DNA of 64,000 nt, taken from the NCBI RefSeq assembly GCF_000003815.2, contig NC_049981.1, forward strand, positions 12,177,058 through 12,241,057, given 5' to 3'. Position 1 is the stretch's first letter, and every line of letters starts with the position of its first letter. The notes under the pieces were generated by a model. The model was not told where the DNA came from. It did not search any database and saw only the letters and a list, made by a program, of their open reading frames with translations. Both the position numbers and the translations under genes were made by a program. Positions 1-64,000 of the stretch are shown here, piece by piece. Source of the stretch: Branchiostoma floridae (Eukaryota; Chordata; Leptocardii; Amphioxiformes; Branchiostomatidae).

Positions 1-55
1 TCAAGCAAGGATTATTACTAGTTCTATAGGCATGTGTATACTTTTTGCTGTGTAG

Positions 56-1778
56 TCCACAATCATTTCATACAGTATCTGGTTGTAAAGAGTTTATAAC
101 CCGGACAAATGGTTATAATCCTCCCTATATGGGCCCATTATTGCAGGATCACAAAGTCACAGCAGGGGTCCAGGTAAGGCATGACCTTTTCTTCTTTTGG
201 TTGTGTCAAAGGCTACTGATACGAAGCTATCTAGTAACTTCAACTTAACTATAATACATATGTATATTGGTATTAAGAACAAAGAAGCATACATAATCAT
301 ACATACATACAAGAGTACAATTGATATATGAAAAATATCAAAATAGGTGCTTTTAGTATCTACATATGCATCAATAAAATCAATTTTAATCCCAACCATA
401 AATACTGCTTAAATATTGATTATAACTATTACTGATGTTTATACAGCAGTTTAAAGGTGCAACAACAAAAACCATTGTCTCTCTAATGTTCAAAGTTTAG
501 GGGATCACATTTTTAAAGGGCATGTTTAAAGACCATGGTTTACACAGGGGTATTGACTGCATATATGGTCATCATAATTGGCATTGTGACTGGGACATCT
601 GATGATTAGATTAGATAAGACATGATACCACTGGATCAATATAAATGCATGGCATACTTTCAGCACGAGTTATTTAGAGCAGCATACCAAAAATACATTT
701 GCAAAGATACTAATCTTCATGAATTCTTCTTTCCTTGACCTTCAGTAATCAACATGATTCATGCTGTCTTTTTCTTACTTAATCTTCGTTACAATATAAA
801 ATTGATTACTCAAATCATCATACAAAATGAGTAAGAAATAATGAATGGTTTATGAGAATGAAAAGAGACCAGAGATCTTTTACATTTATGAAAGACAGAC
901 ACAGACCAACAAATGTCACCTTTTTTACGATAATTGAAATTGGTCACCCGAGCATAATGCCCATTGCATGCAGAAAGGTGATTAGAACGATTGAGGGACG
1001 CTAAACGACCGGCCTTCTTCCAAAAATTAACCAGGCTCACGGTATGGTGGGACCAGACGGTCAACCTACGCAGGAAAGACTGGCATTGACGTGCGTGCGG
1101 TTTGCAGGTACGTCATCGCTACAGGTGTGACAGGTAGTTAAGGTAATGAGGTGGAAGGAATAGTGCAGACGGGGAGAAAGTTCAACTGTAGGTAACAATG
1201 GGTAGAAAATTAATACGCCCTTCTTATACGACAACTTTGCTTGGGTGGGTTACTGTCATAGTGTGTTCACTTTCCCAAATTAAAGCTCAAAATTTCTTCT
1301 CACAATTATACATACATGTAATACAATGTCATAATATAATGTTATACAAGGTCAAAATATAATTTACGTTGTGTCTCTTGCATATCATTGTACAGCAACT
1401 ACTTTTATCAAAATGTATGTACATGCCCCAAGTCCTTATGCAAGCCCATATCTAGATCTACTATCGCTACAATACTATATGGGCAATATCATCTTTGCAC
1501 ATGGTTTGAAATTCAAATAAGCTCTGGGAATTCAACTGTCCATGACAGACAAAAGTATAGATTACAGCATGCCTTAAGGTAACGCAATGCATGTTTCATT
1601 AGACAAATTTTGTATGCACCTCACATGTGTGTATTCAAGACTAGTTAGTCACAATGGAGTGCTGGCCACTACTAGATCTATCGGCTGAACAAAATCATTT
1701 CCTTCTCCTTACAGAAGATACCACATCTTAAAGACGCCACTTGGATTTAAAAAAAAAAGAGGAACAACAATAGGATAA
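56..1778 (+). CDS. 3' end of an unidentified multi-exon gene (partial)
   Basis: Not recognised. Three plus-strand segments have good splice signals and open frames. Exon 56-173 follows ...gctgtgtag, ends in cag|gtaagg, and reads about 39 residues (including SGCKEFITRTNGYNPPY). Exon 1396-1578 follows ...cattgtacag, ends in aag|gtaacg, and reads 60 residues (including TIATILYGQYHLCTWF). Terminal exon 1715-1778 follows a strong pyrimidine tract ...ccttctccttacag and reads RYHILKTPLGFKKKRGTTIG then stop. Exons 1396-1578 and 1715-1778 join in phase (ag|a). Exon 56-173 ends in phase 0 while 1396-1578 needs phase 2. A 56-nt candidate at 1262-1317 (phase 0 to 2, open, donor acat|gtaata) would repair this, but its acceptor is weak. 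The product ends in a basic tail. The 5' part lies outside the window. No function is proposed. Confidence 0.45.
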
Positions 1779-4700
1779 GAAAGAGAAAGGGCTACGGATT
1801 AAAAAGAAGTGGGGCAACGACTCAAGAATGACCATACTGAATCTAATTGGCTCTGCCAAAATGAGAAAGTACTTCTGGAAACCTACAGATTATATTTCAC
1901 TACCTGTGGTGGGCATAAACTCAGCCCACCACCACATGTACACCAGTTGGGAAACATCAGTATGAAAAGTACATACAGTACAGTAATCACAAACCAACGC
2001 ACATCTGCGCCACATTATTAGCCCCACATGGGGATGCCACCAATTGGCAGGGTAATTTTACAGATGGTGAAAGGGTCAGAGTTTGTCCTACAGTGCTTTT
2101 TATCTTGCTCCGATAATTGTAGGGTACCTGTTTGCAGGATAATTGGGTGGTAAATCCTACATGCTTTATACACCCAGGTGTCGACCTAGATTGAGTGTAT
2201 ATGAAGTTGTCTATCTAGCTAGGGGCTTCCCAGGCCTTCTCAATTACTAAGTACTAAATCCTTTGGCATGGACCCTTCCAACACAAACATGTACATTGTA
2301 GTACATATACATGTAGCATCTCTAGCTTACACAATCTGGTACAGAATGCCATATATCATACTCTTATAACTGTCAGGTTTTTGAAATACCAATTTAAAGC
2401 GTTAGTTTAAATGAAAGCAAAAACTGTATTTTCTCACTTGTATACATTTCCTTGAACATACCATATAGTATGATATGCTGTTTAATAACAGGGTGCAGCA
2501 TTGTCTCTTGATGTAAAATATTTGTTTTACATGATTAGTATATATGATTATTACAAGCATGGCTTCTGTGAAATGCCCGAAACATAGATAAACCCACCAT
2601 CAATGAAATCTATTTGGAAAAAAAACATTGAAATCTTAATAGGTTTACTGTATCTATTTTGAAAAGTAACATTGACATCTCAACAGGTTAACTCTATACA
2701 CTCTAATACAGTATACCTGTCAGGTAACTCAGTTAACTGTATTTGTCTCTGTATAAATCAACACTTCAGTAAAACCATTATAAAAACACAAAGTCATCAA
2801 ATTGTTTCAAGGCAAGTTTCACAATGTATAATGTAAAGAAACACTCAAATTTTCGTCCACCTCCTGACTTGCATAATTAGTCTCAATCAGTCAATATTTG
2901 GAAAAACTTATCTAAAGCAGTAAAGGAAAGGTTACTCCGTGCTCCTGTCCCACGACATTTTTCACATAGTAGCTAACCAAGTAATCCCAGGAATTCGACA
3001 AGTTTCCTTTGAAATGTTGAAGAATGTGCGTCTTAAGGGACGTCGTTATGTTTTTATTTCCACCCTTTAGGCATTTATGAATACCAATGTATTGGACAGC
3101 CGGCAGAGGGAAGTCTGAAGGATACAAAGAGATAGAGCTGAATACGTGGGGTGTATAAACATCTCAGAATTCAGGCCAACTTATGTCTTCATAACATTGA
3201 AATGAAAGAAAATCTTTAAATCATGCATGCGTATATGAGTTTATTACAATTGGCTGTTTACAATGATGATTGCTAATTTGTAAATGTCAATTTCAAGAAA
3301 TAAAGGTGTTCATTTTCGAACACCATGACAAACTGGCCGTCAGCAAACTTTTCTTTAAACACAAAGTAAGTATGGTATATGTTTAAATGACAAGTCCAGT
3401 GTCCCGTTTGCCAACATCATCTGGTCCTCATCCGGAGCCCAACATCCACTCCAAAGGTTCTCGAAGATAAACAAACTGAAGAAGCGTAGATGCAATCTTG
3501 GAAGTAGAAACAAAGACAAGGATACAGTACAAAATCCCTACACTCAGACCCGAAGGACCTTTAGAAAGCCCTGCTTTATAACTTATTAGTTTGGAGGTCA
3601 GATTGTGATAACACAAAGTTTTGGACAAAATGTGAAGACCGATGTGGTTTTCAGTTTGACTTGAGTTGACTGCATTAGTCATTTAGTGCATAGGCCATTA
3701 CTATTCCAAATACAGGCTGTTTTGAAATGCCAGACCGGCACGCATCCTTGGGCAATTTCACTACCGGATTCAAGTTCCACCACCTGGACAATTCCGTTAC
3801 AAAATCCTTTGATTTGCCCAGGAAATATTGTAATCCAGTAGCGACAATTTCCCATGACTTGACACCATTGTACGCTCCAAACCAGCCTGCAGGTGCAGTC
3901 TAAAGTATGTGCATATCATCCACAGTGTTGAATGCCCTCGGCCCGCCAATATTTTCCTAAGGCTTTGTAGATGCGGAACAAAGATATGCGTTTTGCCATG
4001 TATGGTCTGGTGCCAGAGATAGGCGTCAGTGATAAGAGAGGGGTGGATTTTTGGCTTCCCTTGTAGCATAATCTCTTCATTCCTTCTCTAGGCTACCTCA
4101 TATCTCTCAGGGACAGAGGCCTACAAGCAAGTGATAAGAAAGATGCAATGCCATCCTCATTATAACTTTGGGAGAGAAGCAATTTGTAAAACAGATGGTG
4201 TAACCATCAGTCCTTCAGATGCACTTATAGTAATCAAATGAGTCAAAATCATGTCTATTACGGAAAAACGTTAGAAAATTTTTTATGCAGAAAAGGATAG
4301 CAAAATATCAAAAAAAGAAAGCTGCCAAATATTGAACTTGACCTTTGTTTTCCTTGCCCCTACCTACATGTACCTATGTACATGGATAATAAGGATCCAT
4401 CTATAACTAGTGATGGCGGCTCTGTGGCAAAAGGTCACTAGTAAAATGTACTGCGTCTGTACAGAATATACATGCAGTTACTTTTTTTCTTGTAAATTCT
4501 ACAGACGTTATTGTTTGCTGACATAGTTATGCCCACTTGTCTTTCAGCCACTGCTATATTTAAACCAGTGTCTAGGTCTTTTTAATAAAATGTGATTATG
4601 TATGTTTGGGATTGTAACAACAAGGATTTTATGGAATGTTATTCTTGGCGCATTTCATGTGACATTTATAATGTCATTTGCCATGTCAAGGACCAATAAA

Positions 4701-7120
4701 GCTGAATCTTCTAAAATTATGCTGGCAACTGATACACAAATGGCACTGGAAAAATCTTGGCAAAGGTTCTAGATGTAATGATTAATCATTAATGCTTTGC
4801 AATGAAATCATTTTCCAGAATGTTCCTGTAACTCCTATTCAAGTGTCCACACATTCTTTCTAGGCAACATAAACCAATGGAAACATGTACGGGAAGGCCT
4901 GAGATCTTCATTTAAATCCCCAACCTACCTGACCCCAAAACAGGACACATCCAAATCCAAACTGAACTTTAATTCACACACTGCAGAACAGTGTGCAATT
5001 AAACAGCCATAAAATATCTCAACAGGACAGAAAAACAGGAAACGATAAATAAGACGTTACCTGAAGTTTAACGAATGCCAGTTTACTACCAGGACAGGGT
5101 GTTTATGGTGCTCATTGTTGCTGGCCAGGTGGTGTCTATCATTTTGTTGTGAGTTTTTCCAGATTGGGACCGTATCTACAGGGAACACTTGTAGGATAAT
5201 CTCCGCTATCAGGACATGATCAGTCTGTGTCTACAAGTTGGACACTTCAGTGTTCTGCTTGCCTAATGAACTTTCCACACCGAAATGTCTCCTGTCAAGT
5301 AACATTTTTAACTTTACTATTGTGAAATTTTCGAGAACATTCTTGTGTGTTTGAAAAAAACAACTCAATAAGGCCTGGGCGGTAGTCTTGATAATTGGTA
5401 TGTGGATATGTCTTGATGAGACCTTGACATTAATAGATTCTGGGCCCCCTAACAGTTTATCATGGTATTGCAGTGGAGCTTTCCGTTTTGACACCTTGTG
5501 GTTTGAAATATAGATTCTTGTGAGTTTGGGTGGAAGACAGCTCTTGGGCATTGGAAGAAGAGACATACTTTTGAGCCCCCTAGCAGCTTGTTCTTGAACT
5601 GGGCAGTCTTCATGGTCAGATTCAGAGTTCAAGATTTGAATCAGTATCCAACCTTCAAGGCATCACCTTCTACAGAGTTTAATCACTTGAAGTTCAACAA
5701 TTTGTTATAACTCATAATTTGTCCTTTGGAAGCAAAGATTGGTATGACCTTCAAGTACATTCCCAGACTGCCCTGGACTAAAAAAGACAACATTTTTCCT
5801 TCTGCAACCTTCCAGACATCAAACTCCAGCTCCTAACTCATGAGTGCTGTAAACAGGCAGCGGAAGCCTGTGGTCGTGCTTTAACAAGTGGGCCCTTCCT
5901 CGCAAGGGGCGGATATTTATTTGAAAAATCCCCAGACGTACACATTAACATGTCTCCCACGTACTGTAAAATATTTGACCTTCAAGCACTGTAAATGACA
6001 GTCACACTGACATAAAACATCAAGGCTCCAAAGAGCTAGGGCTGACTTAAAACTGATTTGGTATAATGATAAAGAAGCAAACTGCGGCTAGTTATGCTAT
6101 AAAACATCAGTAATGGCTCTTTTTGATGTGTACTAATTAAGGATTCAGCTACAGTACGTACTACTATAACTGTGAACATTACTGTTTCAAATTTTGAAAT
6201 ACTGGTACAGAAATGGGTTTCAAGATTTCCATAACGTTTCAATAAATGAATGAAGACGTGTTGAGGATATGTTATAAAACCAGGAATCCTAAGAAGCTGA
6301 CATCCTTCCACAGAGAACTCTGCCTGTGGTTTTAACGATCCAAATCTACCATAGGTCACAAAATGTCACATGTCTGAAACAAGCAAAACACCAAACCTAA
6401 AAGTCAACTGGTGAGAGCTGTTCGACAGGAAGGGGTAGGTGGGGATGCAGACCACTTTAGCCAAGGCATTGTCCATTGACAATATTTGGACATTGTTAGA
6501 AAATAAAGACAGCTTCTATTTTAATGTCCAAGCAGATGTTTCGGCTGTGGGTGTAATAAAAAGCCAGTTAGGAAACTTTAAGATTTACCTCGCCAACATC
6601 TCCTTGGAGATGTCTTCTATTCCACATAATAATGCTTGTTTGTGTCCTGAGCCATCCAGTCATCAACATGAAGAAGATATAGTGAAATGTTGAGTCATCT
6701 TTTTCTGTTGGGCGCAGTCCAACTTTTTCATCATGCTATTTACAAACAGGGCTGTCTCAAGGACCTGTCCTTCTATCCCAGCATAGAAATGAACTTTAAG
6801 CTTAAAATGACAGATTTAACATAGAAAAACAGCATGATCTCACAAACGATGAGTGAGACAGAAAAAAAATATAAAACTGGAGACAGCTCTATGTTCCAAT
6901 ATTGAAAAGTTTTGGAAGGGACATAGCAGCTTCTAGTTCTAGAAAACAACATTTGCATAGGAGCCAGAATCACACAATTTGGTACTTCCTCCTCAAAACC
7001 ACAAACAAATCAATTGTCCCTTCATGCTGAGCTAGACTGACATGGGCTTCACTGATTCAGCAACTGGCCTGGTTTCAAATCCTCTACAGTATATCATAAC
7101 ACACTGACTGCCCTCCTTAC
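1779..7120. other. Mostly non-coding stretch with one candidate minus exon
   Basis: AT-rich DNA without convincing long coding regions. Short open frames occur on both strands but lack flanking splice signals or recognisable motifs. Examples are the minus frame 5632-5231 (133 codons) and the minus frame 3682-3428. The only segment listed separately is the candidate terminal exon at 3114-2912. Confidence 0.5.
2912..3114 (-). CDS. Candidate terminal exon of an unidentified minus-strand gene
   Basis: Reading the minus strand, a long pyrimidine-rich tract (ctctatctctttgtatcc) ending in ttcag precedes position 3114. After two bases completing a split codon, an open frame of about 67 residues (starting FPLPAVQYIGIHKCLKGG and ending VTFPLLL) runs to a stop at 2912. 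The acceptor is strong and the composition protein-like, but a frame of this length can occur by chance in AT-rich intron sequence. No domain is recognised. It could be the 3' end of the gene suggested by the candidate exons at 7.1, 8.1 and 11.7 kb. Confidence 0.25.
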
Positions 7121-7222
7121 AGGAACAGGAAAGCTGTGTTTCTTCCTCCTTATGGCCTGATTTATGTGGCAGAAGGACACACCAGGGACTTCTGACATCC
7201 TGACCAAACATCCGGACACTAG
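7121..7222 (-). CDS. Candidate internal exon, unidentified minus-strand gene
   Basis: On the minus strand an acceptor (cccctgccatccccag) precedes 7222 and a consensus donor (gttcct|gtaagg) follows 7121. This gives a 102-nt segment open in phase 0 (34 codons, starting LVSGCLVRMSEVPGVSF). It is phase-compatible with one of the two frames of the candidate exon at 8221-8118. A different minus frame across the same place is open to a stop at 7032, so frame choice is uncertain. No recognised domain. Confidence 0.25.
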
Positions 7223-8117
7223 CTGGGGATGGCAGGGGAGTCACTATCTCTGCCCATATACTGACATGACAAGCAACTCTTCTGAATAGCTGAAAATTAT
7301 CAGGGACATCTCAAATTAACCCTTGGCTTTATTCGGTTCCAATGTGTCTGTAGAAATTATGTTTTACTTCATTGTCTCATAGCTGTGCGATGGCCTCTAG
7401 GCAGAAGAATCTGTGCTAATTACTGAAAAGCACATAGAAAGTAATGGTGGCAATTGGTATATATACTGCCAGTCCGTAGCAAGCTAATACCCTGACAACT
7501 TTATCAAAAGACTCAAAATATAGACCCATCGCATAGTCAATGGAGAAAAACCTTTCTTTGAAAAACTCAGGGCTGACTACCACGTCCAGGACAAAAGATA
7601 TAAAACTTGGAATCTCTGCTGCAGTAGCAAGAAAGGTTGCTAGGGGGCCCATTATCAACCTTGACCTTCATCTTCCCACATACCAAATATCACAAAACAT
7701 CCAGTGGCTCTTAAGTTCTGACAACAAATATTGGGAAACACAGAGACACACACAAACATACACACAAACCCAAAATAACACCCCCATTTTTCATGGAGGC
7801 AATGTTATAACAAGGTTGCACAATAGTTGACTGTCCTGCTTTTGTTTACTATCAATAACACCAGTAATTGACAGACAGCTGTCAATCACCAGTAATGAAG
7901 TGAACTGAATTAACCTACTCATTCCTAGTCCAATAAAACAGGGGGTAGATTTTAATTATGCACTGTCTGGGTACATATAAGTGATACACAACAACTTAGT
8001 ATGCAAGACAAGCCCCTTATTTCCTGGTTTGTTTTGACACAGCATTATCTGTATTTTTCAAGGTTAACCTTGTATAAAAAGGAAATATAGAATTGTAGAA
8101 TCAGTAAACAAACTCAC

Positions 8118-8221
8118 CTTTGGAAGAGAGATGATCCCAAATCTGAAACCTCCAACAGTTGGTGGTGTTTTCCCTCTGTCCGGGATTTCCAGAGGATTAG
8201 GGAACTGGTTGGTCTTGTTTC
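8118..8221 (-). CDS. Candidate internal exon, unidentified minus-strand gene
   Basis: This is the best splice-bounded minus-strand segment in the first 20 kb. The acceptor is tgcctctgtag before 8221 and the donor is caaag|gtgagt after 8118, giving 104 nt. Two frames are open. One enters in phase 1 and reads NKTNQFPNPLEIPDRGKT and so on to IISLPK. The other enters in phase 0 and reads ETRPTSSLILWKSRTEGK and so on. The first exits in phase 0 and could join the candidate exon at 7222-7121. I do not recognise the protein. Confidence 0.35.
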
Positions 8222-8691
8222 CTACAGAGGCAGGCAAAGGAAAAACGCATTGATGCATTTCCCGCATTGAGGCTGGATGAGTCACATGGTTGATCTTTGA
8301 TCCATCATGAATAGTACAACAGCAGTGCCCACAGGGAAGATTGGCCTGGCTTGGGGACGGAGCAGTAACTGTTGTTTGGGGGAGGATGTTGTGTCAAGGC
8401 TGTTTCATTTGGCAACAAGAGAGGGGGTCGTTCAGAAAGCTACATAAATTTTCAGGCAGGTGAAAGAAAGGTACAAGATTTAGCTTGACTTCATTTTGAC
8501 TGGCATATAAATTTACACTTTCATTTCAGAATCCAATCCAATTTAGAGAGACTGGCAAAGTCTTCTTGTTGGCAGACCATTTTTCCCCTGCTGTGAGCCT
8601 TCCATAGTTGTAATGTTTGTAGCAAATATGTAAATATAAGACATTGGAACTTATACGTTATAGCAACTTAAGCAAGGAGTGAACAACTACA

Positions 8692-9192
8692 TACAGTCAA
8701 ACCTGTCCAAGACGACCACCCGGGGGACCGGGGGAAAGCGGTCGATTTGGACAGGTGGTCGCTGAGAAGAGTATCGACTCAAAACATGCCCGATGCAAAG
8801 TATAAATGGTTTCTGTTGTGTTTAATGGCAAATAGCAGACACACTGAACGCATGTAAAGAAGCGAGGTCTTTAACCCACCCATTGACCACCACCATCTCT
8901 ATTCGAAACATAACATTGTAATGGCAGTCAAAATCCGACGCAAACTGGCCGGTTTTGGCACAAAATCGCGCTAGTAATCATCAAAAATCGATGAAAACCT
9001 CAATTTTGAAAATGATGCGGTCGTTATGGGTCCCAATTTGGGCCGGTCGCGGTCGCGTTGGCCAGGTGGTCGTTGAGAAAAGGTCGCTTAATGCTTACGT
9101 CAATGGGGAAAAAAATCGGGACCGAGAAAAAGCGGTCGAAATGGCCAGGTGGTCGCTGAGAAGAGGTGGTCGCTCGGGCAGGTTTGACTGTA
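8692..9192. mobile_element. MITE-like element, TIR tacagtcaaacctg
   Basis: A 501-bp segment is bounded by inverted copies of tacagtcaaacctg (8692-8705 and, reversed, 9179-9192). The similarity extends inward through g/accacc-type motifs. The interior repeats ggtcg/ggacaggtggtcgctgagaa-type words, so each end contains several subterminal copies. The open frame at 8955-9299 overlaps these subterminal repeats and is probably not a gene. No transposase frame is present, so it is non-autonomous. Similar ends occur at 9824-10029 and 39839-39935. Confidence 0.7.
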
Positions 9193-9823
9193 TCTGCTTA
9201 CACCCTGAATGCTTAACAAGTCTTTGGCTACCATTTCTATTGGCAAACCAAGTTGTAAACAACATTTCTTCAACAGAGCCCTGGGTCAGTCATGGTTAAA
9301 TGCTCCATTTGGCAATGACCTGGTTGGAAAAGGTGCCAAGCACTGACCTTCGACCTAACGCATACAAAACGACACTTCATCCCATGAATAAGTACGCTCT
9401 AAGCTTAATACAACATGAATATACTAGCATCCAATTACACTGGAAATTGTAGTCTTGCATCTACTACATGTAGATCAATTAGAGTGTTATCCAAGAAACC
9501 AACTTTGCGATGCCAGAAGAGTTGAAAACTGTCACATCTGTGCTGTGTGCCAGACAGAAAACAGAAGATTGGCAGGGTGACTACATCCACCCCCTGCATT
9601 TCTGAGTGCCAACAGTTGCAGGAAGCAGACGCACTGGGGACAAGACTGTGTGGAAAGGTCTTAGACTATCAGGGGACATCTGAGGCGCAAGCATGGCTAA
9701 CCCTAGCAAGATGGGGAAAAACAGACGATAAACCAGATACATGTAGTGAGTGAGTCATTAGCTGTGGAGCAGGGATGGGGAAAACATAAGGAAATGCCTC
9801 TGGAAGTAGAAGTGGAAAGGAAA

Positions 9824-10029
9824 TACACTATCAAACCTGACAAAAAAGACTTCATGGGACTGATAAAATATGGTTTATATGGACAGGTGGTCACTATGGA
9901 TAGGAATCTTTATCATGAGGTTTAATGCCTGTGTAAATGGGAAAATGTATCTAAGGATAATCAAAAACATTAGCCAGGTGGTCCTTATGTAGAGGTGGTC
10001 ACTTGTATCTAGTAGGTTTGACTGCAGTA
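9824..10029. mobile_element. Diverged copy of the tacagtcaaacctg element
   Basis: The left end reads tacactatcaaacctg and the right end is aggtttgactgcagta, the inverted form of the same terminus seen at 8692. The interior shares ggacaggtggtcact and ccaggtggtcctta words. About 206 bp, no coding frame. Family membership rests on shared termini and subterminal motifs. Confidence 0.55.
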
Positions 10030-11698
10030 TCAAGTAGTGTCTTCAAAAATAAAAAAAAATTAGGATATGTAAAACAATACGTGTACATGTACATGTACCT
10101 TTGACTCCTAAGCTATATATAAATGATGCAACTAAGGTGTGAATCTGATAGACAATAGCTGTATTATTAACACTGGGTATCCATTGTGTGATACTTTAAA
10201 TGTCATCCAGGTGTGCAGGTAGGTGTATGACATCATCTGGTTTAATATGGCCTTGAAAATGACACTTTTCATTTATTCCCTCTGATACCTTTGTATCAAA
10301 TGTCACTATGTCAATGTATGAGTAACAATGTGAGTTTTGTTTACCATTCTAACGTATAACCATAATTCATTTGAAGTTGGGAAAACATTTTAATACATGT
10401 AAATCAGACTTTCAAATCAAAAACATGTACATGTACTATATATTGTATAGTACAACTTGTACAACATAACGTACACAAATGTATATGTTGTACTTTCTGT
10501 GCCAGTCTTTTACCTGGTACCAAGTTTTGAGGGTTCAGCTTGGATGGTAGGTGACAACTATCCAAACAAACTTTCAGATATCCAATCTCACTTGGGCCTC
10601 ATATCAATTAACATCTATAGAATATGACTCCTCCGCGACAGCTCCAACCTAAACAAAAGCCAACACTCTCTAATGATGCAGCCAAAAATGTGCATCCACT
10701 GTAGGGGCCTGGGAGAGTGAGTAATAACATAAACTGGGACGGACATTGATACCGCTGGCTGTTCCAAAGGTGCAGCCATCCACAGCTGCCCACTCCATGG
10801 CCTAATGCTTGCTGTTGACAAGAAAGCAAACAGAAAATATCCCTCCCACACTTTGTCTGTCATCCCCATCAAACAGGGGCTGTTATTGGAAAGGTCCACT
10901 TTTGGGCAGGGGGGATAAATGCTTTCCACATTTACTAGTCCAATTACTGAATTAGACAACAGGGCTACCATTACTATGGTTTCTGAAGATAATGTGACCT
11001 GAATAATCATACATTGAAGTTTTAAACACCGGTTGTTCTGGGCTGTCTCAAGGACTCGAGCCAAGTCCCAGGATTAAAATTTGCTTACTGGGACAGACAA
11101 AATTTCACTCAGTCCAACCAATACATCTGAAATTCATGACATGAAACATATGAAAATTTATTTTTATAAGCTTTAAGGACAGATTCAACAATGAAAATTA
11201 ACAACATAGGCTCCCAAATTGTAAGTGACACTTGTTCAGGCATACTCTGTAGATGCCACACTCATTGTTGGGAATGATGCTGCCAGGTGCAAAGTGTATT
11301 AAAGTATTTATAATATCATATTCTACCCTTCAAAGATTCGATGCACAAAATTACTAGCTTTCAGGTCCTGGATACTACGACTATAGAGAAGGAAGTGCTA
11401 TGCAAGAACGGTAATGGCTTGTTTGCTCAAAGCATCACAGGTTGGCACCTGTAGACATGCTTGAAGAACAATAGGAAAGTTGGCCCATTTTTTTCAGATT
11501 AAGTACTCAGAATTACTAGTTCTTCTTCTTTTTCTTTGGTGAGACTCAAAGCGTAAGATTTGAGATGAAGTTATCAAAGTGTTCAGCTCCCCCCTTTTAT
11601 CTTTCCATAGATGGACAGTTCCTTTGCCTGCTGGTCAGTTTTGTTTCCCACCTGCCTTTAGGCATGAATCAAAGACTTCCTGTCCAGTATCACCTTAC

Positions 11699-11776
11699 CC
11701 TCCTGCCCTGGCACAAAAATTCCAAATATGGGGGGCTCTTAGGGGTGAACCAAGGGTCTGGGGAACTCAGCTGGAA
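11699..11776 (-). CDS. Candidate internal exon, unidentified minus-strand gene
   Basis: On the minus strand a pyrimidine-rich acceptor (ttacttctttattgatag) precedes 11776. A 78-nt segment follows, open only in the frame FQLSSPDPWFTPKSPPYL and onward, ending at a donor (cagg agg|gtaagg) at 11699. No domain is recognised. The plus strand is also open over this stretch (11565-11794), which lowers the weight of the evidence. It could be an upstream exon of the gene suggested by 8221-8118. Confidence 0.25.
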
Positions 11777-11949
11777 CTATCAATAAAGAAGTAAGCAAGA
11801 TTTTACATTCGATCAGTAGTACCATTCAACAACTTCCCTTACAATTTTCAAAAGCTGTATGATTGCTTACAAGGTTAGAAAATCGAAACAGAGACAGCAT
11901 TAGTTTTATGAATTTTTCCGGTTGTTTAAGATTTAGGAAAAATATATAC

Positions 11950-12127
11950 TACAGTAGAAGCCGTTTAATTGCACTCCCCATTAGCCAGCACATTTTGTGC
12001 AATTGTCCGGATGGTGCAACAAAGCAAGGTCATTCAGCTGGACCGCATCACTATGGGTCTTGGGGACTCTGTGCAATTAACAGAAGTGCGCAGTTATCCA
12101 TTGTGAAATTAACTGGCTCCTACTGTA
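11950..12127. mobile_element. Short MITE-like inverted-repeat element
   Basis: 178 bp with imperfect terminal inverted repeats. The left end is tacagtagaagccgtttaat and the right end, read in reverse complement, is tacagtaggagccagttaat. Both ends continue into ttgcac words. No coding capacity. The ends resemble those of small non-autonomous DNA transposons. Confidence 0.65.
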
Positions 12128-15100
12128 CAATATTTAATTCATAGACTGGTGAGTTAAGAATTCCCTATTAGTCAGGGTCTATTTAAGTACTAGTATTGTT
12201 CCTTTAAATATGTGTTGCATTTAGGCAATATAAAACACTATTGATTGATGTAAGATCTTTGGCTTCACCTTGAGTTTTAACTCTTACAGTATACCGTATA
12301 GCCTTTTGGAACAAAGTCCATATTTCTCCATTGTGGGATTACATTAGCCAGCCTAGTGGAGATGGTTGAAAATTGTCCATGTAATTTGAGAAGTAAGTAG
12401 CAATGATCATTTTCATGCTGGATTGTCCCTTAAATTGATCCGGCATCATTAGATTAGCTTATCTGCCCACAGATCAGTGTGATCCCTATCCCTTGGGTCA
12501 AGTGTCTTCCTGCTGTCATCAGGGTTAGGAATTACAGGAAGGCTGTAGACTCCACTTCTCAGCCCATTTGGCCTTGTAGGAAGGAAAAACATCTGTGCAG
12601 TCCATTTCTTGCTCACTAGGCTATGTGGAGTTTTGTTCTTGTCACTCAGTGGTGTGAATCATCCAATTATGGACTGGGCAAATCCTTCCCATTAAAGTTG
12701 TGTTGCCAGACTTCCTTTCTCATTGTAGGGCAACAAACTTAGTAACTAAGTCTTTCCACTTTTTCCCTAACTCTTTCCGACAGCTGCATCCACCTGTATA
12801 TCATCAGATTGTGGTGATTTTGTCTTCGTGGTGACCCCTTTACTTCAAATTCAGAACACTGTGAATATGCACTTCTAATGCATTACTATACTACTGCAGA
12901 ATTATTTCAACCATGATGAAGATGAACTAAAACTCAACCTCCTTCCCCTTACCACTGCAAAATGACGAAAAAGAAATGAACATACTGTAGCTATATGTGT
13001 TTTGAAATAATGCCTTTCATCATACAAGAATAGACTAGCTGGTGCACTGCAATCTTGAGCAACAAGAATCAACCAAATTTCTAATCTATACACCAAAGAA
13101 CTGAAAAACACATACTGATAGCTAAACATATAGCCAGTTTGGTTAAAAAGAAATATTCATTTGCATTTCTCGTGGTATCAAATTCACCTTTCCAAACCCA
13201 TAATACAGGTGAAGTTGTTATCAGGAAGTTGCCTACTTTTGCTCTGTCTGCAAGCATTCATTGGCTTCCAATGGCACCAAACAGGGGCCTTGATTGCCAT
13301 CTACCTATAAAAACAGCTGTGAGAGCACCACCTCATTGATATGCATGGCGGGTATTGTCCACAGGTAATGATATGCTTTCAAAGGAAAATCTATGCCAAC
13401 AGGTGGGGTGACAAAAAGGTCAGACAAAGGAAGCAATTAACACACCTGTAGTGGTGGCCACTTGTGAGGGAAGGGAAGGCCTTGTAGTCTAGCCATAGGG
13501 CTTCCTTCCCTTTTTACATTAGCAAGCCATAAAGTACTGCCTCGAGTATTGACTATGAATCACATACAACAGGTCCATTGATTGATCTATGCAACCCTCC
13601 TTCAAGCACAAATCCTTCTTATCAAATGACTTCTCTATTTCAAAAACTGGCCTTGTCATGAAACTGAGATATAAAGACTTTGAAGTCTAGCCATAGAACC
13701 TCCTTCTACATTTGTGTTCTATAAAATACATTGCATAGATCTATGCTTTCCTACCTCAAATCCTTATTGTCCCAAAACTTGAACAAGCTTCCTTTGTTTA
13801 TGTGAGAAAACATTTGGGAATACAACAGTGGCTACATATTGAAAATGTAAATTCTATTTCACCAGCCTCTCATATAATGGATAAACATTTGAATGACACA
13901 GAATTCTCATCATGTGCTCTTTTCTGTTCAGCAAAATCAGGTGTCATGTGATGATCCAATAACCACTTAGATGCAAATTTGTTAATTGGCCAATTGTCAC
14001 AACAGGTGATATGCTGAAAGTTCCTTTACATCTCTTTTCTATAGGAGGGTGCTGATTTGTGCCTAGTTTTCCTTGGATATGAGACACATTTTTTCATGCT
14101 ACTGTTACTGTACCATTACCCTGTCCCAGTTCTTCATAGTCAAACTGTTCCCCCTTTTGAAACCCCTTCGCTGGAAGAATCTGACGGACTGGTCAAAACC
14201 TTTCCACACAATGTCATTTTGGACTTCTCTTTTTCAGCAAGCCCAATCTGTATTTACATCAACAGGAGTGCATTGTGCTCAATCCGACACCAGTCACAAG
14301 GCTGAAAAGAAGTTCTTCCCTTGCCAGAGTGCGCTTTACTTCCTTCAAAGCAAGGTTTCAACACCAGGAATGCAATAAATGCCAAGAACAACAGATGCAA
14401 AGACTTGGTGTGCTACACAAGTATTTGCTATGGGCCAAGGGACATACTTTTCTCTGGCTTCTTCATTCAAGTCATGTGCGCAACAACAAAGGAAGGAGGT
14501 TAAGACTCTGAATTCATGTTTTCTCCTCTGGTAGTTAGCATAAGCTTAGGTTGGTCCGAGCCTTGCCACAAGTATTCCAGGGGTCTCACATTACAGTGAA
14601 GTTGTTGGTGAAATTAAGAGGTGACCGTGTTCTCTGCAGGGTCTTAATTGAAGAAATCTCAGCTACTGCTGTGTTGTAATTAAGAAGTGTTCTCTGTAGG
14701 GTCTTAATTGAAGAAATTTCTACTAGTCTACTGCTGTGTTGTAAGCCCCAAGGCTTGCCCCCAACTCCCTTTTCCCTGTTCCTTTATTTTGTCCTCAAAC
14801 ATAATACAAATGCACGGATGATGGGTCATGCTTGGTAAACACATACAAAGATTTGCCCTGGAAACAAAAAAAAAACTGGGTGTTTATCCCTTCTTCAGGC
14901 ATAACAGATTCTCCAGGTAGAACGATTTTCCACGGTATCTTTTCTAGCTACCACTATTTGCAGAGTCCAAAGTGTGGTGTTTATTCAAGCACCTGTAATA
15001 GCTTTTGGAAAGTACATGTGTAGCAAGGGTGACCTTTTTCAATGGATGACATTAGTCAAAAAGTTTCTGTAGTTTATAAAAAGGAGTGTACACACTTCAC

Positions 15101-18100
15101 TTGACTTTTGTCATCAAAAATGGCACCGCTGACAGTTTTATGGTGATTCATTGCTCTTGCTGCAATCACTGTTAGTTTTTGTGCCTGAGTTATAGTTTAT
15201 ACTGCCAGCTGTAAGCCCTCAGACATCCTGCCTCCATAATGTATTAATGAGACCAGCGGATCTCTCTACATTTCACTGTGGCATGCTTGGTCAGACTTGT
15301 GGTGGGTTTTCGTGATTCTGCCAATTTTTTGACAGTCGGACTGCCTTGGAAAACAGCTCGTAGTGAGGGGTCGCCTAATGAGTACCCCTCCAGCAATAGC
15401 CTAATGAGTTGGTTCTGTAGCCGGGCTGTCAAAAGACAAGAGACACAGCTGTGGTTAGGTTGATCAACTAATTCTGGCACGCCTTTTTTCTCCCTTTCTT
15501 CCATCTCTTTGTGTCTGGCTGGACTATTGCGTCCTCTGGACACAAACCAAACAGTTTGATTGTTCTGGGCATTCATAACATGAATCTGATCCAGCCAACA
15601 GACCTTACATAAACTTACACAGCGGAACCAAAAACAAGAAAAACTGCTGAAATTCTATCAGCCACTCAAGACTGGGGATAATGCTGCTTCCGACTGGCCG
15701 TGCGCACAAACAATCGCCCTCTCCGGCACAAAAAGCAATGTCAAGTATACCTTATCAACTCACGACCCGACTCGAGCCGCCGCTTTTTACAAACCCGCCC
15801 CTTTGCAGACATAACTTTGTTGTGCACTCGTGTAGAGTAAACGGACGCATGCATGCATGTGTTGCGGCCTTCTCCTGTTTCAACAAAGGCCTAGTAAACG
15901 GAAATGCAAAAAGACAACAATCTGACTTGCAAATATCATCTCCAAGTAGACTACTTATGTTCAAGCATTCAGTTTGGAATACCTTGGTTGAGCATCATAG
16001 ACAAAGACTCTAGCCATACACATGTGGCATTTTATCTATAATCCTAACTCCATTTAGCCCTATCGAGTGACCAGCCTTTGAAAAGCAACTAACAACCTAA
16101 ACATTTGTGTAGGTAGGGTATACTGCACTGCATTGAAATGCCCTTTGGTGGGGATAATATACACAAAAAGGGCAGTGTAGCCTGTTCAGTTAGGAATGCA
16201 AATGTACCAATATATGTCTGTTGTTGGGTGGTAACCCCACCAGATGTCAAAATACAGGTGTTCTGGCAATAAAGTTCCCAACAAACCCTGTACAATAAGT
16301 TGAAAGGGAGACCTATTCTAAAAGGTAAACTATTAATTATTACTATAAAAATACTAGGGCACCCATCTATACACGTGGTAGGAAAGTCATGTAAAATTGT
16401 CTTACCCAAGGACAAGAAGTCTAGTCGGGAATGCCAGGAATCAAACCCACAATCTCTACATCTAGCCAAAGCCATCAACTTAATTCTACTGAAAACTAAG
16501 TATAAATTCTCAAGCATGATTTAATACAACAGGTGTTCAAGAGAACAAAGATATGGCAAGACCACAACCCAATAATGACAACTATAAGTAAAACTATTAT
16601 AATTTAAATCCTCTTTCCTACAAATGGTGGTTGATGCTTCTTGAAATGTCTGACCATTCACAAATCTATCCACTGTTGCTTGAGTAACTGTTATATTGCA
16701 TTGCAATTTATGTTCAACCCACTTCTAAAGACAAACATTCTTTTGTAAGTTTTTACAGCTACAACTCAGCAGATTTTCTGTAAAACCTAAAGGCTCCATT
16801 TGGCTGAAAGCCAGTCTGTAACCCCAACTTCAAGTCCCTTGTTTATTTGCCCGATTTTTGCATATCTGTTTCCCCCAGCTGAACAGTAGCGGCTTAATCC
16901 ACTCCTATGACAAAGTGGGTGTCTGCAAACATCGACTCACAAACTTAGCACTCAGTAGACAAGAGAAACATTAACACCTGTCAGATATTTTACTTTGTCA
17001 TGTCTACCTGGCCTCCCCTGTCAAACACAAGTATTGTGTGTATGTGTATTTTGACATTTTGTAAAGAAGGGTACAGGCAACGTATGACATATTCATACCA
17101 ATAAATTTCACATATTTCATTATGTTTGCACAATGACATATTCTGCGCTACAAGTGTTTTTGGTCACTATGAGGATAGTCAAGAAAGTTGCTATACTGTA
17201 GTATACATATCAATGACATCCCTCAAGCACCCTGTTTGCAAGCCTCTTTGAAGAACAAAAGTGCAAAAAATCTCACTAGTCTCAATCTATTCAAGTTTGT
17301 AAGGTCTACAATTTGAGCTGTTTCCCAGTGTTTCCTAAGTACTTTACTGTACTCTTTTTACGTCGTTTCAAAGTTGGCCCGAAGGCCTGGTAGAGATTAT
17401 AACTCTCATCCACTACAAGGCATTTATCTTTGGAGAACATCTTGTAATTGTCTTCTTCCCTGCCATCAAACTAGTGAAGAAGCCAGTAATTTCCCAAGGG
17501 GGTGGTCGTAAACTGAATTCTTTTCCTTGGATCCAGATGTCCTCGCGTTTTTACGATCACTTTACAGAAGGAAAGGGCACATTCGCAGGCCAGCTGACTT
17601 GAAAAACTGGTTCACTAAACTCAAAGCTCTCCTCTAAACGACTAGGAATGTACGAATTGTTGTCAAATCTATACTGGAACACTACAAACTAACAAAGGTT
17701 GGGAATAAAAATTCCAGTCACATATAGGGAAAAAGAAGAGTGTTTCTGCATTGTCTAGAGTTCTTTTCAACAACAGTACAACAGCACAGCCTGTTCAAAT
17801 CAGTTCAGAATACTTCAGATTCAGATAAGGGAGGAAGGGGAAGTGGCAAGGAAAAGATTTTAGATATCGCTTTCTTGGAATGAGAGAAGGAACTATGTCA
17901 AGATTACACGGCTGACCAGTAGTATCATATGCCCAAATAACCAATTCCAATTGTACATATACACGTATAACATTTTATCATTCACTTGGGGGAAAGTTGT
18001 AAAGTTACAACTTTGAAATGATACAGAAAAATGATCATACAGTCACAAATTATGATTCAAGGATGTCATAGGAAATTACTTGATGCAAGGTGAGAAAAAA

Positions 18101-19500
18101 TGCACAGTATCATCATAATTCATATATACACATGTAGCACAATTGTTTCAAAGTTGTACAGGTAGAAATGAGTCAAAGTTACTATATTCATAATTGTCAA
18201 AAATTTGTAATAACTTGAGTATACTAATATGGGTATGCTTCTAAATGCTTCTTCAATAGGTAAATGCCATTTGAAAGACTGTTAATGGCACTAAATCCCT
18301 GACTTGTTATTAAAACCATGGATCAACTGTCAATGTTTTTATTTACCACAGTTTCAAGAGACATTCAATCCAGCATGAGAATCTCCTCAAGGGAATCTAT
18401 TATGCAAATTCCAGAAGATGTGGCATTAGGAAACGGAAGTCCCCTCCTCCAGGAGATACCATTGTGAATAGAGTGAATGCCTCAGGCCATGGAAGCATTG
18501 TGGAAAAAGATGCACAGGAATAAAATTGGGAGGGGCTGTTTTTCCACTGCTAACGTTATAGATGTTTGCGAAGTTAGTCACTATTAGTATTACAGAGTAT
18601 TTTGTGCATGACTAGATTTCCTCCAAAAGTGTATCCATAAAATTTAAGAAAAAGTTTTCGGGAAACCGTCCTTGCAAATCCTTTTGTTTTTATAGGGTAG
18701 ACAACATATTCCAAGCCCTAAGGCTTTGTTCTAACACAGATTTTGTGCTGAATGTAAATTTTTGGGTAGTGGTACAATGAAGAGGAAATACTAAATGGTG
18801 CAAACAATGTCTGACATTGTTCCCGTTCTCTCTACCCCCTCATTGTCCATAATTATTTCTCTGACAGGCATAACAAGGACGTTACTTGAGGTAGAATTGG
18901 AAGGCGTGTCCTGGCTGCAGTATCTGCCAAAGATAAACCCGGATTGGGGTCGGTAGAGCCCGGCATATCGAGTTTAATCCAGGTAATGTTGAGAGCACGT
19001 CTTCAAAAGCACAGCTTAATTTGAGAGCATACAGTTTATTCAAATGTGATCGTGCCCAGTTTTGCAAATTGTGTTTTACAAAAAAAAAAGCATTTGGAAA
19101 ATGCCACAGGTAACAAAACGTTAAAGAAATCAGATATGCGAAAGTTTAGGTCTGGACAATTAAATGTTTACTTCAACAAGTTCAAGTCGCATGTTGCACT
19201 AGATGATAAATAGATTTTTGACTGCACGACAAAAGTACAAAACTACAAACGTTAGCACAACTACACAACTCTATACACACACGTGGAAAGACGGTACTGT
19301 GTATGTTAGCACAAGGAATACACAAGGATGTATCTTATCCCAGCAATGTGTACAAAAGTGACCGAAAGCCGAGAGGGCACGACACTGCACTGGCTTCCAT
19401 ACTGTGCACTGCTTACGGTCGGGGCTGCGTACGTACATGCAGCTTCGGGACCAAAATCTCCACCAAGCTGCAAAAATACGCCGTATTTAACGATATTCTG
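12128..19500. other. Non-coding stretch
   Basis: AT-rich sequence in which I see no convincing exon. Short frames on both strands (for example 14057-14511 plus, 15244-15576 minus, 16089-16517 minus) lack paired splice signals or motifs. It contains a two-copy direct repeat of about 70 bp at 14627-14755. It may be intron or intergenic space of the minus-strand gene suggested by the candidate exons to its left. Confidence 0.5.
14627..14755. repeat. Two-copy direct repeat, about 70 bp
   Basis: The motif gtgttctctg(c/t)agggtcttaa begins at 14627 and again at 14697. Both copies continue through aattgaagaaat and end with ctgctgtgttgtaa. The copies differ by a few substitutions and a short insertion. 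Tandem duplication in non-coding DNA. Confidence 0.75.
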
Positions 19501-19517
19501 AGGAAAAGTCAACTCAC

Positions 19518-19700
19518 CGAGACTTCAGGCGACGTTTCTGTGCCGTAATCTCCTCTAAAACCACTTGAAGTAGCCCACAATCGGGCACACAAGAGAGTGG
19601 AGCTCGTGCTACTGCCGTCCGATCGATGTTTGTGTTCCACTTCAGGTGAACCTCGTCGTTTCCGGTGCAGTGACAAGTCTCGCCAGGCCTCGCGAGATAT
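19518..19700 (-). promoter_or_regulatory. Possible minus-strand 5' untranslated exon / promoter area
   Basis: The stretch around 19.35-19.77 kb is more GC- and CpG-rich than its surroundings. On the minus strand it lacks an ATG-initiated frame but ends in a consensus donor (gtctcg|gtgagt) after 19518. This fits a non-coding first exon next to a promoter. The transcription start is not defined, so the upper boundary is approximate. It could serve a minus-strand gene whose coding exons lie toward position 1. Confidence 0.3.
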
Positions 19701-19839
19701 GACGAGGACTTTTCAGTTGATTATTTTTTGGCAACGACTCAAGATGCATGGCGAGTTGAAACGCCCGCGTTTGTCGGAAACGATGTCAGTAGCAACTAAG
19801 CTACAGCAAATACCACCCTTTTCATAATGTGAAACATGT

Positions 19840-22770
19840 AGGCTTGGGTTTTATCAGTGTATATTTTACCTCAAATGGACTGCCGGGACCTTTTTCGAGC
19901 TGGGCAACGGTGCACTGAATTATCGGAGTGAAAGTGATGTTATAATAATAATTTTACCAGTAGTTGTGTTATGTAATCTCCTTAAATCGATATCATATAC
20001 ATTTTGTATATTTGATATCCATTCAAAATCGACATATCTGATTTTCCTAACATCTGCTTGGAGATTACATCGGCAAACATTTGCCAGGTATTGTCGCATT
20101 GTGCCGCCAGGTGTCGCTTCTGTACGAGGGTGGAAGAAGTTCAAAGACCTCTCTTTGCCCCTGAACTGATCTTGTGAAATGTACACCGCTAATGCACTAA
20201 TCGTGTTAGTAAGGAACTTCCGGATCACGTAATCTGGTTTATCTTTTACAATATGTACCTTGAGAATTGAGAAGGTTTTAGATTTGCGTCTGCGATGTTT
20301 TGGTGTTGTGTTACAATATACTAGTATGTTGTGATTTACTAGTATGTGCCAATGCAATTTAAGGCTGTTAGTTTGAAAGAAGGAGAAACTTGCTTTTGTT
20401 ACTATGATAGTTCTTTCCCATGGATCTGACCGATGCGGCCAACCTGAAAGAGAAAAGAAGCATAGATTTCAGCACAAAGTTCACTACCGCATTTTCTCGA
20501 ATAGACTAAAGTATGCACTTTTTAAACTTTTCAAAATTTAAAAGATGCTTTAAGTTGTTGCCAAAGTTGGGATGCGTAAAGGTTATTGCACGGATAAATG
20601 GCAAAAGAGTCTGGAATAAAGCAAGGTGGCGCTATAATTCTTGGAAGGTTCCAAAACACACACATTGGTGGTGTCTTCGTATTGTCTTACACATTATTTA
20701 CATAAGAGTTGCATTTGCATACAATCCTTTTGAGTAAGTGACTTTGACATACTCAACTTTTTTTCCAGTACTAGCTGATTTCTTCTACCAGCTCATTCTC
20801 TGTGACTTTCTACAGGTTGCAGTAGGCTATTCTCAGTGTAATCTCAGGTTGTTTTATGCCAAATAATCTGGGGAAAACATCATATATTTGAATTTATCCA
20901 GATCAAGGTATATTGAAAATTGGTGGAGAAGGGATAAGTACTTTATTTTTTCCCTTTTACCTTTCAGTCCCACAGATCTGTCTGAGACTTGCCCCAAATC
21001 AGGGGTGTGCGTTTAATTGCGGTGTGTACTTACTCAAGAAAATACAGTACCAGAAGTTGTGTGGATTTATCTGCTGTGCCGACAGGTGGCGTGTATGTTA
21101 ATGGTAAACGTATCAGACTCACAGCATGGTTGTAAGTTGATCGATTAGCACGGACAACAGCGAATAACTTTTAGACTGCACAGATGCTACAAATTGCCCA
21201 CGTAGCCCACGTAATCCTGAGTCAAAGAAGCGAGCAAAAACGTCTGGTTATTTGCTCAATACGTGAGATAATGGACTCCATATTACCATTTACCAACTTT
21301 ATTGCCTGTCCTAGCAAAAGCTGCCGACCCTATCATTTTGAAGAGGGGGGTCACTGATCAAACATTTGAGCGATAAAACCTTTCCAATATGCTATCCGTT
21401 TACTGAAATTGTGTGTAATTGAAATGCGATGCGCACAATGCTAGCGTCCTGATGCCGAAATCTATAAAAAGAATTTTTTCTAGACCCAATGCGAATTCCT
21501 AAATAGACTTTGAGTAGACGTACTGTATACGCACCGGCAAAGGCATGTGGCAGGAAATAGTGTTTGATAGAAAGAAAATGAGATTTTTTTTAATTTTCCA
21601 TTTTGCATTGAACGCTGAATTAGTTTGGTTGATATCGGAAATCCTGCTATAACCTGTTACAAACGGCTCCTTTGACGAGCCGCGCATATGACGTATATGC
21701 AATTATACCTTTATTGTGCACCCCATGGTATATCCTATAGTACACCCACCAGGGCGCATCGACAAGTCAAACAGCCATTACACGTGCAGAGAACCATGAG
21801 ACGGAAGAACGTTTTACAGGAAATAAAGAGAAGGCTCAAGGTCATGAACTGACGGGGCGATGAGACAGGAAATAGCTTCATTGTGAAGGTGAAGAGTTGA
21901 AGATATTTCCCTGAACCAGTAAAATGATTCTTTATGTTCCTCTTGGACCTGCATGTTCTTTATAAAGAACGAAAGAGAGAAGACCTTTACATATTAATGC
22001 ATAAATACTCACGTGTTAAGTACAGATCACTGCAAACGAAAACTTTACTGATACCAACGCACAAAGTCAAGGTAACACATTTTATATTCTACTTATGTAT
22101 ACATAAGCGAATTCGACTTTTTTTATGATGACAGTGTTTATAATCATACTTTATTCTTAACTTATTAGAAATATGAATTTGTATGAATATGAAGTACGAA
22201 AATGTAGGTTTCGTTAGTACATGATGTTACTTTGATTCCTTGCTAAGTCTCCGTGTCAAGTCAAAATTTTGCCCTCGTCAAATATTTACCCCGACGCTGC
22301 TCGGGGCTTTCCGGTATACGAGAGGGGAGAGAGGTGCATTGCACTCATAGGCCATAGCTTTTTCCAAGTCGAAGTTTACGCTAATTGAGAAGGGAACGCG
22401 CTTTAACCCTACTCTAACCCTATCCAAACGCTGGTCTGACCTAACCTAACCCCAATCCTAACCAAGGGCGTTATATAAGTGTTAATGATGAGCTCAGTCC
22501 TTTCTATATAACGTCCTGACCCTAATCAAACAACAACCCTTGCCAATTCAGCCATAACCCCGTACCCTACGCCCATTGGCCATGCATTCCCTGCAAAAAT
22601 CTGGCGGAGCATGAATTTGGCGTGACACCGGTGCAGCGATATCTGCATATGATTCTAAACAAGGATGTCATAAACCACCCCCACCCCCCGCTGCAGTACC
22701 TTGATAGCTGCAAAGCATTTTCCTCAAAATTCCTGGCGCGGCCGCACGGAAGCCAGAACAGTTCCCGCCA
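19840..22770. other. Non-coding stretch upstream of the GPCR gene
   Basis: No supported exon. It includes telomere-like degenerate taaccct words at about 22405-22580. The GC-rich segment just before 22771 (gcgcggccgcac) probably belongs to the GPCR 5' region. No clear TATA box was identified. Confidence 0.5.
22405..22580 (+). repeat. Degenerate telomere-like repeat patch
   Basis: The segment holds repeated variants of taaccct/taacct: actctaaccctatcc, gacctaacctaaccccaatc, ctaaccaaggg and gaccctaatc. They are interrupted and far from perfect TTAGGG arrays. It resembles an eroded interstitial telomeric sequence or simple C-rich repeat. An inverted pair (gggcgttatataag near 22467 and ctatataacgtcc near 22504) lies inside it. 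Confidence 0.4.
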
Positions 22771-25700
22771 ATGGCGACGACCGTAGAACCCTTGTTCCAG
22801 ATGCTGGCTGGCTCTTTACTCAGCACAATGGCAGAAGGGAGTGATGATGTCTTCCAAGACGAGACACCTTCTTCCGTAACCTCCTTGCCTCCTCAAGAAG
22901 ACCCCTACGCCAATTACACATGGCTTCGGAAGACTCTTCGTTGGTATCCTCCTGTTTTTGCGTCGATAGGAATTCCAGGTATGCGGAACACCTAACGTTC
23001 ACTTTGTAGACTATTTAGATAATATCATATATGTGAAGGCAGAGAATAGCCTGTCAGTAGAGATACCGATCGAAGTCTGATTTTACAACTTCGATTATTG
23101 TCACTTTAGAATCTAGATCAATGGGCTGACTTAAAATCTAAGATTTTAACATGGGAAATCAGCGTAAGACATGCCTAGCATATTGATCGAAGTCTCATTC
23201 AACAATTAATAAAGACTTAGACCGGTGATTCTGCAAGTCGCCATCTCTACCGGCCTGACATGTACATACATGTCCTAAGCGTCTGCAAAATGTAATACTT
23301 TGAGAAAATAATTAAACCAGATATTCTTATTACAGATAACTGGATTATGTAATTAACTGAATTATGTGATTATTGGATATATCTTCCACTGTCTTACACT
23401 GGACGCAGCTATAATTCTCTCCATGCCACTAGTCTTAAATTTGCTTAAAAACATGTCGCTTTGCAACCGTTCGTATTTCTGAAAATTGAATCTGACTTGA
23501 AATGAAGCCATATGCTGGGATATAATCATGCTTGAATGTTACAATATGCCGTTCTTTTTACCCCTTGACTCTTACCTACTCAGTGTCGGTTACGATTCAA
23601 TGCCATCGGAAATTCTTTACGGAATATTTTGCCAAAACCAATTATGTTCAGTGGATTTTCCTTACCAAGTCTCGCGTGGGGTCGAGTAGAGTTTATATAG
23701 CTATGTTTCTGGCCCATAACTTAGAGGTCTTGGATTCGAAACCCCAGACATGTCCCGATGTTGTGCCACTGCGCACGATTTCCTCACTTCACTCAGGTGT
23801 AAATGAATACCTAGCGTCGGTTAGGGCCGTGCCTTGGATTTGACGTTAGATGGAGGTCCCGTGTTTTAGAACAGCACCACATTTATCGAAAAGAAAATGG
23901 GTCCTTCCTGGGGTGAGTGAATTAAATAAATCTGCCTGGATATTCAGCTTGTACTGGTCAGTACAAACCTTGTGTGTTTCGCCATTAGATGGTTTTCCGG
24001 TTATGCAGTATCAGCAAGATACAAACAAACCTTTCTTATCAGCATTTATGCGCAACTCGAGCGAAGTGTGTGCGTGGATTTGGTAAACTTATTTCAGTGT
24101 ATTAGATAGTCATGTCCCGCTATCACAGCACGTGTCCACAAATTTACTATCTATCTAACAAAACTGACTTCACAATAAATGAATATTCATTCTGTCTAGT
24201 GGGGGTAGCCTATACTTGAAGGGAGGGGAGAGTATGGAAGCCCGGCGAACTTCTGGTAAGTAAGATGGTACCCAGGCTAAACCTGACGTCGACTGTTTGC
24301 CACTACTGCACTCAAGTCAGTAAGTAGAGTAACTAACTTTCACAGAGCCACATACAAAAGACAAACACAATCCCATTTCCGCTTCGAGACCATAGAGACA
24401 GTGGGTTGTCATCCACGCGGAGTACGCAACCCACGCGAATAGCGGCTGAATGAAGTTTTGACGCATAGGAACTGAGCAATTTTGATTGATATCTCTCCAA
24501 ATGCTAGAATATTTGAGACTATTTTGCCCCCAATTTAAAATTTGACACATAGCTACTCTACCAGAAATTGTATCCTACTCAGGCAATTTCCTATCAAATG
24601 ATAAAAGTAAGCTGGCCCGGGATTATACTTGTAAGGATTATTCTAGCTTAGTTTTAACATTTGATTTGAATCAGTGAGCCAGATCAGTCACCATTTTTTA
24701 TAGTAATCCGTAGGTAATAGCAACTATTGTATGATGATGCATAGATTGGTTTTAGAATATTTAATATGACCTTTTCACTACAATAGATTATTACTCTTAC
24801 ATTAAATGCATATCAGTATTCAAGTAACCGTTACGAATTATATCAGTGCTTTAGCATATTTCAGTGTGTTTCAGGTGTTATCATTTTAAGTAAATCAGAC
24901 TTGTGTTGGGTATCTGTTATACTCCTGTCTCATTATCAACGATCTTCGGGCGTATCGATGGAAGATCGGCCATATCTAATATCGACAGAGGGTTGCGAGT
25001 ATTTTTCACCTGAAAACCGTCTCTGTCACATATAAGCAATACTTTGTACCTTGTACAATTGTTGTGCAATAAAGTAATTATCATAAGCGAGGCTCGGGCG
25101 ATTGCCGCAGAATCGTCGTCCGATCGATTTTCACCAAATGTGACAGGGGTATAACTGTAAGTTATGATCAACAATCATAGTTAAAACGGTGCAGTTCAGA
25201 CATCGTTTTGTTAAGTAGTACGGAACAAGACCTTAATTACGAAATAAACACCATTATTATATTCACAATGAAAGTTGAATTGTAATTTCCCTCACAAAAA
25301 TGAGGGATACTCAAATTTGTCCAACTCCGGTCTTTGTCAAGGAGTGAGCAATCCACTTTCTGTGACGTCATGTTAGACTCATGAGCAGTGGATCATAAGT
25401 TATAAAACATCTATGGCGCCCCCGTCTTGGATCAGGGGTGGTTATAGAGAGAGTAATATATCTTCTTGCAAAAAAAGTTTGGATTCAGAATGACGTGTTG
25501 AACACAGATTACCATTTTTATTTTATTCTCATCTAACTCACTCCCCACTAATATAAGTTGTATCAAAAATTGATCTTACCATCATTTAATTACATTTCAA
25601 GTTTAACCGAATAAAGATCCTTTTACGTATTGCATCCTTTGAAATCACAAAAGAAATGTACCATTCAGAGTTACCCTGCCCTCCATTATATGCGCTGTAT

Positions 25701-28700
25701 GGGACACCTTAACTGCTTATTATACTAGACTATCTGATCAACATATTTACAGAAGTTGTGCACGTAGTATACACGAGTGTGTCAAACAAACATTCAATCT
25801 GATTTGGCGATAGTTGATGATTTTACGGAGCGAGTACAAGAGAAGAATGACGTATCATAATACAAGTAAATTACATTTAACATTGTTCGCGTGTTGACGA
25901 ACTGTGCTTTCAGTTTCAATGTTTGGGCGTTTATTTGATTTCACACTTTCCCTGGTGCAAGACTGTGTCATAATGTGGTTACAGCAAGTCAAGACAATTT
26001 CAATGAAGTGTCCTTCAACTTCAACTTGTTCAGAGTTTACCCTCACTTAAGATAGCTTTATGCAACTGAAACTGTGCACACGGATTTCAGGGTTGTTCGA
26101 CAGAATACGATAACGGTACTTTACATCCATTACGTCCTAAGATGTGGTCCTATGGTGGACATTAATACAGAACAGGCCCTACTTCTTTTACAGACCATTA
26201 CCTGTGAGGGGAAACCTTTGTTCCTTGGAGTGTCGCATTTTTTATGTGCTCTTAATGGAAACCTCGGTCGTTCGTGCTTTTCAGTTTATGAGACAGACGA
26301 ATATGACCCGGCCGTTTTTACGTTACGTTTGGCTGACGGATCGGCTTTATCAAGTATGCTTCTAGTTCACCATCGTACGAAAGTCGTGCGACGATCGTAC
26401 GAGAGTCGTGCGACGATCGGGCGACGAATGAGACATGACCCTAAACATTTGAAATTTAATTGACGGGTCTTCAGCCGCACAAAGATTGTGTCAGTCTAAA
26501 CATCAGGCCGATAAACATAATTGTCATGTAATCTTAATTGCCATCCTTGTCACAGAATTCTTTGGTGGTTTTGATAAAATCTCTCAAATTAATTTCTGGA
26601 TCAGCAAGCGTGGACAAGGACATTTGTAAGGGTATTAAACTTGGGTGGTTGCCGAAATGCTGGCAAACGCCAGCAAATAAGGTCGCATGTTAAGAGGATA
26701 TAATGGATTAAAGTATTCCTTACCCTGGAGGTGATCATGACCGATGTTCAGTCGGTGGTGGTCCAAGAATTGTGTGCTTGTGCATTCTATGGCGTCTATG
26801 GCCTGGTACTTAGGCTGGCTGACACGGGACTGAGAGCCCAAGAGTTTCTTTCCTACCATTCCTTGCTAGACGTTGTGATCTTGGGAAAGGCACTTAAATC
26901 GACTTTCCTTACTTCATCCAGCCAGGTGTAAGAACGGGCACCTGACTTCGGTTGAGGAGGTCGATTGGGGAGTTAAAAGATGGCGGAAGAGGAATGGACT
27001 ACTCTCCAAGCAGAGGTTAGGCTCCGGCTGTTTTTTAACGTTTTTTAGTCGTTTTTATCGGGCTTTCTATTTTTTTTTATATCTGCGNNNNNNNNNNNNN
27101 NNNNNNNNNNNNNNNNNNNNNNNNNNNNNNNNNNNNNNNNNNNNNNNNNNNNNNNNNNNNNNNNNNNNNNNNNNNNNNNNNNNNNNNAACCGACACGGCG
27201 ATGACTTCTACGGAGCCTAACCTCTGCTTGGAGAGTAGGATGGGCTCCGTCTTCAAATGCCATGCCCTAGACACAGTGAATAACAGCCCACTGCCGCTAA
27301 TGTCTCTAGAACGCTATGCACCTTTTACCCTTGATTACCTCATGGTCAAGTGACTTTGACATGTTTTTCTGTCTAATGCAGTAATATTGATTTCTTCTGC
27401 TCAGTAAAGCTGAAGAAGAGTGTGTTAGGCGAAGCGTCCGGAAAAATTTCCCATTTGTACTACAAATTGTAGACATCGAATCGTGCTTCAATGTCTTTAC
27501 CTTTGTGTTTCAATGGCTTTTACCTATTTCTGTTACCAAATAGACGTCCATTATCGGCGAATAATTTGTCAGACATTAAGATTGCAGGAAAAGGCGCAAC
27601 CTAAGTTTTTTTCCAAAATTATTTATTTAGGTTTCTACGATAAACCGTTTATCATGGAATTATAACTTCCAGATTACCTCATGCCACGGATAGTTTTTCC
27701 ATGAAACCTAGAACGAAGGATGAACAATTCGTCATTGGCTCAAACATACGTCATCCAACGAACAGACAAATGAGCAGACAAATGCATTAGTGTTGAGAGA
27801 ACACAGGCCCGGGTGTCATAGGGGAAGAAATTATAAACTTATTGCCATATCAGAACCATATCAACTCTCAATCACTATATTTTCGAAGTCTAATGAACGT
27901 ACTTCATCTATTACGGCATGACAAATGGAAGTATTGTCGTGATTGTATCTGTTTAAATTGAGTGTGTGTGTGTGTGTGTGTTTGTGTGTGTGCGTGACTG
28001 TCTGTGTGTGTGTGTGTGTGTTTGCGCGCGTGCGCGTGTGTGTGTGTGTGTGCGCGCGTGTGCGTGTGTGTGCGCGCGTGTGCGTGTGTGCGCGCGTGTG
28101 TGCGTGCGCGCGTGTGCGTGCCCGTTTTTATGTATGTGTGTGCGTGTGTATGTGTATGTCCTGGCGTGCTTGTGTGTGCTTGTTTGTGTCTGTGTGTGTG
28201 TGAGTGAGAGCGTGTGCGCGTGTATCTGTATGTGCTGGACATGCTATGTATGCTTTTGCTTTTTGGTAGCAGATATCTTTTGATGTCAGGAAGAAGTGTT
28301 GTAGGTTTGGGACTGCAGCTTGCTCTATTTCTATGTCCTTCACAAGTTGTTAGGTGAGAATGGCTTATTCAATGACAACCTGCTGTTTTCCCATTATGTA
28401 GGCAATACTGATCACTCATAGTGTGGTTTGCATGTCATTTGTAACGCCACAGGACCACATAAACCTCCATATCTCAGCATTTCAGGCAACCGTTTATTCA
28501 CCAAGCAAAGGAGCCTGTATGTATTATTATCAAGTTATTAATCTTTCTCTATTTGTACTCAAAATTTTCGTCTTCAAGCACTTGTAAAGCGTTAGGAAAC
28601 CATACGGAAAAATTGGGTTCATTGATGATTTAAGACATGCTTAAAGATTGAATTTCATACCACTGGTTTTAAGCAGCTTTATATGAGGACGAATGAACCC

Positions 28701-31700
28701 GACTACGTCTCACGCACATCCGATCACGCCTTTCTATCGATGACTCTAGATCTCCATCACATTGACCTTGGTTCAATCTTACAAGACATCGTGACCATGG
28801 GAGATCAGTTGTGACCTACGTAAGAGTATGATGCAATGTAAAACCATCACAGTGGTAATACACTACCATAGCACATCCAGAACTCCAGATATCGAAACAA
28901 GAGATTCCGCTGCAGTATCGTGGACAGTCGCCAAGGGGGCCAAAATCTAACAATTTCTTCTTTTTGCTAACCATCTACAACATACCCTGTCATAATGTTC
29001 ACACACAAAAAAACAGACAAACGAAAACGTATTCTTGTTGACGAAGGTAACTATAACCATGCATATATACCGCAAACGTTTTTTTTTTCCGAATCTGAGA
29101 AACTGCGTACAATCAACGTTATGCGGTTAAAATGTGTAGCATTTTCCCCGCTATTGATCCCGCCGGTGGCCTCAGTTATTCTCCCGACGAACTTGACCCT
29201 GAGCATGTTGAACGTTTCCCGGAGAACAGCCACTGTGCGGGGTATGTGGTCTGTCAGAGCGCTGGGAACGTTCTGTCCCGGAGAACAGCCACTGTGCGGG
29301 GTCAGTGTGGTCTGTCACAGCTCTGTCCCGTAGAACAGCCACTGTGCGGGGTATGTGGTCTGTCAGAGCGCTGTGAACGCTCTGTCCCGGAGAACAGCCA
29401 CTGTGCGGGGTATGTGGTCTGTCACAGCGCTGGGAACCTTCAACTTGATTGTGAGCACTTGTGTGTGAAGGGAGAGAAGGCATGCGCAATCACTCACTAT
29501 ACACACTCTTAGTGTATAAGGTTACAAAAACACATGTTCATCTATCAACTAATGGAAAAGTACTCATAGGAAGTAGTATGGAAGTTGAACATACATTACT
29601 GAATAAAGAGACTCAAAAACATTGCTTTATTCCCACCAACGTTTTGGTGACCGTCTGTCACCATCTTCAGGGCAATTCTGATTGGTTCACATTGTGCTGC
29701 AGGACAGGTGCCAGAATTTCCCTGAAGAAGATGGTAGATGGTCACCAAAACGTCGGTGAGCATAAAGCAATGGTTGTGTAAAAAGAGTCTCGTTATTCAG
29801 TGACGTACAAACCTGATGAAACTATTCACGGAACATACATTACTTCACTAGCTCTGCTGCGCTTGTACTCCTGTATGGCCCAAGGGCTAGAGGAACGGGG
29901 ATGGGCACCGACTTATACACCAGATGGTGTGGGAAGGATTCTATTTTTCTAAATGGCCATTCAGTCCATAAGTTATTTGTTTTTGTTGATTACAATAATT
30001 TAAGAAAGCACATGCATATGCAGTATATATTGTTACTGTTTCCTACAGCACGAAATGTATGAAACCTGTTAGGCTCTCTTCATATTCATTTGCTATATTA
30101 TATATTATATTACATATATCCTTTCATGTCACCTGAAATTAGCCCACGGGTAAGAATTTGCAATGAAATTTTCATACACAGTGTATAATAGTTTTCCGAT
30201 AGCAAATTGTGTTGCGGATATGTCGTATAAAAACTAACTGTCCTGCGGCGGTAAATGTCGCCGTGAATCATCGTAGAAGGTCGATTTTGTCATGGCCCAG
30301 TCCAAAGGTATGCTACAGAAATATATCATAAGGTGTTTGTGATGGCGACTTGACGAGACAGTTCAACATGTCGTGTGTCTGGGGATAGGAGACCAGAAAT
30401 GTTTGCGGAAACCCGCTAAACATCCTCCAAATGTTCCTCCTAAGTCAAAAGGTGGATGAAGATTCATTGAACATTACAACTACATACGTGGTAAATTCTA
30501 AGGTTGAAGTGTCACGGGCGAAATCAACAGCAGAATGTATATGTAAGACGCGATGTATGTACCAAGGGCGACCTAGATTCTGCATTATTGCTAACTTATT
30601 AAAGTAATTTCTACAATATATTTTGTGGCACCTACCATGATGAGTTTTCAACAACTAGGGCATATATACGTTTTTCTAAGTATTGATTTGCGCAGGCGAC
30701 GTTAACAGAAGACTATCTAAGTGACATAATTTGTTTGGTTCTAAGGTTGAAGTGTGGCAGGCGAAATCAACAGCAGAATACATATAACTGTGAGAAATAA
30801 TTTGTTGATTTATTTACCAAGAACGACGTAGATTCTGCATTATTGCCAACCTGTTGAAGTAATTCCTACAATGTATTCTCACCGACCATGATGAGTTTTG
30901 AAACAACTAGGGAATATTTTACGTGCAATGTACGTGTTTCTAAGTCTTCATTTGCGCAGGCGAGGTCGACAGAAGACTATGCTCGTGACATAATTTGTTG
31001 ATTAATCGACCACAAACGACCCTAAGATCTTGACTAATCCTCCTGAAACAGGATCATGATTTCTGAGACGACGTCGTGAGCTCGGCACGTCCTCAGTCTC
31101 CAGGGGCTGCCGGGAAAGCCTTTCTCCCGGAACGCAGTGTAACGTTAACGTGATTTGAATGAACAGGTGAACATCTTTGGTACAGAAACATTAAAGGTGC
31201 TCTATGTAGGATGTACAGGGAAGAAATACTGGAAATATTCTGAACTGAACTGAACTACGTTAACTTTCATGAAGGAGGAATATATTGTTTTTTTATTGCT
31301 TTGTTTCTTCTTCTTCTTCATCTCCCCCTTCCTCCCCTTCTTCTTCCGTTTCAAACAAATAGGTTCACTTACTTGGATCAGAGAGCTGTCAGCATGCTTT
31401 GTTAGTGGAGCTGCGGTAGACATTCTGTGGTGGTCGATTTCATAAGGTAGCAAGTGGCAGGACAGAGCTGGGGGGATGGTCATCATGTCTATGAATTTGT
31501 TTCAGTAAGAATTAAGCTAGCTAGTGCTGAAGTTTGTTAGGCTAGGCCATTTGATGGTACAAAAGTATGTATTTGGTTGCAAATGTAACCTTTCTACTTA
31601 CATTCCATTTAAATGCATTTGCGTCGCTAACTATGTTTTGTTGTCTACAAACAATACAATTAAGAATAATCCTTCTAATTCCACGTATGTTTGGTGATAT

Positions 31701-34700
31701 CAACAAGTACGCGCTTGTGGAATGTGAAATACTGGAAGCTTTTCTGTATGGTCATATGGCACATGGTTTATTCAACCCGATATGTAACATCTATTATCAT
31801 AATACCGGTACGTTTACGACGATTTCTCTAGCCATACTGAATTGACAAATTGTCAACGCATCATTTTCTCCAGTTACATGTTGCTGTTATAGGTTACCCT
31901 TGCCACTTCTTCTGTGTAACTTTTCTGCCACTCTTGTCCTGCTAAAAGCTTAATATTGTAATTGCAACACGCCGCGGAATTGCACGGCGAACGGGCGCGT
32001 GGTTGGGAGGGGGTAAAAAATACTGGTAGGAAGAAACACGGCACAATTAACTGCCGCTATGTACATTTATACATCCTCTGATGTTCCTTCCTTTAGTGTC
32101 AGTAAATGCATAAAACATAAACCTGCATGAACATACAATATGTCATGAGAAAACGGACGTATACTGTCAAGAATTTTCATTTAACTTCTGTCCGTCACAA
32201 CCGCTATGACGTAACACTTCACTGCTAGCGTAGATATAAAAATGGCGGGAAAATGGCTGCGTACGTTCAATTTTGCCCATTCAGTCGTAGATCCGGGCTA
32301 TTATGCAACGGTTCTTCACACTTTTACATGAGTTGTAGGTCACCAACAGAAATTCAAGATTGTTGTTGAATCATGTTCGTCTTGTGCCTTGAGCATGTGT
32401 AATTATGATCTATAAATTTGGCAATGAATGTGACAGTGTGTTCGTCCCACGACGAGCTGCCTACCCCGAAAAAGATACTGAAAACTTTTGGCCTTGTTGT
32501 CTTCGAATGCATTGTTATCGATGCTTTGTAAATGGTGTATTGGACACCTAGACTTCAGAAATAACTATTGTTGCATGTGTAGATCTCTTTAAGTTCCAGT
32601 ATTTTTAATCTACCGGTATAAGTCTTACTACCGGTATTATGCCAATGCATGTTAGATACATATCTATAAAAATGACTCTTCCTACTCTTCATCCTACTCT
32701 TACCTTGAGTGCTTTCAAGTGAGTTCTGCCAAAAATCCGTACGCAAGAAAGAACCATTCTTAGAATTCTATCATTGCCAAACAATATGTAATCATAAACT
32801 GGGACTCAAAAGTATTGCAGTTACCAGTTGCCACTGATCGTTTTGTTTTCAGTTTAAACTCTAACAATTGACTTCGACTTGAAGGTTTCAACAGAGTCTG
32901 TGTTGAAATAGATGTCCTTAAAAGCCGTAGGTTTTACTGTCATTATGATGCAGACGTCCTCTAAATCGCAGCAGGAAACGTTGACATGGCTTACGTGACT
33001 GTCCGCACGTGCACAGTCGTGTGTTCCTTGAGCCAATGACTCAATGCAAAACGCCTGGTTTACCCCGTCCATCTTCCTCTAGACAGGACCTGAAAGTTCA
33101 CACATGTTTTCTTTAAGGAAAACAAACAGCATCACTCAGCCGATGGTTAACAACTCAATAGAGACTCCAAATTGGCAAGCTGTCAGGGGACTTTGAATGA
33201 AGCGTAGCTATTGTGATAGATTAGACTGATATTACAAATTTTGATTGATGTCTACAGCGTGGGATGGAGAAACCTAGTGGCGCTAGCGGGCTCAATTGCT
33301 GGAGTTCCTAGCTAGACGTTGTGTCCTTGGTAAAGGCACTTGAATACGGCTTTCCTCGTGATCACTCTACCCAGGTGTAAATGGGTACTTTACTTACGTA
33401 GGGGAGGTATAAAGCCGTAGGAGGAGAGGGATGGGCTTCACCTTGCAAACCTTTCCCTAAACACAGTGGATAACAGCCCATTGCCCCCACGGCCTCAAAA
33501 CGGCTATGGGACTACCTTTTCTTTGCCCGCATTGTCTGCCAAATTGTTAAAGTCATAAGAGAGAGCTTGACAATGTTAGGGGAGAATGTCTTTGGTATCA
33601 AACCAGTAGATCTTTAAAGACTTTGTAGGCTCAGTGTATATCGAATATGGGAAGCATTGATAACAGAATTAGAATCCTCTTTCAGGCGTTTGAATACCCT
33701 GACGCCAAATGCACCATTTAGAAAAGCTGTCCAATCTCGTGTTGCGTTACGGATGAGGTATGAGTGTCGTCACTTCAGGGCCGGTTGCCACGGATGACTG
33801 ATGTTAACGTCAAGTTTTCATTGGAAGCCAATGCCAATTCATGTAATACCAGCGTCGATACACTGCTGACAATTTCCTTTTCGGTGCAAGTTCAAAATGT
33901 GGAGAAATGCACACGTAGACATCCTTGTATTTCACAAAGATAGAGTGTATTAGTCGTACGTTGTTTGCTTGCTACACAGTTGTGTTCAGGCTTTGTCGAT
34001 TCAGAGAACTTAAGGAAACCGAAACTAAAACTTAAATCTTTAATTTCATTTGCTACTTATAGGATATTCTCATTGATAACCGCACGTCTCTAGATCAAAG
34101 AAATCGTTAGTTGTGTACCTCAAAGTAAAAGGTGAAGTACACTTAATCGTAGATTGCACTATGTATGTTGATAACAGAAATATCATATGAAGTTAAAAAG
34201 AGGGTAGTTTTCCCTTATTGGAAAATGTACATTACTCATGCATTTTGATAAACCGACCATTGCTAAACCCATGCAATCCTACATTTTCACCATTACCTAG
34301 AGAGAAGTAGTCAAAACCCTATGATAGACTAAATCTATAATACTGTAGTGTTTGTTGCGTCTCTATTGAGCTCGGTTGTGCAAAAATGTATAATGAAGAT
34401 CTTCATTCATTCGTTGATGATCACGAATCATCAAAGATCAAGATTCGTGGAGTGATTAAACTCAAGGGAAGCATTAGTTGAAATCTACGATTTCTCAAGT
34501 CCCCGTCAATCAATTCTATTAGAACTAGAAAGAGTCATGACCAAGTTGAATAACTATTTTCATTTCTAGGTCTTTGCAGTGTATCGAGGCCATGCAGTCA
34601 TATATCATTACACTGTTCGTCACGTTTTAACACGTAAGCACACCTAGCTCCACTAGAAATCCACGACTAATTAGTTGTAATAAAAGATGATTGAGAATCT

Positions 34701-36522
34701 AATGTTGATTTCTGGTTCACGTTAGGTAACATCCTGATTATCGTGACGCTCATCAGATGCAGACGGCGGCTACTGCAGCCTCTGCCGCCCTACTGTTACC
34801 TGCTAGCCCTGGCCGTGTCGGACCTGCTCTACCTGGTCTCTGTCCTGGTCCTATCACGCACGCTCAAAACCATGACCTTTCACCTCCCGGATCCCGACTG
34901 GTATTATGGGAAATTCTGTTCGTACAACGTGGTTGTTGGGTACACGGCGTCGTACGCCTCGGTCTGGACGGTGGTGGCCTTCAGCGTGGAGCGGTACATC
35001 GCGATCTGCCACCCGTTCAGACACAGGTAAGGCATTGCTACATGTCATGAGCCATGACGTGTAAAGCGGGTATCTCTTTGGACGTCCGGACTGCACCAAC
35101 TTTACAATTTTCCGCTGTGGCCACACTGACGTATGACGCATTTGCGCATGAAGCCCAGATGAGCAGGATATTTGAAATTACAGCTGAACCAGAATCCGAT
35201 GATGAAAGGTGTATGAAAAAGGAGATTGCAGCGACAAAATGATGCTCACTTATCATACTTGGTGCAGCATTCTTAGATTGTATCATTGTAATTTTCTCAG
35301 GTTTGCAACCATTGGCGAATTCTGAATTTTTTGAAATTAGAAAAAAAATCCCAATTTTAGGCAATAAATTGTGCCGAATTCAGTCACTTTGCGAATGCCT
35401 GGCGGGAACAGGTGCAATTTAGCACAGTGTAGGGAGATACCCGCTTTGACGTTGTGACGTTTCTTTACTGAATTCGAATTTATAAAGATCTACAGTTTGA
35501 CAGTTAATCAGACAGTAGCACGAGTGGTTGTAAGGCCATGAAGAGGGGTTTATGAGCATCTTGAGAAATCATCTAGCTCGCTGTGTGACCGTTATCATAA
35601 ATTGCAGGGCACTAGATTTTAGATCGTTAAATGTATATATTCTCGGCACAACTATTGGTTGGTGGCAGCGGTAACAAGTAGATGTTGGAATATATGGAAA
35701 TTGGTATAGGATAGAAAACCATCATTCTAGTTTATCCGTTTATAGGGTAAAAAAATGAGATTCTTTGGATATTCTATGGTTGGCAGCAATCTACAGTACG
35801 TTACTGATTTGTACTGTGCTTTGACCTTCAGGGTAGGATCATCGCTTAAGCTGACGATCAAGGTCATCATGGTGGTGTGGCTCTTCTCGTTCCTGCTGGC
35901 CCTGCCCTACCATTGGCTGGTGGGTCCCAGTCACCTGACAAAATTCGTAAACGGCCGTAACGTCACCGGTGATTGGTGCAAACCGATAGACAGAGGAGTG
36001 ACGTTTACCCTCTCCCTGACATGGGTCTCCACAGTTTTCCATTTTCTAGTTCCGTTTACCCTAACAAGTATTTTCGCGATACAGATTGCATGGGCTATAA
36101 GGATGTCAAGGTCAAGGGTTAAGACGCATGCGCGCTTCCACCCAACTTCCCAGACTGCCCTGTCATACATGTTAGTACTACTGTCCTCTGTAGCTTTGGT
36201 GCTTCTCATGCCAATGAAAGTTTTGAAACTGTACATGTATTTCAAAGGTCTAGCGCCCACCTCCCCACAAATAACCCTCCTTTGGCACTCCTTCACCATG
36301 CTATTCGACATGAATTCCTGCCTGAATTTTTGCCTGTACTATCTAGCCAGTCGGAAGTTTCGAAAAGCCCTGAAAGACAAAGTCTTCTGTTGTCTTCCTA
36401 GAGACAAGCTCCATAGAGCGTCAACTTTGAAAAGCGGCGCAAAAGTAGACGACATTGAGTTGAAAACTTTTGCTTCTACCCCTGCAGCATTGTCAGCTCC
36501 TACGTTTCAATTTGAACAATGA
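22771..36522 (+). CDS. Rhodopsin-class (class A) peptide-receptor-like GPCR, three exons
   Basis: Exons 22771-22978, 34726-35026 and 35832-36522 join in phase (1, then 2) into 399 codons plus stop. Exon 1 encodes a roughly 55-residue extracellular N-terminus with a glycosylation site (N48-Y-T) and the start of TM1. The junction gives IGIPG|NILIIV. Further landmarks are LAVSD in TM2 (D102), C134 at the top of TM3, ERY (158-160) in place of DRY, C219 in the second extracellular loop with an NVT site just before it, and a conserved Pro in TM6 (LLMPMK). TM7 ends [20 protein letters not shown], so the usual NPxxY is NFCLY. The C-tail has Cys-Cys for possible palmitoylation. The family fits plasma-membrane neuropeptide-type receptors; FMRFamide-receptor-like proteins also have NF at NPxxY. 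The ligand is unknown. The intron between exons 1 and 2 is 11.7 kb and full of repeats. Confidence 0.88.
23685..23850 (+). mobile_element. tRNA-headed SINE copy in GPCR intron 1
   Basis: It contains a tRNA B-box-like word (ggattcgaaacccc, near 23733) preceded by a tRNA-like ggcccataacttagaggtc. This is followed by a body motif (tttcctcacttcactcaggtgtaaatg...acctagcgtcggtta) shared with 26863-26960 and 33300-33400. No coding frame. The shared body with a pol III-type head supports a SINE family. Confidence 0.55.
26372..26427 (+). repeat. Short tandem repeat, about 23-bp unit
   Basis: The unit cgtacga(a/g)agtcgtgcgacgat occurs twice in direct succession and is followed by a partial third copy (cgggcgacga). 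The unit is itself partly palindromic (cgtcg/cgacg). Confidence 0.75.
26862..27310 (+). mobile_element. SINE copy interrupted by an inverted-repeat element and a gap
   Basis: The left part (gctagacgttgtgatcttgg...aaaggcacttaa...ccaggtgtaaga...acctgacttcggttg) and the right part after 27239 (ggatgggctcc...acacagtgaataacagccca) match the two halves of the copy at 33300-33500. Between them is an insertion bounded by inverted tactctccaagcagaggtta (from about 27000) and its reverse complement ending about 27238. The insertion carries a 100-N gap (27088-27187). This is a nested insertion. Confidence 0.6.
27088..27187. other. Assembly gap (100 N)
   Basis: A run of exactly 100 undetermined bases inside an inverted-repeat insertion. 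The length is probably a placeholder. Translations through it are meaningless. Confidence 0.98.
27960..28215 (+). repeat. (TG)n / (CG,TG) microsatellite
   Basis: About 250 bp dominated by tg dinucleotides with tgcgcg interruptions. The long frames of alternating Cys-Val (plus) or Thr-His (minus) are artefacts of the repeat. Confidence 0.95.
29214..29440 (+). repeat. Minisatellite, four copies of a 50-59-bp unit
   Basis: The core gaacagccactgtgcggggt begins at 29224, 29283, 29333 and 29392, giving spacings of 59, 50 and 59. It is followed each time by a tgtggtctgtcaga/cag variant. Units also carry tctgtcccg(g/t)a. Open frames crossing it on either strand follow the repeat and lack other coding evidence. 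Confidence 0.9.
29598..29801. mobile_element. Foldback (inverted-repeat) element
   Basis: The left arm (actgaataaagagactcaaa...attgctttat...ccaacgttttggtgacc...catcttcaggg) is mirrored by the right arm ending cgttattcagt. The arms are about 85-90 bp, separated by about 30 bp. No coding capacity. Confidence 0.8.
30494..31005 (+). repeat. Tandem duplication, about 242-bp period
   Basis: Markers repeat in order: ttctaaggttgaagtgt at about 30496 and 30738, gaaatcaacagcagaat, tagattctgcattattgc, ccatgatgagtttt, gcgcaggcga and agaagactat. The copies are diverged by substitutions and short indels. It lies inside the large GPCR intron. Confidence 0.85.
33255..33510 (+). mobile_element. SINE copy in GPCR intron 1
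   Basis: The body reads gctagacgttgtgtccttgg, aaaggcacttgaa, tacccaggtgtaaatgggta, ggatgggcttca and acacagtggataacagccca. It is colinear with the split copy at 26862-27310 and, in part, with 23685-23850. It is the most complete of the three copies in the window. Confidence 0.6.
35055..35455. mobile_element. MITE-like element in GPCR intron 2
   Basis: Terminal inverted repeats taaagcgggtatctc (from 35062) and gagatacccgcttt (ending about 35447), with flanking gacgt words. About 390 bp. The short open frames on both strands (35054-35242 plus, 35364-35038 minus) fall inside it and are not counted as genes. Confidence 0.65.
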
Positions 36523-36704
36523 AATGTGAAGCTTATGAGACAAGCTAAGGTTTCTATTCCGATAGAAAATAAGCAGTTTGAAATTTGTAATGCTTTAATG
36601 CAGTTATCAGCCACGATTCAATATTGCAGATCTTGCCATGCTGAAATGAAGCCGTTGTGATAGGTGTGGATAGGCGTGGCAGGTCTTACAATGTAATATA
36701 ACGT

Positions 36705-36710
36705 AATAAA
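36705..36710 (+). terminator. Polyadenylation signal AATAAA for the GPCR gene
   Basis: A canonical AATAAA lies about 180 bases after the GPCR stop codon, on the same strand. It is a reasonable 3' end signal; the cleavage site is not visible. Confidence 0.5.
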
Positions 36711-38389
36711 CAGTGATGTTCACTTTAGACACATGAATTGAACTGCAAATCTATATTCCTCATGCGTTTGGACAAACCGATCATAGCTAAGCCCATACAA
36801 TCCTACATTTTTAATTTTGGTCGTTGCCAAAAAGCGAGAAGAAGTCGAAGTATATGATGTGGATTAGATATACAATACGTTTACATGTACTATATAGTAT
36901 TTCTGAATCAGTTGTTGTGACCTGTTCTGGGTTGGCCCAAAATGTACAATATAAAGAATGGTCTTGATGTTCAACCTTCGATCGACGTAACCGAAGGTCT
37001 TAATTCATCCATTCATTTAGTATCTCCTAACATGAGGGATATCAAAATCAGTACAATGTAAAACAACAAATTAGAACATTGTTGTTGAGTGCTGTGTTAC
37101 GTCATGACGTTTGTTCTAATTCATTTTTGTAAATTGTTTTCGGTGGATCGTCACGAGGGTTCCCAAAGAGAGTCTCATAGATCGTCGTAAAAGTATTTTT
37201 CACAAACTGCATCAACAAAGACATCATCAAAATATACTGACAAGGATCCGTCAAACCCTTCTTGAATCATTCTCTTTCAACGCCGACCGGCCCCTACCCA
37301 CCTACTAAATATCATAAGGATCCGTACACAGCTTCTTGAGTTATGCTGTCCACATACATACATAAACATATATAAATGGCACCGACTCATTATCTTCTTA
37401 AAAGTGGTAATATAAGTACATTTATTTGGCGTGTATCATGCTATATCTTAGCCTTTGTACAGAATGGATAGGGAACCGACCACCCTCGTATCAGCTACAT
37501 TGTCGGTATTGTTCGTGAAAACGGAAATCGTGGATTGCATGCTTTGCATACATCTTGACAAAATAACAAGACAACACAATCTTGTAGTAAGATGATATCG
37601 ATGTTTTATTGCATAATGTTCCCGGCTATACAGGGTTGAGACTTAGCTGTATATATCTACTTAACATAAGTATTCGTCCTCATTCAATGTATATTTTGCT
37701 GTATATGTGATTGATGTAAACTATATCGTGAGTGTACCCACGTTTGGGTACTGTCATTATGATAATATATGGTTTTGTAAGAGATCTTTACTCTTACTTA
37801 TGTAATAAAATCGTACATTTTAAGAGTTTGATTCCCGCTGAATTGAATACAGTTCTGAACAGCTTTGAACAACTGTGATGGAATGACAACTCTTGTACAT
37901 CAGAATGTTATTACAGCACATATCATGATAATGTGTAATTATCAGCTATGGGTACACTAATTAGTATACTTAATGTGGGAAGTACATTCGTTAAATGTAC
38001 ACAATGTCCGTAACATATCTATCGTTTACCAATTCTTGGATATACGACCAATTGTTATTTGTATGTTGCACTCGGTCCTTTGATGTCATTTAGCCTTATG
38101 CATTTGTACATCGTTGTAAAGTTTTGGTGAAGACAACTATGATATATCATAGAATAAAGACATAACTATGTACATGTTGTTGTTGTTGTCTCTATTATCC
38201 GCTTGTTTCGTCGGAAGATGGTCACATGTGCTGTCTTTTCTCTCTCTCTCATGTACATGTACCAATGGACTAATATTGCTGTATTGTTTGCACAGCTGTG
38301 TGGCCAAAGGGCATAGAAGAGGCCGTGCGCGCCGTCATACACACCACACAGTGGCGTGACTGTTTTTAATGTAACAATTTCCGAACGAA
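36711..38389. other. Intergenic region between the GPCR and nicotinic subunit gene A
   Basis: The two genes converge here (plus GPCR, minus gene A). No exon seen. On the minus strand an AATAAA (tttatt on the plus strand at about 37607) lies some 780 bases past the gene A stop and could serve it. Otherwise AT-rich sequence. Confidence 0.5.
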
Positions 38390-41300
38390 TCAGTGTTGCA
38401 GCAGAATCTGAGGCAGTGTTGTTATACAAACGACCAAGAAAAGTACGAATAGACACCTGTCAGCAAATATGCCGACCAGTTTCCATTCGGCCTGAATCGC
38501 CGTCTGCAAATCTTTTCTCCTCTTTCTCCTAACCATTTCACAGAAGAGTTCTGTCATGACGTCCAGGCGGTGCTGCAATGTTTCCAACGCCCGCTTGAGG
38601 CGCTTTCCTGACCTTCTCTGAGACTTGTTACGCTTCCGTTTCTGTGAATGACGTAATGACTTTCCTGTGTCCTTCACTAAAGGCGGCAAAGGTCGTCCTC
38701 GATTGGTTACCTCGCTACCAATGTACGTCTCCGTCATTCGGTGATAGGAAAACATTTTGCGATGTTTGATGCCATTGGATGATGACGTTTTTGTGACCCG
38801 GCCATTGGCTGAACTGTGCTGTCCGTCATATTGATTGACAGTTGCTTCCCCGGTTTCACTGTCACGACTAGCTATGCTGTCACGACGAATGACATCTTCA
38901 ATGTCATCACGGGGATACAAGATCAACCCGGGAGTCGGTCTTGGCCTACTCCCGAGAGCTATTCGTCTCAACCAATCAGGAACAGGTTCTCTGTCTGGTT
39001 CGGGAAAGTGGAAGTTCATGGTTGCCGCCGTCACGAGAGCTGAGAGTCCCACAATGACCAATATGGCGGCATAGAATTGACCTGGCGGGTGAAAAAAAAT
39101 GAATTTCAGCCTCGTACAATCCACACTCTTAACAAAAAGACATTTTACATGAGGTATTTGTTATACATTGTATAAACGCATTCCGATCAATTCTTTTACA
39201 TGAATATAGAAATCTACTAGCATGATGGGATACAAGAATGCATTTGGGCTGCGTATGCGCTCTACACAAATTGGCTGGACGAAGAATTTCCTTTAACGCA
39301 AGTAAAATCAAAGATATTCAAATTTCAAATCTCACCAAGCACAGGGACATCGTGTGAATCCGGCGGAAGTTTTTCGGCCAAAAGTTGCAGGTAAAACACG
39401 ACCGAGAGCAGCATGGTGATACTCAGCGACAACTTTTCCTCGCAATCCGGTGGCAGCCAAAACCCCACCAGAGTCAAAACCATGATGATGACGCAGGGCG
39501 ACACGAAGTAGTAGTAGTAGTAAAGGGGACGGCGAACTATCTTGATGTAGTACATCACGTCTACGTAAGGGTGTGGACAACAGCTGTACAGTTCGACGTT
39601 CCGTTCGGCTATCATGGACACCAGTTCCCACTCCTCGTTCTGTACGGTACCGGTGATATCGCCCGCAGACGACATGTTGTAAAGGTCCAAGGCTTGGATG
39701 TCGCTGGTCCAGGAGCCAAATTGTAGAGGGCAAATCTGCGATTAAAAAAAAACGAATCAACGGTTTACTGAAAGGGAATAAACGAATGGTTTGCTTGTTG
39801 TATAATGTATTAGGAAAACGTACATCGCCATCAAAGAATACTACCGCAGTCAAACCTGTACAAGTAACAATCATTACATTTAGGTAAGGTACGGACCACC
39901 TGGTCATTGTGACCACTTTTTGGCGGTCTCTTTGATGAATCTCCTTCGACAGTTTCAAATCTATGTAGTGATAATTATTCGAATTACGTGTAATCAACGT
40001 GATTCTAATATCGCTGTAAACAATTTCCCAAAGTAAAAATACAACCGAATTCCACAAATGCAAAAATCCAAAAGCACGATCAGGACTTCGCTGCTTCGGT
40101 CGGTAGAAAAGGGCAATGCCATGGAGACAATTTTCAGTATATTCCTGTATTTCCTACCTGTTCGTCATTGGGAAATCCCAGCAGACGTTGCAGACACGTG
40201 CTCCTCATGGTGATGATGTAGCTCCACGTCACGTGACCTGTGTGGTTCAACTCTGCCCGCGTGTCTGGTATGACTATATCTTCTTCCTGTTGTCTGGGTA
40301 CATAGAGAATGAGTGAGTGTGGGAGTGAGTGAATGTATGAATCAAAGAACAAGTGATCATGAGCGAATAAGTGAGAAGCTGGAAAGGTGGTATTTGCAAG
40401 AAAAAGTGCAATGTTTATCTTTGTATGGTCAAGCGTAATAAACCACTGCTTTGTTTATTGGTACTCAAGCACATTCGTATGTATGATGCCCAGCCCCCAG
40501 CTCTGTCCTGACACTCGCTACATTACAAAATTGACTACCACAAAGTCTCTTTTACACCCCCAGTAACCATGGCGACAGCCGGTTGGTCCAGGTCATTGAC
40601 CTTATTTGTTCTGGAGCGGAAGAGTAAGAGGAGGAAACGCAGCAAAAATAATGTTTCCTTTCTGAGACAATAAACATAAATAAATAAAAAATGTCAGAGC
40701 GGAGAAACATATACCACATGTTTGCTATTGATACCGTGTCTTATTCTATTAATCACCTGTTGAAGAGGTATATGTCAGGCCGCCATATCTGTTCACTGGG
40801 GATCCTGATCTTACTGAGGCCGCTGAACTCTGCTGGGTCCCAGACAAGGAACTCGTCCTTCCAGTACTGGGGAGAGAAGCGACACATATCGGACATATAG
40901 AAATCTGCAGTTCCACTCAAATCCCAAATAAGGAATGGTTTTGCAAAGATTGATGTGAGTTAAGCTAATGATGTGATTCACTTACATGTTTGACTCGTAG
41001 ATTTGTGATGAGCAACTGGCTTTTGGATACCTACAGAAAGAAACAAATGTGCGACAAAGTTTAAAAGATACAGATAACGTGTTTAACAAATTAGAGCATC
41101 CATAATGTACAACAAAAAGATGATTCGATTAATCATTACACTTCTTTGTTCTAGGTTTCACAACAAACTCAGTGGAAACTGAAATGCCGAATGACTCACC
41201 ACTTCTATGACTTGATGCAGAGCCACGTCCAGATAGACTGCTATCGCCTCCGTACTGTTGATCTTGGGTCTCACACCTGAGTTGTAGCCGGTCATCAACA

Positions 41301-43170
41301 CGGTCCTCAAACGGTTCTCAGTTGTAATGTTCAGCGCAGCTCCTAGAGCTAAAAATAACAGACGTTAACTTGATTAATGTCTGCGTGAATGCCATCTTTA
41401 AAAGGGTCGAGCTAAAATGTTTGTAAATGTACTAGGTCATAGCATTGGTTGACAGTTACGTCATATAGGTGTGTAACTTTGCATACTGATATCCAGTTAC
41501 CTACATTTTGTACGGGTATCTTTAGCGACAAAGCAACTGCATCTTTTTCTGGTGCGCTTTAAAGTTCAGGATTTGTTTTTGCTTTGTCTTGTTCTATGGC
41601 GATGACATGGTATTTTCCCTGCTAAGTAGCTGCTTGTAGGTGGGTGGGGGTGTTAACGACCATCGACGTTCCAGCTATTGTTAATTGAGACTTTCAACTC
41701 CTCCGAAAGGACACCAAACGCATTCTTCTGTTCTTAATTGAGCCTGACAGGGTGAAAAGCGGATCTTTGGAGTACTGGTTTGTAGGTTCAGCCCAAATGT
41801 CAAATATTGTGTCTGAAGGTAACGTTGCTATAACTTTGAACCACACAGGGTGCCTAAAGTTACGAGCTCTGGGGGCTAGCGTTATGGTTTGCTCGTTCCT
41901 TCGAACCCCCGTAGTGCCTAGTGGCACATAGACAGCATTGATGTTTCAGTGACAGGGTTTTACATTGTAGTATTGCTAGTCCTTCTCCTTTTACGGGGTC
42001 AAGGCACCACCTCGAACAAGGGACCCCAATTTACGTCCCTTCCGAAAGACGGGTGCAGGCCCAACCGAGATATCCCTCCTATAATTGAACCGAACCGGGG
42101 ATATTCTACCAATAAACAAACTAATTTGAGCCAGGAGCTAAACTGGGAAATAACAAAAAGCAAAATAATCTGTTAGATGTGTCATACGGTCATGAGCCTG
42201 AGAATTGGACCCTGTATGTAAGACTAGCGTATTAGGCCTTGGGGTAAAGTGGTGTTAAATGACGACTTGGTTAACTCCTATACGGGACGGAGATTTCAAT
42301 TAGCAAACAGAGTCTAGAATTTGTTTTAAAACGAACACACTAAAGTCTCACAATAGATCATAGATCATACGAGTTAAGAGAGTGAATCAGTATTGAACAT
42401 TCCAAGTCATTGTTACTGTAAGTAGAAGAAAATTATATAAAACTTGTGGAATACGAGTTAAAGCCAAGCGTTACGCAAATACTGAAGAGAATGCACTTAC
42501 ATGGTCTGCTTGACTGCTCACAAACAACGGTAAAATCCGTGAAACATCTAAAACTACACCGTGGGTGGATTGAATTTCCCCCGTGTAAGGCACGGCGTTA
42601 TCTCCCAATTGTTTGGCACTAATAGCGCACAGATTTTGCACATTGGTCGTCAAGGAAAATTAATTCATCATCCAAAATGAAAAGTAACTGTTGAAAGAAC
42701 GTCTGTGTTTTGCTACGGACATTTCGTTGAAACATCTGAGTCTCACAGAATACTCTTAGTTTAGTTAGCCTCAAAATTTAGAACTGGGACTCAAAAATGG
42801 AGATGACATAAAGTATAGTGCCTTAATGGGAGAATATAATTACCAGTGACTATGGGGATGGCTAGTTATGTCTACCAAACCAGTTGCAGAAATGATAGAC
42901 TCAGGGCAGTAGTCATAGACCAGGCAAGACCCATGTCTATGTAACACAAATTCTCGCTAGCCAATGCTCTATGCATGGCCCCTTCTACCCCTTCTTCTTT
43001 GAGTCTGACCAATGGCTGCTATAAGTATGGTTAGGCATGTCAAGACCGACCCACATTTAGATAAACACATGTACAGTATCACTAATTGCTATAACAGAAA
43101 TATAAACCATCTTACCTAAAAACATGACGACAGTTGTATATGTAGTAACCACACCATGGAATCCAGCCAT
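38390..43170 (-). CDS. Nicotinic acetylcholine receptor alpha-type subunit (gene A)
   Basis: Ligand-gated ion channel subunit of the Cys-loop family, expected at the plasma membrane. Seven exons, all with GT-AG and compatible phases: 43170-43116, 41348-41200, 41030-40986, 40866-40757, 40293-40158, 39735-39336, 39081-38390. They give 528 codons plus stop. Visible are a signal peptide (about 1-20), LMTGYNSGVRP, WRPDIYLFN (loop A), the Cys-loop C153/C167 with 13 residues between, W174 of loop B, Y215-S-C217-C218...Y222 of loop C with alpha7-like spacing, TM1-TM2-TM3, a long basic M3-M4 loop and TM4 near the end. M2 starts E-K-L-S-L-S-I and has E at 20', as in cation channels. Oddities: loop D has R80 where Trp is usual, loop A has F118 for Tyr, and the Cys-loop reads FPND rather than FPFD. 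Intron 5 holds a MITE end; intron 1 holds a SINE fragment. Confidence 0.92.
39839..39935. mobile_element. End of a tacagtcaaacctg-type element in gene A intron 5
   Basis: Reads ctaccgcagtcaaacctgt and then accacctggtcattgtgacc and ggcggtctcttt, matching the terminal and subterminal words of the element at 8692-9192. Only one end is apparent, so it is a truncated copy. Confidence 0.5.
41995..42056 (-). mobile_element. SINE core fragment in gene A intron 1
   Basis: On the plus strand gtcaaggcaccacctcgaac, then gggaccccaatttacgtccc and ttccgaaagacg. This is colinear with 60348-60405, where the same core follows a 5S-rRNA-like head on the minus strand. The head is missing here. Confidence 0.55.
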
Positions 43171-44614
43171 GGCGACTGCAGAACTCGTCACCAGTGTCCG
43201 TCTCGTGTTAGCCCACCTGTCCGGCTCGAACTAGTACCGGTGCAGAATCACATCAAGAGCACACGCTGATCCGGGAACACTTAACCCTGGATATATATCC
43301 TTTGTCCTAGATGAAACTTCCGGGCCTGTTTTCTTCACTTTCACCATACGTAGTGTAAGCAGGAACTTTACGCGTGACACTCAATGTACACTGAACAAGC
43401 ATAATGTAGCAGGAGGCCTACAACAAGGGACACTAATAACCTTCATTTTAGAAACATTACTCACAATTGTTCTCACTGTCAACGACAAATGTCAGACAGC
43501 GCAAATTATTTAGTCATCCAGCCAAGCGAGGGCAGGCCTGGGAAGCTTTACATTCTCCCAAGGACATGACAACAACACTCGGCCATTCAGATGCACTCTC
43601 CAGGCAAACAAAGTCTCGACATAGGCGAGACGAGAATCAACGAGATCTGGTAGTAAGAGGGCGACGCCATTTTATTTAGAATCTGAGCGCGCAAACAAGT
43701 TCCATTTTGTATTTGAGGAACACTCAACATCGGTAAGCCTACCCGCACACTATTTTAAAACCAAGAGTCGCCATGAGACATTCAAATAATGTTATTGACG
43801 TTGTCGTTTCGCTAGATATATTTTCCGCCTTCAAAGCTAGAACAGTATTTACACAGTTGCATAGTAACGCCCCACACAAACAAAGGCGGTCTCTACCGTG
43901 AGAACCTGTCCATTCAACCTGAACTGACTTGGTTAAGGGAGAACAAGCTATTCACCGCCGTTACTGACAAGGCTATCGGGTTATTTCTTTGTCCCGACAT
44001 TTAGGCTTCTCTGTGCACACTGTTTAGTTCTGAACTTACTTCTATCATTATGTTTAAAGTTCTCACACCACCACTCCATGCTTCACATTGATTATGACTT
44101 GTTTTTTAAGTCCACTGTCCAAAACTTTCATTTGATTCTCTTACGCAAAGTACCACAGCTACAATTGCTATTATCTGCGTAGAAACTATGATATCAAATA
44201 TATTATCAACTATAAAACTTACACCAATATCTATACATGTACCAGTGCTTCACTTTTCTTTCTTTTCACAGAACTCTGTTGATAGTTACAGAAATCGTCT
44301 ATCATTGATATATCAAATATGTACAAAAGTACAAAGCATTTTTGAGCCCAATGTATAGCTTTTTCATATTGCCTTACTGTGTCTTGTTTCTTAAACTTCA
44401 AAATCACCATTTCGTTCACGATAACGCCACATATGCCCATCGGCTTTACAACCAAACCTCCCATTTGCCATAGAGTAATGTACGATCAGACGAATCCATG
44501 ATAGCAACAACAACACCACTAATGAAGGAGAAATTCAGAGACAAAAGAACAACGCATCATACCGCACTGCTTATTGAAACAAAAATGTGAACGCCAGACA
44601 GTCTATAATAAAGC
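43171..44614. other. Spacer between nicotinic subunit genes A and B
   Basis: 1.4 kb between the start codon of A and the stop codon of B, both on the minus strand. It should contain the promoter of A and the 3' UTR of B. No exon, no clear TATA box and no nearby AATAAA could be assigned. Confidence 0.5.
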
Positions 44615-47415
44615 TTACACAAGTATGGCTGTTGTAGTGATAGTAGCTATTATCACAAAGATGACGAGAAGACATTTGTCCACAAAGATGGCGACCAACT
44701 TCCAGTCCTCACTGATTTCGATTCTTTTGTCTTTCTTCAAAGACCGATGGACTATTTGACGAAAGAGACGAACAGCGTAGCTCAGTTTGTGTCGCAAGGG
44801 AGCCAGCAACTTTTCCTCCTCTGTATTTACTTTGGCGGTCGTTTGCTCAGCAGTTTGCGAACCAACCGATGAAGCGCTACTAGACATGCTGGTGAACCCA
44901 GAGTCACGCGTTTTGAGAGGCTTCCGGCGATTGGTCAACTCGCATTCTTCAGAGACAAGCGCTTGCTTCTTATTGGAATCCACGTCAGTGTCTTCGTCGT
45001 CCTGGTTGGTTGGAATCAGGCTAGCTTCGCTATTGGACGGGTACATGTCTGTGTCGGATGTTGCTGCCTGTTTTTTGCTGCTTCTCAAGGCGATGCGGCG
45101 GAGCCATGGAGGGACTGGCCTGGCGTTGGGGCCGTGGAAGTGGATTCCCATCACGAAAATCACCATTGCAGACGACAGGGACACAGTGAACATCGTTGCT
45201 GCGAAGAAGCGGCCTGAATATTGACGGAGACAAACTTTCTATCAGTCATAGGAGAACAATTGCATACACACAACTAGGACTAGTCTATCCAACGGAAATG
45301 AAACGCAAGCAACTGTAATTCAACATAATGTCTGTGAAGTCGAAGTTGGTGTCCTTTTGCTGTACATAAGCATTTGACTTGATTTATAAAGCCTTAATTC
45401 TTTTATTTATTCTATTAATAGACAAAAGAATCCACACATGACACAATAGGCACAATGTCGAAGGTAAATTTAAGACGAAGACTTAAGACACTCACCCAAT
45501 ATGGGAATGTATCCCGAATGTGCAGGGAGTCTGTCGGCAAGTAGCTGCTGATAGAACACCACAGACAGGAGCATGGTCACGCTCACGGTCAGCTTCTCCT
45601 CACAGTCGGGCGGCACCTGGAAACTTATCAGCGTCAGGAGGACCAGGATCAAAGATGGCGCCACCAGGTAGTAGTAATAGTACAGGGAGCGACGTAATAT
45701 CCGGACGGTGTACGTCACATCCGGGTAGGGCTCCGGACAGCAGTTGTAGTAGGCGACGGTACGTTTGGCGGTCATGTCGAGAAGTTTCCACTCTTCATTC
45801 TCGATGACGCTCGAGGTGTCTCCAGTGGCGGTTTTGTTGATAAGGTCGACTGCAAAACCGTCGTACGTCCAGGAACCAAACTGGAGATCGCAACGCTGGC
45901 AACAAGAGGTTTGGAATTACCTGTTTGCTTTTGCATTTATAATTTTGAATAAGGGGTAGTGACACACATATTGCAAAGATAGTACACATATAAAAGAGAC
46001 GTGTTATATTTAGATATTTAGATGTAACCTACCTGTTCATCATTGGGGAACTGTTCAACATTGAGAATACAAGAACTCTTCAATGTGATTGGATAGAGCC
46101 ATGTGACGTCACCTTCGTACGTCACGGCTGCGTTGGTATCTGGTATTACAACGTCCTCCTCCAGTTGCCTAAGTTCGACAGCGAAATAAAGATACTTGAA
46201 TGAATCCAAATGGGTGAGTGAATGGAGACCTTTATTGTATATTTTGCCCAACTGAGTTAAGTACAGATCATGGCAACGTTTACAAAGTTTGCCGTACATA
46301 AGTTGGTACGAGTATCGTAGTATATATTAGGGTCTTCAAAATCTTCTACCGTCTTGGTGGTGATACTATAGGATTGTATTTTTTATCAAAAGTTATGAAA
46401 AATATACTTTCAGTTCAATTCTCCTTAGAACATCACTCGTACTCAATTCTACACGACATAGCACAGTCCTGAATTTTCTCAATAAATCTCGAAGTTGAAT
46501 TACGTGTTTCACAATTGCCACACCCTTTTCTGAACAAAAAAGCACATTGGGCATATTGTACATATGTGAATGCTGTTTTATAACAGACGTCGACGTTAAT
46601 GGAAAAATCTAAGGATAAAGGTACAACGACTGTGATAGTGTTATAGTGCATACCTGTTGTAAAGAACGATATCCGGCCGCCATATTTGTTCGCTGGGTAT
46701 TCTGATCGCTCTCAGATCACCATGGTTACTGGGGTCCCACACGAGATACTCATCTCTCCAATACTGTAGAATAACAAGGAGAAAGTAAGTACACATACAT
46801 CAGTTGTTTTTATCTTAAAATTCGTATGTCCAACATCATCATTATAACTTCTGTTGTAGTTTGTACGTATTGTAGAATATGACAGATCAAAACATTAAAT
46901 CAAAGTCACTGTTTTAGTCATTTTGCAAATAATGTGTTGGGTCTACCTTATTCAAACTGCTCAGTAATATTCATAGCGTATGAATGCAACTTTTGTGTGT
47001 CTTGTGTCAACTTTCTTCTTCTATTACTGAACGGAACTAAACTTCTTGTGTCGTGACAGCGTCTTGGAATTGTCAGTCATTTCTTTCCAACTAGCCAGGG
47101 TACCATTCAAGTTTCACAAACAAGCAAATTACTCATAGTCACGTAAATTGAGTTGATAGGTGATTAGGCTCTCAAAGGGTTAAAAAGAGATTTGCACCTA
47201 CCTGCCGAACCCACAAGTTTGTTATCATGACTCGGTCCTTCGATATCTACGGGATGGAAATGAAAAACAAATGTTGACATTAAGGTGTTTGAAGGAATTG
47301 ATAACCATCAATTATCAAGTTATGCTGCGTCACAGGCACTACAAGTGTTTATTCTCAAGCTCTTAATACGGTGTAATGGTACGCGCGAGCATACACATGA
47401 CATTGTGCACAGGCA

Positions 47416-47470
<55 letters not shown>

Positions 47471-50400
47471 TTTCTATTTCGATTTACTTAATATGAACAT
47501 ATTAGACGTTTGTTTTGTTAACGTTAATTGTATTTTTAGTGCTACAAGTTCGTGTCCTCAGCTTGCTGCTGAATTGAAAAGGTCGTCTGTGAAGAACACT
47601 ACACTTAGAGGAAGTTAGAGACATGATGCATATGGTGTAAGCTGATTACGTCAGGGGGGAGCCTATCGGACAAAGCACATAGTTTGCCTCTTACCCGCCT
47701 TGAATTTCTTAAAGCTAGTTCACTACGGATCGGAGCCATACACCCTCATACACAAACACACATTGCAGCAAAACCATATAACGTTATAGATGTACGTGCA
47801 GAAATACGCTCTCAAACGAAATTTAATGATGCTTTACACATATGCTGGCCTAAGCTACACTCAATATCCATGTTCCTGCTTACTCATTGACCAGGTTTCT
47901 GAAACCAGAAACCCACCCACACCACTCATTGAAATATACCATACCCTGGCACGGAAGGAGATTTTTAAAAAATTGCATTTTACATTTTTGTTTGTTTCAA
48001 TGAAGACATCTGATTTTGGAAATGGCGGGCCAAATTTTCAGGTGAGGCACAAAGAAATCCTCTTCGCAAATACGTATCGGTATTCAGCCAGGCTGTGTAA
48101 TCCACCTCTTAGCTCCCTACTCTTGATTCTGTATTTGTTTTGCTCGCAGAAATCTATGTCAAGCGCTGACCCGGATCGGAGAGAATGGTCGTCTCCACCG
48201 GCTTACTCCTAACAGAAGCTGCAAGTCACGCACAGTTCCTTTAAATCCCTCCGCGCTTATTCAACTCGCGGAAACCATGACTACGCATCCGACATCTGTT
48301 TATATACCCTTGGTTCTTAACACTCAAACTATGTGGTCGTCTCTCTCTCTATGCCTCTCTCTCTATGCCTCTCTCTCTACGCCTCTCTCTCTGTGCCTCT
48401 CTCTCTGTGCCTCTCTCGCTCCCTCTCTCTCTCTCCCTCTGTCTCTCTCTGTCTCCCTCTCCCTCCCTCTGTCTCTTGATCAAAAGTACAGAACAACATC
48501 CACGTGTTCCGGAGACCAAGGAGTTTATACAGAAAAGAGCTCCTTGCGGAGACTAAACACAGACGGGTAATTCTATAGACTGCATTTTCCCTAGACTCCC
48601 TTGCAGTCTTCGGGAAGGGTCTGTTGGTCCGCGATTTTCAACGTTGGCTATGTTCTATTGTGCCGGGAAAGGGAGTTTGTTGAGGAAGGGAGTTTGTCGT
48701 GATAGCGAGTTTCTGGCCCTCCCGAGAGGAGACCAACGCACCCCCCCCCCCAAAAAAAAACAGCCCCTTCCCGAAGACTGCAAGGGAGTCTACATTTTCT
48801 CGATGTTTTTAAAATTAGCGTTTGACCCTGGTCAGGACTGACTTCTATCAACACAGATGAGCTTTTACTCCAAGCTGTAATGTCAGCCTTGTCATGATGT
48901 GTCATGATTTCGATAGCCAATCAAACCATATCTTACAAGGTACGCACGATATGATAGTGGCAGATGTCGGGCTAACAATAAAACGATGCCGCTAATTGGA
49001 CAGTTATTTGAACCCACTCACCACATCGATGATCTGTCCGAGTGCGATGTCAAACGTGACTGTTACTGTATCCATGCTGTTTCTCACCGGTCTGCTGCCA
49101 GTGGTGTAGTTAGACATCAACACTTTTATCAGGGCCTTTTCTTCTGTGGAGTTAGTGCCCTCTACGATCACTGAGCAGAAACAAATGTAAGAGACGTTAT
49201 TCGGTCAGGATACATCATGATTAAGTTTGAAACCCTGACTGTTTACAGCTGGTATCTCACTGGACTAGCACTGATGAGGCACGTTGGCGGCATCGCTGCG
49301 TCCTAAATTGGATTTGTATCAGTCTTAACTTTGAATAGAAATATCATGCAAAACGTATACATGACGAAAAAGACAAAAAGATATGCGAAGCGTAAGAAAT
49401 ATTTCCTTTTTATCGATGAAATTCGCTGAGCGCGCTGTCAAATCACTCGAGCTCGGCCGCAGCGACGCCGCCAACGGTTGCCCCAACGTCTGGAGCAGTG
49501 GGATATACATGCACACATACCCCCTTATGCAGGGGTCACATTCCCAATTGGGAAGCCACGTTTGTTTTATTGACGCCAAATGTAATGTCATTGACTGTTT
49601 TAGTAACGTGTACACTTTACGGTAAATGTAGATACAAGGTGTAAAATGACTATCAAACATTAGAGTTAACTTAAAATGGCATTCACTTCAAAATAATGTC
49701 TGTACGTTCCACATGTTTGCTTGTATGGACCTCAAATTTGCATATTATCTGAAACGTCTGTCCGTGTCCAAAATCATATCCAGTTGCTTGTCAATAGGTA
49801 ACTTCCTTTTCGACGTATATCTATCAGCATTTGAGTGAAACAAAGCACACTGGGCAGAGGGAGAAATGAGTCAATGTTGAAGAATATGTTTGAGTATGAC
49901 GTTTAACGCACTAACGTCACAGTGTCAAAACATGGGTTCTCGTCTGTCAAATTGGCGGCTATTTTGGTAAAGGTTCATGGGAAATAAAAGAAAGTGTCAC
50001 TCTAGATTCAGGTGAAGACAAAGCGCGTGCAGTCTTCTTTGTTTGTAAAACGCACCAGTGAATATGGCATCACGTTGGTAACAATACATTCGAGTATCAC
50101 TCTGGGTAACTTACAAATACCTGGTCGCCACATAAGCGTAATATGCCCGAAGATGTTTTCAACAGCCCAAAGAGACTTTGAGAAGTTTCAAGTTATAACA
50201 CGAATCGCAAAATTGTTAACTAGATATCGATCTGAATAATGTCGTCCAGTGATACTGTAGACATTGTCGACGGGGGAATTTTTCCTTATCATCTTAAAAA
50301 TCGTCTTTTAATTCCACGTTACTCTTCAACATTGTACGCCCGTATGTAAAAATGAAGTTTTGGCGTAAGAATTCAAATGAATGCATTATTGTGTTGTTGA

Positions 50401-50668
50401 AGGCATATATTTTCATTTGTCGTTCAACTTTTGCTGTCGTAGGACGGACTTTCTACAACTTTGCTCTCGCAAGACAGGTGCAATTTTACGACACAAGGAC
50501 GGCTGTCTTGGCAGTATCGGACACCGAATCCGTAGAGTCCTAACCGTTGTTATAACACTATGTACTAATCCCAATCTACTGTGTCCAAATCAATACAATT
50601 CTTGAGTACTTACCTGACTGTATGACAACTCTACACACCAACACGAACAGCGCTACATATGTCTTCAT
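44615..50668 (-). CDS. Nicotinic acetylcholine receptor alpha-type subunit (gene B)
   Basis: Seven exons: 50668-50614, 49170-49022, 47246-47202, 46763-46654, 46168-46033, 45895-45496, 45213-44615. They give 497 codons plus stop. Every exon before the last has the same length and phase as in gene A, so the two are tandem duplicates. Visible are a signal peptide (MKTYVALFVLVCRVV), LWVRQ with W80 (loop D), WRPDIVLYN with Y118 (loop A), Cys-loop C153/C167 with FPND, W174 in GSWTYDG (loop B), Y215-N-C217-C218...Y222 (loop C), TM1 after RRSLYYYYYLVAPS, M2 with E at -1' and D at 20', TM3 and TM4 close to the C-terminus. Unlike A, the aromatic binding residues of both faces are intact, so B could supply either face of an acetylcholine site. 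The M3-M4 loop is acidic then Ser-rich and about 30 residues shorter than in A. The channel type is inferred from the family. Confidence 0.93.
47419..47470 (+). repeat. (AC)n microsatellite in gene B intron 2
   Basis: About 26 uninterrupted ac dinucleotides. His-Thr frames across it are artefacts. Confidence 0.95.
48335..48480 (+). repeat. CT-rich microsatellite in gene B intron 2
   Basis: Runs of tctctct, with tgcctctctctc units and then ccctctctct, over about 145 bases. Leu-Ser frames across it are artefacts. Confidence 0.92.
48592..48792. repeat. 28-bp inverted repeat, 201 bp span
   Basis: Arm tagactcccttgcagtcttc...gggaaggg (48592-48619) is perfectly mirrored at 48765-48792 (cccttcccgaagactgcaag...gagtcta). 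Poly-C and poly-A runs lie just inside the right arm. No coding frame. Probably a small foldback element in gene B intron 2. Confidence 0.8.
49251..49506. mobile_element. MITE-like element in gene B intron 1
   Basis: The left end ggtatctcactggactagca...ttggcggcatcgctgcg is mirrored imperfectly by the right end (cgcagcgacgccgccaa...agcagtgggata). The left terminus matches that of the element at 53382-53623 (ggtatctcactgcactagcg), so they are probably one family. Confidence 0.55.
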
Positions 50669-53381
50669 TGTTGTTGTTGTCTTATGACGAAAATTCCAGA
50701 ACGATCCTCCAACCGTACCGCTCCTCACAACCTGACCACAGGGCTACATTGTAACACTAGCATTTCACATGCTGCACTACATCGTACCACACGCGGGTCC
50801 CTGTTTCTACTATGTGATTCCGAATGCGAGCTTTTGTCTCTTGACCCTTCTCACACCAATCGACCGATTCATAGGATATCTGTGTCCTTGGACGGTCAGT
50901 GCCTGTCTTCAGAGTACAGCTACAAGCGTCTGTGGCCTAAAACGTGGTGCCCTGTAGTCCATGCAGGTAGCAGTCCTGTCAATGCGGCAGCGTTCTGTGT
51001 TCGTGTAGACCGCTTTCTGTCGAAGCTTTTGTGTGTAAGCACCTGTACTTAAGTTGTACTCACAAAGCTGGGTGTTTACTGAGCATTTTTGTGACGTAGT
51101 ACACATGGGCTGTACCACTTACAAAAAGGGAGGAGGACAAGGAACCGAAAAGGCAGACAGACAGACAAAGAGAAAGAAATAGACTTCTCGACAGCGTGTG
51201 CGTGTGTGTGTGTGTGTGTATGTGATGATGTTTTTTTTGGGGGGGGAGGGGGGCAGAATACAACTTGCAGTGTTGTCCACATTTAAAGTTTGAAATGAAA
51301 CATTCCACAACTGAGCCTGCTTTGACATCTGACCCTTTCAGTAGATTAAGCAGACAACAACAATATCCATTACCCTAGGGGCTTCATAATCTTCTCTTCA
51401 GAAATCATTCGTTCGGAAAATACCATAATTAGTTGTCGTCAAAACAACTTTGTCCCAAATTGGCACACCTACAGTCAAACAATAACATTGCCTAGTCGGT
51501 TTATCAAACATTGAATGTACTTTACACATGCCATAACAAGGTAGGGAAATTATCGCAAAAATTAGAATGTTGCATCTTATGCTAATAACTCCTAATAATG
51601 CAACGTGAAAATGGTGGCGCCATTTTAAACCTTGTCTTCTGAGTGAATGGTTGATTTATTTATTTTTAGGGGGGGCGATTGTTCGTGTTTGACAACTGTT
51701 CTACTAGAAGTAAGACGAGGCTGGGAGCAAGAGCAAGAGACATAAACAAGGGTTACATAATGTTACATAACATTACATGAAGTTACATAATGCTGCTGTA
51801 CCAAAGATGGACGCCATAATTGACCTGTGTCTCGCCAACACGTACCCATCCACATGACAAATACCATTACAATCCCCTTTGACGTTATTGGAATATTGCT
51901 GGCCAGAAATACGCGAAATCACAATCATACAGACACGCAGAAAACTGCGAAAACAAAACCTCGATATTTCCGGGAGGTCACTACTGAAGTGTTGCAGAAC
52001 GCACAGTTTCTATAATTATCTTCTGTCCTGGGCGTGTCAGTTTGCAAACTGTGTTTGTAAGATTGGTGGGAACGTAATTACCAATTTATTCTTATTTTTG
52101 CATCGGTTTTGGAGTTCTCAGAGGATGTCATCCATATAATCAACTCAACATGGCCTTAGGTAAAGATATCATGGATGGACGGCTAACGCAATAGTTACTT
52201 ATATGAATAAAACCGTAACATTACCTATATTATGTATGTGCAGGTTGTATGCAGGTTTTTAATTGGTCAGCAAAGAAAATGATCTCGAACCAGTTAAACT
52301 CAGATGAATTTAATGAGCTGTTCTTCCACTGGTCGTGACAGACAAGAGATCGGCTATGTACAGTATTTACAGGTTTATTGTACCGGGGAAGTCCCCCTAA
52401 CTCTTTTTGGACTTCGGCTTAACGTCCCGTCCGAAGGACTGCAGCCCTTCCCAGTAGCGTACGGATTCGAATTTGTCCAGACCTAGAGACAGAATTTCTA
52501 ACCACTAGAATACACATGTCACTACTGAAACCATGTAACGTACAATACAATGCAACCGAACTATCTAATTAAGATTCACCATACAAATATTTTCCTAGAG
52601 ACTTTAGCGTTGAGCAAATTATTTTCAGTTTTTTACTTATAAAGAATACATTGGCGACTGATAAAATCTTTTAAGGTATCGGACCGGAGTTTCTTTTAAG
52701 ATTCCGTAGGTAGTCGGTCATCTTCAGACAGAAGGGCTACATTTCCAGCAAGAAAAATAGGACGGGAATTTGATTTCCGTTGAAAAGAAGTGTCTTGCTG
52801 CCTTCCGTCGGACTTCTTAATATTGATTGTTGCCTTAATGGTAACTGTAACAAATGTAAATTTCGGACAAAAAATATCATTTTAACACTTTTGGAACTTT
52901 CCCCGGGAAACGGCTTATATTTTGGAAGAGCTTAGTGCTTCCTCTCTCTGAAAAATGAAAATACAAGAAATCCATGTAATATTTTTTTCCGATGACGCAA
53001 ATCCAATGATAATGCATGAAAAACGCCGCTATTTGTGTCAACAGGCGAAAAAACACATCACCGCTGCAGCTGACTAATAGAAAAAAAGGCATCCCTGGCC
53101 GACCAACTGCCCCACGCCCAAAATGTACGGTAATCTACAATCGGCAATCTATTTAGGCGATCTCTGCTGAGCCATATATAATGACCACCACGCGATGGCG
53201 GGAAACGTTAGAGTGACAACTACGCACTAACCCACTGATTCGAACTCCGACCCGGAACCTTAAAAAAACTGTCTGTGTCATCATAGCAAAAGGCGGTGCT
53301 ATATATATGTACAGCACTCAAATATGTTTCTATAATATCAATAGCTTTAGAAATGCAATAATTTAACATGGAGTTTCTCTA
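50669..53381. other. Spacer between nicotinic subunit genes B and C
   Basis: No exon seen. It contains a gt-type microsatellite (about 51196-51222) next to a poly-G run, and a SINE core fragment at about 52375-52495. It should hold the promoter of B and 3' sequence of C. Confidence 0.5.
52375..52495. mobile_element. SINE core fragment
   Basis: ccggggaagtccccctaact, then ggcttaacgtcccgtccgaa and ggactgcag. The central cgtcc(c/g)tccga(a)gga word is shared with 42029-42052 and 60390-60405. The assignment rests on this short core only. Confidence 0.4.
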
Positions 53382-53623
53382 AAGGTGGTATCTCACTGCA
53401 CTAGCGTCACGCTTGCGTCACTGCGGGGTTCGAAAGATTCACGAATTTCAGAGTTAAAGAACGAATTTTCTTACTTTTTGTGTATTTTGTCGACTTCTAA
53501 TAAAGTCATACTTTTACGCAATATCTAAAGTATAAAAAATTGGAGAAAATAAGAAAACAGTGACGCAGTGAACGAACCCCGCAGTGACGCAAGCTTGACG
53601 CAAGTGCAGTGAGATACCACCTT
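53382..53623. mobile_element. MITE-like element just downstream of gene C
   Basis: 51-bp near-perfect inverted ends: aaggtggtatctcactgcac...gcgtcactgcggggttcg and its mirror ending gcagtgagataccacctt. 242 bp total, no coding frame. It lies within 80 bases of the gene C stop codon and so probably in its 3' UTR. Confidence 0.85.
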
Positions 53624-53701
53624 GAATGCTAGCTTCAAACGATGCTATGCAGTCTAGGAGGATTAGAAATTCTAGTATGCTCGCTTTTCTGTATCGCCAT
53701 T

Positions 53702-56700
53702 CTACCCAGCGACTAAAATGACGATTGACATGATGAACAAAGCGACCAGGAATAACACCACGAGGCACCTGTCGATCCGTTTTGCCAGGAACTTCCACTC
53801 CTTTTCCAGGGAGTTTTTATACGCCTTCCTCTCGTAATCCCCTATGAACTTGTTGATGTTTTGTTCAATTCTCGTGAGAGTACTCGAGAGCGTCTGAGCT
53901 TCGGGATTCGATGACGTAGTCTCTCCTGGAACGCCGTTCATCTTTACGGTGTGTGCACCTCCATTGCTGATGACCTTGACCTTAGCGGGGGCCTTCGGCG
54001 GGCCCAGGAAGAACAGGGTGCGGACCCACTGTGGAACGGGGTAGATGTCCGGGCCGCGGTAGTGCAAGCTGAGGACGAAGATGGTCATGGCGGACGACAG
54101 GGTGACAAGAAGAATGATTCCTCCGAAGAATTTTCCTGAAAAAAAATAAGGTTTCAACGTCAGGACTTCAATAAGGTTTCAACATGAAAATGAAACACAA
54201 TATTACAAAAAAACATCGCCATAAATCAAATGTAGTAAACTCATCCTTTATCCATGTTAGTTTTTGTTGGTACAGATCTGTAAAAAAATCAGCATTACTA
54301 CGATCAGTTATGCGTGTTATGCAAACAATTTTAGCACTGTCGTCGTAATCCATCGTAAATTTTCGTAATGCTTACCTATCAGTGGTATGCTTGTAGATAT
54401 CGGGGGGAGTTTGTCTGTAACCAGCTGCATGAAGACGACCAGGGCCAACAGCATTGTGATGCTCAGTGACAACTTTTCCCCGGAATCCGATGGCAGGCAA
54501 AACCCCAAAAGAGCCAGCAGCGAAAGGAGGAGACTCGGAGCTACCACGTAATATATGTAGTACAGAGTCCTGCGCGATAGTACTATGGTGTACTCGATGG
54601 TTGGAAAAGGCTCCCCCGATATGTTTCTGTGTACGTGTCTGTCTGCTTCAAACGTTCCCAGGATCCACTCTCCGTTTTCTATGAACTCTTCAGTGATACC
54701 TTCTGCCGTCATGTTCACCAAGTTTATCTTCTCACCACTGTAGGTCCAGGACCCGAACTCCAGCGGACATCTCTGGACGTCGAAGGGGAAGGCGGTGACG
54801 TCCAGGATGCAAGAGCTGCGCACGGTGACCGGATATGGCCAGAACACTTCGCCCGTGTACCGGATGATGGCGTTAGTGTCCGGAGTCGCTGACCAACCTT
54901 CATCGTGGAGCCTGTTGGACAATAGAATATGGGCATGAGGATTAAACAGTAAACTTGTCTAAACTTACAAGCCGACTTTCTTCCACATTCCTAAGGGTGA
55001 TACTGACGGTTTCTAATTCTAACTGCCTGCTAGGTGGCGCTGCAGTGGGAAGGATTGGGTCCCAAACGTGACTTAGCAGGTATCCCCATCTCATCGCGGT
55101 TCTTGACTATTTTAAATACATATGTGTGCGTGCGTGTGTGTGTGTGTGTGTGTGTATGTGTGTGTGTTCAAATAGGAATTTACAGCCACACACTGATTGA
55201 TATTTACTAGAATGACGTCGTTGATTTACTGTATAAATTACCTGTTGTATAGGATAGTGTCCGGCCGCCATATGTTCTCGCTGTTGATGTGCACCACAGT
55301 GATGTTGCCATTCTCCTCAGGCTTCCAGGTCAGAACCTGGTCAAACCATCTCTGTGGAGAAATGAATGAGTGAATCAGTTAACCAATATCAATGATCAAT
55401 CAACCAATCAATCAATCGATCAATTAATCAATCAATCAATCGGAACGGTTTATCAATAATAGAGAATAATACCAGAAATGTACCAAATTGCAATTGCAAG
55501 GGAATCATATGGTCTTCCTTGCTTTGTTCATCATTTCTCTGTCCTGCCACTTGCTTTGTAATGTAATCGGACACCACAGGGTGTCTGCTACTGTACCAAT
55601 AACCATGGTGACAGTCGTTTGGGACCATTTATTTGTTTTGAATACAAAAAATAAGAGGAAGAAGCTTTAGAAACATAGCAAAAATAATATTATCTCTCGT
55701 GGTGGTGAACATAATCATGAAACATTCCTCTTGAAGTAATAGTTGATGGGAAATACCACGAAGAGATAAACATCAAGAAATATAGTATACATCTTTATGA
55801 AAAACCCTTTACCTGGCGTATCCATAGGTTTGATGTCAGAACCTGCTCCTTGGCATTCTGTTAGAATAAGAAGAAAATGAGCCTGTCAAACTGTACACCT
55901 TGACCTAAAAGGAACATAAACAGGTAATGTGATAATTACAATATTATAATCATAATCTTTTTTACGTTTCTTTGTTATGAGTATGAACTAACGTAAGTAC
56001 AGTGACGTGAGCAATCCTTACCAGATCTAGAATCTGTGCCAGGACCACGTTAAACTCAACGACGATGTTGTCCAGCGGGTTCTGGACTGGTCGTGCGTCG
56101 GTAGAGTAGTTCTCCAGAAGCTTGGTAACCAGGACGTGTTCCGGTATCGCACCACCTAGACATTGTGATGATAGCAGTGGAAACAATGGGGAATTGATAG
56201 TAAATATTACCTTAAAAAATAGATGGTTTAGGTACCGCCCAATTGGTGCCTATCTACCTTCCCAGAATGCATCAATACACATCCAACAATACACACCCCA
56301 GATGGCTTACTGGGCCCACAATCATATGGATTTCTTACGTTACGTTACCTTTCAAAATACAGCATCTAGTACAATATTATCATNNNNNNNNNNNNNNNNN
56401 NNNNNNNNNNNNNNNNNNNNNNNNNNNNNNNNNNNNNNNNNNNNNNNNNNNNNNNNNNNNNNNNNNNNNNNNNNNNNNNNNNNNNNNNNNNNNNNNNNNN
56501 AAAATTGTGCCCAAACTTCACCAAACAGCAGTGTTTTTCTGAAAACACTATTGATTGATGACATTATACTACTTGCGCAGCAGAAAAACACAAAAGCACC
56601 AAAAAGCACCCATGGGAAAGTAAAGAAAAAGATATTTGATATATTGTTTTTGTAATAATTGTCGACAAATATCATTTTCTTTACTTTTCCATGAGTGCTT

Positions 56701-59700
56701 TTTGGTGCTTTTGTGTTTTTCTGATGTGCAAGTAGTATAGCATCATCAATTAATGGTGTTTTGAGAAAAACACTGCTATTTGGTGACGTTTGGGAACAAT
56801 TTCTGACCTGAATATTGCATCAATGTTTATCACACAATTTATAAAGTTGTAGGAAAGTAACAAAAATAAAGACGTTCTCATGGACTAATTAAGTCTGTTG
56901 ACAATTCGAGAATTTACAAATATACTGATAATATTGTACTAGATGCTGTATTTTGAAAGGTAAAATAAGAAATCCATATGATTGTGGGCCACAGTAAGCC
57001 ATCTGGGGTGTGAATTGTTGGATGTGTATTGATGCATTCTGGGAAGGTAGATATGCACCACCTGGGTACCGCCTGTCTCTATGTCTATTCTGTGTGTTCG
57101 TGAATAAGTTGTGGATGGTGGGGGTGGTGGGTTGGCGTCTGGAAAGGGATGGGCATTCTAGCGATTTTCTATGCTGCTGCAGAAGGACTTCCGGTTGTGA
57201 TATCTTGTGTTTTGGATATGTTGTGGTAATCAACTTTGAGTGGCAGATAGCTCTTCGGACTGCAAGTGACATAGTTATTGTCCCAAGCAGCTTTTTTTTA
57301 ACTATAGAGGCTGATTTCGTTTGAGACTTTGAAAGACAATAACTTAACGGATCGTCATGATTCTTTTTTTTACGCAGACAGCATAAATGATGATTGACAG
57401 ACATTAGCTATGAAAATCTAGATCAATTTGCATGATTAATGTGAAAATCATAGACGTCCACAGCGTTCCATGATAGGAGTACTATGCAAACTTGTGACAT
57501 AGGAAAGAGAAGAGCATCGATAGATATGAATCACACAGACACACCATATATCAAGTCGACACTGTAAAAACAATGTTATAGCGACTAGTGATACGCAACT
57601 TATCTTACATTGCACTAAATGAATTAAGCACGCTTTCAAACATGCGTAAAGGATGAATTCGTATGAAAGTATTATTTACGTATGCTTTACGTGAACTCGA
57701 AGCTCAGATGTCGTGCAGTGTTAGCAGACTGGCGCCACAGTGTGACGCACAAAATGTACACCCAAATGACCTTTACTGCATGAGTAAGACAATTGGGTGT
57801 GGACAAATGTTACAAATGTTACAGATTTCTACGCATCACTGAAGTAACATGTCGCAACAAGACAGTCTATGGAAACTTTAGACTTCCAAGAAACCATACC
57901 TGTACTGCCTTGTGGAATAACAGTGGACATCAGACAAATGAAACGTATGACAGCACGGATGAGGTCAATGACCCTGGGTGGCATTCCGAGACGTTTTAAG
58001 GACTGCAAAACAACAAAATCCATTGGTGAATGGTATACAAATTCAGAAATAGAATTCAATCAAAATGCGTTTTTGTCTCTTAGACATCTTGTGCTTGGTC
58101 AAGTACCTGTGCAGCGAAAGCTACATTCCAAGGACTGTAATATTGTGGAACTCATACCTTGACAAGTGCTTCCCCCCGGCCCAAAGTACAACCCGAGAGC
58201 CTTTGGATTCAAACCAACGTTTGTCAATATCTCTACATGGTTCCATGGCTTTTAGCTGATGAAACACTTTAAAAACTGCTTGTTGCACCCTTTCTCACAA
58301 GATAGCGGCTGAATATATTTGTAATAGTCTCAATATATTTTACTGTTTTATTTGTAACTGAAAAGCAAATAGGACATGTAAAGAAAGACGATGATTTCCT
58401 GCCAAGGGAATACAAGAGTGAGTTACACAGCTATTCTTGACAACTTTTTAACAAAGTTAGCAGAAAGTTTTCGATCATTCGTCTTCGCTCTATCCAATAC
58501 CTCTAATGACGTTAACGTCAATGGTGGTGAAATAATCCAAGGTCATTAAACAGTTGTCTGGACAAGGCTGTCGTGTGTCAGCTACAGTGGGACGAGGTCA
58601 CAAACTCTGATAATGTGTTAGGTGTCTAATGTTCCCAAATGGTTACAGTATTGTAAAGCGAGCCCAAATGCTGGCTACATCATGGATTTTAATGCGCTAT
58701 GACTATAGGCTAGTGACTAAGCCAGCACAAGTTCTTATTGACTGATTTCAATCATGTAACCCCACATTAAATCTTTATTAAGAATACTTATCGTAATCCA
58801 GTTTTTTCTGCTGAATCATGCTGACTTTTTGTTAAGTCTGAATTATGATAGTATTTACATATTACACTCCTTCAGGAAGAGTTAAACTAAAAGTCAAAAT
58901 CTTGCACACGTAATGAAAAGAATATCAAAGTGATTTAAACTTGTACTAGATACCTGGAGAGCCAATACGATAAGTATATAGGAGATTACATGACATGTCA
59001 ATTCAGATTCCAAACTGTCTGTAGAAAAAAAAACACTATTTTTTTGTATGCAAACAGCTTGAATGATGATTGACATCATCGTCAATCATGCAAATCAGGA
59101 TGTGAAAATCATACGAGTTCCATGCTAGGACTATTCAGTTGGGCAGCCCTGGCTGTGTGTTCTGAACAGCCAAACGGACAAATAAATATCATTTGACTAT
59201 ACAAATTCGTGATACACGTCACTGAGAAAGAGAGAAACTTCGACAGACATTAACCACACAGATCAAGACTTAATTTTCGCAAAGAGACCGAACACACCAT
59301 ATATCAAGTTTGATATGCATATCGAAACTTAAAACAATGTTCGAAGTTCTGTCAGTTCTAGATTTAGATAAGCAAAATATTGACAGCAATATTAACAGGA
59401 ACACACTTTTATAACCCCTCAAAATATAGACCAAGAATAGAAATGATCAAATTCGAACAACAGAAAATGACACAGAACAAGAACCATTTCATGTTTATGC
59501 GGCCTTACTGTTTCTTCTCTCCATTGAAATGATTCAATGTATACTTTCAGCTTTTGTGCTATGCACTAGCGCAGCAATGAAATGTGTGTCGTGTATCGAG
59601 TATGGGTGGAACAAACGTTAAGACTACTTTTATACGGACAGTGTTAGATTTATAGCCATGTGCTACGTGCCCCGGGGAAAACTATCAATGGCTTCAATTA

Positions 59701-61053
59701 CACGGACAGTTTCCTCAACAAAGAAACCGAATCCTTCAATTGAATATTCTTGTCTTGGTTACGTAATCTGGATGTAGGAATTATGTAAGAAAAATCAAAG
59801 GGTCGGTGTTTTGGCCAGGTTCTTTTAGAATGCTGCACGAGGAACGTTTAAACTACAGGACTAAGAGTCACGCACAAGACAAAGGCCATGCCGTTGACAC
59901 GCACGAGGACTGTGAGTCGGGAGTCGGGACCCTCTCTCTGCTTCTATCTCTGACTCAAACCACCCTCCAACTCTCAACTCCCGGCTGTCTTTATTCAGAA
60001 ACCCAGACCCAGGCAGGAGACAGTTTCACAGCATGTAACACAGAGGAACTAGGCCTCATATTCTATGTAAATCTTCACCTACATCATGACTTCTCTTTGA
60101 TGTACAGATATAGATTAAAGCAACATGATTTGCATCTAGACTTGGTGCGAACTTGCTAACTTGGTCATCAGAGGAATATCATTTACATAAAGATTAGCTG
60201 TTGCACTGACAGACTACATGCCTCACATTCATGAGGGTATGTTTGATACTAATACACATCAAATAATAATCATAATGATAATAATCATCTGGTGTATTTT
60301 GTCAGCCAGTAGGTACCCCAAGTATGAGTAATGAGGCTGTTTAACGTGGCCGAGGCACCTCCTCGAGCACGGGACCCCCGTTTTATGTCCCTCCCGGAAG
60401 ACGATTTCGTGGAAAACTTCGTGAGGCTACAGCAACCCTGACGTCCTTGGTTGGTCCCCCATCCAAGCACTATCCGGACCGCGCGTTGCTTAACTTCCGA
60501 GATCGAGGGATCGGGTGTACCAACGCGCCACGCGGCCGTAACAAAATATATCCAAAAACAAAACTATTACGATTTAAGTATTTCTGTCCCACTTATAATT
60601 AGGACGTATGATTCGTATAGTTTCTACATGTAACGGACTTTTTTAAGGACTGAAAAATCATAGAAATTGGCCTAATTAGGGAACATTGTACCAGAGGGCA
60701 GGGCGGCTTACTAGGGCACAGATTCGCGCGCCGAAGGTCAACGTTGGTTGCGAATGATAATTTCATATACACGCCTAAAACTTCCAGCCAAAGTCTACTA
60801 GACTATTTTTCCAGCAATACGCCGAGTCTGATAGAGACATTGAACCCACAAAAATGACCTTGTGAGACAACATATAGATCTTATACTGAAATAAGTACGA
60901 TTTGATACCATTTGAGTCCACACAAGTGAAAGCTGCCATGGGTTCACCCTTATATAACCGTACATTTATAGATATATCAGCCTATGCACACGCATTATTT
61001 CAGAACTTCACATGCATACCAACTATGTTTACCACGGTTAAGGCAAAGGCCAT
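53702..61053 (-). CDS. Nicotinic acetylcholine receptor non-alpha-type subunit (gene C)
   Basis: Firm exons: 56155-56022, 55857-55813, 55351-55242, 54911-54376, 54135-53702. A tentative signal exon 61053-61020 (MAFALTVVNIV, ending in a phase-1 donor) would complete 430 codons plus stop. That exon is short for a signal peptide, so the gene could begin elsewhere in 56156-63100. Visible are LLENYSTDARPVQNP, LWIRQ (loop D Trp), WRPDTILYN, a canonical Cys-loop with FPFDVQRC and 13 residues between the Cys, GSWTYS, TM1, [13 protein letters not shown] (M2, E at -1', D at 20'), TM3, a short M3-M4 loop of under 100 residues and TM4. Loop C reads ADRHVHRNISGEPFPTIEY: no vicinal Cys pair, hence non-alpha. 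The two exons around the Cys-loop that are separate in A and B are fused here (536 nt). It probably needs an alpha partner; that is inference. Confidence 0.88.
55130..55167 (+). repeat. (GT)n microsatellite in gene C
   Basis: tgtgtgcgtgcgtgtgtgtg and further gt units in the intron between the 110-nt exon and the fused 536-nt exon. Confidence 0.9.
56230..57075. repeat. Large inverted repeat (about 400-bp arms) in gene C intron 1
   Basis: The left arm runs from ggtaccgcccaattggtgcc through atctaccttcccagaatgca and caaaatacagcatctagtac, the gap, then ccaaacagcagtgtttttct and gcaccaaaaagcacccatgg. The right arm (about 56672-57075) is its reverse complement with scattered differences. The axis lies near 56655. 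The left arm contains the 117-N gap 56384-56500, whose content should resemble the reverse complement of about 56800-56935. The 177-codon plus frame and 107-codon minus frame here are repeat artefacts. Confidence 0.85.
56384..56500. other. Assembly gap (117 N)
   Basis: Undetermined bases inside one arm of a long inverted repeat. A hairpin-forming template is a plausible reason for the missing read coverage. Confidence 0.97.
58065..58262 (+). pseudogene. Possible LINE reverse-transcriptase C-terminal remnant
   Basis: The plus frame contains SYIPRTVILWNSYLDKCFP, which resembles the RT(I/V)xxWNSLP motif at the C-terminus of many LINE-type reverse transcriptases. The frame ends at 58260 with no further domain. 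Minus-strand translation of the adjacent stretch (57829-58059) also has a protein-like run (LKRLGMPPRVIDLIRAV). The call rests on one short motif. Confidence 0.25.
60250..60540 (-). mobile_element. SINE with a 5S-rRNA-derived head
   Basis: Read on the minus strand from 60540, the first 115 bases follow 5S rRNA order: tacggcc, cccgatc, gatctcggaagttaagca, gcttggatgggggacc, gttgctgtag. The internal control region (aagttaagca to ggggacc) is best kept. It is followed by a non-5S body with gtcttccgggagggac and ctcgaggaggtgcctcgg, shared with 41995-42056. An AT-rich tail of tgattattatcattatgatt type follows. 5S-headed SINEs (SINE3 class, several with a deuterostome-wide core) are known. Not a functional 5S gene: the sequence is diverged and fused to a body. 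Confidence 0.7.
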
Positions 61054-61357
61054 GAAAGTACAACGTACTTACCTATCTTATAGACCATAAAACGGACACA
61101 ACAGCCCCAGCTGAAGCGGATTGTTGAGTATGATGATACCCGTGGGATTAAACAACGACAACACACCCAGAAGTGACGAGTTATGTTGCGCATATTATGG
61201 ATCCCTCACAGATGAGCGATCAAAACTTGACAAACCAGTTACGTCATCGACGCGTCATTGTAATCAGTCATAGGTCAAAGGCCATCTTATACGTAGCCGG
61301 TGCAAGGTGGTGCAAGGATACAAGTAACACTCTGATTTTGTTTGTTTGAACCTTTAA

Positions 61358-61486
61358 CCTTTATTTATTCATGAAAGCTCAAATCGGCCTACAGACCGCT
61401 TTTCATTGAGGTCATGAGGGAAGAGGCAATCACCTCAATGAAAACCGGCCTGCAGGCCGACTTGAGCTTTCATGAATAAATAAAGG
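61358..61486. mobile_element. Hairpin element, 55-bp arms and 19-base loop
   Basis: Arm 61358-61412 (cctttatttattcatgaaag...ttcattgaggt) is mirrored at 61432-61486 with very few mismatches. The inner part is rich in cggcc words. No coding capacity. Resembles a minimal foldback or MITE copy. Confidence 0.85.
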
Positions 61487-61849
61487 TCCATACAAAATAA
61501 AACCACTACGTTTAGATTATTCAAGACAAGAACGACTTCTGCTTCTAGCCAGGCGTGTTTAAGTACTGTGTACTTGTGTTGGGCAGTTCAGAAAATAGTC
61601 AAACAGCGAACCAAGCAGAATGTGTTATCAAACAAATTTTCGTTTATCATCCAGCCATTCTATAACAAGTGTGGCACATGCATTTTATACGTTGCCCTGT
61701 TCATTATCATTGCCAAGCTGTGGCACTATATTCATATCTAAAGTATAAAACACAAAATGTCTTAGGACAGTCTATTTGGAAAATGCTATAGAAACTAGAA
61801 AGGCCGACATTTGCTTGAGAGCAAATACAGCATATTTCAGCCATCTCCC

Positions 61850-62500
61850 TCATGCAACAATAGGCCTTGAGGTCGTTGACCCCTTAGGCCATTGGAAAAT
61901 GACCCAAAAATTTCCCAAATATATCATTTTAAAGTGTTCCATGCCAAAAATTATAAATGGGTCATTTGAATAAATATCTAGAGCACCCCTTTACCAAATT
62001 TCGGGTCATTTGGTTGTAAAACGAGGGAACAGGAGCCAAAAATGTCCAATTTTTGTCAAAAAATGGCCATAAATCGCAATATTGAGCATTATGTTGCACT
62101 GTATGGAAAAACTGTTATTGACTTCATGTGCACATAATTGAAGGGCACTTTTATACCAAATTTCAGGTCATTCGGTTGTAAAACGAGGGTACAGGAGGCA
62201 AAAATGTGCTTTTTTTGTCAAAAAATGGCCAAAAATTGCAAAATTAAGCATTTTGTTGTACCATATGCCAAAAGTGTTATTAAATCTGGGTGGGCATATG
62301 ATCAGGGCACCTTTGTACCAAATTTCATGTCATTCGGCTGTAATACCAGGGTACAGGAGCCCAAAATATACATAAAAATTGACAAAAACCTCAATAAAAT
62401 CATTTTAAAGGCAGATATGAAAAAAATGAAAAAAACGCCTGGGGGTATTGGCTCACTCTACCCCTGTGCCCAATTTCAAGTCAATCGGTTCAGGAACAAC
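61850..62500 (+). repeat. 162-bp tandem repeat, about three copies plus partial ends
   Basis: The word ccaaatttc begins at 61994, 62156 and 62318 (spacing 162 and 162), followed by a diverged copy near 62469. Each copy has (g)gtcatt(t/c)gg(t/c)tgtaa, acaggag(c/g)c and caaaaaatggcc words. 162 is a multiple of three, so the last copies stay open in one plus frame with a 54-residue period (GTFIPNFRSFGCKT then GTFVPNFMSFGCNT). No splice signals or homology are recognised, so I treat it as a repeat. Confidence 0.8.
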
Positions 62501-63162
62501 GGAGATACCGTGTTCCGAAGATTTGACAGGAGAAAGAAACATTACGAATACAATATATTTCACCATACCCATGGTATGGCTGAAATATAATTACTGGAAC
62601 ATTCAGTGACATGAAAGATAGCCTTTATTGTATTCCTTTTTCGGCTAAGTGCAGGCATACAAATATAAAAGTAGCAATGATAATTTCAGAGACAAAGAAC
62701 TGCCAATACCAATCTAAAACATATGCTATAACACCACTCTAATACTTTTTCTTGTCTCTATTAGATGTTAAGAATATACGTGGAGTTAACTTTGTTTAAC
62801 ATTATTATGATAGTATTGTAAAAATGAATTGTTCAGTACTAAACGTCATAGACTCAAAGTGAAGAGACTTTCTTCTTTCTTCACAATTTCCACCATTACT
62901 GCATAAAGGAAAGTATAAAACAATTACTGATTTAATATGCTTATGACAAAAGTGATATAGGTACGTTTATTTTAATGTTCCCTTTACGTAATCCACATCT
63001 ATTATGAGTACATCTGTGCCAGTGATATTACAGATATGGAACTACAAAAATGCAAACACAGTGAACCTATCTTTAATAGTAAAATGAAGATGACTTTCTC
63101 GTACTCTGCCATCTGTAGTTACAATTAGTGTAATACTAAATGTAGTCAGACCAGCAGTGGAT

Positions 63163-64000
63163 TTAAGATAACAGAAGTACTGATGACATTATGATCAAGA
63201 TAATGAAGAACACGATAAGGAGAATTCTGTCCAAGACGATAGCCAGTTGCTGCCACTCATCCTCAATCTCTCTCTTCTTATCCTTCTTCTCGCGTTTGGC
63301 CATGAAGTAGTCCATGTTGTCCGCGATCCCCTCCAGCTTCTCTTTGTCGGAGTGGAGAGTTGCTATCTCCTTGTCTGTGGCGGTCGGCAGGGTTGACCAT
63401 TTGGGCCCATTCGCTGGGTTCTGCAGAATGACGAGGACCCACGGCTTGTCCTTAGACTTGTTCTCCAGTCGGCAGAGCTTCCGCAGCCAGTTCGGCACAG
63501 GGCTGATTTTGGGTCCACGGTAGTGGATGCCGAGGATGAAGATGGTCATGGCGGCTGACATGGCGACTAGGACGATCATAGCCCCAAAGAATTGTCCTGC
63601 AAAAGGGCAAATAGAAATAGACTCGTGTAATCCCACCACTGACACCATGTTGTGAAGTTTTTACAAGCTAATCTTCTGCACCATATACTGCATATCTCAT
63701 GCTTATGTAAGATATTTTCTAAATACCTTCAACATTTACTTCATAGATAAATCGTCTATTTAATGACAGAATATAGGAATACAATGTTGGTATAAATTTG
63801 TATTTTTGACTCACCAATAAGGGGAATGTTTGTGGAAGTTGCAGGCAGTTTTGTAGTGACCAGTTCCATGAAGACCACCAGTGACAGCAGCATGACGATA
63901 CTGAGGGACAGCTTCTCCCCGGAGTCCGCCGGCACACAGAACGTCAGCAGCCCGAGGACCACCAGGATGAAGCTCGTTGCCACCACGTAGTAGTTGTAGT
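63163..64000 (-). CDS. Nicotinic acetylcholine receptor subunit (gene D), 3' part only
   Basis: Two exons are visible: 64000-63815 (truncated by the window edge) and 63596-63163. They join in phase 1. The first reads from within TM1 ([20 protein letters not shown]) through [13 protein letters not shown] (M2, E at -1', T at 20'), ending LIG. The last exon is 434 nt, exactly as in gene C. It encodes TM3 ([20 protein letters not shown]), [15 protein letters not shown], a short basic-acidic M3-M4 loop and TM4 ending SSVLLLS. D is therefore the closest relative of C in the window. The ligand-binding domain lies beyond 64000, so alpha or non-alpha status is unknown. M2 lacks the acidic residue at 20' seen in A, B and C. 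Confidence 0.88.

Follow-up and report, generated by a model that had tools for sequence, protein, structure and literature searches.

Clusters that mix alpha-type and non-alpha nicotinic subunit genes are known in other animals, the vertebrate CHRNA5-CHRNA3-CHRNB4 cluster being one example. Among molluscs, tandem arrays of nAChR genes have been described in Crassostrea gigas, which has 25, and in Pinctada fucata martensii, which has 40; these arrays contain 2 to 12 genes, most of them intron-poor (68.1% and 82.1% of arrayed genes) (PMC6896357). Expansions of nAChR genes specific to amphioxus are also reported, with nine genes sister to CHRNB2/4/5 and four CHRNA1-like genes, and the portion of that report consulted here describes no tandem array (PMC6354393). 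The presence of an alpha9-like gene in lancelets is a matter of disagreement between papers (PMC6354393 versus PMC5401870), and whether the bilaterian ancestor had an alpha9-like subunit is an open question, to which the intron-exon structure and synteny of more genomes could contribute (PMC8634148). A literature survey, conducted on titles and the start of abstracts and with most subscription journals outside it, showed no nAChR tandem array in amphioxus or another invertebrate deuterostome among the papers listed.

The window analysed here, a stretch of 64,000 nucleotides of Branchiostoma floridae DNA taken as a whole, carries between 38390 and 64000 four nicotinic-type subunit genes in tandem, A to D, all head-to-tail on the minus strand (Table 1). 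Rebuilt from the sequence and from Pfam matches, this layout is the one put forward in an earlier note on the same DNA. The locus adds to an already known kind, the tandem nAChR arrays: it is a row of nicotinic subunit genes probably produced by old local copying of one ancestor and holds alpha-type genes and at least one non-alpha gene, a fairly ordinary but useful finding. It resembles the mollusc arrays in its tandem arrangement, but its genes keep ancestral introns. With the amphioxus expansions mentioned above it has in common that it comes from an invertebrate deuterostome and, as we infer, that it is lineage-specific; however, A-D group with neither beta2 nor Torpedo alpha1. We regard it as likely that A-D encode nicotinic-type cation-channel subunits, alpha and non-alpha, which arose through an old tandem expansion specific to their lineage and are predicted to form acetylcholine-gated pentamers.

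Table 1. Genes and other features located in the window, in the window's own numbering
Feature	Position	Strand	Basis or remark
Gene A, complete, 7 coding exons, 528 aa	43170-38390	-	splice model, Pfam LBD and TM, adjacent loop-C cysteines, tree
Gene A exons	43170-43116, 41348-41200, 41030-40986, 40866-40757, 40293-40158, 39735-39336, 39081-38390	-	
Cys-loop intron site, gene A	40157..40158	-	phase 0, between FPNDEQ and IC; absent from C
Gene B, complete, 7 coding exons, 497 aa	50668-44615	-	splice model, Pfam, ECD best PDB match alpha9, residues
Gene B exons	50668-50614, 49170-49022, 47246-47202, 46763-46654, 46168-46033, 45895-45496, 45213-44615	-	
Cys-loop intron site, gene B	46032..46033	-	between FPNDEQ and RC
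Gene C from exon 2 on	56155-56022, 55857-55813, 55351-55242, 54911-54376, 54135-53702	-	splice model, Pfam, loop-C cysteines absent
Gene D, 3' part only	64000-63815 (M1-M2, cut by window end), 63596-63163 (M3-M4)	-	splice model, Pfam TM (last exon), M2 sequence
Gap of 117 N	56384-56500		
Inverted repeat, 137 nt, 27-nt spacer	56502-56802		90% complementary; adjoins the gap
Short exon-like open stretch	57900-58002	-	AG to GT
5S rRNA-like stretch, full-length, between C and D	60424-60543	-	RF00001, 48.5 bits
Tandem repeat, 162-nt unit	61992-62367		2.3 copies
Repeat of 67-74 nt	40494-40567, 55537-55603, 31401-31474 (inverted)		
GPCR gene, rhodopsin-type, at least 2 exons	34695-36522	+	7tm_1, E 2e-19 and 9.8e-14
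Possible GPCR first exon	near 22708-22995		no Pfam match; link by eye only

Pfam nicotinic ligand-binding (LBD) and/or transmembrane (TM) domains were matched in all seven exon-level open reading frames (ORFs) tested, namely, for each of A, B and C, the penultimate and the final exon and, for D, the final exon, and each such match had E <= 1.2e-8, which rules out chance as their source. Both Neur_chan_LBD and Neur_chan_memb were found in A, B and C; D showed the TM domain only, its LBD lying past the window end. No Pfam match above the curated cut-off was obtained with 10 other ORFs of the window. The possibility that the copies are haplotype duplicates in the assembly was dropped, as the aligned proteins are just 34-51% identical, and so was the possibility of pseudogenes, given that splice sites and frames are intact in A and B.

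Kinship within the array was examined in a tree built under a mixture model from A-D (gene D being represented by 205 residues) and nine references, eight vertebrate and one nematode. Seven of the nine reference sequences entered as provisional ones: four of these were checked whole or nearly so and alpha9 over its ECD, alpha10 and ACR-16 remaining provisional. The four genes formed one clade (100/99), so that, on the evidence of this small panel, a single ancestor would be enough where the earlier note had supposed two ancestral genes; mollusc, annelid, insect, echinoderm, hemichordate, cephalochordate and cnidarian subunits are outside the panel, and denser sampling could break this clade. 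Within it, the tree recovered the two sister pairs anticipated by that note, A+B (100/99) and C+D (91/90), against the same nine references. Seven variant trees (without D; without A; without A and D; without 5-HT3A; with a simpler model; on the sequence from M1 on only; on the ECD only) kept A-D, or those of them present, together at 97-100 bootstrap. A and B were paired at 98-100 in all five variants holding both, and C and D at 98, 91, 92 and 74 in the four that held both, the lowest value (74/76) coming from the M1-on sequence alone.

Other pairings fared poorly. A B+C pair was rejected both on the M1-on sequence (p 0.0003) and on the ECD (p 0.007), as were a B+D pair (p 0.0003, M1-on) and a B+C+D group excluding A (p 0.0015). 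Identity over aligned residues is 45.8% between A and B, 50.7% between C and D (from M1 on) and 43.2% between B and C. Among residues found in no reference, 28 are shared by A and B against C, versus 8 by A and C against B and 8 by B and C against A; likewise, 11 are shared by C and D against B, versus 6 by B and D against C. Synonymous sites are saturated (pS 0.68-0.77), which rules out a recent duplication, and pN is lower than pS in all six pairs; taken together, these values point to old duplicates under constraint.

The exon lengths common to A and B had been read as the mark of a pair. The agreement itself is exact in every exon before the last (55, 149, 45, 110, 136 and 400 nt; the last exons measure 692 nt in A and 599 nt in B), and the 12 introns of the two genes are all GT-AG, with an open reading frame in each gene. 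Aligned with human CHRNA7, genes A, B and C agree with it in the column and phase of four introns, those that follow exons 2, 3 and 4 and the one in the M2-M3 linker. The CHRNA7 exon lengths used for this mapping sum to 1509 nt, which matches 502 aa plus stop and provides a weak check on them. Gene D also shows the M2-M3 linker intron at the CHRNA7 column and phase. The 55-nt exon 1 ends at residue 19, in phase 1, in A, B and CHRNA7, and the poorly conserved N-termini fall in different columns. Introns 1-3 are common to all vertebrate nAChR genes, one more being present in both CHRNA9/10 and CHRNA7/8/11 (PMC6354393), and a 45-bp exon 3 is also found in an insect alpha6 gene (PMC5111602). Most of the agreement between A and B is therefore inherited architecture. 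What is informative about their kinship is one additional intron. In A and B it interrupts the coding sequence in phase 0, immediately ahead of the second Cys-loop cysteine, and splits 536 nt into 136 and 400; C lacks it, and no CHRNA7 intron lies at its position. This Cys-loop intron is derived, and is the sole intron character joining A with B. The likeness to CHRNA7 includes the principal-face residues of B, but introns at the other alpha7 positions are missing, and alpha7 groups with C. elegans ACR-16 and not with A-D.

A comparable distinction applies to C and D. Their last exons do have the same length, 434 nt each, but its value as evidence of kinship is lost on inspection: M3 aligns in register 0 and M4 in register -1, a one-codon shift, and the loop between them shows 6 identities out of 73 without gaps, which is no better than shuffled loops (fraction 0.30 of 10000). 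The match is thus coincidental, compensating differences summing to equal length, and the C+D pair rests instead on the M1-M4 sequence. The M3-M4 loops of C and D are short, as had been noted, with 75 and 75 residues versus 161 in A and 131 in B, the anchors used differing by a residue between genes (D has 76 when counted to the same residue). The exons of C from the second on measure 134, 45, 110, 536 and 434 nt, 536 being 136 plus 400 without the intron; for D the window contains 186 nt from the 3' end of the penultimate exon, together with the 434-nt last exon. The structural class of D is not to be judged from exon sizes, since its LBD is outside the window.

No convincing candidate for the first exon of C was found in a scan of 56160-63100, although in the regions of A and B the same scan placed the respective first exons at the head of its ranking; the 117-N gap is inside the scanned stretch. 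Four candidates were considered, and the best-scoring one (57984-57900) was rejected because the stretch reads like reverse transcriptase. The exon-like open stretch at this place resembles, by eye, a piece of a non-LTR reverse transcriptase. The inverted repeat next to the gap may be a mobile element that interrupted the assembly.

Residues known to matter for receptor function, given here in Torpedo alpha1 numbering, distinguish the genes. Gene B holds all seven ligand-site residues examined (W55, Y93, W149, Y190, C192, C193 and Y198). Gene A keeps W149, Y190, C192, C193 and Y198 and differs at 93, which is F, and at 55, which is R in Torpedo alpha1 as well. In gene C, W55, Y93 and W149 are kept, Y190 and both loop-C cysteines are lost (I and S occupy the cysteine sites), and F stands at 198. 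By the adjacent loop-C cysteines, A and B are each assigned as alpha-type subunits, and the loss of this pair assigns C as a non-alpha subunit. The branch of A is long (1.03 versus 0.25 for B in the tree with nine references); together with the changes at two ligand sites, this suggests that the product of A may no longer respond to acetylcholine.

The Cys-loop spacing C-x13-C is present in A, B and C. Its FPFD motif is near-universal among nicotinic-type subunits, and is found in C and in all nine references; A and B have FPND. Given the tree, FPND is a variant inside the family and no ground for excluding the two genes from it, and the FPF to FPN change in two constrained genes is a Cys-loop oddity open to experiment. 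In cation channels, position -1' of M2 is E and position 9' is L. Both residues are present in the four genes, with a further E at -2' in A and B, and judged by M2 the products of A-D are predicted cation-type pores.

How A-D relate to described receptors is the point on which alternatives differ. They are possibly near alpha9/alpha10, and one may ask whether tandem duplication of an orthologue of the vertebrate alpha9/alpha10 subfamily produced them; we consider this possible, but the odds are against it. With the ECD alone, the best PDB match is alpha9 for both B (199.9 bits, alpha4 189.5) and C (172.1 bits, alpha4 164.1), and for A alpha9 (149.2 bits) comes right behind the alpha4 chains (153.8 bits). 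However, full-length B and the C model are matched best by alpha4, the only alpha9 chain among the 60 matches listed for B being a 218-aa ECD. A clade of A-D with alpha9 and alpha10 is not rejected (p-AU 0.196 at full length, 0.195 on the ECD without D), and two amphioxus sequences are reported to be nearest CHRNA9/10 (PMC6354393), but the free tree leaves A-D apart from alpha9/10 and places them, weakly (70/40), with alpha7 and the rest; a group of A, B, alpha9 and alpha10 excluding C and D is rejected. The motif HYxGPxxxPVPxW after M3 is common to C, D and the provisional alpha10 sequence, but PVPxW occurs in 5-HT3A too and may be ancestral. A position near the tree base is a further likeness to CHRNA9/CHRNA10; in contrast to these, M1 of A-D begins with Y instead of N, their M2 is polar at 16', and the loop-C cysteines are missing in C.

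The array could also be an old linkage of separate bilaterian alpha-type and beta-type families, comparable to the vertebrate cluster cited at the outset and involving no local radiation. That A and B are alpha-type and C is not would be expected of it, but the groupings C+D+beta2 (p-AU 2e-55) and A+alpha7 (p-AU 1e-43) are rejected and A-D come out as a single clade, albeit with a small panel, and we consider this origin improbable. Retroposition followed by tandem duplication, for which the intron-poor genes of the mollusc arrays offer a precedent, is hardly credible here, because four introns of A, B and C coincide in position with introns of CHRNA7, so that these genes are no retrocopies.

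An old tandem expansion from one gene remains our preferred reading, and the following history would account for it. A single gene that carried the introns usual for animal nAChR genes would have given rise to an A/B ancestor and a C/D ancestor, each of which would then have duplicated once more. The A/B line would have gained the Cys-loop intron and changed FPFD to FPND, and the C line would have lost the loop-C cysteine pair, yielding a non-alpha subunit. The products of the array would assemble as acetylcholine-gated cation pentamers, with assembly, ligand, current and co-expression all being predictions at this stage. Having both faces of the binding site, B could form homomers. A has the principal face, but with R at its own W55 site it would need a partner bearing W55, for example B or C; C might contribute the complementary face or have an accessory role. 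More tentatively, and on balance we would sooner doubt it, an early alpha9/alpha10-like lineage may have split by local duplication into three kinds of subunit, an alpha with the principal face (A), an alpha with both faces (B) and one that is non-alpha (C), a division of labour within one cluster that would be independent of the vertebrate muscle and neuronal receptors. If alpha and non-alpha roles did arise here independently, the cluster would be a natural repeat of the evolution of heteromeric acetylcholine receptors. The ancestral introns and the alpha9-leaning LBDs of two genes, B and C, also make the locus a data point for the bilaterian alpha9 question.

The rest of the window was searched for further copies. 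With the four proteins as tblastn queries and E up to 1, no additional copy was found, either in 1-38389 or in the spaces separating the genes; the strongest of the other matches, of B at 51918-51805 (E 0.011), has no recognisable exon in its translation and was attributed to chance. When the first 341 aa of B served as query, a viral contig collection yielded no match, and no relative was recognised among 14 pattern matches in a prokaryotic contig collection, little being expected of viruses or prokaryotes. No tRNA was found in the window.

Several repeated or non-coding features lie among the genes. The 5S rRNA-like stretch, the single Rfam match in the window, looks like a 5S-derived short interspersed element; the tail that follows it resembles, by eye, one in intron 1 of A near 42080-41960. 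A tandem repeat is located further on. The repeat of 67-74 nt is found in intron 4 of A, in the C intron before the 110-nt exon and, inverted, upstream of the array in window coordinates; as the host introns of A and C are at different places, it is a dispersed element. Finally, on the opposite strand, the window contains a rhodopsin-type GPCR gene, the 3' exon of which is nearest, among PDB matches, to the receptor for growth hormone secretagogue (ghrelin) (E 2.3e-8); chains of the bombesin and neurotensin receptors are close to this match.
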